Source: Antitrichia curtipendula (lineage: Eukaryota; Streptophyta; Bryopsida; Hypnales; Leucodontaceae). From it: a stretch of 64,000 nt of DNA. Position 1 is the first letter of the stretch. The number at the start of each line of letters is the position of its first letter. The stretch covers positions 2,790,001 through 2,854,000 of the forward strand of contig OX579637.1 of NCBI GenBank assembly GCA_951230915.1, read 5' to 3'. The translations under genes and the position numbers were made by a program. A model generated the notes under the pieces. The model did not search any database and had not been told where the DNA came from. It saw only the letters and a program-made list of their open reading frames with translations. Of the stretch, positions 1 through 64,000 are shown in pieces.

Positions 1-620
1 AAGCAAGCTGTGGGACTTCCAATCTCAGCAGCTTCCATGCTCCAGGCACTTCCGGAATCGCTCTGAGGAAGCTCCAGGATGAGTCGAAGAAGTCCAACCC
101 TAAACCAAACCATGCATAAGCCAAAATTCAGAAGTGCACAGTGGACACAAACAGAACTTTGCAATCCCAAAGTTTCGGTGGCGCACCACCTGAATTTGTC
201 GTAGAAAAAAAAAAAAAAAAAACCATGAAGGTCCACGACGACCCTAAACCCAAAGGCGATGCTCGTCACGGAAGAAGCGTTGGCGGAATACATCTGCTAG
301 AGCTCTCCTTGTCTTCAAATTAACAGGAGTACCGGAGAAATCCAAAATCCAAATTTGAAAGACAAAATGGAAAGGCTTACCTAGAAGCACATTGAGGGAC
401 TTCCGGAATCTAAAAACTTCCACACTCCAGACACTTCTACGCTCCAGGCAATTGCGAATCGCTCCAAGGAAGCAAGCACTTGTGGAATCGCTCCATGCTC
501 CAGGCACTTGCGGAATCGCTCCCCACACTGCGAAACAAATCCTCGCACTTCCGGAATCAAAGTTGGAAGTTGCGGAATTGCTCCACAAAGTTACGGAACC
601 GCTTGGAGCATGCTCCGTGA
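1..620. repeat. Degenerate CTTCCGGAATCGCTCC repeat block
   Basis: The words 'CTCCAGGCACTT(C/G)CGGAATCGCTCC' and 'CTTCCGGAATC' recur irregularly, for example near 45, 390, 440, 490, 510, 545, 575 and 600. The core TTCCGGAA is itself palindromic. Short open frames here (for example 392-727) are low-complexity and differ between frames, so I do not call a gene. This may be the edge of an element that continues upstream of the window. Confidence 0.5.
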
Positions 621-739
621 CCAGCTGCCGAGGTTCAACCACAACCACTCACGAGCCAAATTTCGCCAAAACCGCAAAAAAATTGAACAAACTGGAGAGC
701 CAAACCCTAGCGCAAAACACCAGCTGAATCTCTTGCAAA

Positions 740-1150
740 ACCCGGGCCATACCTTGCCAATACCAGCCTTCCAATACCCTTGCCCTACCTTGTCAATACC
801 TGCCTTACAATACTCGCCTTGAAATACCCGTTCATACCTTTGTCAATACCCTCCTTGAAATACCACAGCCATACCTTTGCCAATATTTGCCTTGCAATAC
901 CATGGCCATACCGTGCCAGTAACCACCTTGCAATATCCTGGCACTAATTTACCAAAACCCAACTTGCTACACCCTAAACTCATATTTTACCCTTGTCTTG
1001 CTTTTAACAAAATCCGCCATTCAATACCCTGGCATAGTGGCATTTGTGATGACCGCCTTGAAATACTATAGCCAATATCCGTCTTACAATGTCGTGGTTG
1101 ATACCCTCCTTGTCGTGGTTTACACCCTTTGCAATATTATGGATGACAAC
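740..1150. repeat. Degenerate CCATACC/TTGCAATACC tandem repeat
   Basis: Imperfect alternating words such as CCATACCTTGCCAATACC, CCTTGCAATACC and CCTTGAAATACC recur every 20-40 bp for about 400 bp. The spacing is irregular, so it looks like an old minisatellite. No coding signal. Confidence 0.5.
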
Positions 1151-1269
1151 TGCCTTGCAAATGAAACTGAAAACCATCTTGCGGTACCTAGTTATTGTAA
1201 CGTAGTCTCAAGTACCAATATGATACCTGGAAATTGCCACACTAAATTGCATGTCTATCATGGTTGAGA

Positions 1270-4200
1270 TTTGAGAGGACACCCAAATCTAGTCCTCTAG
1301 ACTGTAAGATGCTTAATTCCTAGAAATCCGATTTATAAATGTAAAACAAAAATAACCGAAAATTGAATCAAACTAAATCTTTCATTATTGATGCAAAGAT
1401 ACCTATAGTTTTTGAATGGAAACAAATATTTTATTGTTAGTATGTTGTTTCTAATATCCTTGGTCAATATCTATGAAGGCTAAAATGTTAGTCGTTCATT
1501 CGGTATAAATAATTAAAACAATTCATTACATACGGGATTCACAAAACATATACGAATCCATAACCCCCTATTAGAGTTCAAAGTTCATAGTTACGCATCT
1601 CTGCATTGTTTACCTTGACTCTTATTCATATGCAAATTGTTGTGTAAAGCATATATAGAATATGTCTCAATTATCTTGGCCCATTTAGCCTATTTTGTCA
1701 ACATCTAACACTACATTCATGTTTTAGAATACAGTAACTAAGAATAATAAGTATTGTTTACGTAACAAGGATTCGAGTTTTCATTTGCATTTATGAACCT
1801 CCTTCTGAGGAAATAAATACTATTTAATGGTTTGAGAATTACTCTTTATGATGTAGGCAAAATAATAATAAAGGCAACATCTTCTGATGATTATGTGTAA
1901 TTACTTTAAACTTTAAACTTTTCGCGGATATTAAGATCCCCTATTGAAGCCCCTTAAAAAGATTTGTTCCCACCAAAAATGAATTGCACCTTTACACCTA
2001 AACCATAATCCTTTTCTTTATTCAGGATCGTTTGTGGACTTTCCTAAAGTCCAGACATCGATACACCTCATTCTTCACAATATATTTGATATAGTGAAAT
2101 TGTTGTGTTATCCTTCAAAAATGAATTCAATAATAAAAATAAACTTCACCTTATCAAAAATTCCTATGATAAAAATGTACAATTTTTGTAATCAACCAAA
2201 AGTTTCATATGGAAATCACAAATATTCAAACTGTAATATATTATAATATTTTTTTGGTTAAAAAATGATTGAAAAATACTACATAAGGCTCTATTTGATC
2301 TAATCATTTGCACAGGATGCACAAATCAATTTTTACTACTATTGTTTGAGAGTCGTTATTACATCATTCTTATAACTAAGTTATTTTTTATAATGCATCT
2401 TAACAATTTTAGTAGAACAAAGGCTATTTCCTACCCCTTCAAGTATAACTGGAAAATCAGTATACTAAATAAAGACTCCTATTGATTTCAAACTTAAATC
2501 TTCTAGAACAAGATATATCTCATAATTTATTTAAAGTTTTTACTGAGCAACAATAGGCTCTATTGTTGAAATAAATTTTAAATAACTGCAAAATAATCAT
2601 ATGATTTCATAGATTTGAAAAAAGCAGCATACAAAGTCTTAGGAGAACGTAATTTATTTGTACATGAGAATTTATATTTATTCATTTTTACCTCTAAAAA
2701 TTGACTTTGAATATATAAGGGCAATGGTACTATTAGAATATAGAATTAAAATAGAACACAATGAAAAAAATATTTTGTCATTTTTCAAAGTATTATATTT
2801 AGGGTTTAGGGTTTAAATTGTGTGTTTTGGAGATGGTTCTAATTTCTTCACTACAGTACTAGTATGGTTTTTTGGAAAAAATGCAAGTTCTCTTGTGTAG
2901 GAAAGGGCCTACTAAAAGTAGCAAAGATTAGTTTATTTCATGTGTTTTGTGCTTTGAAATTCTTAAACTACAACACATGGCATATCAAAGAAGAAGGTAG
3001 TTTTTGTAAACAGTTGCCTACAAGTAGCATAAAATTAGTTTCCTCATGGATTTAAAGTGTTCATGTACTTTGCAAATTCTACATTTTTTTTCAAAACCAA
3101 TTCTAAAACTCTCACAAAAGTAAATGTTCTCGATTCAAACTTCACAGTATATTCATGCTATTTTTTTAGAAATTGGGCTTTCATCCCTAAAGATTTGATG
3201 AACCATTTTTTGTCATTGCCTAATTTTGGAATGGAAATTGTCGATTGAAAATTTTTAAATCGAATTCTAATATTTTTTGTACAAACTAGTTTGGATTGCC
3301 TTTCAATGAATTTGTAAATATGTTCAAATCTAACATCACTAGTATTATACAAAAATAAAGAGAATATATTACAAAGTGTTTAGTATTTAATTAGTAATGA
3401 ATCCTAAACTATTTCTAAAAGGTGTTCATTTTCACATCTCTAAGATGTATGTATTTTTCCACCAATCAATTTACCAAAAAAAATAGACTACTAATAGAAA
3501 TTTTCAATGCTAGAGGTAGAAATTATATTGTTAGAATCTTTTTCAAGATAACTTTCATTTGATGAACCATTTATTTGTCTTGTATTGATGATTATTATAT
3601 TACTTCTCTAACTTGTGTGTATTTTTTTAATATGTTGCTTTGTAGATATTCTATAAATTTGTATTTCTATGAGGAAGTTTGAAATGAATTTATTAATTTC
3701 CATTACTTTAAGGTTTCTAATTTAAAAAATTCATGAACTTCATAGCTTAAAGCCACAACAAGTTGTAAACATTTAAAATAGTTAAAGTTCATGATGTTAC
3801 AATTTTAAATGTTTTTTCACAAATTCAATTGCAATATGAAAGCAAAGTCACTTTTTTGCTAAACTTTATTTGATTGAGTATTAAGAGTTCATATATTTGA
3901 TCATGAAATGTATGAAGAAAATACCGGAAGAAGTTTTAAGAATATTACTACTTACAATTCATGAAAATATAGAATCCAAGTGTGTATGCATGTTTGTAAT
4001 AGTGAGTTTCAAAATAATTTATTCATTATTTTGGTATATGTAATTAATTATATTCTATTCTACACAAGTGTCTTTAAGGTACAACAAAAAATTACTCCCA
4101 ATTTATTTTGTACTTGTTAAACTTGATGTCTCAAGAAAATTTAAATTATAATCTCACGGACTTCACCTAGAAATTTTTTGAACTTCGTGCATGAATTCGC

Positions 4201-4330
4201 TTTTCTATGTGGTGGCAATTTTTTCCTACATGTCAACTTCAAAAGAACAATGAACAATCACTCCCAATTTTTGTTGGCATATGATGAATTTGACCTCACT
4301 TTTAATATTGTCATGGATTATTAGTACCAT
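1270..4330. other. AT-rich gene-free stretch
   Basis: Highly AT-rich sequence with only short chance frames (2034-2246, 2864-3055, 3057-3248) that have no recognisable motif and poor composition. It contains a short telomere-type run (2799-2816). I see nothing else of known function. Confidence 0.6.
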
Positions 4331-4394
4331 AAACCGTAAACCCGAAACCCAAAATCCAAAACCCAAAACCTAACCCTAAACCCTAAACCCTAAC
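4331..4394. repeat. Interstitial telomere-type repeat
   Basis: Degenerate to perfect CCCTAAA units, including two perfect consecutive units near 4375-4392. It lies about 0.5 kb upstream of the possible 5' exon region of DUF7869-type copy A, so it may be a telo-box-like promoter element rather than a telomere relic. Confidence 0.7.
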
Positions 4395-4929
4395 CTCACT
4401 CTGAACTTCCAGAACCTAACCTTGAAAGTCATGACAGTAAAGTAGAATTCGAGCACTATAAAAAATAATTATTCAGAGCCATATTTTGGTTTATAAAGTC
4501 TTTTTTTACTATAAAAAAAAAAGGAATTTTCTTGACGTATACACTCTACAAGGAAAAAAACAAATCGACTTCGAAAAGAGCCCAATGACATTTCAACAAA
4601 GCAAGAATCCACTTAATATAAGCAAAAGCATGTATTGTGTGCTAATTAAGTATTCCAAAAAAGAAGTGCGGAAAAGGCAAATAAATTAGGATAAGGCTAT
4701 AAATTAGAATTCTACCTAGCGTTGATGACATTTTTCCAATTGTAAGAGGACACGTCAATAGACGGAAGTCAACAAGCTTTAATAAAGGGAATTTTTGAAA
4801 AGCTGCTCACCCCATAACATCCGTGAAGCTTGTGGCTTATTCTAGAATTAGATGGTGCTTTATAGTTTACAGCTGCCCAAGGCATGAGGAATCTCAGGGC
4901 TCCTGAAATTAGAAGCATGGATTTCAAAC

Positions 4930-5150
4930 TCATGGAATGGGTTGGCGCAATTTTATTCCCGCCAAGAATTCTTTTGTGCATCGTCAACCAAGATGCAGCC
5001 ATCTCTATCCACCTTTCTCTTCAACCAAGTCGATTTCTGTGCGCGTTGCTCTCTTTGTGAGCGTGTTGTACTTGCATTGTTATTTTCTGTGGAGAATTCA
5101 GGAGTTTCTCTTCGGGATTGCATCACGACCGTGTAGTTTGTGTCCGCTTC
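4930..5150 (+). other. Possible 5' leader exon of DUF7869-type copy A
   Basis: A less AT-rich island upstream of the 58-bp palindromic array. The main coding exon of copy A is preceded by a good splice acceptor (about 6326-6333), which implies an upstream exon somewhere before the array. This island is the nearest candidate, but no donor was pinned down. A 64-residue frame beginning MAQFYSRQ runs through it without recognisable domains. Low confidence. Confidence 0.25.
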
Positions 5151-5560
5151 CTTCTTTAAGGAGGTACTTCATCTCATCATGTTTCTGGTAATGTGCTTGT
5201 ACCTTCTCAATCAGTATTGAAACTTGAATCACGAACTTGAAGGAAGTTTCACATGAATTTTCATTTGCTTCACAAAGGCAACTAAATGCGTAGGTATTTA
5301 CTTGTCAAGTATGCATTTCATGTTGCTTATCTTACAATGCACCGGATTTTCATTACGTAAGGCTGTTACCCAATTTACAATGACAAACGTATGATATTGT
5401 CTGAGAGTGATGCCTTAATTTTTGGAATTACTAAAAATAGTAATGTATATTGTTAAAAAATGAGTTAGTTCCGTAAAATACGGGATTGTTGTGCACATGC
5501 AGGGTTTATTATTGAATGTTGTGACTTTGACATCTTGTATATAAAGGCATCCGATTGCAC

Positions 5561-6150
5561 TTTAGCGCCAGCCGTGCTAAAGTGCATATGCTATATATGT
5601 AAAATCAACAGCCTTCCATTTAGCGCTAATCGCGCTAAAATGCTTATGCATGTGCTGTAAAATGACACCATTGTACTTTAGCGCGACAAGCGCTAAAATG
5701 CATAATCATTATATGTAAAACCAACATTTGCCGTTTAGCGCTAGTTGCGCTAAATTGCATATGCATTCACTGTAAAATGAGCTGATTGCACTTTAGCGCT
5801 AGTCGCGCTTAACTACATATGCATTCACTGTAAAATGACCCATGTGCACTTTAGCACTAGTTGCACTAAAGTATAGGTTCTCTCCACTAAAGATCATCTG
5901 ATCGCACTCTAGCGCTGAAGTGCATATGTGCTCTAAGTAAAATGAACTTATTTCACTTTGGCGATAGTCGGGGTAATGTTTATATTCTGTCTATGTAATA
6001 TGACCCAATTGCACTTTAGCGCTAGTCGCGCTAAAATGCATATAGCCTCTATAGATGGTCACCCGATTGCACTCTAGCGGTAGTCGCGCTAAAAAGAATA
6101 TGTACTTGAATAATCGCTGAATTGCACATTGGCCATAGTCGTGCTATGGT
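5561..6150. repeat. 58-bp tandem array, each unit with a 21-bp palindrome
   Basis: About eleven units. Palindromes of the form TTTAGCGC-N5-GCGCTAAA start near 5561, 5619, 5677, 5734, 5792, 5850, 5908 (half), 5957 (degenerate), 6015, 6073 and 6129, so the period is 58 bp with one 49-bp step. The spacer resembles GCATATGCATTCACTGTAAAATGA. The unit at 6015-6035 has perfect arms. In the unit at 5850 both arms changed together (TTTAGCAC and GTGC-type partner), which keeps the pairing. The array ends about 180 bp before the splice acceptor of DUF7869-type copy A, so it probably lies in a 5' intron. Confidence 0.85.
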
Positions 6151-6338
6151 GCATACGTCCTTTATATCTCTTGAATTTGAATTGCAATTGAAGACTTCTG
6201 ATAATTGCACATAATTCATGATGAATATATGTTCAACAATATTTGAGAACTAATTGAGAGAAATGACGTGACTATTATGGTTTATGTTCTTTAAGAGCCT
6301 GAAAACTGCATTGGTTTACTGTGTGTTGTTTAGGTGTC

Positions 6339-9153
6339 ATGAATTCTATAGAAGATCCAGCTACGGACATGGACTTATCAGGTGATGAATTCCAGATTCT
6401 TCAGCAAATGAATGCTGGCGTTCCTGAGTGTGAAGGTATTCCGCGTCGGCTGTGGAATACGAAGTGTGTCAAGCTGTATTTTACTGAGGGCGTGCATGTT
6501 AGTGAAGGTACCTGCCACAGTGTGAACTCTGATCTTGTTCTTGGTGCAAGTGGGCCTCTCGGTGACACTCATGTATCAGTGCACATCTCAGTGTCACATT
6601 CTGAAGTGGACCTTCCAGAGGAACATGTTTACTCATTGCTAGATTGGCCTATTCAACTGGTTCATTATCGTGGAGCAAGTCTGCACAATCATGAGGCTAG
6701 GGACAGTTTCAACCGTCTACAAGCATCGCTTCTAAACCCGCCTTCTACAACATCTGGAAGACCATATGCAAGTGCCATTAGAAATCCGCCTCGTGAGACC
6801 ACTGTCAAAACAAAAGACCTCCTAACGCAGGTGTCAATTAATTTGGTGTCCAGCAAAGTGTGTTGCGGCAAGAATTGTGTTCTGCCGTTTCCTAGGGAAA
6901 AAAATTGAGCTTTTCAAGAACGCATGTATCAAAATTCAACTTTCAAGCATAGAGCTTTCATGAAGACTGATGTGCACAGAAATATTCATGAAGGTGCACG
7001 CCGAGGAAAGATGGTGACAGTTGAAGAGATAAATGTGTTTTTGCGCGCATGGATGTATATTACGGGGGTTGCTGAGTCTACATTCTATTGCTACTTCAAA
7101 TACATGAAGGATGAACGGGAAGCAAGGGATCACGGTAATACGGGGCTATTGAAGCCTAAAGAGCATACCAAACAAGCCACAGCTTCCTTAAAGTGCATCC
7201 TAGACAAGGAGGCCGATTACATGCCACATCGTACACGGACTTTGAAGGCAGGTGACAAGATTGTGTCCAAAATTCTTCTGGACTCATTTCAATGGAAAGA
7301 TCAGTTGAAGAGACCCAATGAAACCAATGCGGCTTTTGGTTTGAAGGGGATTTCAACTTTGAACTTCAGCAAGATTAGATCAACCAAGTTCCCAAAGTAT
7401 GATGTGAAGAAGCCAGGAGATAATTTTGCTCGGTATGCTACTTGTGACAATTATAATGAGCTCATCAAGGGTGCTATCAGTGGATCCCAAACTGCTATGA
7501 AGTGGTCTAGGAGGTTGAATAAGCATCTCACCATTGCTCGTGCCCACAGGGATGTGTATTACATTAACCGCGACTTGTCATTCAATTCTCCGCATGAATG
7601 TGTTACAATCATACACGACAAGATGGACCACGCAAAAACCGCTTGCCCGGTCTTTTCTCACAAGAGTAAAGAACTTGATGGCCTGACGAAGCTACTCGTT
7701 TCTATGATGGCCATGATTGCACATGGTCATGCAGATGTGCGCTACGCACATTTCGGCTTGGATGTCTTCTCGCATGACTCCAACTATACCATTGGTTCAA
7801 TGGCAAAGTTGTTGCAAGATTTAGAGTTAGCACCAAAGTCTTCTTCTCAGGAGTTGTTCACGAGTTCAAAGTCAACAAATTTATTTAAGGCCGTGCTAGA
7901 GGGTACGGACATGTGCTATGGGTCGTGACCGCCGCCGCCAAATACCTTAACTCCAGCCACGCGGCTACCGCCCATTTCAAACATGCAAATGGAAAATGCC
8001 ACTAGAGACAATAAGAATAGATATGTTTTCTGTTTTTGGTCTCCGAGAAGTCTATGTGAACTTCATGATTGTGGGTCATACGCATGACGATATTGATGCG
8101 CTATTTGAAAGATGGAGCATGGATTTGAAGAAGGAGAACTTCCCAACAATACTAGCGCTAATGAAGTCGTTCATGGATGTGGATTCCGTCCCCACTATCC
8201 CTCACCTTATTGAAGAAGTGCCCGACTTCAAGGGTTTTATAGCAGGGTCATTTGTAGATGGCGATGACATCCTTGTTGGACACACGAGACCACATCAATT
8301 GAAGTTCTATTTAGATTCAACGGGGTGCCCTGTCATGAAGTACAAACTTTTTTGCACTGATGCTGACTGGTTAGGGGAAGACGGAAGAGGCATTAAGTTG
8401 TGGAAAGAAGATGCTAAAGGACGAAGTTTGTGGCAGCGCGTTATACCTTTGCCTGTTCCGTTGAAGCCTATGAAAGGCTTGGTAGACATTGTCAAAGGTG
8501 TGATGGGGTTTGTGAAATATTGGGCCAAAATAATTCAATGCAGACGTCACCGGGGATTATCGAAGACGTTACGAGCATTTGGTGAAGTATTGGTGTGGCG
8601 TGAAGGTAGCGTTGATGGAACCATTACCTACCTTTCATAGTTTAAGGGACGGTTTTGGGCCAACTACACATATTCAAGCAAGTGAAGTGGATGAATTAGA
8701 CAATGACGGTGAGGAGCGTGAAGAGTTTGGGGAGGATGACCCATATGTTGGGCCATTGACTGGTCGTCCAATTCCATCCTTCCGAGTGGCTCAAGATTTG
8801 TTCAAAGGCTATTTTATTGCAGTTCGACACACAGATGGTGACTCTCACCTAGTTTGGATTGCAAGGGCATTGTTTGATCCAAACTCCAATCCAGAGAATC
8901 CGAATTGTGTTTTTATTCAATGCTTCCGTCCAATATCAAAGAATCAGGATGTTCAAGATTTCTACACCGGACAGGACAGCAAAAGAGGTCTACGTTGGAA
9001 GGTTGATGAAACTGAACCTCCTTTTTGGCAACATACGGATGCTCTTATGACAGCATGGAAGTCAAGGATCCAGAAAGACACTGTGGAGTGCATGATCAAG
9101 ATCCTTGCTATATAAATTGAAGTCATCAACCAAAGTTTGGCTTCATATAATTG
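6339..9153 (+). pseudogene. DUF7869-type DDE-like transposase gene, copy A (broken)
   Basis: Homologous along its length to copy B (34675-38287). The likely start is ATG 6339, just after a splice acceptor ending at 6333. Landmarks in order: an N-terminal 'ECEGIPRRLWNT' segment; 'PFPREKN' followed by TGA at 6906, where copy B has an open codon; 'MYQNSTFKHRAFMK'; 'HDKMDHAKTACPVFSHKSK'; 'MIAHGHADVRYAHFG'; a TGA at 7926; 'MQMENATRDNKNRYVFCFW'; a frameshift near 8040; 'VGHTHDDIDALFERWS'; and another frameshift near 8570. The acidic residues in HDKMD, Q(M)D/ENA and GHTHDDID suggest an RNase-H-like DDE nuclease core; that assignment is inference. Homology to copy B continues past TAA 9112 to a TGA at 9151-9153. 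At least four lesions make it non-functional as assembled. Confidence 0.8.
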
Positions 9154-9159
9154 AGAAGC

Positions 9160-9602
9160 CATATCCACATATGTGTATATGTGGCATGTTTTGTTTTGTA
9201 TTTAACATATTTATATTGTGTGTAATAGATGGAATTTATATATTGCAATAGATGGCATAGGTTTGAATTTTGTTGATTTGGATTTATAGTTTGATATTAC
9301 TTGTATATTTTGAAATATATGTCTTGTTTTTATAAAACAAGAACATTCAATTTCAATTATAATCTATTTTTTATGTACTTTTGAGTTTAATTTTTTCTTT
9401 TTTTTCCATCATTTTACTTTATTTTTTGGGAGCATCTATGTTATAACATCTATGAACATTAAATTTGAAAGTGTGATGCAATTCAAATAATGAGTTAATG
9501 GGTATAATCGCTTTGTTTTTGATAACCATGTTAAGCACTTGTCACATTCTAGATAGGGGGCTAGTTGGTTGTTACAACTTTCCTAGTTGCCTACATAGGT
9601 CA
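9160..9602. other. 3' flank of copy A leading into a split tRNA-related repeat
   Basis: AT-rich 3' flank. From about 9498 the sequence matches the flank of copy B (38500-38600), including 'CACTTGTCACA', 'GATAGGGGGC' and 'TTGTTACAACTTTCCT'. The match stops at 9602, where the Mutator-like element begins, and resumes at 19621. Confidence 0.7.
9594..9602. repeat. 9-bp target-site duplication, left (CATAGGTCA)
   Basis: CATAGGTCA at 9594-9602 is repeated exactly at 19621-19629. A 9-bp duplication is the usual signature of Mutator-like elements. Confidence 0.9.
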
Positions 9603-9729
9603 GGACGACATTGCTATGTGAGCAGTGAGCAGAGAGCGGAAAGCGCAAATTTAGAGACCGCAGAGCAGCCAGAAAGTAAAAAAGTTCTTTTTTATTATTA
9701 TTTATAGATTTTATTATTGAAAAATTTGA

Positions 9730-9970
9730 ATATTTTAAAGAACATTCAAGATTCTCTAAGAAATAGTAAATTTTTATGACCTATTACTGTGGAATTAAGG
9801 GGTAAAAAAATCAGTGTGCATCTAAATTTTGAAACTTTTGATTTAGTTTAAGACCCAAGAAATACAAAATAATTAATTTTTGTGACTCATCACCGTGGAA
9901 TTTGAGGGCCCAAAAAACAATGAAGGTCTAAATTCGCAAACTTGTGATTTAATTAGAGACTTGGGTAACA
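9730..9970. repeat. Left subterminal repeats of the MULE
   Basis: A roughly 106-bp unit is repeated about twice ('ATTACTGTGGAATT' near 9783 and 'ATCACCGTGGAATT' near 9889). Related words occur in inverted orientation in the right subterminal region. Subterminal repeats of this kind often bind the element's transposase; here that is inference. Confidence 0.6.
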
Positions 9971-10569
9971 CAAAATTGAACTTATGCGAAGGATGAAGTC
10001 AAGAAAGAATAAAAGAGATTGACATTTTGAGATTGGTGCGTTTGAAGATTGAGAAAGGAGGAGGATGCGATTGATTTGAATGTAGACATTTTGTGGAAGA
10101 CAAATGAGATGGACAATGAAGAGAACTTGGTTGACCTAGAAGAAGAGGTCAAGATTTTAGGGGAATCTTCAAGGACTTTGTTGTTTCATGAGAGGATGAG
10201 AAGATTATCGTCACATCGACTACCATGGAAGGAATGGATGAAGGACCAAACAATTAGCAACATTCGTTTACTTTGATCGAATCCAATTCCAGCAAGGTCA
10301 GATGATGAGTGGAAGCCACAAGCATTTAAGAGGTTGGCACAACGGAAATCAATTTGGGAGAAAGAAATAAAAGGTTTAGGGATTAGCATATAGAGTGAGA
10401 CAGTGTGAAAAACACATGGCAACAATTATTGTAATGCAATGATTTGAGGTGAATAAAAATCATACAACATGACAATTTATTTTCCAAGGGAGTAGATAGC
10501 AAGTACATGTGAGATCAACAAATGACCAAATCCATAAGAAGACAAAGTAATCCCAAGTTGGCAATGAGT

Positions 10570-12027
10570 CTAGGTGGTAGAATGTGTCAAGATGCCCCCC
10601 TCAAGAATGAATTTAATCTCATTGAAGCTAAAGGTTGGGGCATGAATGAACAAGTTCACTTCAGGATCTAACTTAGAGACCTTGACAAAGAGGAAGTACA
10701 AATGCTTACAATGTAGAAACAAATGTCGCTTGCAGCCAAATTTGGTAATCATGTCTTTGAAGGCTGGGCAAGTGCAGTTGGAGAGGGAGCTCACTGTGAG
10801 TTGGTAAATTGATTGTGTTGGAGCAGGTTTGGACTGTAGACTAATAATACATCCAAATCCGGGGCGAGGAATCATTGTTACCTTCAAGATGGTTCCTTGT
10901 ATAGCACGAGCGGACGCAACCATTTGCATTTGCTTTGCTGATGGTACGTGGGTGGAGCGTCGCGTAGACTTGGAGTTCCTTGAAATAGGGTAAAAGTCAG
11001 GATTTGATGGAACGTCCACCTCGGAGAGGTCGAGGGTAGGAGCACAGTTGTTGAAGAGGCATGTTGGAGTGATGTGCTCTTTCTGTGGCAATTGAAAGCC
11101 GGCATTCTCAAGATTCAAGATCTCCGGGCGACTGAGGTTTGTGCCAAGCTTCACGGGCCACACAGGAGGAATAGGAGGTCTCTCCTGGTCTGCAGAGAAA
11201 TTGTCCATCCACTTGCGACGCAAGCCCTTGACACAACGCTCGATGTCATCCGGGCAGAAGAAGAACTTCTCGGGTCTTGGTCTTGCGAATGAGTAATGGT
11301 TCTAGAATCCGGAGTAGGTTGGGGCAGGGGTACTCTTGCCATTTGGGACAATTTTGGCAGTGCATTTCTTCTTGGTGACAACGTGCATAGCCCAACAAGA
11401 CTTCTTGGAATTATAAAGAAGGCGAGCAATATGCCACAATTTCTTGTCAACTTTAGATTCTTGATCGGTTGTGATGCAATGAACATCCAATCCGGTAGGT
11501 GAAGGAGGCGCCACCTCCTACGCAGATGGGAAGGACTCCTTGACAATTGTAGGGAGAAGTGTAGGATGAGATCTTGTATTTCTCTGACTAACATGGGGGC
11601 GAGAGAAATTGACGGTGTCAGGGCGGTGAGAATCTTCATCGGCTCCAATAGGAGTGTCAGGTTTGCGCTTCTGTGATCCGAAGACCTTGCCGCCCTTGAG
11701 GTGTGGATTGCGCGTGCAGAATTTGTCCTCGCCGGGCATGGTAAGGAGAACCCTCTGCAACACAGTCGGGTCACCAATTCGCTGAGCCCGGCGTTGAGCA
11801 CATCTAAGCTTGAGTTCTTCTTTGCTAGGGCCATCTCCGCTAACGCCACCTTTCAAAAATTGATGGTATTCCACAACTTGGAGGAACGCTCGAATATAGT
11901 TGTCCACAGTCGCCATGTAGAGATTGCCACCCTTGTTGCCGGACGCTTGAAGCCATTTGTTGTGAATGGATTCGGCAAGGTTGCAATTTGGCATCTTTGC
12001 AAACTCTTTGGCCATCATGATTTTCTC
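10570..12027 (-). CDS. MULE transposase, exon 2: C-terminal part with SWIM zinc finger (interrupted by TAG)
   Basis: It begins after a splice acceptor ('TTTGTGCAG', intron 12028-12115) with E-K-I-M-M-A-K-E-F. Early residues include 'NLAESIHNKWLQASGN' and 'NYIRAFLQVV', followed by 'FCTRNPHLKGG' and 'GSQKRKPDTP', typical of the region after the DDE core in plant-type MULE proteins. Near the end 'NCTCPAF...HCKHLYFLF' supplies the C-x-C...C-x-H ligands of a SWIM zinc finger. In-frame TAG codons at 11518 and 11302 break an otherwise continuous frame, and the sequence on both sides keeps the expected content. The frame ends at TAG 10570. Probably recently inactivated, unless TAG is read through. 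Confidence 0.8.
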
Positions 12028-12115
12028 CTGCACAAAGGAAAGATATAATAAGAAACTGAGAAAATAAAGAAAGAAGTAAAGACGAAAACATCTAGTGATA
12101 AGTCAACAAATTTAC
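12028..12115 (-). other. 88-bp intron of the MULE transposase gene
   Basis: Donor 'GAACTA|GTAAAT' and acceptor 'TTTGTGCAG|GAGAAA' on the minus strand. Both exons stay in phase 0 across it, joining F-I-E-L to E-K-I-M. Confidence 0.8.
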
Positions 12116-14242
12116 TAGTTCTATGAAGCCACCCCATTGTCGATGGCGGAAGTGCCAAAAGGCTAGCCAAAGCTCAAGATGCCTTAGTCCATCCTCAGAG
12201 GTGCAATTTAATGATGTCCACCATGCTTTGATAGCAAGGTACCTCGTCTCTGCCTCTAGCATAGACGAGGCATTGCGATACTGGAGGCAGAGACGCTTGT
12301 GTTGGTCTTGCAATTCGTGCTTGATATATAGCTTTGTATGCTTTTCCAAGGACTAGGTCCAATGGAAGTAGCACGTCCTCTCGTGCCCTTCAATTGGAAC
12401 CTTGGGATCTCCGAAGCCGTGGACAATGCGCAGGGCATTCCAATTGGCTTGTGCACTATCCGCCATGAATCCTTTAAAGTATGGCTTTGGGATCCCATGG
12501 CGAGCCATGACATGGTTGAGGTTATGCCAAAACAGCACTTGAGCATCTTTGTCTTTGGATTGGAAGTTGCAGCAAGCAATGGTCATGATGCGTTGGTACG
12601 TCCCATCGTAAACGTGGCAGGCCATGGTGGTCCATTTAGAGACGCGCTTGACATGGTCGAATATGATGCACGCATGCTCGAGATCCTTGCCTGGTTACAT
12701 GCGCCGAACCAAATCGACTCCACTACCGGGGCCGACCTCAGACATCTTGAAGACGAAGACTTTGTCGGCTTTATCACCTTGGCCTGGGAACTGATTTCGT
12801 TGAATGTAGGCCCAAGTACTAACTCCCCTAAGCTTAGCAATGCCATCCATGACTCCTAATCTACGCATGTATTTGAAGGTCGTAACCTTGTTGCGGAGGT
12901 GAGGAGAGTTCAACTCCTTGCAACGATCAAAGACGGGCTCCAGTTCTTCTAATGAAAGAAGTTGATGTGCATCATTATCTTCACGAAGGAGGAACTCACC
13001 TACAAAGTCTTTGCTGGCCTCAAGGACAATTTTACTGTGCGTGGCTTGGGGCATCCTCTCGACGTGCTCTTCGATGAGCGCATTGATGCATTTGCTGTTG
13101 TCTCTGCAATCACCAACCTTGACAGGGTGCCGATGGTTGCCGATATGAATGCAGCCTCGTTGAGAAGAGTTCTTGCCGTGGACGTAGAAGATCTTAGCAT
13201 CGCAAAGTTCAAGGCATTTAGGAGGCTCTTTGCAAATCCTGCATACAAGAGTGGAGGTAATTGGTGGAGGACCACCAATGGAGAAGAGATCCTTGGTAAA
13301 GCTGTAGAAGTCGGTATCGTTCACCGTAGAGGTTCGGTGAGCACGTTGAAGGTAATTGCAGTTTTGATTCTGGCACTGAAGGTGGCCAAAGCAAGTTGAT
13401 GAGCGGAACACAAGGCCAAGGTCGTTGCTAATGTTGGTGGTCTGAGTTTTGGTCCAAACATGGCCATCGTACCGCTTGTCCATGCCCTCTATGGATTTGG
13501 CTTTGGTATGAGAAGATGAGGCTCCAACCGGGGGGAGGACAAACATTCGGGTACCATCAAACCGTGGGGGGAGGAAATTGACTTCTTCAATTTTCAATCT
13601 ATCGTAATCTAACTTCTTGAGGATGTTTTTACTACCAGGCATAGAACCTAGTCTACGTAGACATTGAACAATGCAATTGGGTGGATTGGATGAAAAGGAT
13701 ACCTGAGGATTTGAAAGTTTAGGGCGAGAAAGAGATGGGGTGACAAATGTGGAAGTCTTTGATAAACGAGTAGGATTCACAAGAGGAGTAGGGCAAGTGA
13801 GTGCATCTTCATCAGAGGAATCAGACAGATCAATGATTGGCTGCACACCAGGCTCACTTTTAACTCTCACTATTGGAAGGGTGTTGAACATGGAAATAGA
13901 GGATCGGAGTGGAGTAAGGCTTTCAGTCAATACCTCCATTTGAGAATTAGTGAGTCCATAAACCCTGTATTTTCCAACGCCCAGCTCCCAAACCATTGAT
14001 CCATTCTCGTCAAGCCTAGAATTCTCATGCATGGTTACAGAAAGCAAAGATGTAGCAGGATCAAAAATCTCGCGTTCGACCCAGATTGTACTTACTTGTA
14101 AAGAAAATCTGATGCTAAGGTGAAGGACAGAGACAGATGCAAATCCATCTTCGGCTACAGGAACAAGAATGGAGACCCCAAGGCCATGCGCACGAAGCTC
14201 AGCCATCTCAGCTATTGCAGGGACAGTGGACGATGACGCCAT
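12116..14242 (-). CDS. MULE transposase, exon 1: N-terminal and DDE core (two in-frame stops)
   Basis: The probable start is ATG 14242 (MASSSTVPAIAEM); an upstream in-frame ATG at 14416 would add a hydrophobic, UTR-like leader. The N-terminal half contains an acidic 'IIDLSDSSDEDAL' patch and a Cys/His-rich segment ('CRICKEPPKCLELC', 'GCIHIGNHRHPV') that looks zinc-binding. The catalytic part runs 'NQFPGQGDKADKVFVFKM', 'FDHVKRVSKWTTMACHVYD', 'GFMADSAQANWNALR', 'ERTCYFHWT' and 'WLAFWHFRHRQWGG', the order I know from MULE transposases of mosses and other seed-free plants. The Asp of HVYD and of MADSAQ are candidate DDE residues. In-frame stops: TAA at 12695 and TAG at 12353. Divergent from the methyltransferase-like gene, so the region between them should hold both promoters. 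Confidence 0.85.
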
Positions 14243-14960
14243 CAACAAAGAGAAGGAAAAGCTAAAGTGTAGAATACAAAGGACTATGCAATCAAGGAGC
14301 ACAAGAAAGCAAATGGACAAAAGGCGAATTTGATGATCTGGACATAGAGGAGGTAGTTCAAGATTTGCAAAGAGAGGTAGTACATAAGAGGAACTCGGAG
14401 CTGAAGCATTCTGCATTATTTATGAATAATGGGTCACTAACTACTAATAGACCCTATAATAATTATAATTCTGACAAAGAATTAGAAGAAATTAGAAGTA
14501 TTCTAGATAGCGCAATCATCAGTAAAGCCGTTGGCATCATCTAGCCGCCAGGCAACTGTAATAGTCAGGTAGAATTGATGCGCACTAGTTTTTTGAATTA
14601 GAACGGAGGCAACAAATAAATAATGACATGCAATCATGCCCTACAATTGGAATAGTTGCCATATTAAGAGTGGAATAGAGTAATCAAGAGCCTTGTCAAT
14701 CTAGAAGAGAATCTTGCAGACGCCAGTTGTTATTTGGAGGACACCCTTTAATTATAGCCTACTTTATAATTGGATTAATATCTTCTTAACGGTGATATTG
14801 TAACGTACGGCTGTTAGACACCGTGAAACCCTAAACCGCATGCAGTAGCATTATGTAGACAAAATTTTTTTAGTGAGGGATCATCTTCTGTGAACGGCAT
14901 TTGATGTCGTGAGAGTGCAGTGGTGGTCTGGGGGCATTGTAGGATTTGCAAGACGCACAC
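14243..14960. promoter_or_regulatory. Divergent intergenic region of the MULE
   Basis: The start codons of the transposase (-) and the methyltransferase-like gene (+) are about 720 bp apart and face away from each other. The region contains a telomere-like 'AAACCCTAAACC' (about 14826). No unambiguous TATA box was identified. A shared bidirectional promoter is an inference from layout alone. Confidence 0.45.
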
Positions 14961-15314
14961 ATGAAGGAACCAAGCCAATGTACAGTCTCTATGGTTGATC
15001 CAGCGCAGAAGCGCAAGAAAAGAAGGGGCGACACGACTTTTACCAACTCAAAGCAGAAGAGGCGAAATGAGTTGAAGAAGAAGGAGTTCCTGAGCATAGA
15101 AGAATGAGGGACACCTTCAGACTTAAGTGATCCAGTTGAGGGGAAAGTAGGTGGTTCTTGGAGGGCAGGGTGTAAGATTCGAGTTCTTAACCTTTTGCCA
15201 ATTGAGGAAGAAGTGGAGTACACAAGTTCACGAGCAATGGCCAAGAGTGACCAGCATACGAATTTGAATCAGAATGATTCTAATGAAGAAGAAATGGAGG
15301 ACTCTGTCAATACG
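14961..15314 (+). CDS. Methyltransferase-like gene, 5' exon (basic N-terminus)
   Basis: The open frame begins at ATG 14961 (MKEPSQCTVSMVDPAQKRKK) and continues to a donor at AATACG|GTAAGT (15314/15315). The early product is rich in Lys/Arg (KRKKRR, KQKRR, ELKKK), resembling a nuclear localisation signal, and ends with an acidic stretch (NEEEMEDS). A TGA at 15105 interrupts the frame. A longer minus-strand frame over the same bases (14870-15244) has no family resemblance and is taken as a shadow. Membership in the downstream gene is inferred from strand, splice sites and position inside the MULE. Confidence 0.5.
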
Positions 15315-15422
15315 GTAAGTTAAACTCATTTGTTATATGAGCCAATGGCATTATTGATTTTTCTGATTCAAATTGTAGTCAATAGCACTTATATTCTATA
15401 ATCATGTCAAATGTGTGAATAG

Positions 15423-15828
15423 GGAGAAGAGGGTAGCGGTGGTAGTGGGAAAAATTTACAAAGGGACCAGTGAGTTGGATTTTAGTGAACAAGAGCTGCC
15501 ACCAAGAGAAGATTTAGAAAGAAACAAAATTGTGGCTCATTCAAGTAAAAATTTTATACCATACATTAAAAGTGGGCAAGGAGCTAGTAAGCCCGCGGCC
15601 AGGGCCTCAGTAGGGCAAGGGACGTAGCAAGCCAAGGAAGACACTGGAGGGCCACGCAATCGTGCCATTGTTCTCACTGAGCACAAAAGCTACTTGAGGC
15701 GTGGTGCAACTTTGGAAAAAGTTGGAGAGAGGCAATGTGAGCATGAGAGACAGAATATGGAGGGGGACGACAATGCAAGTGGGACGCCAATGGGCGCAAG
15801 TGGAGAGAGATTCTTGAATGCACTTGCA
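15423..15828 (+). CDS. Methyltransferase-like gene, second exon (charged linker)
   Basis: Bounded by an acceptor at 15421-15422 and a donor at 15829 (TTGCA|GTGAGT). It encodes a charged, low-complexity segment with 'EQELPPREDLERNKIV', 'FIPYIKSGQG' and, after an in-frame TAG (15625-15627), 'TEHKSYLRRG'. No domain recognised. The true phase relative to the previous exon is uncertain because the exon-exon frame meets a stop early. Confidence 0.4.
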
Positions 15829-16046
15829 GTGAGTATCAAATGGTCTTGGTTTTTTGAATTTCTATGAATGCGCAAGTTTCTTCTATTGCTTGCCGGCTTC
15901 TATTCCTCATGCGTTTCACGGCTGCAATTTGCTACTCCACCAGTGCTGCCCGTGGCTCCATGATTGCAGTCTAAAGCTTTGTGCAGTTTTGCACTAGTCT
16001 CGTACAGAGTTCATTAGGGTTATAAGAGCATCGGAGGGGTGAGGTG

Positions 16047-17556
16047 GGGGAACCTGGCGGTTCCGTCGGGTTCTCTCTACTGGTCTTTTTTCTTCAATTT
16101 TATTTCAAAAAGTGAAATTCTTGTCCATTTGATCTTGTGCTTGCAAACGTGGGGCTAGAGAAGGGGTGGCTATTATGAATTTGTGACAACAAGACGATGC
16201 CGTGAGGTCACAACATGTTGTGTCGTGACGGACCCCTATTACAATACAATAGGGTGAATCTAGGAAGAATAAATTTTTTACCCCTTTGCCACGGTGTCTA
16301 TCCTAAGTGGCATACACTTATGACGTGTCAACCCGGATTTCCTTTAGTTTTGGTAAACTTTTCCTTTACTGTCTCGACGTCTCCCCGGGGGGAAAAATTT
16401 ACTAAATATAGTAAGTTTTGGATTCAGGATTTAAGGGGAAATTGCTATATTTGGGTGGGGGGATGTATATAGAGGATGAGGAAATGGATGAAGTAGACGG
16501 ACGGCAAGGAGAAGAAGAGAACGATGACGACGTAGAAGAAGGGAGACAAGTGTCCGCAAAGGGCATTTCTAATCGACGGAGAACAATGGCGAGCGACGCG
16601 GAGAAGAATGGCGTTGCTGTGGAATCAAGCCGCGATGCTTTCCTTGCGGCTGTAGAGGTTAGTTAGAGCTTCTTTGCTTTGTGAATTTGTGCTTTGCAAT
16701 TTAAGTTCAGCTTGCATGCGGGTGTTTTTTGAGCCGCCTTCCCTCAAGTTTAGGGTTTGATACAAGTGCAAAGTCAAAACTTACTATTAGGGTTTCATGT
16801 CAAGGTTGACGCACCACCTTGAGGAATCCCGCGGAACCGCGGGGTTCTCCCAAGTCAGCCGTGCACATTGTCGGCCGCTCTCAATGTCGGCCGTGAGGTG
16901 ATTTTAGGCGCCATGGTTTGGTGCTCACAGGTGCCGCATTGCAACTTTTGAAGGGCCGCAATGTAGAGTTTCGGAATTGCGAGCAGTTTTAAAATTCTTT
17001 GCAGTCACGGTTTCATGTGTTCAATCATGTGCGTAGTTGGTTGAGGCATCAACTGGGGAACCTTGCGGATCCACGAGGTTTCCCTAATTTGGCCATGCAC
17101 AGTATCAGCCTCGTTTACTTCCCACAGGCATTGCAAATATAGTTTAGGATTCCTTGCACTTTGGATTTCATTGGTTTAGGGTTTAGGTTTCAATATCAAC
17201 TGAAGAAACCGGGCGGAACTGTAGAGTTCCCTTAGGCCATGCCCTTTCTTCATTTGTTTTTCAATTCTTAACTTTGAATACTCTTTGAGAAACCCCGCGT
17301 TTCCGCGAGGTTCCCTCAAGCTGACCTATCTTGCTTTTTCTTGTTCATTTTCAACAGTTTTGTGCTTATTTGTTCTATTTGAGACTAATCCTACGTGGAT
17401 CACAATGAATGTAGGGAAATTCCGACTTCTTTATGTAGTTTCGCCTTTTTTGGAAGTTGCTTTTGCCATTTTAATGTAAAATACTTGTTCTTCAATTCCA
17501 TCTTCAGGCTTTTTGAGACACTCTTGATTAACTCCGCGGTTCCGCCGGGTTCTCTA
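16047..17556. repeat. Dispersed GGAACC-GCGG-CCGC-GGTTCC palindromes in introns of the methyltransferase-like gene
   Basis: Six copies of a 25-33 bp imperfect palindrome, close to GGGAACC..GCGGAACCGCG.GGTTCCC, at about 16047-16075, 16820-16852, 17053-17085, 17203-17235, 17286-17318 and 17527-17556. All lie in intronic DNA and none in a predicted exon. The copies differ in sequence but retain opposing GG(A/T)..CC and GGTTC halves. The intervening DNA is not tandemly repeated. Confidence 0.75.
16473..16657 (+). CDS. Methyltransferase-like gene, acidic exon
   Basis: An acceptor at about 16471-16472 and a donor 'GTAGAG|GTTAGT' at 16658. It encodes an acidic tract (EDEEMDEVDGRQGEEENDDD) followed by 'SNRRRTMASDAEKNG' and 'SSRDAFLAAVE'. 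Low complexity, no domain recognised. Two large introns with palindromes flank it. Confidence 0.5.
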
Positions 17557-17598
17557 CTACTGTGTATCTTTGTTCTAATTCATGCATTCTGTTGACAG

Positions 17599-18110
17599 GA
17601 GTCCAGGGAGATGGACCTTTTGCAGTCCTTGGAGATTGTTCCATCTCAGCTTGTCTTTGCTCCGGAGCCACCTGCCCCAAATTTTGTAGCAGTGAGCAAC
17701 GACATTGCTATTGGGAGGCAAGAGGTAATTGATTTGGAATATTTGGTGATTGGAGTATTTGGAGTATTTGGTGATTTGGAGTATTTGGTGATTTGGAGTA
17801 TTTGGTTCACACGGGCATCGATCTGCTCTTTGCAGATGTGCCCGAAAACCTGCGTGTGCCACGGATCTCTACATGCTCCGATGATATTCCAACTTGGAAC
17901 AGGCGGTCTACTTCATACTTTGAGGTTCTGTTTGCCTTTGCAGATGCCAACCTCCATGACGACAGCATCCTCGTCTTCACTCATGCCGCTGATCCCGATG
18001 TATCAAGGGATATCCACAATTGGGCACACACTATGAACTTCTACGTGGTTGAAGATTGGTTTGGCATGAACAACCTCGACCTTCAGTCACCCATGATTCC
18101 TACGGGAGTG
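17599..18110 (+). CDS. Methyltransferase-like gene, motif IV exon (degenerate DPPY)
   Basis: Starts after the acceptor 'GTTGACAG' with E-S-R-E-M-D-L-L-Q and ends at the donor 'GGAGTG|GTACGT'. After about 40 residues comes 'IDLLFADVPENLRVPR'. This matches the context of the catalytic motif IV of N4/N6 DNA methyltransferases (DLIFADPPYN-like), but DPPY is replaced by D-V-P-E. Downstream are 'IPTWNRRSTSYFEVLFAFADANL', 'ILVFTHAADPDVSRDIHNWAH' and 'VVEDWFGMNNLDLQSP'. A purine-rich 17-bp tandem repeat (17748-17806) shifts the reading frame just before motif IV. Loss of the second proline and the aromatic residue makes catalysis unlikely. Confidence 0.65.
17748..17806 (+). repeat. 17-bp minisatellite inside the methyltransferase-like exon
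   Basis: GGAGTATTTGGTGATTT-type units repeat over about 59 bp. Before and after it the two frames match if 59 bp (not a multiple of 3) is removed: V-I-D-L-E-Y-L joins to V-H-T-G-I-D-L-L-F. I read it as a local expansion that broke the gene rather than a small intron, though an intron is a possible alternative. Confidence 0.6.
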
Positions 18111-18197
18111 GTACGTTTTTCTCCCTCTACTTTAAGTCAAATTTTGTTGCATTTTGTCGATTCATTGATACTAACACATTCATGTTCATTTTTTCAG

Positions 18198-18445
18198 ACT
18201 CGCAAGTTCTTCATCAAAGTGTTAGTTCGGGTAAACTCTGTTCTTAAGGTTTAGAGCACAGCTTTTGATAAGATGGGTTACAACCTCCAGAGGGATGGTT
18301 GGCTCAACAGTTTTACGGATGAAAAAAATCAGGCTATGAGGGAGGACGGCGTGCCTTGGAGAGAAACGTCACGAGTTTTATTCCATCCTTTTTTCCGCCC
18401 TCACCGACAAGGACGACATCGTGATGGATTGGCAATGCGGTCTAG
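18198..18445 (+). CDS. Methyltransferase-like gene, exon ending in motif I
   Basis: Acceptor 'TTTTTTCAG' at 18189-18197. It encodes 'TRKFFIKVLVRVNSVLKV', an in-frame TAG (about 18252), 'STAFDKMGYNLQRDGWLNSF', a one-base frameshift near 18362, then 'EFYSILFSALTDKDDIVMDWQCGLG' up to the donor at 18446. The last part matches the AdoMet-binding motif I environment of beta-class methyltransferases ('D.VLDPFCGSG'), here D-W-Q-C-G-L-G. Motif I following motif IV is the permuted beta-class order. Confidence 0.6.
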
Positions 18446-18542
18446 GTTTGTTTTCAATTTCTTTGATTTTTAGTCTTCCACTTTCCACTACTTTAAATTA
18501 TTTGTGTTACAACTTCTCACAATGTGGTTCTAAATGTTTTAG

Positions 18543-18748
18543 GTGCTTCTATAAAAGCGTGCCGCGCACTTCAGCGCCATATTGTGGCTCTCAAGGCGGA
18601 TTTCGACATTTTCGACGCCCTCCTCCTACCCATGCAAGACCTTGACCCAGAGACTACTTTCCATCAGGTTGCCCAACCGCGAGGGTCTGTTTTTGCTCCG
18701 CCTCCTCAGAAGATGGCAAAGCGCAACTTCGATTTGCTCTGTGCATAA
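18543..18748 (+). CDS. Methyltransferase-like gene, last exon
   Basis: Acceptor AG at 18541-18542; stop TAA at 18746-18748. It begins 'ASIKACRALQRHIVALKADFD', which in methyltransferases corresponds to the helix and acidic strand end after motif I ('T..AA..LGR..IGIE'), and continues through 'LLPMQDLDPETTF' to 'KMAKRNFDLLCA'. Splicing to the previous exon is in phase. Confidence 0.6.
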
Positions 18749-18805
18749 GTTTGTTGTTTGAGTTCTTCTTTGTTTGTTTGTTTGTAGTTTCTTCTTCTCT
18801 GTTCC

Positions 18806-19330
18806 TTGTTTCTTCTTTCTACTTATTTATATACTTTTCTTGACTATTCAGAGTTCCAAGGGAGAGTCCAATTCGTGTCCTCATTGTGGACATGTTTGCA
18901 AGTCCTCCTAAAGCATTCGAGCTCCCTCCATATGCTAGTAGGATTGCACATCAGTTTGCAGGGGCACCATCACCATCCCCTACTCGTGCACGCAGTTTCA
19001 ATAAGCGTGTCTTGGAATACATAGATCTAGAGGCTAAGTAGGGGGATGATAGTGGTAGTTCTAGCCGTTGATGAGGCCTTCTGGATTTAGTGACCTGAGC
19101 TCCTATGCTTTGTTTTGATTTGGATTTTATATGAGTTGGGATTTGGTTTTATTTATGTGTATCCTTGCAAGTCTTCTTGTACTTTATCTTGGAATTTTGA
19201 TTGCAAACTTGTTTTGATGACGTCAGCCCTAATTGCATCCTTACACCATAGAAAAATAATTCTACAAAGTCCTTCATTAGAAATTCAGTATTCAACGCCT
19301 TTAGATTTTACTTATAGCTAGATTTAATTA
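18806..19330. other. 3' flank of the methyltransferase-like gene
   Basis: T-rich sequence followed by a frame with 'SSYAF'-like low-complexity content and several stops. Probably 3' UTR and decayed DNA of the MULE. No separate gene seen. Confidence 0.4.
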
Positions 19331-19334
19331 GATG

Positions 19335-19620
19335 TAAGAATTCCACGGAATTAGGGTACATTTCAAACAAAATCTTGGCAAATAATTTTTGAAAATCCAC
19401 GGCATTGGAGCACCTTTCCCAAAATCTCGGCAAATGTTTTTTGAAACTTCATAGAATTGGGGTACATTTTAAACAAATTTGGCTTTAAATAACTCCAAAT
19501 TCCACGGTAATAGGCACTCTTTATGTCGAAATTGATTATCAAAATTTGAATTCTCCACTCTCCAAAATCCGCTCTCCGCTCTCTGCTCTCTACTTTCCGC
19601 TCACACTAGTAAGTTTCCCG
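19335..19620. repeat. Right subterminal repeats and right end of the MULE
   Basis: Three degenerate 50-60 bp units with 'TTCCACGGAATT(A/G)GGGTACATTT' (about 19338, 19399, 19448) and then 'TTCCACGGTAATAGG'. These are inverted relatives of the left subterminal words. The element ends in CTCTCCGCTCTCTGCTCTC and 'TTTCCCG' before the target duplication. Confidence 0.65.
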
Positions 19621-19629
19621 CATAGGTCA
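19621..19629. repeat. 9-bp target-site duplication, right (CATAGGTCA)
   Basis: Exact match to 9594-9602 directly abutting the right end of the MULE. Confidence 0.9.
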
Positions 19630-19755
19630 TTGGGCAGCACCAAGTCATGCATGTCTCTTAGTCGCTCATACGAATTGAATGGGAATCGAACTCGGACCGC
19701 CTAAATGAGATAAATAACCCTTACAACCAACTGCAGAGCTCATGACTTGGTATTC
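19621..19755 (-). mobile_element. tRNA-related (SINE-like) repeat, distal part
   Basis: Read on the minus strand it contains 'GAGCTCTGCAGTTGGTTG', resembling an RNA polymerase III A box, and 'GAGTTCGATTCCC', resembling a B box, about 45 bp apart as in tRNA-derived SINEs. The rest of the repeat is 9498-9602, separated by the MULE. A colinear relative lies at 38490-38725. It is not a functional tRNA: no acceptor stem could be built. The repeat might instead be part of the 3' end of the DUF7869 element, since both copies sit there. Confidence 0.6.
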
Positions 19756-20010
19756 AATATGGCATGATCTCTATGTATATTAATGAAAACATTGATCTCC
19801 GAACTTCAATTCATGTTGATTAAAGATTCTATGTGTCACTACACTCTCATTTTAATGGAAATTGCACTCAAAAACTAATAATTATGTTATTTGTCAACCT
19901 AAATTATCTATAGAAATTCCATTTGTATTGAAATTAAAATCGACAATATTATTTTGGGAGGGTCCAATACTCCCAAAATTTTGAATATGATGTTAATTCA
20001 ATTTTTCTAA
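19755..20010. repeat. 3'-terminal homology shared by DUF7869-type copies A and B
   Basis: Colinear with 38725-38970, for example 'CTCTCATTTTAATGGAAATT' against 'CTCTCATTTTAATAGAAATT', and 'GACAATATTATTTTG'. It ends in a hairpin, ATTTTGGGAG...CTCCCAAAAT (about 19951-19979), with an equivalent ATTTTGAGAG...CTCTTAAAAT near 38908-38937. Homology fades just beyond the hairpin, so this may mark the element's 3' end. Confidence 0.6.
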
Positions 20011-20133
20011 TCTTAGTACAAATATCTAGAAAGCAGACACCCACGTAGAAATTATTTCAATAATACAATTAGAAAAGCTCTCCTCGTAGAAATTGTTTAC
20101 ATGAGTTGATTCCAGAACTCATGTCAACTTTAC

Positions 20134-20500
20134 ATTTAGGTCAAGCCAACCTAAATGTGTAAGATTGTTCACTTCACTTGACATCATACTTGATTACCAT
20201 TTCTTTATTAGCAATGCAACAGAGTCCGCAGGCTTTAGATGACACAAGAAAACTCTAAAATGCTGGTAGATTTCCGTTGTTCTAATTTAGGTCAAATTGA
20301 CCTAAAGTAAGTTCCAGAAGAGAAAGTCTTTACGACATACAATATCGGTCCCAGTAGTGCTCAATTAAGATACCCTTTAGGACGAGTCGACCTAATCGTC
20401 CAGTGATACAATCACATGTACTATGTCCAAGCTTTAGGTTGAGTTGACGTAAATTATGTAACATAACTAGTGTTTTACGATGTCAGTTGACTTAATTTTC
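20134..20500. repeat. AGGTCGAGTCGACCT-type palindromes downstream of ParB/FCP1 copy 1
   Basis: Palindromes near 20134-20156, 20286-20306, 20376-20395 and 20433-20453, plus a degenerate one near 20483, each of the form TTTAGGTC-N5-GACCTAAA. The spacing is irregular. They lie about 1.2-1.5 kb 3' of the last exon of copy 1. Confidence 0.8.
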
Positions 20501-20509
20501 TCCGTTAAT

Positions 20510-21670
20510 TTAGGAATTACAGAAAGAGCTTGATGTTTCCTCTTGTTTCCAAAAATTACGGCGATATAATCGGGTATTTTAGATCTGCACTAGAGAATTC
20601 TTAAGCATTGCAGGGGTCTGAACAATCTCGCATACGATTCACATCATTGATTAACACCACAGCATCTGATTAATATTGAACAAGACTAAAAAAAAATACA
20701 AATGGAAGGTGCAGCTGAGAGGACTTGTGCATCTTCTGCGTAAACCTTGCACTGAAACTGAATGTGATTTTTCCGTGTGCAACAGGATTCCTGCATGTCA
20801 TACCTAGAGCTCAAAGAGCCTCAACAAATTACAGAACATAAGTCACCGATGTTCCCTACTAAGCAATTTGCAACGAGCTCTAAGAAATCCTTAACAAGGT
20901 AAGAAGTTAACCAAACATGCAAAATGCAGGTAGAACGAAAAGAACACTGCCTACACAGAGTTGCAAATGCGTTTCCAAAAGTATGAAAAGAGGAGTCATT
21001 GAAGTGAACGTCGATAGAAGTCGAGCACTTCCTGGCGAGAATAGAGACGGCGGGAAGTACAAAGCTTACATTCAAATTTGAAAATGTCAAACCGAAAAGC
21101 AAGGTTGTTCATCGGAATTCCCTAAGATACCTCTATTGTTCATGGAGAAGAAAACAGGGGTGGTACGTGGGCTCCGTTCTCCCATCGCCTTATTTAGGGC
21201 CAAAGGATCAATAGAACTCTACATTCTATCGGATTCTCTTTTTTGGATTTAGAGAATGTTTCCAGAACTCTTTTTTTAACACCAATATGAAATTTTCACT
21301 ACCATTAACGTTATATTCATTAAAATGAGAGGATTCCACTGAATTGGGAGCAATTGAGACGAAGTAATTGGAATACAATGCATTGAAATATAGTAGACAT
21401 CGGTGTGAAACATATAATAAGTATCATTAACAAGTACAATATCAGCCTACTATTATGAAGACGGGAACACAAAAATCAAACAATTGTGTCTTCCCTTGTA
21501 CACTTGATTGATTTATACAATCACGTGATATTTTTTTGGCGTAAACGCCTTGTAAAGTTTTATCACAGTGTACGTAATTACTGCGAGTGTGATTCACTGC
21601 AGAATTGCAATGTAAGTAATCTGTGGAGAGAGCTTGTATACCTCTAGACTACAACTCTACAATATGAACA
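20510..21670. other. Gene-poor stretch 3' of ParB/FCP1 copy 1
   Basis: A 93-residue minus-strand frame (20821-21102) has no recognisable motif and no splice or homology support. I see no other structure. It could hold 3' UTR or a further exon of copy 1. Confidence 0.4.
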
Positions 21671-21674
21671 TGTC

Positions 21675-22310
21675 CTATATGTGCGACTTACTCTTGAGCA
21701 TCTCCATGGCCTTCCTAATCTCTGGCCCACGACTATATCCATTACTAGCCTGCTTGTACTCTCGTCGTGCCTGTCGCCTCTGTAGTTCTAAGAACTTTTG
21801 ATCCCACCGATCAAATAATGGAGAAACGCAACTCTTGCTTGCCACTCCGCTGTGCGTTTTGGACTTTCTTACTCCCAAGGAAAGAGGTCGTGGCCGAGGA
21901 AATGAGGGCAAGTCCAAATTGACAGCAACCTTTTCTTTGCCCAATTCACGTGGCACTTCTAACACTGGTGACAATGCTAACAATGGTGACATGGCATTCC
22001 TGTACAATTTCCTCTGTGGTGCTCTGACAGAGGCTGACGGTGACATCTGCGAAGCGAAAACACCTCTAGATTTTAATGGAGAAGGGGAGCAGGATTTAGG
22101 CAGACGAGGAGTTCCACTCGGAGGACTATCTACCACACCATCCTCAAGAGGTCTAGCAGAATAATCCATCGTGGAGTTTGCTGTTGCCGCCGAGCAAAGG
22201 AAGTTCCCCGTGCTCAGAATTGCGTTTTGTCCATAGTCTAGGATGGAATCAGCTGACGCCGTACAAGTGAGGCTAGCATTCATGAGCGGAGACGGGGAGA
22301 AACGCAAATT
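21675..22310 (-). CDS. ParB/FCP1 gene copy 1, last exon or downstream small gene
   Basis: Starts after an acceptor 'GTTGTTCTCAG' (about 22311-22320) with N-L-R-F-S-P-S-P and ends '...AMEMLKSKSHI' at a TAG. Homologous to 53930-54564 in copy 2: shared words include 'ASADS', 'YGQN', 'ILSTGNFLC', 'VVDSPPSGTP', 'KSCSPSPL', 'VRK(S/T)KTH' and 'NGYSRG.EI.KA.EMLKSKSH'. Much of it is Ser/Pro-rich and looks disordered; the C-terminus, with RR-Q-A-R/L-R/Q-E/D-Y-K, looks helical. Function unknown. It may be the C-terminal exon of the large gene or a separate transcript, because the preceding exon ends in a stop in both copies. Confidence 0.7.
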   Translation of the reverse strand, partial: NLRFSPSPLMNASLTCTASADSILDYGQNAILSTGNFLCSAATANSTMDYSARPLEDGVVDSPPSGTPRLPKSCSPSPLKSRGVFASQMSPSASVRAPQRKLYRNAMSPLLALSPVLEVPRELGKEKVAVNLDLPSFPRPRPLSLGVRKSKTHSGVASKSCVSPLFDRWDQKFLELQRRQARREYKQASNGYSRGPEIRKAMEMLKSKSHI

Positions 22311-22539
22311 CTGAGAACAACACACAGTAAGAGATATTATCACTTGAGATGAACAGAGCAAATCCCATCATCGAATGCAACCTCAAATATCCAAGGCGAG
22401 TGCAGCAGAATGCTTAACAAGTAAGATAACCAAGACTTGAAACCAAAACAGGAAGTCATATTCAAAAATCATATGAGAATATTTTATTTCACGAGATAAA
22501 TGTGCATACAGAGCATTACGAGTACGTGAGTTATTACGT

Positions 22540-22600
22540 GAGATATTGACTCAACTATTAGGTCGATGCGAGCTAAAGCGCACAGGAATGTACATCTCTC
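22540..22600. repeat. Degenerate palindrome between FCP1-like exon and last exon
   Basis: ATTAGGTCGATGCGAGCTAAAG near 22557 resembles the AGGTCGAGTCGACCT family with one diverged arm. Copy 2 has related sites at the same place in the gene (53470-53740). Confidence 0.5.
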
Positions 22601-22664
22601 TAATTATGTGCCTAATAGATCGGGCCGAGCTGAATTACACTATCGATACATACAGAGCACTATC

Positions 22665-23458
22665 CTATCGTAGACTCTCTGAAACTCGCACTGCATTCAA
22701 GATGCTGTTGTATGTGCGACGACTTCGTTCGTCGCAGAGCATCCTCCTCCCAGTCTTTTCCTTGTTAGTCTCCCGGAATGACTTCAGCCCTATGTCCCGA
22801 GCGTTTGTCAGACGCTTGAACCACAACAACAAGACGTTGAGCAAAAACGTGTCCTTTGTACCGTTTCCCTTGTAATTCCAAGAGTCCAGGAGAATGACAT
22901 TCTCGGTCTTGTTCATCACGTGCTTCACTGGGCTGTCATCAACTGCAATTGTATTTTCATGGTTGAATTTCCCTCGGTATCCCTTGAACAAGGTACTCAT
23001 GTTTTTGAGGAAGAGATCCTTACTCGTGCCCGGTTCACTAAAAGTCCCGATGCATCCGAAATCATCTCTATACTTTAGTTTCGTGCACGAGTCCTGTCCG
23101 AGAACGAACATGGGGTACTCCTGACCCTCAAATAGGTACAAGCAAACCTCTTCAGTGGTGGACTTCTTCATGGAGCTCCAAATAGAAACGAATGCTATGC
23201 GTCCTAACTCACGGAGGAACTCAGCGCATTCGGGCGGACCCAAACTGCCTTTGGTCCAACTAATGTCGGAATGGTTGCCGAGTGCTGCTGCGTCGCGTCA
23301 CGGGCGTGAAAGTACGAGCCCTTGGACTTTGCATCTTCACAGACACACAAAATTCCATTCAGGTCCAGGACAACGTTGAGCCACTTCTCCGACACCCTGG
23401 ACGTCAATGGAAGGTCTACCTCCTTCGACTTTCCTCGAGGACATCGAGGATCCTCTCC
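22665..23458 (-). CDS. ParB/FCP1 gene copy 1, FCP1/HAD-phosphatase-like exon (one frameshift)
   Basis: Begins after the acceptor 'TGATAGCAG' with 'GEDPRCPRGKSKEVDLPL'. 'WLNVVLDLNGILC' matches HAD motif I (DxDx(T/V)L) but has D-L-N, so the second aspartate is Asn. Next are 'VSIWSSM' (motif II, Ser) and 'IAVDDSPVKHV' (motif III-IV, Asp-Asp), with a Lys near 'LKYRDDFG'. This is the FCP1/SCP CTD-phosphatase order. The Asn at the general acid/base position would be expected to cripple catalysis; copy 2 has the same D-L-N-G. A one-base deletion near 23225 shifts the frame between 'VWVRPN' and 'CAEFLRELGRIAF'. The exon ends at TAG 22665. Confidence 0.75.
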
Positions 23459-23627
23459 CTGCTATCAAACGTACAAATGTGCAGCCAGTTACTATGCTGC
23501 ACTGACACATTTTGATAGCATCTGGACATCATAGAAGAACTAAAGAGGACGACCTACTGTCCAAGTAAAGGAACAAAATGCAGTCACTAAGCCCCTGAAA
23601 ATTTAACCGACGAGAACGCAGAATTAC
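23459..23627 (-). other. 169-bp intron before the FCP1-like exon, copy 1
   Basis: Donor 'GAGCAG|GTAATT', acceptor 'GATAGCAG|GGAGAG'. It contains 'AGTAACTGGCTGCACATTT', which is also found in the equivalent intron of copy 2 (52528-52635). This conserved non-coding match supports both the splice model and the common origin of the two copies. Confidence 0.75.
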
Positions 23628-23812
23628 CTGCTCCTTTGGAGAAGTTTGTTGTTGAGCGGGGTCCGCCAATGGAATCTCCAAGAGCTTCGCGTCCGGAATA
23701 GAGGTGTTAGCATCTAGAGGTCCACGATTTTCCACGGCGGCAGCGCTTGTATGTGGATTTTCTGCAACAGGGATACGCTCTGGAGACGTTGGTGGAATCA
23801 AGACAAGTGCCT
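23628..23812 (-). CDS. ParB/FCP1 gene copy 1, linker exon
   Basis: Acceptor 'GAACTGCAG' just upstream; joins in phase (G|AG) to the previous exon. Encodes a Pro/Ala-rich linker 'LIPPTSPERIPVAENPH...LEIPLADPAQQQTSPKEQ'. The equivalent exon in copy 2 is 52248-52527. No domain recognised. Confidence 0.65.
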
Positions 23813-24060
23813 CTGCAGTTCAGGAATTGCCAAGAATTAAATCCATGAGACATCGGTATATTTCATCGTATCGAAATGAAGTAAGTACAAAATTGATTTT
23901 CAAAATGAGAACTCAGTGGTTATGTCCACTACAAGTCTTCCGCCAAAAAATGTTTGTCTATCGACCTGAAGATCTACATCCATATACAAGCTATGCTACA
24001 AATCAGCTCGAGTCGAGCTAAAACTACACAAATGACATCGAGCGATATTTGCAAATTAAC
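23813..24060 (-). other. Intron with AGCTCGAGTCGAGCT palindrome, copy 1
   Basis: About 248-bp intron with donor 'CCTGCAG|GTTAAT'. The 15-bp palindrome at 24005-24019 is a variant in which both arms changed from GGTC/GACC to GCTC/GAGC, keeping the pairing. Copy 2 has a palindrome in the same intron (52039-52060). Confidence 0.75.
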
Positions 24061-25066
24061 CTGCAGGTGGATCTGGATTGACCAGTGGAGCACTTTCTTC
24101 ATCTACGTTGGCAGCGCTGTGTTCCTGGACCGCGACGACATCAGAAGTAGGAATACATGCAGGCTTCCTATCAGCAACCTCGCCCTGCACTTCCAAGGGA
24201 CCCAAATCCTCTGCAGGTGGTGCCGGTGTCTCCGGGCATGCGATTTGAGGAGGAGGCGGAGCGGGAACCACGAATTCTCCAGTCGAAGGTGCAAGCGCAG
24301 GAGGAGGAGGTGCATCCATGATTTGTACTCCGGACTCCACCAATAAACTAGATGATCCACTGTTATGGGATCCTCCTACTGGTCCTTGGAGGAGCAGCTG
24401 CTGACCCGCCGGCTGCAAAGACGCCAAAGGTTGGATTGCACCCACATGATGTATGATGGTCTGAAACTGGTTGGCAGACTGCTGTTGTTGCACCAGGAAC
24501 AACTTCTTTAACTCCTCCATTTGCCTCGCATTCTCTGCAAACATCTCCAGGTTGGACCTGTGGTCGTCTATCCGGTCCTTCCTGAGCTATTGAATCTCCG
24601 CTTGTCTAATGTCGTCTTCTTCATTCATCCTCCGCCTCTTCTTCTCTCGGGCAGTTGGCGACGGCGAGGGCGACGGCTGCGTCCCTATGAGCTGTCCGGA
24701 TGAAGCCGACGATCCCCGGATGCTTTGTGAACCAAACACCGTTGGTGTAGTCTGCTCAGTTGGTACGTCATCATCGTTGACATTGTCGTTTAGCTCGTGC
24801 TCACTGCCCGATGAGATGTCGATATTCTCGTTTGCTACAGGCTGCGAACGTCTGGCTGGTGTCCAACTGGCTTCTGCCACTGCCTTCCTCTTCGACAATG
24901 ACGGCGTCCCTGACCGCTGAGGTCTCCTCGGATACATGGCCTCGTCAACAAAATAGCCGGATGGTAGGAAGTCGTTCTTGTCAAGAATCTTAGCCGCGCT
25001 CGCAATCCTTGTCCAGTCGTCGGACTCATCCAAGTCCCCCACCGCAAACACAGTGAGCCCGCTCAT
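24061..25066 (-). CDS. ParB/FCP1 gene copy 1, Ser/Pro-rich exon
   Basis: Acceptor 'CTGTCCTACAG|ATGAGC'. It begins 'MSGLTVFAVGDLDESDDWTRI' and 'DKNDFLPSGYFVDEAMY', which match copy 2 'MLDLDVFTVG' and 'NKSDFLPKGYFVDEELH'. Then come a basic/Ser-rich linker, an acidic tract (SSGSEHELNDNVNDDD), a basic patch (REKKRRR), a TAG at 24587, a predicted coiled coil ('NLEMFAENARQMEELKKLFL', poly-Q) and a Pro-rich C-terminal part (APPPPALAP, PAPPPPQ). Looks like a flexible nuclear regulatory linker; no enzymatic domain seen. Confidence 0.7.
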
Positions 25067-25221
25067 CTGTAGGACAGACAGGAAATCAGTCACTTGCTCA
25101 CGAGTACATTACAGATTGGTTTGACCTGAACAGCAGTCAGACGAAGTATACATCAGGTCGACTCGACCTGATTTACTAACTGACTATGTGCCTAATGTAC
25201 AGGAATGATCATCACACTTAC
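25067..25221 (-). other. 155-bp intron with near-perfect AGGTCGAGTCGACCT palindrome
   Basis: Donor 'GCAATG|GTAAGT', acceptor 'GTCCTACAG|ATGAGC'. The palindrome ATCAGGTC-N5-GACCTGAT lies at 25152-25172. Flanking exons join in phase. The same intron in copy 2 (48969-49631) is longer and carries three palindromes. Confidence 0.85.
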
Positions 25222-26574
25222 CATTGCAGCACATGTGAATTTGGAGCCAGCAAAGAGTGACAGAACGTTCGCCCCGGGTATCCAGAACTTTCTCAAAATA
25301 CGGATATAGAACTCCATCCGCAGCTCTGTGTTGTTGATTCTGAATTCGAGCTCATTGTATAGCCGCGGCTGTGTGTATGTATCTGTATTGGGTGCGTCAT
25401 ACGATGACCTTATGTCGACAAAGTTTTTGTTTCTTGGGCTCTGCAGAAACGTCAGATAAATTTTCTCGACCGCCTTCTTGTTGCTGACGGAGTAGTCGCC
25501 CATCCTCTCCTGACTGGCTGGCATGTAGTCCGAGAAAGTCATCTTGTATTCCTTCAAGACATCATTCGATTCGATGTAATGGAGAAGCTGCGTGTGTTCA
25601 ATTATATCCGAGGCTATCAGAAGCCAATTTTGAACATCCTCAAGGTGCGGTTGACCTTTCTCCTAGAATGATTTCAGCGCAGCTGTAAAGAACGGGTTGG
25701 TCGGCGTGCACTTCTCCTTGTTCATGACAAAAGGTGTATACCGCACGTCCCATACACCGAACGCCATGTTTTTCACGTGCTCGGCTGTCATCGTCCCCTT
25801 CGGCCAGTTCTGGTGCTCTTCTGATTTTATGTCATATGGTCGATTGTGAGCGGCAGACATTTGCGGGACGAAGTTATTTCGACGTTCAAGAAACACCTTG
25901 AAGAACTGGGCCGCGTACGGCGACATTTCCTCTACAGATTTGTTCTTCGCTCTTGGCTGCTTGGCTTCCGCCCAGTAATCGTCTCCAGGTTGCTCAAGAA
26001 GGACGTTCATCGTGGCACTCGTGAAGTTTCGACTTTTCTTGAATTGCCTCCACTTCACCACGTTCAACTCGTCCATGGCGTTCATCAGCCCCAATGTCGG
26101 ATCCACGAGGTGCAGTGCCCGCTTCACAAGGTATTTACGCTTCCGGCGCTTGACCCATTCTTTGCATGTGTAGCAGCTCTCGAGCACCCCCGTGATCAGT
26201 TTAATTGTCACCTTTGGATACTTCATATTCTTCCTTCCTAGCTCTTGATGCAGGATGTGTTTGGCCAACTTCGTGAGGTCATCCAAGGACAAATTGCCAA
26301 GCCACTTGAAGAATTCGTGTGTAAGGTTCCCGTTCTCTGGCTTCCAGGTTGTTCTCACGTTAAACTTTATGCGGGTGTCTGGGTCCATGAGCTCCCCATG
26401 CGCCGCGCTCGAAATGACTTCGCTCCAGAGACTGAAGACTTCATCCGGAGCGGTAATAATCTTGAGCTCGTTTACGATCTTTAGCTTTTCCTCCGCATCC
26501 TTGCCTTTCGCAGCCTTCTGAGCCTTCACGACGTCAAGCATGGCGAAGCGCTTGTACATCGCCAAAGAGAATTC
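25222..26574 (-). CDS. ParB/FCP1 gene copy 1, central exon (one in-frame TAG)
   Basis: Follows the acceptor 'TTTGTGCAG' with E-F-S-L-A-M-Y-K-R-F-A-M-L. About 450 codons, rich in Lys/Trp/Arg. Landmarks: 'LTHEFFKWLGNLS', 'KYPKVTIKLITGVLESCYTCKEWVKRRKRKYLVK', 'FTSATMNVLLEQP', 'SPYAAQFFKVFLERR', 'FGVWDVRYTPFV', then 'ALKSF' followed by TAG (25663). The frame continues beyond the TAG with 'QPHLEDVQNWLL', 'DYMPASQERMGDYS' and 'IYLTFLQSPRN' to the donor at 25221. Copy 2 has a TAG at exactly the same residue (48526). No known domain recognised; the charged helical content would suit nucleic-acid binding, but that is a guess. Confidence 0.75.
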
Positions 26575-26715
26575 CTGCACAAAGGAGAAGCATCACAGAG
26601 TAGTGAGTAAGCATGATTCAGGTCGAGTCGACCATATTTGCAGCGTTCCGATATGTGCTCGGTACAGATAGGGTACGATTTATCAGCTCAGGTCGAGCCG
26701 ACCTGATATACATAC
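26575..26715 (-). other. 141-bp intron with two AGGTCGAGTCGACCT palindromes
   Basis: Donor 'TTCAAG|GTATGT', acceptor 'TTTGTGCAG|GAATTC'. Palindromes lie at 26688-26708 (TCAGGTC-GAGCC-GACCTGA type, directly after the donor) and about 26617-26637 (before the acceptor). Two sites in one short intron could pair with each other. Confidence 0.85.
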
Positions 26716-28152
26716 CTTGAACATTGTCTTATTCACTTTGTTGTCCGTGTTCCGCCTAGCATTGGACTTCTTTCCAACCGGTGCGGCTTCTTTGGGATTT
26801 CTGGGTCTCCCCATGATTTTCCATACCTTCCTTGCTCCGAGAATGTTCGTGGACCACGACGGCTTCATGGCAACGAAGTGATTCACTCGGTTGTAGTACG
26901 CGGAGATGGCTCGGAGCTTTTCACCATCTGGTGACCAGACCACGTAACACTCCCACTGCCAGAAGTGCTTCACAATCTCCTCGTCCAGTCCTTTCGCCAC
27001 CATCAGCTTGCTCGCAGTTACGCTGTGCTGTCCGTTAATTATGTAGAACTTCTTGTCTTTCAAGAGTGCCCAGTCTTTGGGTGATGGTTTTTCTATCTGA
27101 TCCACGGGCATGACACATAGTGTTTGTTTTGTTGACTTGTCAGGCATCTCCCACAGAAACGTCATGACGTCCTCGGCCAATCTCTGCTCATGGCTTCTAA
27201 TGTTTAGATCTGCAGGTGCCTCGCTGAGCTGGTCGATGGGGATTGTTTTCTTCTCCTCTCTATCAAAGACGTATGCGTCTGTGCAGTTTTTCCAGTACGC
27301 CTTGTATGCAGCCGTGGAGGCGTTGTAATCATGTTTCCGCTTAGAGTCATACGCCACCGGTACATCAGTGACCACAAAGACAAAGCTTTGTTCTCCAGCT
27401 GCAGATGCGCTTGCGTCCTTGTCGAATGGGACGATTTCAGACAGCGGTGCAAGGTTGCTTTTTCTTCTGCCAGAAAAAGTTGCACCCGCTTGCTTGCTCT
27501 TTCTCGTACAGCGACTCTACTGCGTTCCTGGAGTTCCCATTGACCCCTGCCCTTCCACCGCGCTCAGACTATCGGTGGAGACCGACTGTGGAGTCATGTC
27601 CTTATCCTTTGCTTGGAGTTTGGCCTTCAGAACAACGAAGTCGACAAAGAGAATCCACAGTTTCGTGCACAAGTTCTTTCCGATCACAGTCCTCCCACTT
27701 GCCATCTTGAAGAAGCCTAGATCGACTTTCTTCTCCACTTCCGGTATCTCGGTTTTGTAGTCTATTGGTTCTAGGGAACTTATGAAATGAGAGACGTTGA
27801 ATTCTACTGTCGAGGAGTCTAGGACCAGGGTGAAGTGATACTGATCTTCCTTAGGTATTCCGGTCTGTGTAGTCTTGCAGTGAATTCTGATTATTGTCCC
27901 TAGGTCATGGACGACTTCTTTGATTTCTTCGTCGTAGGATATTGGGAAGTATAATTCCGTTTCCTTGTACTTCACGGCGAAGCATATGATGTTCCTGAAG
28001 GCTATCATGTTGAGACTCCACTACTGAACCTTGTCTGGGTTTTGAAACTCCCAGTACTCCCCTTCTCTGTCAAAGTCGTCTCCGTCCTCCTCAACATTGA
28101 TATTCTCGCACCTCTTGTAGAAGGCCTCAAGCTTTGGTATCTGCTCATCCAT
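26716..28152 (-). CDS. ParB/FCP1 gene copy 1, first coding exon with ParB-like segment (two in-frame TAGs)
   Basis: The probable start is ATG 28152 (MDEQIPKLEAFYKRCENINV), one base after an acceptor 'CTATGCAG'. A TAG at 28021-28023 and another at 27517-27519 interrupt an otherwise single frame. The first half carries 'YFPISYDEEIKEVVHDLGTI' and 'EPIDYKTEIPEVEKKVDLGFF', matched by the copy 2 fragment at 43150-43505. The second half has 'VMPVDQIEKPSPKDWALLKDKKFYIINGQHSVTASKLM'. The pattern V-x-x-I-x-x-P...NGQHSVTA resembles the ParB/sulfiredoxin nucleotide-binding fold (P..I and G-x-R/H-R/S-x-x-A motifs). The segment ends 'YYNRVNHFVAMKPSWSTN' and a basic tail 'GKKSNARRN'. The ParB assignment is motif-based only. 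Confidence 0.7.
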
Positions 28153-28880
28153 CCTGCATAGAGAAATAGAATAGCACTTGTTACAATCAGGTCGAGTCAA
28201 GCTGATTTGCTTTCGTCTGTGTGTTTCTTATGGTTTTGCTGGTCTCCTACTTTGCTACGTGGTGTATTTCAGTCCAGAATTGCCATGTGGTTTTTGTATG
28301 CCTTTAATGCCAGGGACATGTGATTCAGGTCGACCCGATCTAATGTGGGTTTATCCAGGTCTTCTACACGTGTTGAGTATGTTATCAACTTATATTCATC
28401 TACCTAATTGACAATCTTTGTAAGCTTACCGGGTCAGTGGCTTTGATTTTTCTGATACTTTACCTTGAGACTCTGGTGCGCTGGTTCAGATCGAGCCGAC
28501 TTGAACTATCCGCTCAGGACCGTTTCCTTTATGTCTTGTTATTTCTGTGTCCGGTCGTGTCGAGCTATGTGCGATCTTCCGTTACTGGTGTGCTGTTTCA
28601 GGTCGATTCGACCTGAATGAACTAAGCTTCTTGTCTTTATGGCTTTATTGTTTTCTAATTTTTTTTCTATTTCAGGTCGGCTTGACCTGAAATATGTGGT
28701 CTTCTTGATTTTTGTCTTGATCATTGCCTGGTTTGGTTTGGTTTTTTTGGTTTTATTTAGTATTGTGACATCCTGCGTCCGTTTAGATCGGGTCGACCTG
28801 AATGAACTTCTTAATTACTGTTATAATTTAGTTTGTTTTATTTCAGTTGTCCTCTTGAACTACTGTCGACCTGAACTGTA
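28153..28880. repeat. Cluster of AGGTCGAGTCGACCT palindromes in the 5' region of copy 1
   Basis: Seven sites in about 700 bp, near 28185, 28323, 28483, 28597, 28671, 28782 and 28862. The best are 28597-28617 (TTCAGGTC-GATTC-GACCTGAA type) and 28671-28691. An acceptor at about 28154-28160 makes this region a likely 5' UTR intron. The spacing (70-160 bp) is irregular, unlike the 58-bp array at 5.6 kb. Confidence 0.85.
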
Positions 28881-28977
28881 ATCAATCTAAACTGCGTACG
28901 GTTTTTATTTACCCTAATCTCGATGCTGCATATCAACGAATTTACCAAAATGAATCTCTTAGCCCTCTGTCTGCAGT

Positions 28978-29275
28978 ACTCCTAAACCCTATACCCTAAA
29001 TCCTAAACCCTAGGCAAGAACAGAACGTGTACCCTAAGCGAACAATATGACCATACCTGTACAGAGGAAGCTGATAGTTTTGGAAATTCTTCGGAAGCTT
29101 CCACAGGACTTGATGTGTCGTCTTTGAACCTGCACATTCAGAGCACTATTGCATTTCAGCTCCCGTCTTTCACTATGTTGTATTGCTTCTACTGCACTGG
29201 AAAAGAACAAGTCACCTGTGTGCTAGTTTTCATGAAATAGGACAAACAATCTTCTAAACCCTAAACCCTTAACAA
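28978..29275. promoter_or_regulatory. Telomere-type words near the 5' end of copy 1
   Basis: CCTAAACCCTATACCCTAAA at about 28980-29012 and CTAAACCCTAAACCC at about 29253-29272. They sit where the promoter or 5' leader of the minus-strand gene should be. Telo-box-like elements are common in plant promoters; here the role is inferred from position. Confidence 0.45.
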
Positions 29276-29504
29276 AAACCAGGGAAGGATATCATGGATT
29301 TACGGACTACAACCTCAATAAAATTCCAAAACGAAGGAATTAAAAAAAATCAAATAACAATTTTTACAAAACGAACATAATGCCAGAACATGTTATGACA
29401 ACACAAACCTATTTTGCATTCCACCAACTCCCTACTTTGCAACAACAACAACAATCTAAACCAAGAAGTTGACTGAAATCCAAGCAATTGCGCTCCAGGA
29501 GGTC

Positions 29505-29860
29505 CGCAAGTTCAAAGAAAATCCAAAATGAAGCAATTGAAACCAAGTAAGTACTTCAAAGAAAATCCAAAACAAAGCAATCGAAACCAAGTAAACACTT
29601 CAAAGAAAATCCAAAACAAAGCAATCGAAACCAAGTAAACACTTCAAAGAAAATCCAAAATGAAGCAATCGAAACCAAGTAAGTACTTCAAAGAAAATCC
29701 AAAACGAAGCAATCGAAACCAAGTAAACACTTCAAAGAAAATCCAAAATGAAGCAGTCGAAACCAAGTAAGTACTTCAAAGAAAATCCAAAACGAAGCAA
29801 TCGAAACCAAGTAAACACTTCAAAGAAAATCCAAAACGAAGCAATCGAAACAAATTAAAC
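29505..29860. repeat. 44-bp tandem minisatellite, about 8 copies
   Basis: The unit, about 44 bp, contains GAAACCAAGTAAACACTTC and AAAGAAAATCCAAAACGAAG, with alternating AAACAC/AAGTAC and AACGAAG/AATGAAG variants. Higher-order alternation suggests recent expansion by pairs of units. Non-coding. Confidence 0.85.
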
Positions 29861-29899
29861 ACTAAACCTAAACCATAAACAGAAAATCATGAATCCTAC

Positions 29900-30640
29900 A
29901 ACCAAAACCAAAAGCTCAATGAATGCAAGCAGGGCGTAAGTGCATGAAATACAAAAATGGCGCAAGTGCATGAAATCAGAAAACACCCGTAAGAAAACGA
30001 AAACCTTCACTGCCAAAAAAACCCAACTCCCGAAATGTTACAATACCTGACTTAATCTGCTTCAATGTCGAATTTGAATGAGCGCAACCTTAACGTTGAG
30101 CAACGCAAATCCCACGCAGCGACGCCGACAGCCTCCAGCCGAAACCGCAAGTCGAACCGCAAGTCAAAAAAACCCTAAACCGCAAGTCGACACTCCTTAA
30201 AGCCGAAACCGCAAGTCCCTGCACGAGTCGCAAGTCGCCGCAAGTCGCGTGACGAAGCCGCAAATCGATGAAGCAAGGCGTGAGTTTCACTCGCTCAAGC
30301 AATCAATGAAGCAAGGACGGCAAAATTCTAAAGCACGGCGTGAGAGAGAGATGCAGGAGGTGCACGCTACGCAAAGACAGCAAGAGAAAACTGAATGAGA
30401 AAGAAGGCAAGACGAAACGAAGCGAGAAGGCAAGACAAAACGAAGCAATCGAAACCCTCATCGGACACGCAGCGAGGAACGAGCACAGCAAGAGAGAAAG
30501 CACGAAATGCCAAACCCTACGATTCTCCATATACCCTGATTGCCCCGTAGCTATACCCGGGAGAACAAACCCGGACCTGGGGAACAAACCCGGACCCACC
30601 AACAGTTAAGTTCTACCCCCCCTCCAAGGAAAATCACAAG
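29900..30640. other. Low-complexity spacer between copy 1 and copy B
   Basis: Contains 'CGCAAGTCG' repeats (about 30140-30260) and charged, low-complexity frames on both strands (30303-30609). No domain or splice support, so no gene is called. Confidence 0.4.
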
Positions 30641-30661
30641 TTTTGAATACGGTATGGCAAC

Positions 30662-30787
30662 TTACACAAATATTGGATACATGTACGGTATGGGATACAG
30701 AAACAATACAAGTATATATACGAGTTACACAAATACTAGATACATGTACGGTATGGGATATGGAAACAATACAAGTATATATACGAG
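30662..30787. repeat. 63-bp tandem duplication
   Basis: Two nearly identical 63-bp units (30662-30724 and 30725-30787), containing GATACATGTACGGTATGGGA and AACAATACAAGTATATATAC. A partial third unit, 'GTATGGGATATGG', follows. Confidence 0.85.
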
Positions 30788-31779
30788 TATGGGATATGGA
30801 TATGGGAGATTGTATTCATTTACAATTATCCCATATGCCCACCCCTAAAGAATTATAAGAGGGGGTGTAGGTAGTGTTTTTTTTTTCATTTTCCATGAAG
30901 TGGCAAAGTGGCGATATTAAATGTTATGGTGGTGCTCCAAGTTTCAACATTCATCCACGTATTGGATAGAAAATGTGATACTGCCTATCTATAATTTTAT
31001 TTTCATTCACAATGTGGCAATTTCATCCAAGATTTTTCTTGAACTTAAAGTATTTTGGCAATTTCATCCAAAATTTTACTAAAAATTTCCTATAGGCTTG
31101 GTGCTAATTAAAAAAATTTGGTGCAATTGCCGGAAAAAAAACCACTGGATGTAGGGTGGGGTGAAAAAATTAATTTTCAAATTTAAGAAATAATAACATT
31201 AAAATTTTAAAACTTAAATTACATTGGGGAGAAGCTAGGGTGAATAGTTCAACTTCAAAATCTTAGAGCTCATTGTGTACAATCTCAAACAATGTCAGTG
31301 TCGAGAAGATACTATTAATACAAATATCAACAAATAGGTGACTACAGAAATCATCCACTATGATCACCGTCGGGTTCAATCATTGGACTGGACTAAAGAA
31401 TACGAGATGCACCCCTCAAAGGTGAAATAGTTGTACCGTATTTACTCTACTCAGAACCAAAAGTTTGGATCATTCAATTATTGCAGTGTGTACTGCATAA
31501 GACGTTCTATATCATGCATTTCATTACGAAGTTTAATTATGAGTTAAGAAATGTAAATGTTGAAAGAACTATAAAAGAATTAATATATAAGACTATAAAG
31601 AACCTTTAGAAAATATTATTTAATTGATAAATTTAAAAAAGGTTCCATAAATTCATAGTCTTTGCTCCGATTAATTGTCATCTTGTGGAATTAAAGTTCT
31701 CTAAACTTTTACATACGAATTCTATGAATTTAAACTAAAGATCCAAATAAGGTTACGAATTGCAATTCTAATTATGAAA

Positions 31780-32400
31780 TTTCAGGGGTCACGCACATTT
31801 TCGGGTACATTGTGAATAAATGAAAAGAAAACAATTGAACCAAGTGAACTACATCCTGTACTTTAGGGCTCCCACGTCCAAGCTCATGGAATTTTGACAT
31901 GAAACCATGGAAGAATGAATTGTGTAAGTTGCAAATGGGGTGAAGAGTTCGACTTCATGAAATATTCAAGGTCATGCACATTTTGGGGTACATTATGGAC
32001 AAATGAAAATAAAATAATTGAACCAACCATATCCTGTACTTTAGGACTCCCACGTCCAAGCTCATGGAATTTTGACGTGAAACCATGGAAGAATGAATTG
32101 TGTAAGTTGCAAATGGGGTGAAGAGTTCGACTTCATGGAATATTAAAGGTCATGCACATTTTGGGGTACATTATGGACAAATGAAAATAAAATAATTGAA
32201 CCAACCATATCCTGTACTTTAGGACTCCCACATCCAAGCTCATGGAATTTTGACATGAAAGTATGGAAGCATGAATTGTGTAAGTTGCAAATGGGGTTAA
32301 GAGTTCGGCTTCATGGAAATATTTAGTATCATGCACATTTTGGGGTTCCTTATGAACAAAAGAAAAGAAAAGTTGAACCAACCATATCGTTTACTTTAGG
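31780..32400. repeat. Tandem array, 178-bp period, about 3.4 copies
   Basis: The word CTTTAGG(A/G)CTCCCA recurs at 31861, 32039, 32217 and (degenerate) 32394, giving steps of 178, 178 and 177 bp. Units also share GTGTAAGTTGCAAATGGGG and CATGCACATTTTGGGG. The first unit is partial. No coding content. Confidence 0.88.
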
Positions 32401-33130
32401 GTATGTTTATGCCATTCCCTAAGTAACTTGAACATGATCAATTTAATTTTTATGAATCGATTGTCTTTGCTTTATTCTCAGGTTCTACAATTTATTATTT
32501 TCATACTTTCATTTGTTGGTTTCATGGGTTGACACGTGTGGGGCCTGAAGAACTTGTTATTTTTTTTATAATTTGCTCATAACATTCCTAATATGAGCAT
32601 GATCAAAAATCTAATGAAGTAAGAGTCATTGCCCCATTCGCAATTTCTACAATTTTTTCCTTTCTTTCACATGTGAATTTTATGGGTTTACACTTGACTG
32701 TGGATCTTGAAGTACATAATCCTAATTTTTTTATTTGTAGGAAGCTTTCCCAAAGCAACATGACAATGATCAAATTTAAATTCATAAATTCTAAGTCTTC
32801 TCTTTATTTGCAACTTCTAGAATTCTTTTCTCTTGTACTTCCACTTATGAATTTTATGAGTTTTTAGGACTCGAGAGTCTAAAAGTACGTTGCTAGAGTA
32901 ATATTTCTCACCTGAAGCATTTCCAGAAATGAGCATGATTCAAAAAATTTCGTAAAAGTGAAGTCTTTGCTCAATTTGTAACTTCTGCAATTTCGTTTCT
33001 ACAATTAATGCAAAGAGATTTACTAAATGAATATTTTGTAAATACTTGTAGGATTTAACAATTGAAACAAATTCATTAAGGATGTACAAGAAAGTCCAAG
33101 TCCTCCACCCTATTCCCTAAAGTTTACAAA
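32401..33130. other. AT-rich gene-free stretch
   Basis: AT-rich with weak internal similarity ('TGAGCATGAT', 'AATTTCTACAATT'), perhaps decayed tandem units. No gene seen. Confidence 0.4.
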
Positions 33131-33137
33131 TATCTGC

Positions 33138-33167
33138 AAACCCTAAACCCTAAACCCTAAACCCTAG
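33138..33167. repeat. Interstitial telomere-type repeat (4 units)
   Basis: Four consecutive CCCTAAA units. About 0.3-0.5 kb upstream of the GC-richer island that may hold the 5' exon of DUF7869-type copy B. Confidence 0.8.
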
Positions 33168-33389
33168 AATTTCCAAAAAAAAAATTTATGAAAAATTTAA
33201 AACTCCAGAGTTTCAGGGTGTTGACGAGCGAGGGGGTCTGTTCACCTTGGCCCTCAAAAAGGCAATTCCCACATTTGATGCTGCTGGAAGAAGTCTAAAT
33301 TAAATAATTAACCTTCCTGCCTTTACGTCGACATATGCTTGTATGACTTTATATTATAGAGAACGAATCTGCAAAAACATGGAGCTAAT

Positions 33390-33860
33390 TAAATTCAGCG
33401 GACTTTAGTAATGGTAGCAGCTGTCCGTGTGTTGTTAACCGCGAATAGTATGCATGCATCTAAGTCCAAGTACATGCCTGCTACTTTATGTATGACGTGC
33501 GTGATTTTAAAATTTCTGTACTCTGCTTCCCGCCCTCCCGTCCCCGCCAAGAAGTTATCGGATGTGGCCGACGTCCGGATTTGGGTGTTGTCTTTCACAT
33601 TTGCTAGACTCTGCACCTCGGAGTGCAAGTTGTCTTTGTTCGTGGGCTATTGTTTCAGCGTTGTTGATGAGAGTCATTCAAATATTGTGCATTCAGGGTG
33701 TTTGGTTACTCCGACGTTCAGTGCGATCTAAGGCGCTCGGGCTCCAAGTACGTTTTCAACGACTCAGTAGTTCCTTCGGAGGATTTCCATTCCATCAGTT
33801 ATTGTCCAGACGACGAGGATGTAGACTTCCGATCGTGCGCAGGAGATGTTTAGTGTAGTA
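33390..33860 (+). other. GC-richer island, possible promoter or 5' exon of copy B
   Basis: Clearly less AT-rich than its surroundings and located between the telomere-type run and the palindrome cluster upstream of copy B. Open frames here (33411-33731, 33562-33858) have no recognised motif. Given the acceptor directly before ATG 34675, a spliced non-coding leader from this island is plausible. Confidence 0.35.
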
Positions 33861-34034
33861 GGTCGATGCTCTTGTTTTTTGCGCTGATGGTTATCTGTGA
33901 ACACATTAGATCGGTTCATAGTTTTGTGAGGCACTGAAGGAGTCTGTGTGAATGTGGTCCCGATTTTATCGCCGTAAAATACGGAATGGGAAATCAGTGT
34001 ATCTTATCTAATACCTCCGTAAAGCCCGAGAACA

Positions 34035-34585
34035 TTCAGGTCGAGGCGACCTAAATGGTGTGCAGTGTAATGTAATCTATAAGTTCTTCATATAGTAATT
34101 GGCACTCCACTCTTCAGGCCTCCCGATCTAAATACTATGATATCCCATACGAAATAACAAGATAACCTCATCATTTTAGGTCGGTTCGACCTAAAACAGA
34201 GTACACTAGTTCATTGGAAGATTTTCTAAAAATATATCTCAAGAGTGGTCCATATTGACATTCGTCTCTAACCGTATATTTTGCTGTCGAAGATGAGTAT
34301 TAGGTCGACTTGACCTAAATGCCTTGAACTGGAATAATGTCTGTCACATGTGTTCAAGCATACTTGAAGTACATGAAGCTGTGTCTTTTTCTAAGTCAGG
34401 ATCATAAGTAGTTTTGCTGTGAATGAGTCCTGTGTAACTGAATACTTTGATTTAGGTCAACTTGACCTGATAGTGAAACTCATGGAATATACGGATTATG
34501 CTTGTCTTCTTATCGAGGGTGTCATCGTCTAGGTTTTAGTTTGTTGCTGGATGATGACGTTCAGGGTCGAGTCGATCTTACATTT
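34035..34585. repeat. AGGTCGAGTCGACCT palindrome cluster upstream of copy B
   Basis: Sites near 34035-34055, 34112-34132, 34174-34196, 34299-34320, 34451-34471 and 34561-34580. The best are 34174-34196 (TTTTAGGTC-N5-GACCTAAAA) and 34299-34320. They lie in the predicted 5' intron, whose acceptor ends at about 34669. Copy A of the same gene has a completely different palindrome at this place. Confidence 0.85.
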
Positions 34586-35717
34586 TTCTTGTAAGCTTTA
34601 ATTCTTAAACTACATAAATTTTTTTTTGATCTTGTTGACTTACCACCTATTATACTGATCTCTTCCCAGATGCGATGGATTCCTCGGCAGACGCAGTGGA
34701 CATGGTGGAGTCATCGGACGATGAGTACTATCCGCGAGCTGAGGAATTCTTATTGTCGGAGTCGTCAGACGATGAACTCCAGAATGCGAATGGAGTGAAT
34801 GCTGATGTCCCAGATTGTGAAGGTCTTCCACGTAGGCTCTGGAATACTCAGGTTGTGACATTGTACAACGAAGTCGGCCTTCTCGTTGGTCAGGGTACTT
34901 GCCACAGTGTGAACTCTGACCTTGTCCTTGGTGTCACTGGTCCTCTTGGAGACACTCATGTAGCAGTGCACATTTCCAAGACATTTTCTGAAGATGACTT
35001 GCCAAGAGAACGGGAGTGCTTGCTACTTGCTTGGCCTATTCATTTAGTCCATTGCCTTGGAGCTAGTCTACGTGATCATGAGGCTCGAGATAATTTCAAT
35101 CGCCTCCAAGCGGCTCTCCTAAATCCACCATCTTCGACGTCTGCGCGCCCGTATACAAGTACCGTCCGAAATCCGCCCCGCGAGACTACTGCACGAACAA
35201 AAGAACTACTCACTCAAGATTCCATCAACTTGGTGTCTAGCAAAATATGTTGTCGGCAGAATTGTGTTCAGCCGTTCCCCAGGGATAAGATACGAGCCTT
35301 TCGTGAACACATGTACCAGAATTCAACCTTCAAGCACAGAGCCTTTATGAAAATGGAAGTGCATAGACAAACCCATCTTGACCAACGTGGAAGACAAATG
35401 GTAACAATTGAAGAGATACCGGTGTGCATGCGAGCGTGGATGCATATTTCAGGGGTCCCAGAATCCACCTTCTTCCGCTACCAGACGTACATGAAGGTCG
35501 GACGGGAAGCAATGGAGCACGTCAACAAAGGATTGGTGAAGCCAAGAAAGCACACTCAACAAGCTACTGCAACATTGAAGTGCATCCTAGAGAAAGAGGC
35601 GGATCACATGCCACATTGTACAAAGACACTGAAATCGGGGGAAAAGGTTGTATCCATGATTCTTCCCTCCACCTTCCAATGGAAGGGCAAAATGAAAGAA
35701 CTCAATGAAGCGAATGC

Positions 35718-35721
35718 TGCT
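35718..35721. repeat. 4-bp target-site duplication (TGCT), left
   Basis: TGCT directly before the GGGTGAATG terminus; it is repeated at 36443-36446. Removing the insertion and one TGCT restores the reading frame seen in copy A. Confidence 0.75.
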
Positions 35722-36442
35722 GGGTGAATGCAAGAAACACCTGTACTATTTGTTGCGTTTTACTACAGTACTCATGACTTTTTTGGGAGTACTTTAAAAT
35801 TAGAAAATTAATTTGAAAAAAATGAACAATATATACACCTCTAAGATGAAGGTTTTCACCAAAGGAAATTGATAGAAAAATTCTCTAAGTAGGAGAACTT
35901 AAAAAGCGTCAAACCTCAAGAAAATACATACCTTCATGTTTTAATTCGGAAAAAATAGTAAAAATAAGTAAATACAAAAAATAAAAAGTGGCCATTTGCA
36001 ACAATTCTATGGAGATGGTCATTCACCAAAAAAAACACCAAAATAATATTTTATATGTTTCAAAATTCAAGCAGAAAGAAGCTCTTTTTGTAGACTTCCA
36101 CACCAGATAAAAATAACTTTTTTCAAAATCCCTCATCTGGAGAGATGTAAGTCTACTAGAAGACCATCTCGTCCAAATTTCATCTCAAAATCATTAAAAA
36201 AAGGTACTCCCTAGTACTAAAAACCTCCAAATCTCATTTGTGACATTTAATCACTAATACTATTTTAATATTAAAATATTTTTGAAAATTATGAAAAAAT
36301 TATGTAAGGTGTATAATAGACATGAGTACCTTTTCTAGAAATCTTGAGTCATTTCGAGCAAAAATGCAAAAGTTATGGCCAAAAAATAGATCAGCACTTA
36401 GCTTGTGACAAAAAATAGAACAAGTGTTTCTTGCATTCACCC
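35722..36442. mobile_element. 721-bp non-autonomous DNA transposon (MITE-like)
   Basis: The terminal inverted repeats start GGGTGAATGCAAGAAACAC at the left end and match the reverse complement of the right end (…GTGTTTCTTGCATTCACCC). Similarity extends to about 33 bp with few mismatches. The flanking TGCT duplication is 4 bp. The interior is AT-rich with no ORF. The superfamily is not assigned: a 4-bp duplication of this sequence does not fit hAT (8), MULE (9), Harbinger (3) or TTAA-type elements. The insertion is young relative to the host gene, because the TIRs are still nearly identical. Confidence 0.85.
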
Positions 36443-36446
36443 TGCT
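36443..36446. repeat. 4-bp target-site duplication (TGCT), right
   Basis: Second copy of TGCT flanking the 721-bp insertion. Confidence 0.75.
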
Positions 36447-38489
36447 TTTGGATTGAAGGAGGTCTCAATTTCAAACTTGAGCAAGATTAGATGTTCAGCG
36501 TTTCCAGAGTATGAGGTGAAGAAACCAGGGGACAATTTTGCACGGTGTGCTACTTGTGACAAATTGCAAGAGCTTAGGAGGAGTGCTCTTGCTGGGTCTG
36601 TCACTGCTTTGAAGTAGTCGCGAAGGTTGGACAAACATCTAGCAATTGCTTGTGCTCATCGAGAGCTATACTATGCAAATCGCTACCGATCACTTACTTC
36701 ACCTCATGAGTGCCTCACAATCATGCATGACAAAATGGACCACGCGAAAACAGCTTGTCCAGTCTTCTCCCACAAGAGTAAAGATGTTGATGGTTTCATG
36801 AAGTTGCCTGTGTCTGTCACGGGCATGATTGCGCATGGTCATGGAGATGTGCATTATGCACATTATGGCTTGGATCTATTCCCAAAAGATTCAAACTACA
36901 CCATTGGCTCCATGGCAAAGTTGTTGCGAGATTTGGAGTTGCCTCCCAAGTCTTCTTCTCGGCAGTTGTTTGTGGGTTTGGGGTCCACCAATTTGTTTCG
37001 TGCAGTGTTGAAGGGAGCTGAGATGTGCGAAAATTCACTTCCTTCTCCGCCAATCAACTTAGTTCCAGCAATGCCTTTGCCCCCTATTCTCAATGTGCAA
37101 ATGGACAATGCCAAAGGTGACAACAAGAACAGATACGTTTTCTGTTTTTGGTCTCTACTTGTTGCGACAAGATCTTTCGAGAAGTGTATGTGAACTTCAT
37201 GATTGTGGGTCATACGCACGATGATATTGATGCGTTGTTTGGAAGATGGAGCATGCTCTTGAAGAAGGAGAACTTCCCAACAATCCCGGCCCTCATGAAG
37301 TCCTTCATGGATGTGGAGTCCATTCCTACTATCCTTCATCTCATAGAAGAGGTGCCCGATTTCAAGGGTTTCATTGCTGGTAAATGGATGGACGGCGATG
37401 AGATTCTTATAGGACACACAAGACCACAACAAGTGAAGTTCTATCTAGATTTGGCGGGTTGTCCAGTCATGAAGTACAAATTGAAGTGCACGGATGAAGA
37501 TTGGTTGGGCAAGGATGGAGGAGGCATTAAGTTGTGGAAAGAAGATGCTGAAGGGCGAAGTCAATGGCCGCGTGGTGTACCGTTGTTGGTTCCACAAAAG
37601 GCAATGAAAGGCGTGGAAGACATTGTGAAAGGTGTGTCTGGATTCATGAAGTACTGGGAGAATCTATGCAATGCAGACGTCACTGGAGAATGTCGGAGAC
37701 GGTACGAGCTAGTGGTGCGCTATTGGTATGGTGTTAAGATTGCTCTGCAGGAGCCACTACCATTGTCCACTGTTTTGAAAGACGGATTTTGGCCAACTAC
37801 TCGGGTACAAGCAACAGAAGCAGATCAATTAGACAAAGATGGCGAGGACCTTGAAGAATATGGTGTGGATGATGCTTATGTTGGGCCTTTGAGGGATCGC
37901 CCGCAACCATCCTTCAAGGTGGCGCGAGATCTCTACGAAGGGTACTTTGTTGCAGTTCGACCTGCGGATGGTGAAAGTCAACCAGTTTGGATTGCGAGGG
38001 CGTTGTCCGATCCGAACTGTAATCCTGAAAAGCCAAATTGCGTGCTCATTCAATAATTTTGTCCGACATCAAGGAATCAGGATGTTCGAGATTTCTATAC
38101 AGGATGGGACAGCGAAAGAGGTCTACGTTGGAAGGTTGATGAAACCGAACCACCTCTTTGGGAAGAAACAAATGCTTTGATGATAGCATGGAAGTCCTTG
38201 AACAGAAGAGGTACTTGCGAATGTAGGATCAAGATTCCTATAGCTCAGATTGAAGTCATCAACCAAAGCTTGGCTTCATATACTTGACATTCTGGAATAT
38301 TACCCTCAAATTAGTTATAGTATGCAAACTTCATATATTGGATATTTACTATTTTTTTGTCTTCAATTTTATTTATATATACCTACTATTACGTGTTTCC
38401 ACATTGTCTTCTTTGGATATGTTATATTATTTTACTTGCTTAATGTATGTCCAAAATGGATTTAGAAATGTAATGCAATTGAGAAAAAG

Positions 38490-38725
38490 GGCAGTGGGTA
38501 TAACCACTCTTTAGTTTGTTGACGTGTGAAGCACTTGTCACAATTTTGGATAGGGGGCCCATTGGTTGTTACAACTTTCCTGCCTGCAAAGCTCACTTAG
38601 CAGTACCAATTCATGTATCACTTTCAGTCACTCATACGATTTCAGCGAGAATCGAACTCGGACTTCTTCAAAGAGATGAATAGCTTCTCACAACCAAACG
38701 TTCAGCTCATGACTTGGTGTTCAAC
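38490..38725 (-). mobile_element. tRNA-related (SINE-like) repeat 3' of copy B
   Basis: On the minus strand 'CATGAGCTGAACGTTTGGTTG' resembles an A box and 'GAGTTCGATTCTC' a B box. It is colinear with 9498-9602 plus 19621-19755, so it represents the uninterrupted (empty) form of the site hit by the MULE. No tRNA cloverleaf could be completed. Confidence 0.6.
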
Positions 38726-38970
38726 AATGGTTTTAGAATTCATTTATATGATCTTAAACAATAGTATAACCCAAACCTGATTGTATTTGGTGACAAAACT
38801 CTCATTTTAATAGAAATTACAATGTTGCAACTAATAAATGTGGTGATTCTCAACCTGAATTGCATACATTTAATATTTGGATTTTGAACATCTAAATGGA
38901 CAATATTATTTTGAGAGGTTCCCACACTCTTAAAATAATGAATATAACGTTCATTGCGTTTTTTCAGATG
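38726..38970. repeat. 3'-terminal homology with hairpin, copy B
   Basis: Counterpart of 19755-20010. The hairpin ATTTTGAGAG...CTCTTAAAAT near 38908-38937 differs from the one at 19951 in both arms in a compensating way. Confidence 0.6.
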
Positions 38971-39440
38971 ATGGCTTTAGCAACTGCTATCAATAATTTA
39001 TTTATTTTTTAAATGTCAACAACATCATTAACCCCTGTACATGATGGACTCATGAACACTAATTTCGAGCCTCATTTTTTGTCACTCAATTTACATGTCT
39101 ACTTTACTTTAGGTAGAAAAATTCGATTCTTATGTGGAAATTGATTTTCTTGAGAATTTTTGAAGCAGGAGTTAAAGAAAATCACATCAATAGGAAGTTA
39201 TTTCAAAAATATTGATAATTTCACTATGTGTGTATATTAAAATGAGAAACATTATGGTATAAACTCAATTTCCGTGTCATTCTATAACTAGAAAAAGTAC
39301 ACATTAAACGTATATCCTAAGTTCAAACATCCCAAGTTTGAACATTGCAATAAAACATTCAATATTAGGAATTTTTCAAAGTTCAAGATGGAGTTGGAAC
39401 TACAATACATGGCTTTCATTTTGTTAGTTAGGCCCAAGGT
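38971..39440. other. AT-rich gene-free stretch
   Basis: Nothing recognisable; the open frames are short and overlap on both strands. Confidence 0.4.
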
Positions 39441-40060
39441 CATAAAATAGCATTTTTTTTGAGAAATTTCAGATTTAAAGCAAGGAGCAACAACTTCCTC
39501 ACATACAATAAAGTAGCATATTCTATGATCCAGTGGAAAAAATATACACACAAGTTGGAAATACATCCCTTGTTTAGAGTCCATGGCCATTTTGTTACAA
39601 TGCTACTTGTTTGCACTTTAAAAGTTGATTCAAAAATTATACAAGTAATAAACACCTTGTAGTAATTCACAAAATCTAAGAACAATGAACATAATCAACC
39701 ACTCATTAGAAAAATTCAAAAGGTGGAGGAAAAAAATGCATGTAAGTTGGAAATACTTCCAAGTGAACACTTACTAGAGTCCATGGCCATTTCATTTCGA
39801 TGCTATTTTCTTACACTCAAAAAATGAGTCCAAAAATTATTAGACCCCTCTGACGTACTATTTCACCTCAAAATCTAAGTACTAGTCTCTACACTCATCC
39901 AAATAAGTAAGGCTAAGTGGTTGGAAGAAAAATATACACATGATGGAAATACATCCCTCGTTTAGGGTCTATAGCCATTTTGTTCCAATATTACTTCTTT
40001 GCACTATAAAAGTCAATTCAACAATTATAAAAATATTGGAAACTTCATAATAAATAATCC
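39440..40060. repeat. Degenerate tandem repeat, 187-200 bp period, about 3 copies
   Basis: The words AGTCCATGGCCATTT (39578), AGTCCATGGCCATTT (39778) and GGTCTATAGCCATTT (39965) are spaced 200 and 187 bp apart. Units also share 'AAGTTGGAAATAC(A/T)TCC' and 'CAAAAATTAT'. Confidence 0.7.
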
Positions 40061-40099
40061 ACAAACTCCAAGAACAATACCCCACAATCAATCAATCAT

Positions 40100-40825
40100 C
40101 ACAAAAATACAGAACTAAAATCCAAAATGTCACGGTATAAGATTTTTTGAAGTGTTGGGTATATAAAATTATTAATGTAGTTAGTCCTTCTAGATATATA
40201 TTATTTGTAATTCTTTATTGCTCTTAAAACTATTCGAATATAATATATGTCAAAAAAATTTAGAAAGAAGTTGCATTATACTTTTGGAAAGAATCTGAAC
40301 TTTTTAATCACTTATCTAGAGTATGGAATTATTCTGCAATAATATGATTGGTTCTCTGAGGAGGCTATTACATGATTCATTGCGGCAATGTACTAGCCTA
40401 GCTAGTGGAAAGTCTAATTTAAAGGTTACTTAGCCTTTTTTCAAAGTTCCAATGCAAATGCATTGCAAATAATCAATCATTTGCACAATTTTACTAATAT
40501 GACTAGTATAATTCCATTTGGAGGTTGTCATATTATTAATATACTTGGATGAAATCATGCAGTTACTGATAATAATTATGTAACAAACGTAGACATGATC
40601 ACTTTTTTAAACCAATTCCTCTGAACTTTCTACTCCTCAAACATAAAAATTACCTTATTTTCTTATTACTAGTGAGTGAAAATGAAATGATCGCTTGAAC
40701 CTAAGAATGATATTATAATAAATTTCATAATTATTCAGGCCAAAATTCTTAAGCACACATACCCTACAGTCACATTATAACAGTCTAATAAATAAAATAA
40801 TTTTACAACGACATTCTATAATAAA
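40100..40825. other. AT-rich gene-free stretch
   Basis: Nothing recognisable. Confidence 0.4.
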
Positions 40826-40830
40826 TATTT

Positions 40831-41340
40831 AACTTGCACGTAATTTTCATCCATCCCCACATGAATAAAAAAAATTTGGAATAAAATTGGGTTTGTAATT
40901 TGGTGGCTCCCTTCATCAAATGTCATAGAATTTGATTTTGGAAGCCACTTGAACCAAATTGTGGAAGTTGCAAATATCCTCAAGTATTTGAATCCATGGA
41001 ATATTTAACTTGCGCGTAATTTTCATCCATCCCCACATGAATAAAAAAATTTGGAATAAAACCAAGACTGTAATTTAGTGGCTTCCTATATCAAATGTCA
41101 TAGAATTTAACACTCAAAACCTCTTTAAGAAAAGTTGGATGTTCAAAAATCCTTGAAATATTTGAATTCACAATCATATGCAGTTCATACCTAATTTTAG
41201 TCCGTCCTTGCGTCTAATATAAAATATTTAGAATACAACTTATTGGGCATTTATAGTAAATAGTGGCCATTACCATGAGAAGTCATGATATTTAATTGTG
41301 AAAGAGTTAAATGTGAATACAAAATTTGTAACTACTTTCA
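40831..41340. repeat. Tandem repeat, about 176-bp period, about 3 copies
   Basis: AACTTGC(A/G)CGTAATTTTCAT occurs at 40831 and 41007, with a degenerate third copy (CCTAATTTTAGTCC) near 41190; steps are 176 and about 175 bp. Units share 'AAATGTCATAGAATTT'. Confidence 0.8.
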
Positions 41341-41799
41341 AATTTATTTTTAAATTGCATTGACATTTAACAGAAAACTAGGACAAATATGAATCATCTC
41401 TGAATCCTATATGTTGAAGACATTTCTCAACTTCTAATTTTTTTTCTTCTTTGTATTTTCATTGAGTCCTTGGTTAATTTTTGATGACGATTTTTTGAAC
41501 AGAAGATTAAGACTTTGTTTTTTATACAAAATCCTGGCATATTCTTCAAAATAATTAAGGCACATACTTTTGGATTTTCATTAAGGATTTTAAAATCCCC
41601 TAATTATCTATGAAAATTAGATTATAAAAACATAACATATGGTAAATGATGTACTATATCTATAGAATATGTGGATGAATGTTGAAATTTAGAGCATTAG
41701 TGAAACATGTAACCTTTTTCTTCTGCCAATAGTACTAGGATGTTTAATGAAATCTAATGAAGTTCTTGTTTTGAGTGGTTCATATTTTTGAAAATAACT

Positions 41800-41995
41800 G
41801 CATTGCCCCATTAAAGGATAAATGTAAAAATTGCCCCTTATTTTGTGCCGCTTAAATTTTGTATTTCTCCATGGGGTCTTTGATTGCAAATATGAATTTG
41901 AAATTTTTATCATATGCGGCAAATAAAAAATTTCAATGTTTTCTACAGGGATATGACACAGGGCAATACAAGGGTCAATCCTCCTTGGCCTAGGG
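41800..41995. mobile_element. Degenerate MITE, same family as 42321-42552
   Basis: Shares order and words with 42321-42552: 'TATTTTGT.CCG', 'GGG.C.T...TT.CAAATATGAATT', 'CA..AATGTT' and the terminal 'CAAGGGTCAATCCTCCTTGGC' against 'GAAGGGGGTCAGTTCACCCTGG'. An older copy. Confidence 0.5.
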
Positions 41996-42114
41996 CAGGA
42001 CAGGTGCTTGACCCATCTATTGTTTGGTTTTTTGTTGTGTTTAGGTTGAAGACATTTTGTTCCAAATACATTCATTTTTTTGAAAGAGTTTACAAGGAAG
42101 GTGAATCTTCTTGA

Positions 42115-42300
42115 AGAATTTTTATATAATTTGAACTTAGCCTAATTCAATTTTTTCACAACTAAAGTGCACATGAGATATTTTATAATCAACAAAAATA
42201 GAATTAATAAATAACTAAAAGACAATTGAAGATTTAAAAAAAAAAAAAAAAATTTAAAATAAAAAACACCAAGAAGGTGTGATATGAATGCTTCAATCCT
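42115..42300. other. AT-rich spacer with poly-A
   Basis: A-rich tract at about 42236-42265. Nothing else seen. Confidence 0.35.
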
Positions 42301-42320
42301 ATAACACAGGTAGAGTTAAA

Positions 42321-42552
42321 AGGCCGGGGTGAACTGGCCCCTTGTTTGTCCTACTAAAGTTCATACAATGGTGCATGTATTAAAAAGTTCTCTATTTTGT
42401 ACCGTGTAAAATCTATTTTCTATAGCCACAATAGCTAATATGGGACCTCATATTACAAATATGAATTCAAAATTTGCAAAAATGTTCATTTGTAGAAAAA
42501 AAAATTACTGGAATTCTCAGGGGGACATGAAGGGGGTCAGTTCACCCTGGCG
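42321..42552. mobile_element. MITE-like element, about 230 bp, GGGGTGAACTGGCCCC ends
   Basis: The left end, GCCGGGGTGAACTGGCCCC, matches the reverse complement of the right end (GCCAGGGTGAACTGACCCC), about 25 bp in all with few mismatches. A related terminus occurs at about 33228-33260 (GAGGGGGTCTGTTCACCTTGG), and another copy lies at 41800-41995. No clear target-site duplication. Confidence 0.65.
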
Positions 42553-42554
42553 CG

Positions 42555-42850
42555 GATTTCACCTTTGCGTACTCTAAACCCCCGATACAGATTTCACCTG
42601 CTCCAGTCTCCCGTTGTGCAAAAGAACCCCCGGTGCGGATTTCACCTGCTCTAGTCCCCCAAGCATGGGAGAGTGAGGTGTAATGGTATTGTATAGGGTG
42701 AGGGCGATTAGTTGATGGTGAGCATTAGGGCACAGGATTGTGCAAAGCTTTTGGACATTAAGGCTTTGGTCAGGGGTGACGGGTGTATTGTGTGGGGTGA
42801 AGGCGAGTAGTTGATGGTGAGCATTAGGGAACAGCATTGTCCAAAGTTAA
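42555..42850. repeat. Local duplications upstream of ParB/FCP1 copy 2
   Basis: TAGTTGATGGTGAGCATTAG recurs with a 98-bp period (surrounding 'TATTGT' at 42687 and 42785). The words 'GATTTCACCTGCTC(C/T)AGTC' and 'CCCCCG(A/G)T' are also repeated (about 42580-42660). Confidence 0.7.
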
Positions 42851-42889
42851 TTCCCATAAATCATAGCACACCAACCCCCTGTTGCAGCA

Positions 42890-43150
42890 CTCTAGTCCGT
42901 TGTGCGCTAAATTCTACGGCCCCGTGCTCATCGTCGTTGTGCTTTCTATACTCTTGTGTTGTTTGCCTCCCCGTCATCGTCGTGCTTTTTGCATCCCCCT
43001 GCTGTCTGTGCTGCAAGTGCTGAAGTGTTTCCTTGGACTTCTTCGCCTCCGTGCTTGTCATTATTGTGCTTTCTGCGCCCCCGTGCTCGTCATCGTCGTG
43101 CTTCCTGCGTCCCCGTGCTTTCTGCGCATCGAGTGCTCTTGTGCTTCCTT
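42890..43150. repeat. CG-rich 'CGTCATCGTCGTGCTT' minisatellite
   Basis: CCGTCATCGTCGTGCTTTTT, CTCGTCATCGTCGTGCTTCC and related words recur. 'TTCCTTGGAC' at 43029 and 43145 marks a period of about 116 bp. It abuts the first homologous exon fragment of copy 2, so the true 5' end of copy 2 may have been replaced or expanded here. Frames through it are low-complexity on all strands. Confidence 0.65.
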
Positions 43151-43505
43151 GGACGACACATATTACTTCGTCTCCTTCAACGAGAAAATCAAAGAGATCG
43201 CCCACGATAAAGGGAGCATGATAAAAATACACTATGTGACAACGCAAACAAGAAAGTTGGACTCCTCAAAAATTCCCTTCAACATCATGGTGTTCCTGGA
43301 GACATTCAAACCTACCGAGTACAGGACTGAAATTCTTGTGCTGGAGAAAAAAATTGACAACAACTTCTTCCGCACTCTAGCTGGGAACACAATTATTGGC
43401 AAGATGTTGTGCAATTGACTAAGATCACTTTTTGTGACCTTTGAGGTTCTGAAGGCAAAGCTGGAATCCACAAAGAGGATCATGGTTGCTGTCGCACGTG
43501 CAATC
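43150..43505 (+). pseudogene. ParB/FCP1 gene copy 2, fragment of first exon
   Basis: The frame reads 'DDTYYFVSFNEKIKEIAHDKGSMIKI', 'TTQTRKL', 'TFKPTEYRTEILVLEKKIDNNFF', 'AGNTIIGKMLCN', then TGA (about 43418) and 'LRSLFVTFEVLKAKL'. This parallels copy 1 'YDEEIKEVVHDLGTIIRI', 'EPIDYKTEIPEVEKKVDLGFF', 'ASGRTVIGKNLCT' and 'LWILFVDFVVLKAKL'. The N-terminal 44 residues of copy 1 are not found upstream. Homology stops near 43505 and the rest of the exon appears only as a fragment at 47207. Confidence 0.78.
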
Positions 43506-43509
43506 TAGG

Positions 43510-44400
43510 TGTAAGTATCTTTAATACAAAAATGTGGTAAAATGATACAAGTTATCGTTGTAGGAAATTTTAGTATGCCGCATTTATCAATTTCTGGACT
43601 TTGGAGGAGTCCAAAAATAAAAAAGGACTAAAATCCCCCGATGTTTTGCTATCCATCTAGAAATCTCCCATTTCCTATGTATCTGGAGGTCTTCTGGAAT
43701 CAAATGATGTGGACATGCTTTGAAATCTCTAAGTTGTAACTATTCTAAAAAGTGGTTTCAATGGTGTTTGGAATTCAAAGAAATTATGTAGTTCCTAGTC
43801 CAAGATTCTTCCTTAGAAGTCTCAAATAAATCCTTGAATGTAGATTGAAGAGTTCATTTGACTGAACTGGGAGATCTTCGGATGGGATTTCAGGAATTAC
43901 CTCCTTTGATAAGGAGTTCTGCATCCACTATACAGCCTATACAACCTTTCAAAACATATCAAGAGATCTCTCGATGACAGATGGTAGAAGCAAGTATGCA
44001 CGGCCCGGCCTGCACTTGAGAATTATTAGAAGCTAGATTTCACACCTCAGTTGCTCTCCAATATGTTTTTAGTACTCGGCAACAACTTCACTGAAGACCC
44101 GGCAACCATTTCACTGAAAGAGTCGGTGAGTCCCTCGTTTGCGTAAGGCATTCCTACGTGGTCGTTGCCCTATACAACTTCATAATTTCTTGGAAGGCTG
44201 GACCCCAACATAACCATTTGTTCTTCTAACCTACCGAGAAATCTCCCGATGACGGACGGGAGAAGCAAATATGGCCGCCTCCAAAACACTTAATGAATAA
44301 CTGCAGGATACCTTATGCACCTTAGTCACTTTCTAATCTAGAAAGAAAAACTCAAGTAACTTCTAAGTTTAAAGAAAGGGGGGAGCCAAAATAACGGAAG
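43510..44400. repeat. CCGGAGATCTCCGG-type palindromes 3' of copy C
   Basis: Degenerate relatives of CATCCGGAGATCTCCGGATG near 43869, 43961 and 44231, each followed by 'GATGACRGAYGG'-like or similar sequence. Part of the inserted DNA that splits copy 2. No gene seen. Confidence 0.6.
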
Positions 44401-44791
44401 TGGTGCAGCTCAGTGATAGAACTGAAACTGCAAAGCGTAGGATTATACAAGTCACGGACTTTGGCATAGAGGATAGTCCTATTGACAGATACAAATGAAT
44501 GCTAACTCTCAACCATCTATATTTCTTGTCATTCAAAAGAACACAGGTTCAACTACAATAAATGATAAAAAATACAACGCCAACCAGAGGTTAACGGTGA
44601 CGCATCCGTTTTCAAGCACGGCGGAAATCAACTGCATGAAAGCTACATTCATCTTCTACTGTGTTATAGTCAATCATATCATCCAACTCAGCTCTGCCTA
44701 ACAGTTGCCATAATTCTACAATCATATATGAAAAGAGCACAATACAAAGATAATCTTCACGTGCCCTTTCATTTGATGACTAAAGTAGAAT

Positions 44792-44812
44792 ACATCTGGA
44801 GATCTCTGGATG
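44792..44812. repeat. CATCTGGAGATCTCTGGATG palindrome
   Basis: Imperfect copy of the copy C-associated palindrome, just 3' of the copy C coding region. Confidence 0.7.
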
Positions 44813-44842
44813 CATTCTAAACAACCTAGACCTCTAATTTGA

Positions 44843-46789
44843 TCAAGGGTCCACCTGATTTGCCCTATTCAAATTCACTAAGGCAGCTTCCCCATTCTTC
44901 TTCGGAATCGTTTGTGATTTCGGATCTACTATCTTGGACCAATTCAAATGAACTACGCAAGTTGCATCCACCCAAGTGGGGGAACTGTTTTCAACAACCC
45001 ATTTACCATACCAGCAATTATGATAGCGTAATTCCAGAATAGTTTCAGAATTATCAGGTCGCCAATATTGAAGCAGGAACTTCCCGTCATTCACATCTCC
45101 ATCCAATCTACATACAGTGGACAACGCCCTACCTAGCCAGACAGGACAGACTGCAGGGTCATCAGGTCTTAGAAGAACCCATGACCCTAGACGTATGTCC
45201 AGCCAAGGATTGAAGCATTCCAGTGGCGCTTCATTTGCCGGTCTGCAATAAGGTTCCGGGACCTCTTCATCAGGAATCACGTCCACGGAATTGACCCTCG
45301 GCCCTGCCTAAAGAACTTCATCAGGAGCCTGCCTCCAATTGTTCAGTGGCCAGAAACCTTCCACCAATTCCAAAGGACAGTTAGATAATGGCTCTTTCAA
45401 TTCACAAAGCACACGATTCTAGTATTCCACATATGGACCAAAGGCAGTTGCAAATCCCTCGCACTTAGACATCCCATTCTGCCAATACTGAATGTACTTT
45501 TCTAGTCCTACCATCATGAACCCCTTGTTCATTGTAGCTTTCTTTGCCATGTCAACGGCCTTGTCTTGATTTCCGGTGGCTTTGGAAACTTTGCTACCCC
45601 ACATAGGCTTGAACGGAACAAGCTTGGGACAGCCTAGAGGGAGCATTGCCCGGCTAAACTTGTCTTTCTTCCAGACGTATTGAGAAGGCCTGTCAGATGG
45701 TAGCCAACGTGAATCAATTGCTGACGCCTTAAATTTCATAACAGGGACCCCATCACTATCCACGTAAAACCTGGAAAGATGCATCTCCCCCAATCCAATT
45801 AATCTTGTCGTGCCACTGCAAATGTAATCCTTTACAAAGGACTTAAAATCCGCCACATCTTATATAAACTCTAGCATGAATGATAGTTCTTGGGACTGCA
45901 TGAAGGCTTTCATCAGGTCACCAACGACAAAAGTGTTCTTGGTCTTCAAGGCCTTAGACAAATGGCTGAAATAAGCTTCGATATCTTTGTGAGTATGTCC
46001 AACAAGTAGGAAACCAACTTGAATTTCATTGAAGACACCACGCGTAGTCAACAAGGACAAGAACGCCATAAGGTACTGGTTCTTGTTATCCTTAGCAGAG
46101 TTGTCAAGCTGAAGATATAAATGGTTCGGAAGAGAAGAGGCTCCAAGCCGAGTTGCTGGTTCTGTTAAGGTCAAACAATCCATACATTGGGACTTTCTTC
46201 TCAACAATGCCTCAAACATAGGGTTTGCTGGCGGAAATGGAAATAGGTCACCTGTCTCTCGAATCGGTGCACCCTCCAGTAGACGAAATAGTTTGGCCAA
46301 CGACGAAATTGTGGCATTCGAGTCTCCCGGCCAACACGATGGTGCATAGTGGGCATGTGCACCATCACTGTGACCATGAGCTACCATTCCAGTTACACTC
46401 ATTGGTATTTGCTCCAAACCTTGTGTGGCCTTCGTTGTCACGCGCATCCTTGGTAAAGCTGTTTTTGAGGTATCCATCTTATTGTGAATCACACATAATA
46501 TCTCGCGCGGATTACTTTTGGACTCCTCACGCCACGACGCATACAAGCGGCAGCAAGAAGCTTGGTGATTATGATGTCGAGTTTGTTGCTTTGTGAATTC
46601 CACAAATTCAGGACTTCCTTTGGGCAATTTAAGAAGAAATTGCTGTAGCTGGTCATACGTAGTACATTTTGCAAAAGAACTTCCAACGGGCTCAATAGAA
46701 ACATTGTTGAAGTGTTCCTTCCTGATTCTACTAATCGTTGACTGGCTAACAGAAGGAAGGCCGTAGTCAGCATTCAGCTGCATGACCAA
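44843..46789 (-). pseudogene. DUF7869-type DDE-like transposase gene, divergent copy C
   Basis: A single minus-strand frame interrupted by TAA (45860), TAG (45419) and TAG (about 45308). It parallels copies A and B at lower identity: 'IHNKMDTSKTALPRM', 'PMSVTGMVAHGHSDGAHAHYAP', 'SNATISSLAKLFRLLEGAP', 'LYLQLDNSAKDNKNQYLMAFLSLL', 'FLLVGHTHKDIEAYFSHLSKAL' and 'DVADFKSFV'. The same acidic positions are retained (NKMD, QLDNSAKD, HTHKDIE). The N-terminal segment of A and B is missing, or lies in an upstream exon beyond a splice junction near 46790. It sits in reverse orientation inside copy 2 of the ParB/FCP1 gene. Confidence 0.8.
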
Positions 46790-46894
46790 CAGGGCTTACA
46801 TATGAGCAACGAGAGCATCACCATGTAACGTTACAAAAAACTAGACAAACAGGAACTCCCAAAGTGAGAAGGACCAAATGACGCTACGGACCAA

Positions 46895-47110
46895 TCATCC
46901 GGAGATCTCCGGATGAGGCTACATGTAATTTCAATGACAAGTGTGAACTCAGAACTAACAATCGATACTTGAAAACAAGGCTATGGATGAAGCACCCGGA
47001 GATCTCTGGATGAGTGAACATGGGAATCCAATCTTCAATTAAGCAAATAAAAACTCTCGGTCTGCAATTGATAGATGAAGGTGCGTATATAGCATCCACA
47101 GATATCCAAA
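46895..47110. repeat. CATCCGGAGATCTCCGGATG palindromes 5' of copy C
   Basis: The site at 46895-46916 is a perfect 22-bp palindrome. Degenerate sites follow near 46993 (CACCCGGAGATCTCTGGATG) and 47090. They lie 5' of copy C on its strand, the same relative position as in copies A and B but with a different sequence. Confidence 0.8.
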
Positions 47111-47206
47111 TGAGGCGTCCTATCAGATTGGACGAGTCTATTCTCAAACACTTTAGGGATTGCTACATTGTCTAGTCGAATGACAACAAGAAATTGAGAT
47201 CCATAT

Positions 47207-47340
47207 CCGCCTACTATAACAGGATAAATCATTTTGTCGCCATGAAACCTTCGTGGTCAACTAATATCTTTACCGCATGAAGTGTTTGGGAGAAAATGGA
47301 AAGGCGGTAAGAAACCCGAAGGATCCCTCTCCAGCAGGTA
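47207..47340 (+). pseudogene. ParB/FCP1 gene copy 2, remnant of the ParB-like exon end
   Basis: Reads S-A-Y-Y-N-R-I-N-H-F-V-A-M-K-P-S-W-S-T-N-I-F, TGA, 'SVWEKMERR', matching copy 1 'ISAYYNRVNHFVAMKPSWSTNILGARKVWKIMGRP'. The NGQHS segment itself is absent from copy 2; about 230 codons between the 43.5-kb fragment and this one are lost or were replaced by the copy C-bearing insertion. Confidence 0.8.
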
Positions 47341-47344
47341 CCTT

Positions 47345-47605
47345 GTCAAATACAAGGCATAAAGCCGAGGACAAGGCTAATCTAGTCAAATTCAAGGTAT
47401 TATTCTATCAAGTGAATATTCAAGATATCGTGTGGACTTCCTGAAGTCCAATATGTATCCAGTTGTATTAGCTAGTTCTATTAAGGTCGAGTCAACCTAA
47501 ACATGATTGTGTAATGTGATTCTGCCAAGTCTATGAATTATGTAGTTAGGTCGGGTCGACCTAATCGTATGCTTATATCTTCTCCCCTACGGATGGATTT
47601 TGTAA
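47345..47605 (+). other. Intron remnant with two AGGTCGAGTCGACCT palindromes, copy 2
   Basis: Palindromes at 47480-47500 and 47545-47564. It corresponds in position and in number of sites to the 141-bp intron 26575-26715 of copy 1. The acceptor expected before GAG-TTT is not canonical here. Confidence 0.7.
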
Positions 47606-48968
47606 GAGTTTGTGAAGGCAATGAACGCTCGCTTCGCAATGCTCAACGTTGTGAAGTCTCAAAAAGCCTCACGAGGTAAGTATGCCAAGGAGAAGTTGAA
47701 GATAACAAATGAGTTGAAGATCATTACTGGACCTGATGATGTCTTCAACTTTTGGAGCAAAGTGATATCAAGTAATGCTCACGATGAGCTCATTGACCTA
47801 GAGACCCTCCAACCATTTAACAAAAAGACTAGGTGGAAGTCAGAGTCCGGACACTTGACCCACAAATTCTTCAAGTGGATGGGGAACCTCTCCTACGACG
47901 ACATGAAGAAGCTTGCGACGCACATCCTGAAGCAAATACGGACAAGCAACTCGGAGAAGCAAACACTCAAGCATCCGAAGGTTACGATCAAGCAGGTGGC
48001 TTCAATGCTTGAGAGTTGCTACATTCACAAGGAGTGGGTCGAGCGACGCAAGAGGAAGTATCTTGTCAAGCAGGAGCTCAACCATCTTGACCCAAACTTG
48101 GGCCTCATCAACGCATTCAACAAAGTGAATGTGGATAAATGGAGGGAGTTCAAGAGGAGTTGTTGCATCACCATCGCGACGATGAATGTCCTCCTCAAGC
48201 AACCAAAAGGGGACTATTTCAGAGAGGCCAAGCAGACCAAGGCCAAGAATAAGAAGGCTGCAGAAATATCGCCCTATGCAATCGAGTTCTTCAGAGTCTT
48301 CTTTGAGCGCCGCTTGAATTTTGTGAAGCACATTGCGGTCGCATGCTATAGGCCATACAATATTGCAGTCGACAAGAACTCACCATGGCCGTCTAGAGCG
48401 TGGACCAAGAGGACGGCATCGGAAATAAAGTTTGGAATCCTTGATTTCCAATATGCTCCAGTGGTTCTCAACAAGGGCAATTGTATGCCACTGATGTCGT
48501 ATTTCTTTTTGGCTATGAAGTCCTTATAGAAAGCAAAGCAACCTCGACTAGAAGAGATCCTGGCGTGGCTCTTTATCTGCTCCAATTTAGTGGAGCAGAA
48601 TCAGGCTTTGCACTACGTGCAAACAAACGAAGTCCTCAAAAACTTCAAGATGGACTTCACGGACTACTGGCCCGTGAAAGTTGAACGCATGGGAGACTAC
48701 TCCTCTAACAACAGCGAGGCAACTGAGAAGATTTATCTCACGTTCTTGCAGAACCCCAAGAACGCCATCATCATGACTCCAAAGCCAGCATATTAAGCCC
48801 CTAACACAGACGTCTTTAGAAAGCCCCGGGCTTACAATGAGCTGAAGTACAGGATTCACAACATAGAGCTCCAAATGGAGATCTACTTGAATATCCTCAA
48901 GATTTGGCATTGATGGGAGGAGTGTAATGTCAGTATTTGTAGACTTGAAGTTTACTTGTGCCACAATG
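47606..48968 (+). pseudogene. ParB/FCP1 gene copy 2, central exon
   Basis: Begins E-F-V-K-A-M-N-A-R-F-A-M-L. Colinear with copy 1: 'LTHKFFKWMGNLS', 'HPKVTIKQVASMLESCYIHKEWVERRKRKYLVK', 'ATMNVLLKQP', 'SPYAIEFFRVFFERR', 'LAMKSL', then TAG (48526) at the same residue as copy 1. After it come 'QPRLEEILAWLF', 'DYWPVKVERMGDYS' and 'IYLTFLQNPKN', a TAA (48796), a TGA near 48912, and the conserved donor 'CACAATG|GTGAGC' at 48968/48969. Confidence 0.8.
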
Positions 48969-49631
48969 GTGAGCATGATTGTCTTATCGGATGAGTTTTC
49001 GGGTTTCGGTGACGTATTGGATGTGTCACGTCGCGTGTCATATATGACAAGTGTCGAGTATGAGTGACAAACTTGTCGTATAAGGCCATGAAAAATGGTT
49101 GAGATAATTTTAGGATTCACTATAATTATGAATGTAAATTCAGAATGTAATATGTGTTCGTTAAATTGAGACACATCATTACAATGAGACCTGAATACGT
49201 CAAAATCGTAATTGGGAGATAATTTATTTGAAAGTCAACTTAAAGTTGACTTTATTAGACGTCACAAGGGGTCTACTAAACGTCGCTTGACGTTTGTTTG
49301 TCACAATGTTGCCATGCTCGGCAGAGCACCCCTGATGGTGAGTTCTTTTTTAGGTTGAATCGACCTAAACGTGGACTCTCTGCATTCAACGTGTCTTATA
49401 ACATTTGTAAAGCATAGACGGATGAATAGGTCAACTCGACCTAAGTCAGCAAATATCGGTCCCTCAATTTGTAATGCAGTATATGTACATGGATAAGGTT
49501 GACCAAGCCGAACTGAGTAGGTATTGCATTTTAGTTGTAAATTACTCAATGTCCAGGTTTTAGATCAAGTCGACCTAAAATGTCAATGAATATGCCTATC
49601 TGTGTAGCTGATTGTCATGTATGTGCTGCAG
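48969..49631 (+). other. 663-bp intron with three palindromes, copy 2
   Basis: Donor GTGAGC, acceptor 'GTGCTGCAG|ATGTTG'. AGGTCGAGTCGACCT-type sites lie near 49349, 49425 and 49558. It also holds an unrelated hairpin AAAGTCAACT-TAA-AGTTGACTTT (49231-49253). The equivalent intron of copy 1 has only one site. Confidence 0.8.
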
Positions 49632-50140
49632 ATGTTGGATCTTGATGTCTTTACTGTTGGTACCACCGACAAGTTCAATAGCTGGACAGCTACCGCTGAA
49701 CTCGGGAAATCACTAAACAAGAGTGATTTCCTTCCAAAGGGGTACTTTGTGGACGAAGAATTGCACCTACGGAAGAGTGGAGGTCTTACAATACCCGCAA
49801 CTTTGAAGAGGAAGAGAAAGTGGGCATGGGATTTGTCAATGCCTCAGCCTTCTAAAGACAAACCATCTTCTCAAGCTAGTCCGTCTCATGGGGATCTTGT
49901 AGATTTGTCTTCTAATGAAGATGAGGAAGAATACGACTACGGCCTCGACAATCTATAGGACGAGCAGTTGACGCCTATCCAGCTCTCTCATTGTATTAGG
50001 GGATCCTCTACGTTGTCTGGACAACCAGAAGAGTTGCATCCCATTGAGATGCAGCCATCTAGCACGTCGTTGTCGAGTAGAGAGGCCTTGCCTTGGGAAA
50101 GCGCCGGGCTTTTGGCTGCAAGTAGACTTGGCTAGAAAAT
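49632..50140 (+). pseudogene. ParB/FCP1 gene copy 2, Ser/Pro-rich exon, first part
   Basis: 'MLDLDVFTVGTTDKFNSWTA', 'NKSDFLPKGYFVDEELH', 'LKRKRKWAWDLS', an acidic tract (SSNEDEEEYDYG), TAG (49956), 'DEQLTPIQLSHCIRGSS' (copy 1: 'TEQTTPTVFGSQSIRGSS') and a second TAG near 50132. Homology is then cut by the tandem-repeat insertion. Confidence 0.75.
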
Positions 50141-50164
50141 AAAGGGGCCCGTGATTCAACAAAA

Positions 50165-51375
50165 ATGTGTATGCATGCTCATAAAATCTTCATAATGCAC
50201 CATAAACTCCCAATATAATATCACATGCTTGTAGAAAATAGTTGGAGTTGATCATAAACCGAATAGTTCCCTCTTAGGGAGATTCCGTCACTAAAATGAA
50301 TGCCACGGCCGCTCTAGAATTCCAAATTGAGAATGAAACATCTCTCTAAAAAGCTAACAACAATATCTACAAACCCTCCAAATTCAACTCAAACTAACAT
50401 ACTGTCCGACTTTTATAGTCGGTCAGAGTTTGCTCTCTTCAACTCCAAGGCAGCTCACCACTACTCTTCTCCCAAGACCATAACTCTCACATGAAAACTC
50501 CAAATTGATCGTGTGATGTCTCCATAGAAAGCTAACACAATAATCTACACAAATACTAAGTTTCAACTCAAAACAAAATACTGTCCAACTTCTACAGCCG
50601 TTCAAAGTTTTCTTTCTTCAAATCAAATGTAGCCTCTCACTACTTCTCCTCTAACCCTATAACTTTTGCATCCTAACTCCAAATTAAGAGAATGATAGCT
50701 CTTTAGGAAGATAACATCTAGATACACACTCTCATAAAATCTCAAAGCAAAAAAACTTCTCACCCAAAAGTTATGAGCCCTCAAAAACTCTGTCTTCTCA
50801 CTCCATGACAATTATCCATCTTTCACTCCATCAAGCATAACTTCCACAAAAAAACTCCAAATTGAGCGAGTGATAGGTTTTTGGAAACCTCAAAACAAGA
50901 TAAACAAGCTCACAAAATTTCATTACCAAACTCTTCTGTACACAAAAGCTCTCCTTCTCCAAAGTTTCGGGTCACCTTTAGCAAAACCAAGAGGAAGAAG
51001 AAGGCCCTCCACCTTAACTTCCACCTCACCCCCCATCCCCTCCACCTAAGCAAATGCCACATGTCACTAAAGGCCATATGGACCACAATTTGTCCATTGA
51101 CCACCCCTTTTGTCCCATAACTCTATCCTTATCTCCTACGTGGCGACTACAAGGCCTTCAAATCTCTTTTAAAATCCAAAAGAAAGATAAAACAATCTTT
51201 ATCTTTCTAGTTAACTTTTAAAATCAACAAACAAAGTTTAAAATGCTTTCAACTAAAGAAATTAAAGAACTAATGCCTAATGGTTGTCTAATAGAGGTAA
51301 AAAAGGTAGAATCTTCTCCATGTGGATCTTTAGACTCTCCAAAAACCCCTCTAATTTGACAACATTTAGTTATTT
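50165..51375. mobile_element. About 1.2-kb insertion carrying a 178-bp tandem array, in copy 2
   Basis: Absent from copy 1. It contains four units marked by TCCAAATT(G/A)AG at 50321, 50499, 50678 and 50856 (steps 178, 179, 178). Units also share 'ACTGTCC(G/A)ACTT.TA.AG.CG' and 'ACTCTCAC'. The remaining sequence is unrelated AT-rich DNA. No clear terminal repeats found, so its class is unknown. Confidence 0.7.
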
Positions 51376-51379
51376 TTAC

Positions 51380-52015
51380 ATAGTATATGTATACACGATG
51401 CGACACCGTCGCGTTCTACCACTCGAAGGACAATGGAAAAAAGGGAGAAACACAAAGATTAAAATGGAGAGGCTACAAGATCGAGCAACAAACATGAAGA
51501 TGCATGCCCAATAGAATAAAACAATGGAGCAACTTTCAAGCTGTATCATGGCACTATTGTCGAAGGTTGACAACACGTAGCGTCAGAGGTGCTTTGCCAC
51601 TGGTGATGGTTTTGCCAGCCTAAGTACCTCCCCAATTGTTGCTGCAGGGTCAGGCCTCGAGTTTGTTGAATACCAAAGAGTTGAGTTTGGCAGAGCCAAT
51701 TTAGTCCACATTCCCGTCAGTGAATCTTCTTCCTGCTCCTAGTTTTGTCATGCCTCCTCCTCCAACTGCAAGCGTCGTTGCTCTTCTTCCTCCACTAGTT
51801 GTTGGTGTGCCTCCTGCTGCTCCTTTTGTATTCATGCCTCCACCTCTTCCTTCTAGAGACCAAATGCTAGACATTCCCCCACCACCTCTAGAGACCAACA
51901 CCGCAATTGCTGGTGCTTCAAAAGTGGCTACTTACGTTGATGTGCCCGCAAGTGAGGCTCATGCAGTAGACGTCGGCATGGTTGAGACGTCGTGTGCAGA
52001 TGCTTCCGCAGGTTG
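51380..52015 (+). pseudogene. ParB/FCP1 gene copy 2, Ser/Pro-rich exon, second part
   Basis: 'MERLQDRATNMKMHAQ', TAG, 'NKTMEQLSSCIMALLSKVDNT', TAG: the coiled-coil segment of copy 1. Further on, 'NLLPAPSFVMPPPPTASVVALL' and 'DIPPPPLETNTA' form the Pro-rich part, ending 'CADASAG' at a donor 'CCGCAG|GTTGATC' equivalent to that of copy 1. Confidence 0.7.
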
Positions 52016-52247
52016 ATCACTCAATGTCGTTTGTATAGTTTAGGTCGACTCGAGCTGATTTGAATGGTAGATCGGACTTATTTGTGCATATTTATGAAGC
52101 GAAAATATTTTTTAGAATGTGAACTTAAGGTGGACAGAACTACAGAGTTCAAAATTTTCAAAATTATGTATTATATTGCCTACTACTAGGAAATCTAATA
52201 TATCAAATTCTTACGGGTTATTTTCTTGTGAATTTATGAGTTACAGG
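52016..52247 (+). other. Intron with one palindrome, copy 2
   Basis: Contains TTTAGGTCGACTCGAGCTGA (52039-52060), matching the position of the palindrome in the copy 1 intron 23813-24060. Acceptor 'TGAGTTACAG'. Confidence 0.75.
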
Positions 52248-52527
52248 CATTGTTGATGTTGATGTTCTTCCTTCATCGCCCAAGCATCAGTCGTCACATA
52301 GTCTGCTTCTTGTGTTTCCCAATGACGTTCTTGTGGAAGAAATTGTGCCTACTACGCAAGCAGACACTATGAGTCCAAAGCGTGAATTTGCTCTGACTGT
52401 ACAAGAGGACGTTGTGGATGATGACTTATCGTTTTTGGACGGCAATGTCATCGTGGTCAAAGTTGCAGAACCCCACGTCGAGGTGCAGGAAGACCTTAGA
52501 ATTGTAACTAAATCCGCTCGCGAGAAG
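52248..52527 (+). CDS. ParB/FCP1 gene copy 2, linker exon
   Basis: Starts in phase with 'GIVDVDVLPSSPKHQ' and includes 'FPNDVLVEEIVPTTQAD' and 'DDDLSFLDGNVIVVKVAEPHVEVQED' before the donor 'GAGAAG|GTATCT'. Acidic, with no lesions; longer than the copy 1 exon. Confidence 0.65.
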
Positions 52528-52635
52528 GTATCTCTTACATGCACTGTTCTTGTTGCCTTTTCCTCAGTATTTACAATATCGTTTTGTGCTAGTTCAAGGT
52601 AGTAACTGGCTGCACATTTATCCGTTTGAGAACAG

Positions 52636-53423
52636 GAATTGAATTCTCCTTGTCCTCGTGGAGGGATGTCGGAGGAGGTCAAACGTCCATTGAGGTCCAG
52701 AGTGGTTGTGCGGTGGCTCAATGTTGTCCTGGACCTGAATGGGATTTTATGTGGGTCTGAAGAAATCAAAATCAAGGGATGGTACAGTCACGTAGGCAAT
52801 TCCTTGTGGGAAAGAAAGAAGCTTACGTCATGCCCAATTGCTTGCAGTTCTTGAGTGAGTTAGCAAAGATTGCCATCATCTCAGTGTGGAGCTCCATGAA
52901 AATGTTCAACACTGAAGGTGTTTACAAACATCTTTTTGATGGTATAAAAATGCCCTATCTTGTACTCGGGCAAGAGTCCTGCACAACATTGAAGTGCAGG
53001 GATGGTTTTGGAAAGATCACGACTTTCAAAGAGCCCGTTACAAATAAGGACCTGTTCCTTAAAAACCTAAGTACTTTGTTCAATGGCTCTCTAGGGAATT
53101 TTACGTCCGAGAGTACCATCATAGTGGACAACAACCCTTGTAAGTACATTATGAACAAGACAGAGAATGTCATTCTCCCTGACACTTAGTTGAACAAGAG
53201 AAATGGTCCGAAGGACACGTTTCTCTTGGACATCTTCTTTCCCTGGTTTAGGTGTCTTCACGCTGCTCGAGATGAAATGTTGAAGTCGTTTAGGGAGAAT
53301 AGCTGGGAAGATGGGATTGCGGATGCTCTGCGACAAACGAAGTTGTCGAGAGTACAACTGGCTAATGGAAGCAATTCAACTGTGGTTGAGTCTGAGATAG
53401 GCCAACGGGTTGTTCTTTTTTAG
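52636..53423 (+). pseudogene. ParB/FCP1 gene copy 2, FCP1/HAD-like exon
   Basis: 'NSPCPRGGMSEEVKRPL', 'WLNVVLDLNGILC' (motif I, D-L-N as in copy 1), a frameshift with a small deletion near 52790, 'NCLQFLSELAKIAIISVWSSM' (motif II), 'LGQESCTTLKCRDGFG', 'TIIVDNNPCKYIMNKTENVILPDT', then TAG (53187) where copy 1 has Trp, and 'GPKDTFLLDIFFPWF'. Motif III reads V-D-N-N instead of V-D-D-S, a further loss. The homologous frame ends at TAG 53421. Confidence 0.75.
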
Positions 53424-53929
53424 TTCAAATTAGCTATACTTTATCCACGCTAGGTGTCGGGCTTCATCATTGGCAATGCAATTTAGCTCGCATCGACTTG
53501 ATTTGTACATAGTTTATGAATTTTGTGCTCTTCAATTTTGTGTAGTATATTGTTCACGGAAATAAAACGGAAATACTTCTTCATCATAAGTTGATTTGTA
53601 TTTTCCACTTCACCTCTTGGTTGTTGAGGTTTAGGTTGGATCGACCTCATTTGTAGGTCTTGTATGTTTAGTTCATGGCTTGTATGCGTATTGTGGGTCG
53701 AGTCGACCTTTTCTAAGACATTTTAGGTCGAGAGACGTCTTCCATGTTGTGTCTTGGTTGAGTTGAATGCATCTAAGTTGTTATCGATCAAGTTGGCCCC
53801 TTCAATCTAAGTCATTTCAACTCTACGCATCCTAAAATGGTGGCTCTTCTCCTTGCCAAGAGTTTTGGATATGTTTTCCTACCTGCACTTTTATTGACAT
53901 GAGTTTTGTATTTAACTTTCCGTCTCAGA
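53424..53929 (+). other. Spacer or intron with AGGTCGAGTCGACCT-type palindromes, copy 2
   Basis: Sites near 53476 (TAGCTCGCATCGACTTGA, degenerate), 53629 (TTTAGGTTGGATCGACCTCA), 53694 (GGGTCGAGTCGACCTT) and 53724 (half). Ends in an acceptor-like 'CTTTCCGTCTCAG'. Confidence 0.7.
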
Positions 53930-54564
53930 TCCTATGCAGATTGCCATCTCCAATTCAAAATAGAAGTCTCACTCGCACAGCATCGGCTGATTCCTTCCTA
54001 GAATATGGTCAAAACACAATCTTGAGCACGGGGAACTTCTTATGTTTGGCAGCGACAGTCAATTCTATGATGGACTTCTCTGTGAATCCCGTGGACAACA
54101 GTGTGGTGGACAGTCCGCCAAGTGGAACTCCGCATCTATCCAAATCATGCTCCCCTTCTCCTTTACAATCCATTGCGGCAGGGGGGTCACGAATGTTCAT
54201 GTTTGCCTCCGACAGAGTGTCGCAGAGAAAGCTCTATGACGACGGTGGTGTGAAAATGACCTTGCCTGTCGTGGAGGCAATGGCGTCGGAAGGAGTGCAC
54301 AATAAAATATTTCGTGGCAATTCTCATCCACCACCCCTGCCAGTACAACGTCTAAGGTCTCTCGATGTACGGAAGACAAAGACGCACAACGGATTACCCC
54401 CAAGTGGACGCAAACTGCCGGTTGTAGATGTATGGGACCGGAAGTTTATACAACTGCAGAGGAGACAAGCATTACAAGATTACAAGAAGTGTGATAATGG
54501 TTACAGTCGAGGACTTGAAATTCAAAAGGCCTTGGAGATGTTGAAGAGTAAATCACACATGTAG
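53930..54564 (+). CDS. ParB/FCP1 gene copy 2, last exon or downstream small gene
   Basis: After 'CCGTCTCAG' it reads 'ILCRLPSPIQNRSLTRTASADSF', 'YGQNTILSTGNFLCLAATVNSMMDF', 'VVDSPPSGTPHLSKSCSPSPL' and a C-terminus 'NGYSRGLEIQKALEMLKSKSHM' followed by TAG. Uninterrupted over about 210 codons, whereas the rest of copy 2 is heavily damaged. The best-conserved parts between copies are the SPPSGTP motif and the helical C-terminus. Function unknown. Confidence 0.72.
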
Positions 54565-54900
54565 TATCTGATCATATTGTAGATTCCAAATCTATATGTA
54601 CAAAATAGCATTGTACAGTTACTATGAAAAACTCAATGCTAGAGTGAATCACGCTCACGGCAGCTACATACATTTTTAGTATATCTTTTGAAGATGCAAA
54701 AATTTTAAAAACGGAAGAGAGAGATATAACAACAAAAAAAGAAGTTCACTATCATTTGAAAATATTTATGAAGGGAAAGTATTAAGGACCACCTAATTTT
54801 GGATTATAGACGCCATTTCAGCATATCAGGGAGCCAAGAATACATGTCATATTCTAAACTATTATGTCGCAAAGGCTCATATTTAGATTGAGAGCAATGC
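54565..54900. other. AT-rich spacer
   Basis: No feature recognised. Confidence 0.35.
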
Positions 54901-54929
54901 AAACTATTCAAATATTACAAACCGGGTAG

Positions 54930-55065
54930 ACAAAGTATTGAATCTTCATAGTCTATGCTAATCCTGCAAATAGAAGCCTTAGAAGAAGATGCCATGGTAA
55001 TAGAAGAAGGAAGTGGATGTCGAGCTTTGATATGAATTTGGACAAGGAAATTATGGAGACAATCT
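54930..55065 (-). repeat. Inverted repeat, left arm, flanking the gag-like element
   Basis: On the minus strand 'TTCTTCTATTACCATGGCATC' leads into MASSSKASICRISIDYED. This matches 58320-58450 on the plus strand (MASSSEAIYLQC) at roughly 75% over about 100 bp. It could be terminal repeats of one element, or two opposed copies of a short gene fragment. Confidence 0.55.
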
Positions 55066-55099
55066 AACCTAGGTTCCACTATAAGCATTCCTATAGGGA

Positions 55100-56300
55100 G
55101 CACTATCGCAGCACAAGGTAGGTAAATTTTCCATTATACTCACAAAAATCGCTCTAGAGTATAACTAAGTGACTCTAAAGATTGAACCCACGAGATACTG
55201 TGAAGTATCTAGCTTTATTAAGCAACTAAGCTTAGTCAATATCCAAATCCTACTTTTCGGTCTTCTTTCTAAAATCGGAAACATAAAAACACCAAGAAAA
55301 CTATAGGCCGGATTTCTCCCATCTTCCGGTTCCAACTAATTTATCCGGTACTTAATCCCAACACAACCCCATGATCTTACCACTTCCAATCATGGTATCT
55401 GTCTAGACCAATTCGCTCTGGATGGCCTACAAGTATCCTTACAACTACCCGGTTTGGTTTTACCTATGTTAAGCCATCAGAGGGGTCACCCCTTGCCTTT
55501 GAGAGTGGTGGGCCCACCACACCTTCCGTAACTTATAGTGGCTGAAGACCCACTATTATAATCTTTAATCTCCTAAACTAACCCAGATCCGGTTTGGTCC
55601 TTCACGACAGGTCACACAAAGACCCCCTGTACGATCCCCTCAATACTACAACGACCTTGGCACCACTTCCTATTCGTATGAAGCTAGGCAATTACAAGTG
55701 TATCCGACGGTTCCAACATCAACCAAAGCTCTTCCGTTTACCACTAGGGTAGTGAGACCTCTTAGGAGATCGAACACTCAACCGGATTTCTCACCCAGGA
55801 GTTCTAGCACGACTAAGGAATCCTTTTCTATCCGCCTAGCCTAACAACGTCTTTCTCATCTGGAATATAAACTCTAGATGTACTGAGGAACTGAAGTTCA
55901 CTCCAACTCTTTTCTACCCGCTCCCATGTACTGAGAATCAAAATTGAAACACCAAAGAGAGAAATTCTTCACAAATTCGCTTGCACCTTCCTAACTTCTC
56001 ACCATACAACCCTACCACACTTTGCAAGAGACACACAAAAAGAGAGCAAATAGAAAACACAAAAAAATTGCAAAGTGAAGACTCCCAGTTTCCAACACAA
56101 GGACTGACTTATAAACAATTGAAAAAATTCCAAAAATACAAAAAGGCAAAAGTACCTACAAAAGTCAACCATTTTCTGGACCAGACTTCTGGTCCATCCT
56201 AATACTACCGGACCGGATTCCAAGTCCAGATCCATTCCCGTCCTATCCTATATTTACAAAAATTATTCCTACCTATTTTGCAACCCCTAGCTCCAATATA
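55100..56300. other. CCGGAT-rich non-coding region 3' of the gag-like ORF
   Basis: Repeated 'CCGGAT(T/A)', 'ATCCGGT' and 'ACCGGAT' words, and a near-perfect 20-bp palindrome TGGACCAGACTTCTGGTCCA (56176-56195). No open frame with support. Candidates are an LTR or UTR of the gag-like element. Confidence 0.45.
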
Positions 56301-56319
56301 AGACTTTTAGGCTCTGGTC

Positions 56320-57726
56320 CTAATTCCTCAAAGACATTGTCACTTCTACCTGCTCGGAAAAGTCAGTCAGGATCCAAACCATCTGGGAACCAGATAGTTT
56401 CTTCTCCTCGAGTATTTTCTTGTCATATAGCTTTGCCTTAACACCGACTGTTCCGGTTTCACTGAAAGTGGCCTTCACCGCCTCTGCTACCTTTTGATTT
56501 TCTTCCACCATCTCCCGAGTGGTGGCCATGTCTTCCTTGAAGGTGAAAATCTCTGCCTTCAACATGTTGACCTCCTCCTAAAGTCGGCGAATCTTTGCTT
56601 CTTGCTTTTGGGTCTCAGCCGGATTGGTGATGCAATCCAACACCTTCGCCGGTAGCTCGCTGTCCAAAGACACATCCACTAGCTTCCCAATCTTGGAGAG
56701 GATCCTTCTCTTGACCTCCCAATCCGTTCGCACATTGCAGGGGATGGCGATCAACTGGTCGAATGGATCATCGGGAGACATTTTTTCAGAGACCATCTTT
56801 TCAACTTCTGGTCCCTTCTCTAGAGCAGAATTGTCTCAAGGAGGCGTTCCTCTTCCATGAGGAAGCCTTATCTTCTGCCGCTTATTCGGCGGCCTTTCAA
56901 GCTCTTCCTCATCTTCCTCTTCCGTCTCTTGGTTGAATCCGAATCTGTCCTCGTCTTCGTCATTTGTTACCGACTCTCTGAACTTCAAGAGAACTTCCTG
57001 AGTCCTCTATTCCTTCTCCTCTAAATCAACGAGGAGTTGGTTGTGCTGGTATAGGTAGAAGAAGTAGGGATACAAAGGAGTGGGCCTACTTTTTCCAATC
57101 CTAGTAACGAGCTAGGACACCAGATCGAAAAGGATCCGGGCCCAGTCTACTTTTCGGTCCTCACTCAGGGCTCCGAAAATGGTGTTATTGAGGGTTATCG
57201 TCACCCTTGCCGGCTTCTCTAAGTGGAGGATTGGAATCAGGAACTAAAGAAGGTTCCAATGGCGGTTATCTATACAATCTTTGAACGCGTATTTGTCCTT
57301 TGGATTCACTACTCCTTGAAACTTCCCCCAGATGAACTCGTCCTTCTGTCTTGCCATCCCTAGACCCCCTAACCAGAAATTGTAAATGGCTCTCCACATC
57401 TCTTCCGTCCAGTTGGTCGGAAGCCCCCGGATGGTGTAGTCAAACTGAATTGACAACTTCTCTAACAACTCTCTCATCATCCGTTCCTCTCTAAATCCCC
57501 AAGGTTTATCTATCAACATTGGGCAATCCATCGCGGTGAGGTCTGCCATGAGCTAATCCTTCTCCTGCTCTTTGGAGGGGATGATCGGAATCACCTTCCG
57601 GAGCTTAACCTCGGCCACGAAGGAACTGGACGGACCCGGCCTACTCTTGCAAAGCCGCGGCATGGACACCAACTTGTCTATCCGGATCTTTTCCAATGCT
57701 ACCTCACCCTCTCCTAGCCGCATGTC
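56320..57726 (-). pseudogene. gag-like ORF of a retroelement-type repeat (six TAG, one TGA in frame)
   Basis: All segments are in one minus-strand frame beginning M-R-L-G-E-G-E-V-A-L. Stops: TAG 57553, 57244, about 57111, about 57028, 56578 and about 56329; TGA about 56836. Landmarks: 'IRGLPTNWTEEMWRAIYNFW', 'MARQKDEFIWGKFQGVVNPKD', 'FLIPILHLEKPARVTITLNNTIFGAL', 'DWARILFDLV', 'IGKSRPTPLYPYFFYLY', then an acidic patch, 'PPNKRQKIRLP', and a coiled coil at the C-terminus. I know this 'TEEMW...NPKD...GKSRPTP' arrangement from plant repeat-encoded proteins, but the family name is uncertain. A second copy starts at 63649. Confidence 0.65.
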
Positions 57727-57943
57727 CCCCGTTCTCACTTTCTCTCTCCAATCTCAATCGGAAAACCACACAAACCGTTGTAGGCACAGAAGTCTAACCC
57801 TACAGCACACTATAACACAATCACACCCTTCGCACACTCCCGCACTCAAAAAAATCAAAGTATTGAGAAGAAAGCACAGTACGTGCGAAGAAACATTTCA
57901 CCAAAAAAAGTTTGGAAAAGGGGTGCAACTGGAATGGTCTAGT

Positions 57944-57953
57944 CTTTATATAG
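57944..57953 (-). promoter_or_regulatory. TATA box of the gag-like ORF
   Basis: CTATATAAAG on the minus strand, about 220 bp upstream of the first ATG (57726), in an otherwise non-coding, moderately A-rich leader. Confidence 0.55.
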
Positions 57954-58019
57954 TCTCAGGATCTAGACTGGTCATCATGACTTTTTTTGGTCCGGTCCTT
58001 AGCAATCCGATTCAACCCT

Positions 58020-58320
58020 AATCTGATCCTCGACAATACCGGATATGATTCCGCTCCTAAGTACTAATACTTGAATCGGATCAGATCCAGCTGACTCATT
58101 ACTTCATTATTCTTGTTTATTTTTAGTCTTCTCTTGTCTCTAAGCCAAATCCGGATTCTAATTACTAGTTTCCGTTCCCACTTTTAGGTAAACAAGAAGA
58201 AACCAAAAATTTTGGTTGCAACAAACACTTGAAACCACCTTTGTCTTGAGTGCCATTAGAAAGAGTGCTACATTGGATTGTGAGGTAGTTATTTCTATCA
58301 TTTGCATGCTTAGATCTAGG
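58020..58320. other. Spacer with CCGGAT/GATCCG words
   Basis: 'GAATCGGATCAGATCC' and 'ACCGGATATGATTCCG' resemble the words 3' of the gag-like ORF, so it may belong to the same element. Confidence 0.4.
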
Positions 58321-58450
58321 TCACAAGCTTAGCATCGACTTCATTCTTCTGTCACCATGGCATCGTCTTCCGAAGCAATCTATTTGCAATGTATAACACA
58401 GACTATTGTGATGAGATACTTTGCTTTCAGAAGTGTAATAGTAGGCAACG
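58320..58450 (+). repeat. Inverted repeat, right arm
   Basis: Counterpart of 54930-55065; contains 'TTCTTCTGTCACCATGGCATC'. Confidence 0.55.
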
Positions 58451-58749
58451 CCCAATTTGCAATGTATTAGTCTAATACCTCCTTATTCAGTGAATATTTG
58501 TCATTAATTGTGTTGCATACTGCAATTACTGCATGATATTTTAAAATATTTCATTAGAAAACCTATTTTGCATGACATTGCATTGCTTTTCTTATGGTTA
58601 CGAACAAGTCAGTTTTCTTTGTTTATGATTTAGTTGCCTCTTGCTATTCTCATATTGTCGGAAAAAGACTCTCATTTCGTTGAAAAACTCTCAATTTAAT
58701 GAATATAGTATTTAATGCGAGATTCTTATATTGTAGCATCATTTACTTC

Positions 58750-59050
58750 TCAAGTTTGGTAAGGGCTTACAAATGGACAACCAATAGAGAGGACCACTGA
58801 CTATGTTAGGTACATCGAGGAGATTCTAAAGTTGGATCACCAAAATCATACCACAACCATTCCAATGTGTGATTGGGTTTGAACAACCTTTGATCCACGT
58901 GTCACAAACGTTTAGAGGGATTGATATGGCTTCACCATTGCAAACTTCAACTACATGGATGGCATGGTGCACACTAAATCTTTCGAATTTCTACTCTACT
59001 ACCAATAAGTATTCTTTAGTGATGATCCTCAAAGACAAAATTGGAAGTAT
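58750..59050 (+). pseudogene. CACTA-type element fragment, DUF4216-like
   Basis: One frame reads 'DYVRYIEEILKLDHQNHTTTIPMCDWV', stop, 'GFTIANFNYMDGMVHTKSFEFLLYYQ', stop, 'VFFSDDPQRQNWK'. The C-D-W-V, G-F-x-x-A-N-F and V-F-F-S-D-D...W-K signatures and their spacing match the DUF4216 region of En/Spm (CACTA) transposons. Two or more stops: a relic. Confidence 0.65.
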
Positions 59051-59109
59051 ACGTCATCAGTGATGCTTTGTCACAATTGATGTCCTCTTTGATACAACAA
59101 GACAAATTG

Positions 59110-59640
59110 GAAGATTTTTTTGGACTACTTGGAATCTTTGTCTCATACTTTTTTATTTTATTCAACCAAAATGAATTCATTTTTAGAAGTACATTTTTGT
59201 TCCATTTTATAAATGAAATAAAGAACATTTTTTTCTTTTTAAAATTTTTTGTTTATTGTTTAGATGTGACTTTCTTCAAATATTTTTCTATTTTTTTGGA
59301 CAACTTAGAAATTTTGTCTCTCACTTTTCCATATTATTGAATCAAATGCAACTCATTTCTACAAGTGTTAATTTTCATTGCATTTTCAAAATTAAACAAA
59401 GAAGATTTATTCTTTCTTTAATAATTATGTATCCTTAGTAGATGTGGCTTTTTTCAAACAATTTTCCATTTTTTTGGACTATTTGGAAACTATTTGTTAC
59501 TTTTTCATATTATTCAACTGGATGCAACTCATTTCTACAAGAAGTGTTCATTCTCTTTGCATTTTGAAAACAAAATGAACAGCATTTTTCTTGTCTTTTA
59601 TAATTATGTATGCTTCAACCAAGAAGTACATCTACCACTT
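59110..59640. repeat. Tandem repeat, about 177-bp period, about 3 copies
   Basis: TTTTTTGGAC(T/A)A(C/T)TT(G/A)GAA recurs with GG at 59122, 59298 and 59476 (steps 176 and 178). Units share 'CAACTCATTTCTACAAG' and 'TAATTATGTAT'. T-rich and non-coding. Confidence 0.82.
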
Positions 59641-60160
59641 CAACTTTTACGTACCTAAGTTTCTTTCAAATTCTATGTCAACACCTATCCATCTCCCTTT
59701 TTTTTATGGATGTTTAGCTTTTTACCGGACCTCTCACTTATTTTCCAAATTTATCCACTGTAAAAACGAACGCAAGCACTGACGTGGACTTTTCCTGTTC
59801 GCCGCTACGTTTTTAAAATAACATAACCATGTTCTTTTAGACATCTACTACAACATTTTTGTCTAACTTGACATCACGTCTTAATCCACATAAGAAGAAC
59901 ATGTCTTTGCCAACATCACTAACAATTCAAATTCTCCCCTGCAGTCACTGTCTTATGTTGCCTAAATCGGAGAACATGTGACATTATGTTAAAATGACTT
60001 CAAAAACATTGTTTTCATATAGTGAAAACATCCTCAATAGAAACAATGCAAGAGGATACACGTGCTAAAAAATCCAACAAAGCTTGAATTCAATGGATGG
60101 ACGGACATACCTGACCTCTAAATTGCAAACAACTGAGTTCGATACATAGATTGGTGCCAT
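59640..60160. other. Gene-free stretch
   Basis: No supported feature. Confidence 0.35.
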
Positions 60161-60169
60161 ATTGATAAA

Positions 60170-61374
60170 GCCTTTTGCAAAGAACAAAACAACTTCCACC
60201 AATGTTTTTTCAAGGCTAACTTGAAGTACTGCATGGATAAAGACTTCAGAAATTGTTGCATCAAGGTGTACTAGGTCTTATACAACCAAACCAACATAAA
60301 AAGAAACAAAGTCAATCTTTTCATTGTACGAGATGTCCACGTAGATCTCAAGCTTCTAAAGCGAGTTGATTGGTTTACCATGAAAGATGTCAAAGCCAAT
60401 GTTACAATTCCAACTCTAGCAAATGGATTTATATTACTCGGAATGAAAGGATATCCTCAAGACGGTTTGGATAGTCTAAGAAATCAATATAGATAGAGCC
60501 ACGTGCCAAATACGTCTTGATGGATTCACCTCCAAATAGCAACTCAGATAGGGCATGTAGTCCGCCATGTCCAACTAGCCCTAGGACACAACAACATGCA
60601 AAAAAGAGAAGATCAAAGTACTTTGGATGAAGTTCCGGTGGATGTTGCGACATGCTAATAGAGTGTAGGAATGAGAGCAACTGCTAATGCCTCCGCGGAA
60701 ACCATGAATACTTTGAACAACAAATTGGAAGAAGAAAATGTCAACATTTGTGAGTTGTATAATGATTCCACCCAATTAATTGCATAGGTGAAGGAGAAGA
60801 GCGACTTACTTGCCCAACACAAACATGACATCTTGAAACTTTGGCAAGCTCTAGAAGCTACAAAGAGGACAAACAAGGGTTGTGATCCAAAAAGGCGTGC
60901 TTAAGGTTTAGGATTAGAAGTTCAAGGGGTAGGAAGTCCCATAATAGGCCTTTCTGAACCAATTTTTCTAGCACTACCAAAGGTACAAGCATGTGCATTC
61001 ATGTCAAAAACATATAATTCATTATCGTTTGATGGAATGGACGCCTTTACAAATGTATCGAGTGTAAAAGTAGAGGAGGCCCAAACGGTCCAAAATTGTG
61101 AAGAACTTACTAACTTGTGTGCCAAAAATGCCAAACTTCAAAGTCATTTGAATGCACTTGTAGTGCAATATTAGTACTGGAAGTTGGCATACATCTTTAC
61201 AATGCACCGTAACAAACAAATGGCCACGGAGTTCAAGAAGGTGGTCAACAATTACTTCAAGCACAATACAAAAAGGTTCTTTGGCTTGATATCATGGGCC
61301 AATGCAAATGACCTTTTTCTAGAAGGACAGATGGTAGAGAAAACCAGTGGCAACAACCAAAAAACCATTGATTG
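60170..61374 (+). pseudogene. Decayed repeat-encoded coiled-coil ORF
   Basis: Plus-strand frames continue across several stops: 'NNFHQCFFKANLKYCMDKDFRN', 'VRDVHVDLKLLKRVDWFTMKDVKANV', 'ANASAETMNTLNNKLEEENVNI', 'VKEKSDLLAQHKHDILKLWQALEATKRTN', 'NLCAKNAKLQSHLNAL' and 'FKKVVNNYFKHNTKRFFGL'. Heptad-like Leu spacing suggests coiled coils in the second half. No catalytic domain recognised. Possibly an accessory ORF of the CACTA-type relic just upstream. Confidence 0.45.
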
Positions 61375-61379
61375 ATTCC

Positions 61380-63640
61380 AACACAAATGGGATTTTGAAA
61401 ACATTAAAACTTTATATATTATACAGAAGTTAAATTTGATGTCGCCATTTCCTTCTGCCTTTGTCTTTGGCGGAATGTTGTGCCCTATTTATACAAATTT
61501 ATTTGGCCTTGAAGGTAGAATGCACTGGGGTACATGCGACCACTGTTGCCATCCAATTTTCTTGATTAGCTTAATGATATGTCATAGATAGTGCGCTATA
61601 TGCAAGGCTCATTTCCACTAGCGCTTGTACAATTTGTTTGGTCTAGTTTATATATGCCACCAAATTGGGAATTCAATCCACTCAATGCCCTTGAGGATTA
61701 GCATAAATGGGGTACGGACCTTGTTTAGAGTTGGCGTTTTAAGCACAACAATTTGCGGAAGTTGAAGGTCTCTAAGGATTGGGGTTGAATGGGAGGCCAA
61801 TCTAGATGAGATTGTACAATTTTGTGAGAAATTGATTCCACTCAAAGACAAGTTCAATGTTAGAAATCCGAATTCTTCTACCAATGCTTCGATGGATATT
61901 AGAACAAAATGCTGAACAATTCCAGTTTGGGCCACACCCTAAATTATGGTTATACGGCCTTGATGGAATCTGCATTATAAATGATGATGGAATTTGTATT
62001 ATGATTGATTCTAGGTATGAAATGCCTATCCGTCATGAGATGCTTCAGCTATCAAAATTGGAATGAAGAGAAATTTTCAAGGTCAAGGCTATCAATTATC
62101 TACTTGACAAATAGAGTCTAAGGACATATTTCACAAATATTTATACAAATGCTATATAGAAATTTTAATTACAAAAGCTTGTAATTCTTTTACTTGCAAA
62201 AAAAGGTTAAAAGCACCAAAATGGACATAGCAAGCAACACGAAATGCTGCAAGCCTACTTGGGTCTGATTTCCAACTTGGAGCTTTTTGTGAATTCCAAG
62301 ATCTTTGGATTGAACAAAGGAAAGTGAGTTGGCACTTTTTTCGGGTGCCTTCGGTCCTTATCCAAACAAAGATTTTGGACGTAGATGTCCCCGCTTGGGT
62401 AGAAAGCCGAGCGTGAACGTGAAACTAAGGATCATTATCTGAGCGCAAACTTTTGCGATTATGTCCCTGTCCATCCCTTCCACTACCTTATAATCTTCCG
62501 ATGGTTCTCTTGAAGTCCACGTTCTGCCTCTTATGTCCGCGCCCACATCTTTATCTTTTGCGCATGATCTTTCAATGTCGACGCGACGACGCCTAGACAC
62601 TACATCCGTATATGTATTTTGTAAGTCTTTATCGCTACGACAAATGAAAATATAAGTAGGAGGTAGAAATAGGAGGCCCTATGTTATCCACACATGCCTC
62701 TTTTCTAGGACTCCATTTGGGACTCTTAATTTGATTGAGATAGTGGATAGAAGGCAGTCCTGATTTTTTGTTGAGCTGATGTCAAAATCAATTCAAGCAG
62801 ACAATCGGCACTAACATTTGTTTATAGCATTTATTTGTTTGAAAGATCAAAATCTGTAACCCTGAAAAATACTTGTAAGAAGAAGACTCTCGCACTCAAT
62901 TGCAATTTTGATGGCAGCTTTATAAAAACAAATTACGGAGTGAGAATCGTAGTACAGTTTCTCAAATTGCAGGACCAAAGTAAGTTGCTTCTTCTATAGC
63001 AACTATTTTGCGCACTTTGGATACAAGTCAAAGTCCAAGAGGGTAGTGTGTTTTAAAATACCAAAGGTGGTGCAACATAAATCTGTCAACTATACAAACT
63101 TTATTCTACAACAAATGATCCTTAAAAAAATACAAGATGCACAATCAATTACCAGTGGACCATTCTAAGTACCTCTGTGGGAGTACAAAAATCCAAAAAA
63201 ATATAGAAATAAATTAGAATAGGATTAGAATAGATCAAAATTTTCATTTTTTTGGTAAACGTATAGAGAAATCCATTTAATTATGGATAATAATTGGATA
63301 GATAGTTCTAGGTTACAAAATCTGTTACGGATGTTATATCATCGGAAGGAAGACGATTCCGGAATCCAAAAAGAATCCAAAATGATGAGACCTACGGACT
63401 AGAATTCCGAGCTAGGAACTAGGGCATCGTTATGGGAACGGTCTCCTACCTGTCCCCCTCCGGGATGTGCCGATCAAACGTCGGGTACATAAACCCACCG
63501 CCACCTTTTTTCTTTTTCTTTCTGTTTTGTTGCATTTTGTGCATGCATAGCTGAGTGAAAAAGTCGTGAGCTAGGGTTTGTACTAGGGAGAGAAGAGTGA
63601 GGACGGTGCCGATTGCACCGGATTAGAAATTGTCTTGTTG
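61380..63640. other. Gene-poor stretch
   Basis: Short frames on both strands (61648-61935, 61857-62066, 62358-62600) lack motifs or splice support. From about 63440 the sequence becomes less AT-rich and is probably the leader of the following gag-like ORF. Confidence 0.4.
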
Positions 63641-63648
63641 ATATTTGA

Positions 63649-64000
63649 TGGCGGAGTATAGCGAGCCCAAGTCCCGTAAATCTACGGTCACTACCCGGAT
63701 GGTCTATCCTTTGTTACTAGCTGGCCCAGCCACATGGAAATAATTAGAGAAGGACTTGATTCACATAGGATGTGGCGGGTTAATATGGAGGTCGTGGAAC
63801 TTAAAGAATAAGGAGATTATCTAGAAACTCATCCTGGGCATCCTGAACCAATATGAATTGACAATGAAGAGTTGACCCGTAGTTTGGATAGAAGAGATGT
63901 GGGCAAATGTTTATGCATTTAAGAAGAGCGGAACCGAAATGGCCTCCCGAACAGACAATTATGCCACTGGAAAGTTTCATAATCCGGCCAATGCTAAAGA
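63649..64000 (+). pseudogene. gag-like ORF, second copy, 5' part (runs off the window)
   Basis: ATG 63649: 'MAEYSEPKSRKSTVTTRMVY', 'LAGPATWK', TAA, 'LEKDLIHIG', further TAG and TGA codons, 'EEMWANVYAF', 'MASRTDNYATGKFHNPANAKD'. It matches 'TEEMWRAIYNFW' and 'MARQKDEFIWGKFQGVVNPKD' of the 57-kb copy. Divergent and broken. The remainder lies beyond 64000. Confidence 0.6.

Follow-up and report, generated by a model that had tools for sequence, protein, structure and literature searches.

Bacterial ParB-parS systems combine a ParB fold with several symmetric palindromes near the gene, CACTA/EnSpm transposons carry subterminal repeats bound by TnpA, and a 4-bp target site duplication (TSD) is a feature of Sola transposons. 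Among described elements, Sola1-1_Ec32 of Ectocarpus is a DNA transposon of about 21.5 kb whose ParB-like gene and transposase are encoded on opposite strands; its second gene has a predicted N4/N6 methyltransferase domain (PMC12477816). For algal transposons with ParB-methyltransferase proteins, a marking of self DNA has been proposed in broad terms. Giant size is not general to Sola1, as curated bivalve copies average 5.4 kb (PMC10294476, passages). A survey of the ParB-CTPase fold describes it in divergent proteins that are frequently encoded by mobile elements and joined to further domains, with sulfiredoxin as the commonest eukaryotic form; the strings 'transpos', 'plant' and 'moss' are absent from its main text (PMC12704722). 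Among the listings and passages on ParB with FCP1, moss, Physcomitrella palindromes, transposable elements or methyltransferase, the Ectocarpus paper came closest (PMC12477816).

Here we analyze 64,000 nucleotides of the moss Antitrichia curtipendula (the window, numbered from its first letter), in which each mobile family carries its own palindrome. With CACTA/EnSpm, these families share short motifs that are iterated in both orientations and private to a family, but they differ in their AACATT ends, their 4-bp TSD, and sites that lie beside genes and in introns rather than at the ends; a CACTA/EnSpm assignment was rejected on these ends and TSD, CACTA termini not being found. As in bacterial ParB-parS, a predicted ParB fold occurs with several palindrome copies near the gene; the moss sites are 21-bp dyads with a 1-bp center in a eukaryotic transposon, whereas bacterial parS has 16 bp. 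Like Sola1-1_Ec32, the moss elements are giant and encode a ParB-like protein opposite a candidate transposase, a likeness of element plan; the Ectocarpus element has a predicted methyltransferase domain, whereas the moss elements have an FCP1/NIF-like phosphatase domain and a methyltransferase is putative (PMC12477816). The moss protein also resembles the surveyed proteins, as their passages describe them, in its ParB fold, its mobile element and its fusion to another domain (PMC12704722). A preliminary description of the locus had held that no such system was described; this is partly mistaken, since a Sola1 element with an opposite-strand ParB-like gene is published, although neither 'palindrom' nor 'subterminal' occurs in the main text of that paper (PMC12477816).

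Nested two-gene elements

The window consists mostly of mobile elements nested in one another, with these elements and genes:

6339..9154, plus strand: DUF7869 gene A
9603..19620, no strand: insertion within the A element; A-family homology overlaps by 9 bp (CATAGGTCA) across it
19621..19994, no strand: right end of the A element, terminal inverted repeat (TIR) CTCCCAAAATTTTGAATATGATGTT, 93-94% to four other copies
19996..21306, continuing at 38952-41108, no strand: fragment of another GGTCGA-type element, 81-86% to L024/L029, which holds four palindromes at 20135-20453
21307..38951, no strand: complete P1+B two-gene element (ParB/FCP1 copy 1 and DUF7869 copy B), TIRs AACGTTATATTCATTAAAATGAGAG / AACGTTATATTCATTATTTTAAGAG, TSD CATT
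21623..28152, minus strand: P1, a ParB-like ... NIF/FCP1-like gene with in-frame stops
34671..38287, plus strand: DUF7869 gene B, candidate transposase, interrupted by a small insert at 35721-36444
43155..54617, plus strand: P2, ParB/FCP1 copy 2, split by element C
44930..46795, minus strand: DUF7869 gene C, nested in P2
58688..58712, minus strand: probable terminal repeat of the P2 element, 7 mismatches of 25

P1 and DUF7869 gene B are divergent genes of the same element. The loci L024/L029 preserve the empty site: homology stops at 21306 and restarts at 38952, with a 4-bp overlap. Elsewhere in the genome lie four complete relatives of 18-30 kb, with a matching plan and each with its own 4-bp duplication. 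The five large elements measure 17.6, 18.1, 20.2, 22.2 and 30.4 kb and have the ParB-like gene on the opposite strand; all five, and L030, have a 4-bp TSD, while that of L031 is imperfect (CTTA/CTAA) and the ends of L028 are decayed. The TIR is AACATTATATTC, with ends AACATT....

ParB/DUF7869 gene pairs are divergent in 61 of 67 cases among the matches listed. The random placement in the gene-pair analysis set aside contigs C173 and C218, which hold 6 of the 127 exons, and took an estimate as the length of C8. The pair count does not include L038 and L039 (DUF7869 partner not among the nearby matches listed) or L025 and L029 (partner flank not included). We excluded the region C2:55496001-55526000 (L016-L018), with ParB exon-2 fragments and no DUF7869 match, from the element counts. 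The transposon unit is two genes, ParB/FCP1 plus DUF7869, and not two separate mobile families. With both a 4-bp TSD and giant size together with an opposite-strand ParB-like gene, these giant two-gene DNA transposons are probably Sola1-like.

The insertion at 9603..19620 is termed MULE-like on the preliminary description and the 9-bp repeat; a Pfam search with its ORF 12698-14419 gave no match.

Palindromes private to element families

The palindromic sites lie as follows:

5561..6148, no strand: TTTAGCGC array in the 5' flank of DUF7869 A, 10 units, 0-7 mismatches, spacing mostly 58 bp
16050..17552, no strand: six GAACCCCGCGGnnCCGCGGGGTTC-like palindromes, 1-7 mismatches, in the 5' flank and apparent intron 1 of a putative methyltransferase-like gene
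22557..22577, no strand: P1 intron 4 palindrome
24002..24022, no strand: P1 intron 3 palindrome, CTC core, surrounding 48 bp 87.5% identical to copy 2
25152..25172, no strand: P1 intron 2 palindrome ATCAGGTCGACTCGACCTGAT
26617..26707, no strand: two palindromes (26617, 26687) in P1 intron 1
28186..28866, no strand: P1 5'-flank palindromes of TTCAGGTCGA-n-TCGACCTGAA type
34035..34471, no strand: four palindromes in the 5' flank of DUF7869 B
44793..47012, no strand: CATCCGGAGATCTCCGGATG sites flanking C on both sides, at 44793, 46896 and 46993, and weaker at 43865, 43957, 44232 and 47093
47481, 47545, 49349, 49425, 49559, 52039, 53482, 53630, 53692: P2 intron palindromes

The four palindromes of the preliminary description are real: they lie at or near the positions it gave and occur far above chance, judged by shuffles and by genome counts of reversed patterns. 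TTTAGGTCGA-n-TCGACCTAAA has 30 matches across the window (including two TTTAGCGC sites and one site counted twice), whereas 40 shuffled half-sites average 2.8 matches and reach at most 9. For CATCCGGAGATCTCCGGATG there are three places with at most 2 mismatches and five with 5-6, a weak one of which, 24703, is away from copy C. Across the genome, pattern and reversed pattern give 399 versus 0 for TTTAGCGC (exact), 1036 versus 2 for TTTAGGTCGA-n-TCGACCTAAA (2 mismatches), 436 versus 0 for CATCCGGAGATCTCCGGATG (2 mismatches) and 92 versus 0 for GAACCCCGCGGnnCCGCGGGGTTC (3 mismatches).

These palindromes are not four unrelated motifs, however, because the TTTAGCGC and AGGTCGA types are variants of one 21-bp dyad, TTYAG-(CGC or GTC)-GA n TC-(GCG or GAC)-CTRAA, which is found repeatedly in the introns of the ParB gene and upstream in the 5' flank of either gene. 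The CATCCGG and GGAACC palindromes are motifs apart from this dyad, likewise dispersed genome-wide. Of 117 dyad sites, 6 touch aligned coding stretches; five of these, each from a different element, are judged by their position to be the intron-1 site, counted because the query frame runs past the splice site, and the other is a second such site in C1b.

All 13 two-gene elements examined (about five lineages), chosen non-randomly through TTTAGCGC matches (4), AGGTCGA matches (3), ParB identity classes (4) and the window (2), share one dyad core between their two genes, which lie about 10 kb from each other, and the dyad was found in nine of nine flanks. Its third base agrees between the genes in most elements, the B family excepted: in P1+B and its close relative at C4:17.01 Mb, TTCAG predominates in the ParB flank and TTTAG in the DUF7869 flank. 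Palindrome sites are absent from the ParB 5' flank of copy C1a and, in the TTTAGCGC family, from the intron-4 region. Agreement of palindromes between two genes also follows from co-inheritance.

Each family has its own symmetric palindrome in non-coding sequence beside both genes. The private layout reported earlier stands, but its unit is the two-gene transposon rather than the gene family; genome-wide, gene-less elements carry some of the sites as well. Copy C also has a good 3'-side site at 44793, and the cluster at 20135-20453 belongs to the further element. A random distribution independent of these genes is disfavored: among the first places listed, a listed DUF7869 or ParB exon occurs within 4 kb of 24 of 43 GGTCGA clusters and of 9 of 12 TTTAGCGC clusters, against random means of 0.94 and 0.03. 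Three of eight sampled genomic sites fall in gene-less elements of 0.3-0.7 kb, largely palindrome array, which retain little beyond this array and the terminal repeats.

As claimed earlier, homologous introns of ParB copies 1 and 2 keep palindromes while the remainder has diverged; each of the four introns seen, placed via homology and splice signals, has at least one palindrome in both copies. The claim that arms vary while staying paired holds weakly inside one family, where two-sided complementary changes number 8 versus 2.8 expected from shuffles and four of the eight are one variant, and more clearly between families. Where the core varies between families, the change is seen in each arm and at each of the two genes, which would be expected of sites that track a single factor in trans. 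Complete elements do not have their sites in subterminal positions (in C2a the nearest are 2.6 and 3.9 kb from the ends), and therefore it is not evident that the sites act directly at the ends.

Encoded proteins

The predicted model of the ParB-like protein has the ParB N-terminal fold, a match that comes from the model only; by sequence, the ParB-like protein had no match among PDB sequences, and the window exon none in Pfam. The gene product also has an FCP1/NIF-like phosphatase domain. Pfam Tugs was matched by 6 of 23 homologs (best 0.00036), a match that we set aside. The DUF7869 model is poor (pLDDT 60), and Foldseek gave no fold match with E <= 0.001; the literature searched had no mention of DUF7869. 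From the element structure, DUF7869 would be the transposase. Among viral contigs, no relatives of the ParB-like and DUF7869 proteins were confirmed, two pattern matches being unconfirmed.

Possible roles of the palindromes

We consider it moderately likely that these are giant Sola1-like two-gene transposons whose family palindromes are putative docking sites for an element-encoded dimeric DNA-binding protein, perhaps the ParB-like protein at parS-like loading sites, otherwise the DUF7869 protein. DUF7869 would act as transposase, with the ParB-like/FCP1 protein encoded on the opposite strand; the dimeric protein would dock at its family's palindromes, and binding might label the DNA of the element itself and govern how it is expressed or mobilized. 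Element-specific binding sites thus survive among the candidates first proposed, while splicing is disfavored: gene-less elements carry the array, which favors a cis role at the DNA level.

An RNA role, with hairpins in introns or leader introns governing splicing or feeding small-RNA silencing of the element, appears improbable against this. It fits the intronic position, by homology, of in-gene ParB sites, one of which begins 8 nt into intron 1 (C2a, P1), the good 3' splice signals seen by eye before start codons, by which 5' arrays may sit in leader introns, and the excess of two-sided changes. Against it stand the gene-less arrays, and one-sided changes favor the keeping of sense-RNA wobble pairs at DUF7869 genes (35 versus 11) but not at ParB genes (5 versus 23), weak counts because many are inherited copies. 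Template switching between arms perfects quasi-palindromes, and together with tandem amplification it could yield such sites with no function. The strong tandem periodicity (58, about 100 and 71-73 bp), the five-base center, which a single array can hold either way round (TAGTC / GACTA), and the near-fixed MULE sites, each with a different perfect palindrome, are consistent with such neutral mutation; yet single palindromes persist outside tandem arrays in homologous ParB introns of copies that share 66-77% nucleotide identity across their aligned exons, and the core shared by two distant genes and the dyad in all nine flanks argue against it; we give it a low probability. We are similarly skeptical that a DNA methyltransferase encoded by the element recognizes the palindromes and marks its own DNA there. 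A ParB-methyltransferase protein is published for the 21.5-kb Sola1 element (PMC12477816, passages), and, by eye, P1 has a motif-I-like string (FAGSKFTCAAM) and palindromes include TCGA, GCGC or GATC. However, that motif was seen by eye only, and NCBIfam (window ORFs given), Pfam (23 homologs) and PDB sequences gave no methyltransferase match.

The docking-site reading has a bolder form, which we regard as rather unlikely: a parS-like system of eukaryotic transposons, in which a ParB-fold protein would load at family-private palindromes in introns, promoters and gene-less satellites, distinguish its own DNA and concentrate the transposition machinery, with palindrome diversification insulating families. 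The unrelated MULE-like insertion has its own palindrome family, and therefore the layout may exceed one ParB-based system.

An odd sequence pattern here becomes a cis-trans system of plant giant transposons that can be put to the test: its two genes are linked, its 21-bp site is defined and varies at few positions, natural variants are numerous, and gene-less elements provide very short substrates. Such a system could reveal how co-resident transposon families separate their machinery and could assign a function to eukaryotic ParB-like accessory proteins.

ParB-like/DUF7869 elements and their palindromes

The preliminary description gave each mobile-gene family in the window a private palindrome, four in all: TTTAGCGC at gene A of the three DUF7869 (candidate transposase) genes, an AGGTCGA type at ParB/FCP1 copies 1 and 2 (P1 and P2) and at DUF7869 B, another at DUF7869 C, and a GGAACC type in the MULE. 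All four are present in exact and mismatch-tolerant scans of the window. The AGGTCGA-type palindrome, TTTAGGTCGA-n-TCGACCTAAA, has 30 matches there, including two TTTAGCGC sites and one site counted twice, compared to a mean of 2.8 and a maximum of 9 for 40 shuffled half-sites of identical composition. Across the 400-Mb genome we found 399 exact occurrences of TTTAGCGC (0 for the reversed pattern), 1036 of the AGGTCGA type at 2 mismatches (2 reversed), 436 of the C palindrome at 2 mismatches (0 reversed), and 92 of the MULE palindrome at 3 mismatches (0 reversed).

Among the sites listed, TTTAGCGC clusters are paired, with about 10 kb between them. At four such loci the pair marks one element, with a ParB-like gene on the left and a DUF7869 gene on the right, divergently oriented, and with inverted repeats AACATTATATTCAAAATTTTGGGAG at its ends. 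The plant-named relatives of the proteins come from the moss Physcomitrium patens; one named match is an uncultured cyanobacterium assembly.

Complete elements and their perfect 4-bp duplications
TTTAGCGC family, 22.2 kb: CTGG
TTTAGCGC family, 20.2 kb: AATT
TTTAGCGC family, 30.4 kb: ATAA
TTTAGCGC family, 18.1 kb: TTTG
Window 21307-38951, P1 and DUF7869 B as the two genes of one element: target-site duplication CATT

Sola elements make 4-bp target duplications, and the elements described here probably belong to the Sola1, or ParB-gene, kind of transposon. A 2025 study of Ectocarpus reports a Sola1 element of 21.5 kb whose opposite strand encodes a ParB-like plus methyltransferase protein; its authors suggest that proteins of this type bind to, and modify, the element that encodes them (PMC12477816). 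Two further papers report that the ParB fold is often found on mobile elements (a 2025 survey, PMC12704722) and give Physcomitrella Sola1 in a review table (PMC9033089).

Finding the AACATTATATTCAAAATTTTGGGAG ends resolved the elements in the window. The P1+B element sits within a piece of a further element, whose uninterrupted relatives at two sampled loci (L024 and L029) present the empty site with the matching 4-bp overlap. DUF7869 A belongs to the TTTAGCGC family, with a ParB remnant immediately left of the window; its element's right end, at 19994, is displaced by a 10-kb insertion with the 9-bp repeat CATAGGTCA, which is MULE-like according to this repeat and the preliminary account. DUF7869 C is nested within P2. 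Smaller features include an insert of about 690 bp (35719-36445; 37-bp inverted ends, 89%) that splits DUF7869 B relative to A, a tandem array of 44-bp period between the two genes of the P1+B element (29467-29950), and a 3.5-kb stretch (54931-58423), flanked by roughly 100-bp inverted repeats (75%), that apparently lies between the end of P2 and its terminal repeat at 58688.

The genome search scored 140 of 810 ParB candidates and 127 of 1488 DUF7869 candidates. At least 67 of the 127 listed DUF7869 exons have a listed ParB exon no more than 25 kb away, a lower bound since each gene list covers some of the candidates, and 61 of these pairs are divergent. Placing 121 of the 127 exons at random on the same contigs yielded 8.2 pairs and 2.2 divergent pairs. 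Of the listed exons, 89 of the 140 for ParB and 72 of the 127 for DUF7869 lie on C5, the 37-Mb contig that holds the window, which might be a sex chromosome or a different chromosome rich in TEs.

Site positions and arm variation

The four complete TTTAGCGC-family elements hold 28, 24, 20, and 29 TTTAGCGC-type sites, all within their borders. These recur with a 58-bp period in the DUF7869 5' flank and, mostly 71-103 bp apart, in the ParB 5' flank of three of the four; none was found in that flank of the fourth copy, C1a. Sites also lie in ParB introns 1 to 3, with none in the intron-4 region of the four elements. With introns placed from homology and splice signals, the intron-1 site starts 8 nt into the intron in both P1 and C2a, a copy elsewhere in the genome. 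As had been claimed, homologous ParB introns keep their palindromes: each of the four introns seen has at least one site in both copies while the remainder has diverged, and 48 bp around the intron-3 site are still 87.5% identical between P1 and P2. Of 117 sites in six elements, 6 touch coding-aligned stretches, which make up 34% of the length; in five elements the position of one such site identifies it as the intron-1 site, counted because the query frame continues beyond the splice site. The element termini have no sites close to them, the nearest in C2a being 2.6 and 3.9 kb inside.

The claim that arms vary while staying paired has weak support inside one family and clearer support between families. 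The 70 unique sites of the TTTAGCGC family show 8 two-sided complementary changes where shuffling gave 2.8 on average (p 0.0035), four of the eight being one variant. In the MULE-like family, copies carry three different perfect palindromes at three positions separated by about 234 and 735-789 bp; of its 24 listed two-mismatch places, 15 are symmetric, of two site types (counted by eye).

MULE palindrome positions
Window 16050-17552 and contigs C1, C3, C4, C5, C6, C8, C9, and C10: near-fixed spacing

Such paired variation can be explained by a constraint on dyad symmetry, by arm-to-arm template switching, or by both. In the DUF7869 5' arrays of L006-L007, L012, L009-L010, and L014, the five-base centre is inverted in some direct 58-bp units (TAGTC vs GACTA), a hint of recombination between arms. 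On the element plus strand, one-sided changes in the arms preserve G-U pairing at both genes (35 vs 11 and 23 vs 5 in L005-L015, L021-L022, and the window A array), counts that include many inherited copies and so may mean little.

A common dyad and gene-less carriers

The four palindromes had been called unrelated; instead, TTTAGCGC and the AGGTCGA type are versions of one site. De novo palindrome scans recovered a common 21-bp dyad in all nine ParB 5' flanks (six taken by ParB identity class, three as partners of DUF7869 loci), with 1 to 7 sites each and only one in L041, compared to a mean of 0.13 palindromes in shuffled flanks. Its versions, TTTAGCGCGA, TTCAGCGCGA, TTTAGGTCGA, and TTCAGGTCGA, are each paired with the matching second arm; the outer and inner parts are fixed, and positions 3 and 6-7 vary. 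The C and MULE palindromes are motifs separate from this dyad; they are scattered through the genome in numbers well above those of the control, and were studied less deeply.

Among 13 elements, representing about five lineages, the two genes share one core class (CGC or GTC) in 12 of 12 with flank sites at both, and in C1a via its intron sites. Seven of the partner flanks were fetched with their sequence not yet known, and the core was concordant in 7 of 7. In five of these seven the majority third base agrees; the C173 element has a T/C mixture there at each gene, and the C4:17.01-Mb element is discordant, as is the P1+B element (ParB flank mostly TTCAG, DUF7869 flank mostly TTTAG). Co-inheritance explains part of the core agreement, and still requires that core copies in one element change jointly, on both arms.

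Eight GGTCGA sites were taken from the listing. For five of them a DUF7869 or ParB exon is no more than 3 kb away. The remaining three sit in short elements, 427, 687, and 329 bp long, that hold 4, 7, and 2 sites respectively; the surrounding 5.3-5.7 kb contain no further sites.

Gene-less elements
L030: ends AACACCATATTCATTAAAATGAGAG, target-site duplication AAAG
L031: imperfect duplication CTTA/CTAA
L028: ends decayed

These elements contain little beyond terminal repeats and palindromes, and give the strongest indication that the array works in cis at the DNA level, with protein from other copies. In all three, the main palindrome alternates with a second one, AAACCTTTCA...TGAAAGGTTT.

The element, its gene pair, the sites, the gene-less carriers, and the modelled ParB fold are shown. 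We propose that the palindromes are putative binding sites, private to each family, for a dimeric protein that the element encodes, probably the ParB-like one. This protein would be specific for its own family's palindrome and, supplied by other copies, would also act on the arrays of gene-less elements; its binding may affect element expression or mobility. As far as our literature search goes, a palindrome system found both beside the two genes and in gene-less elements is new.
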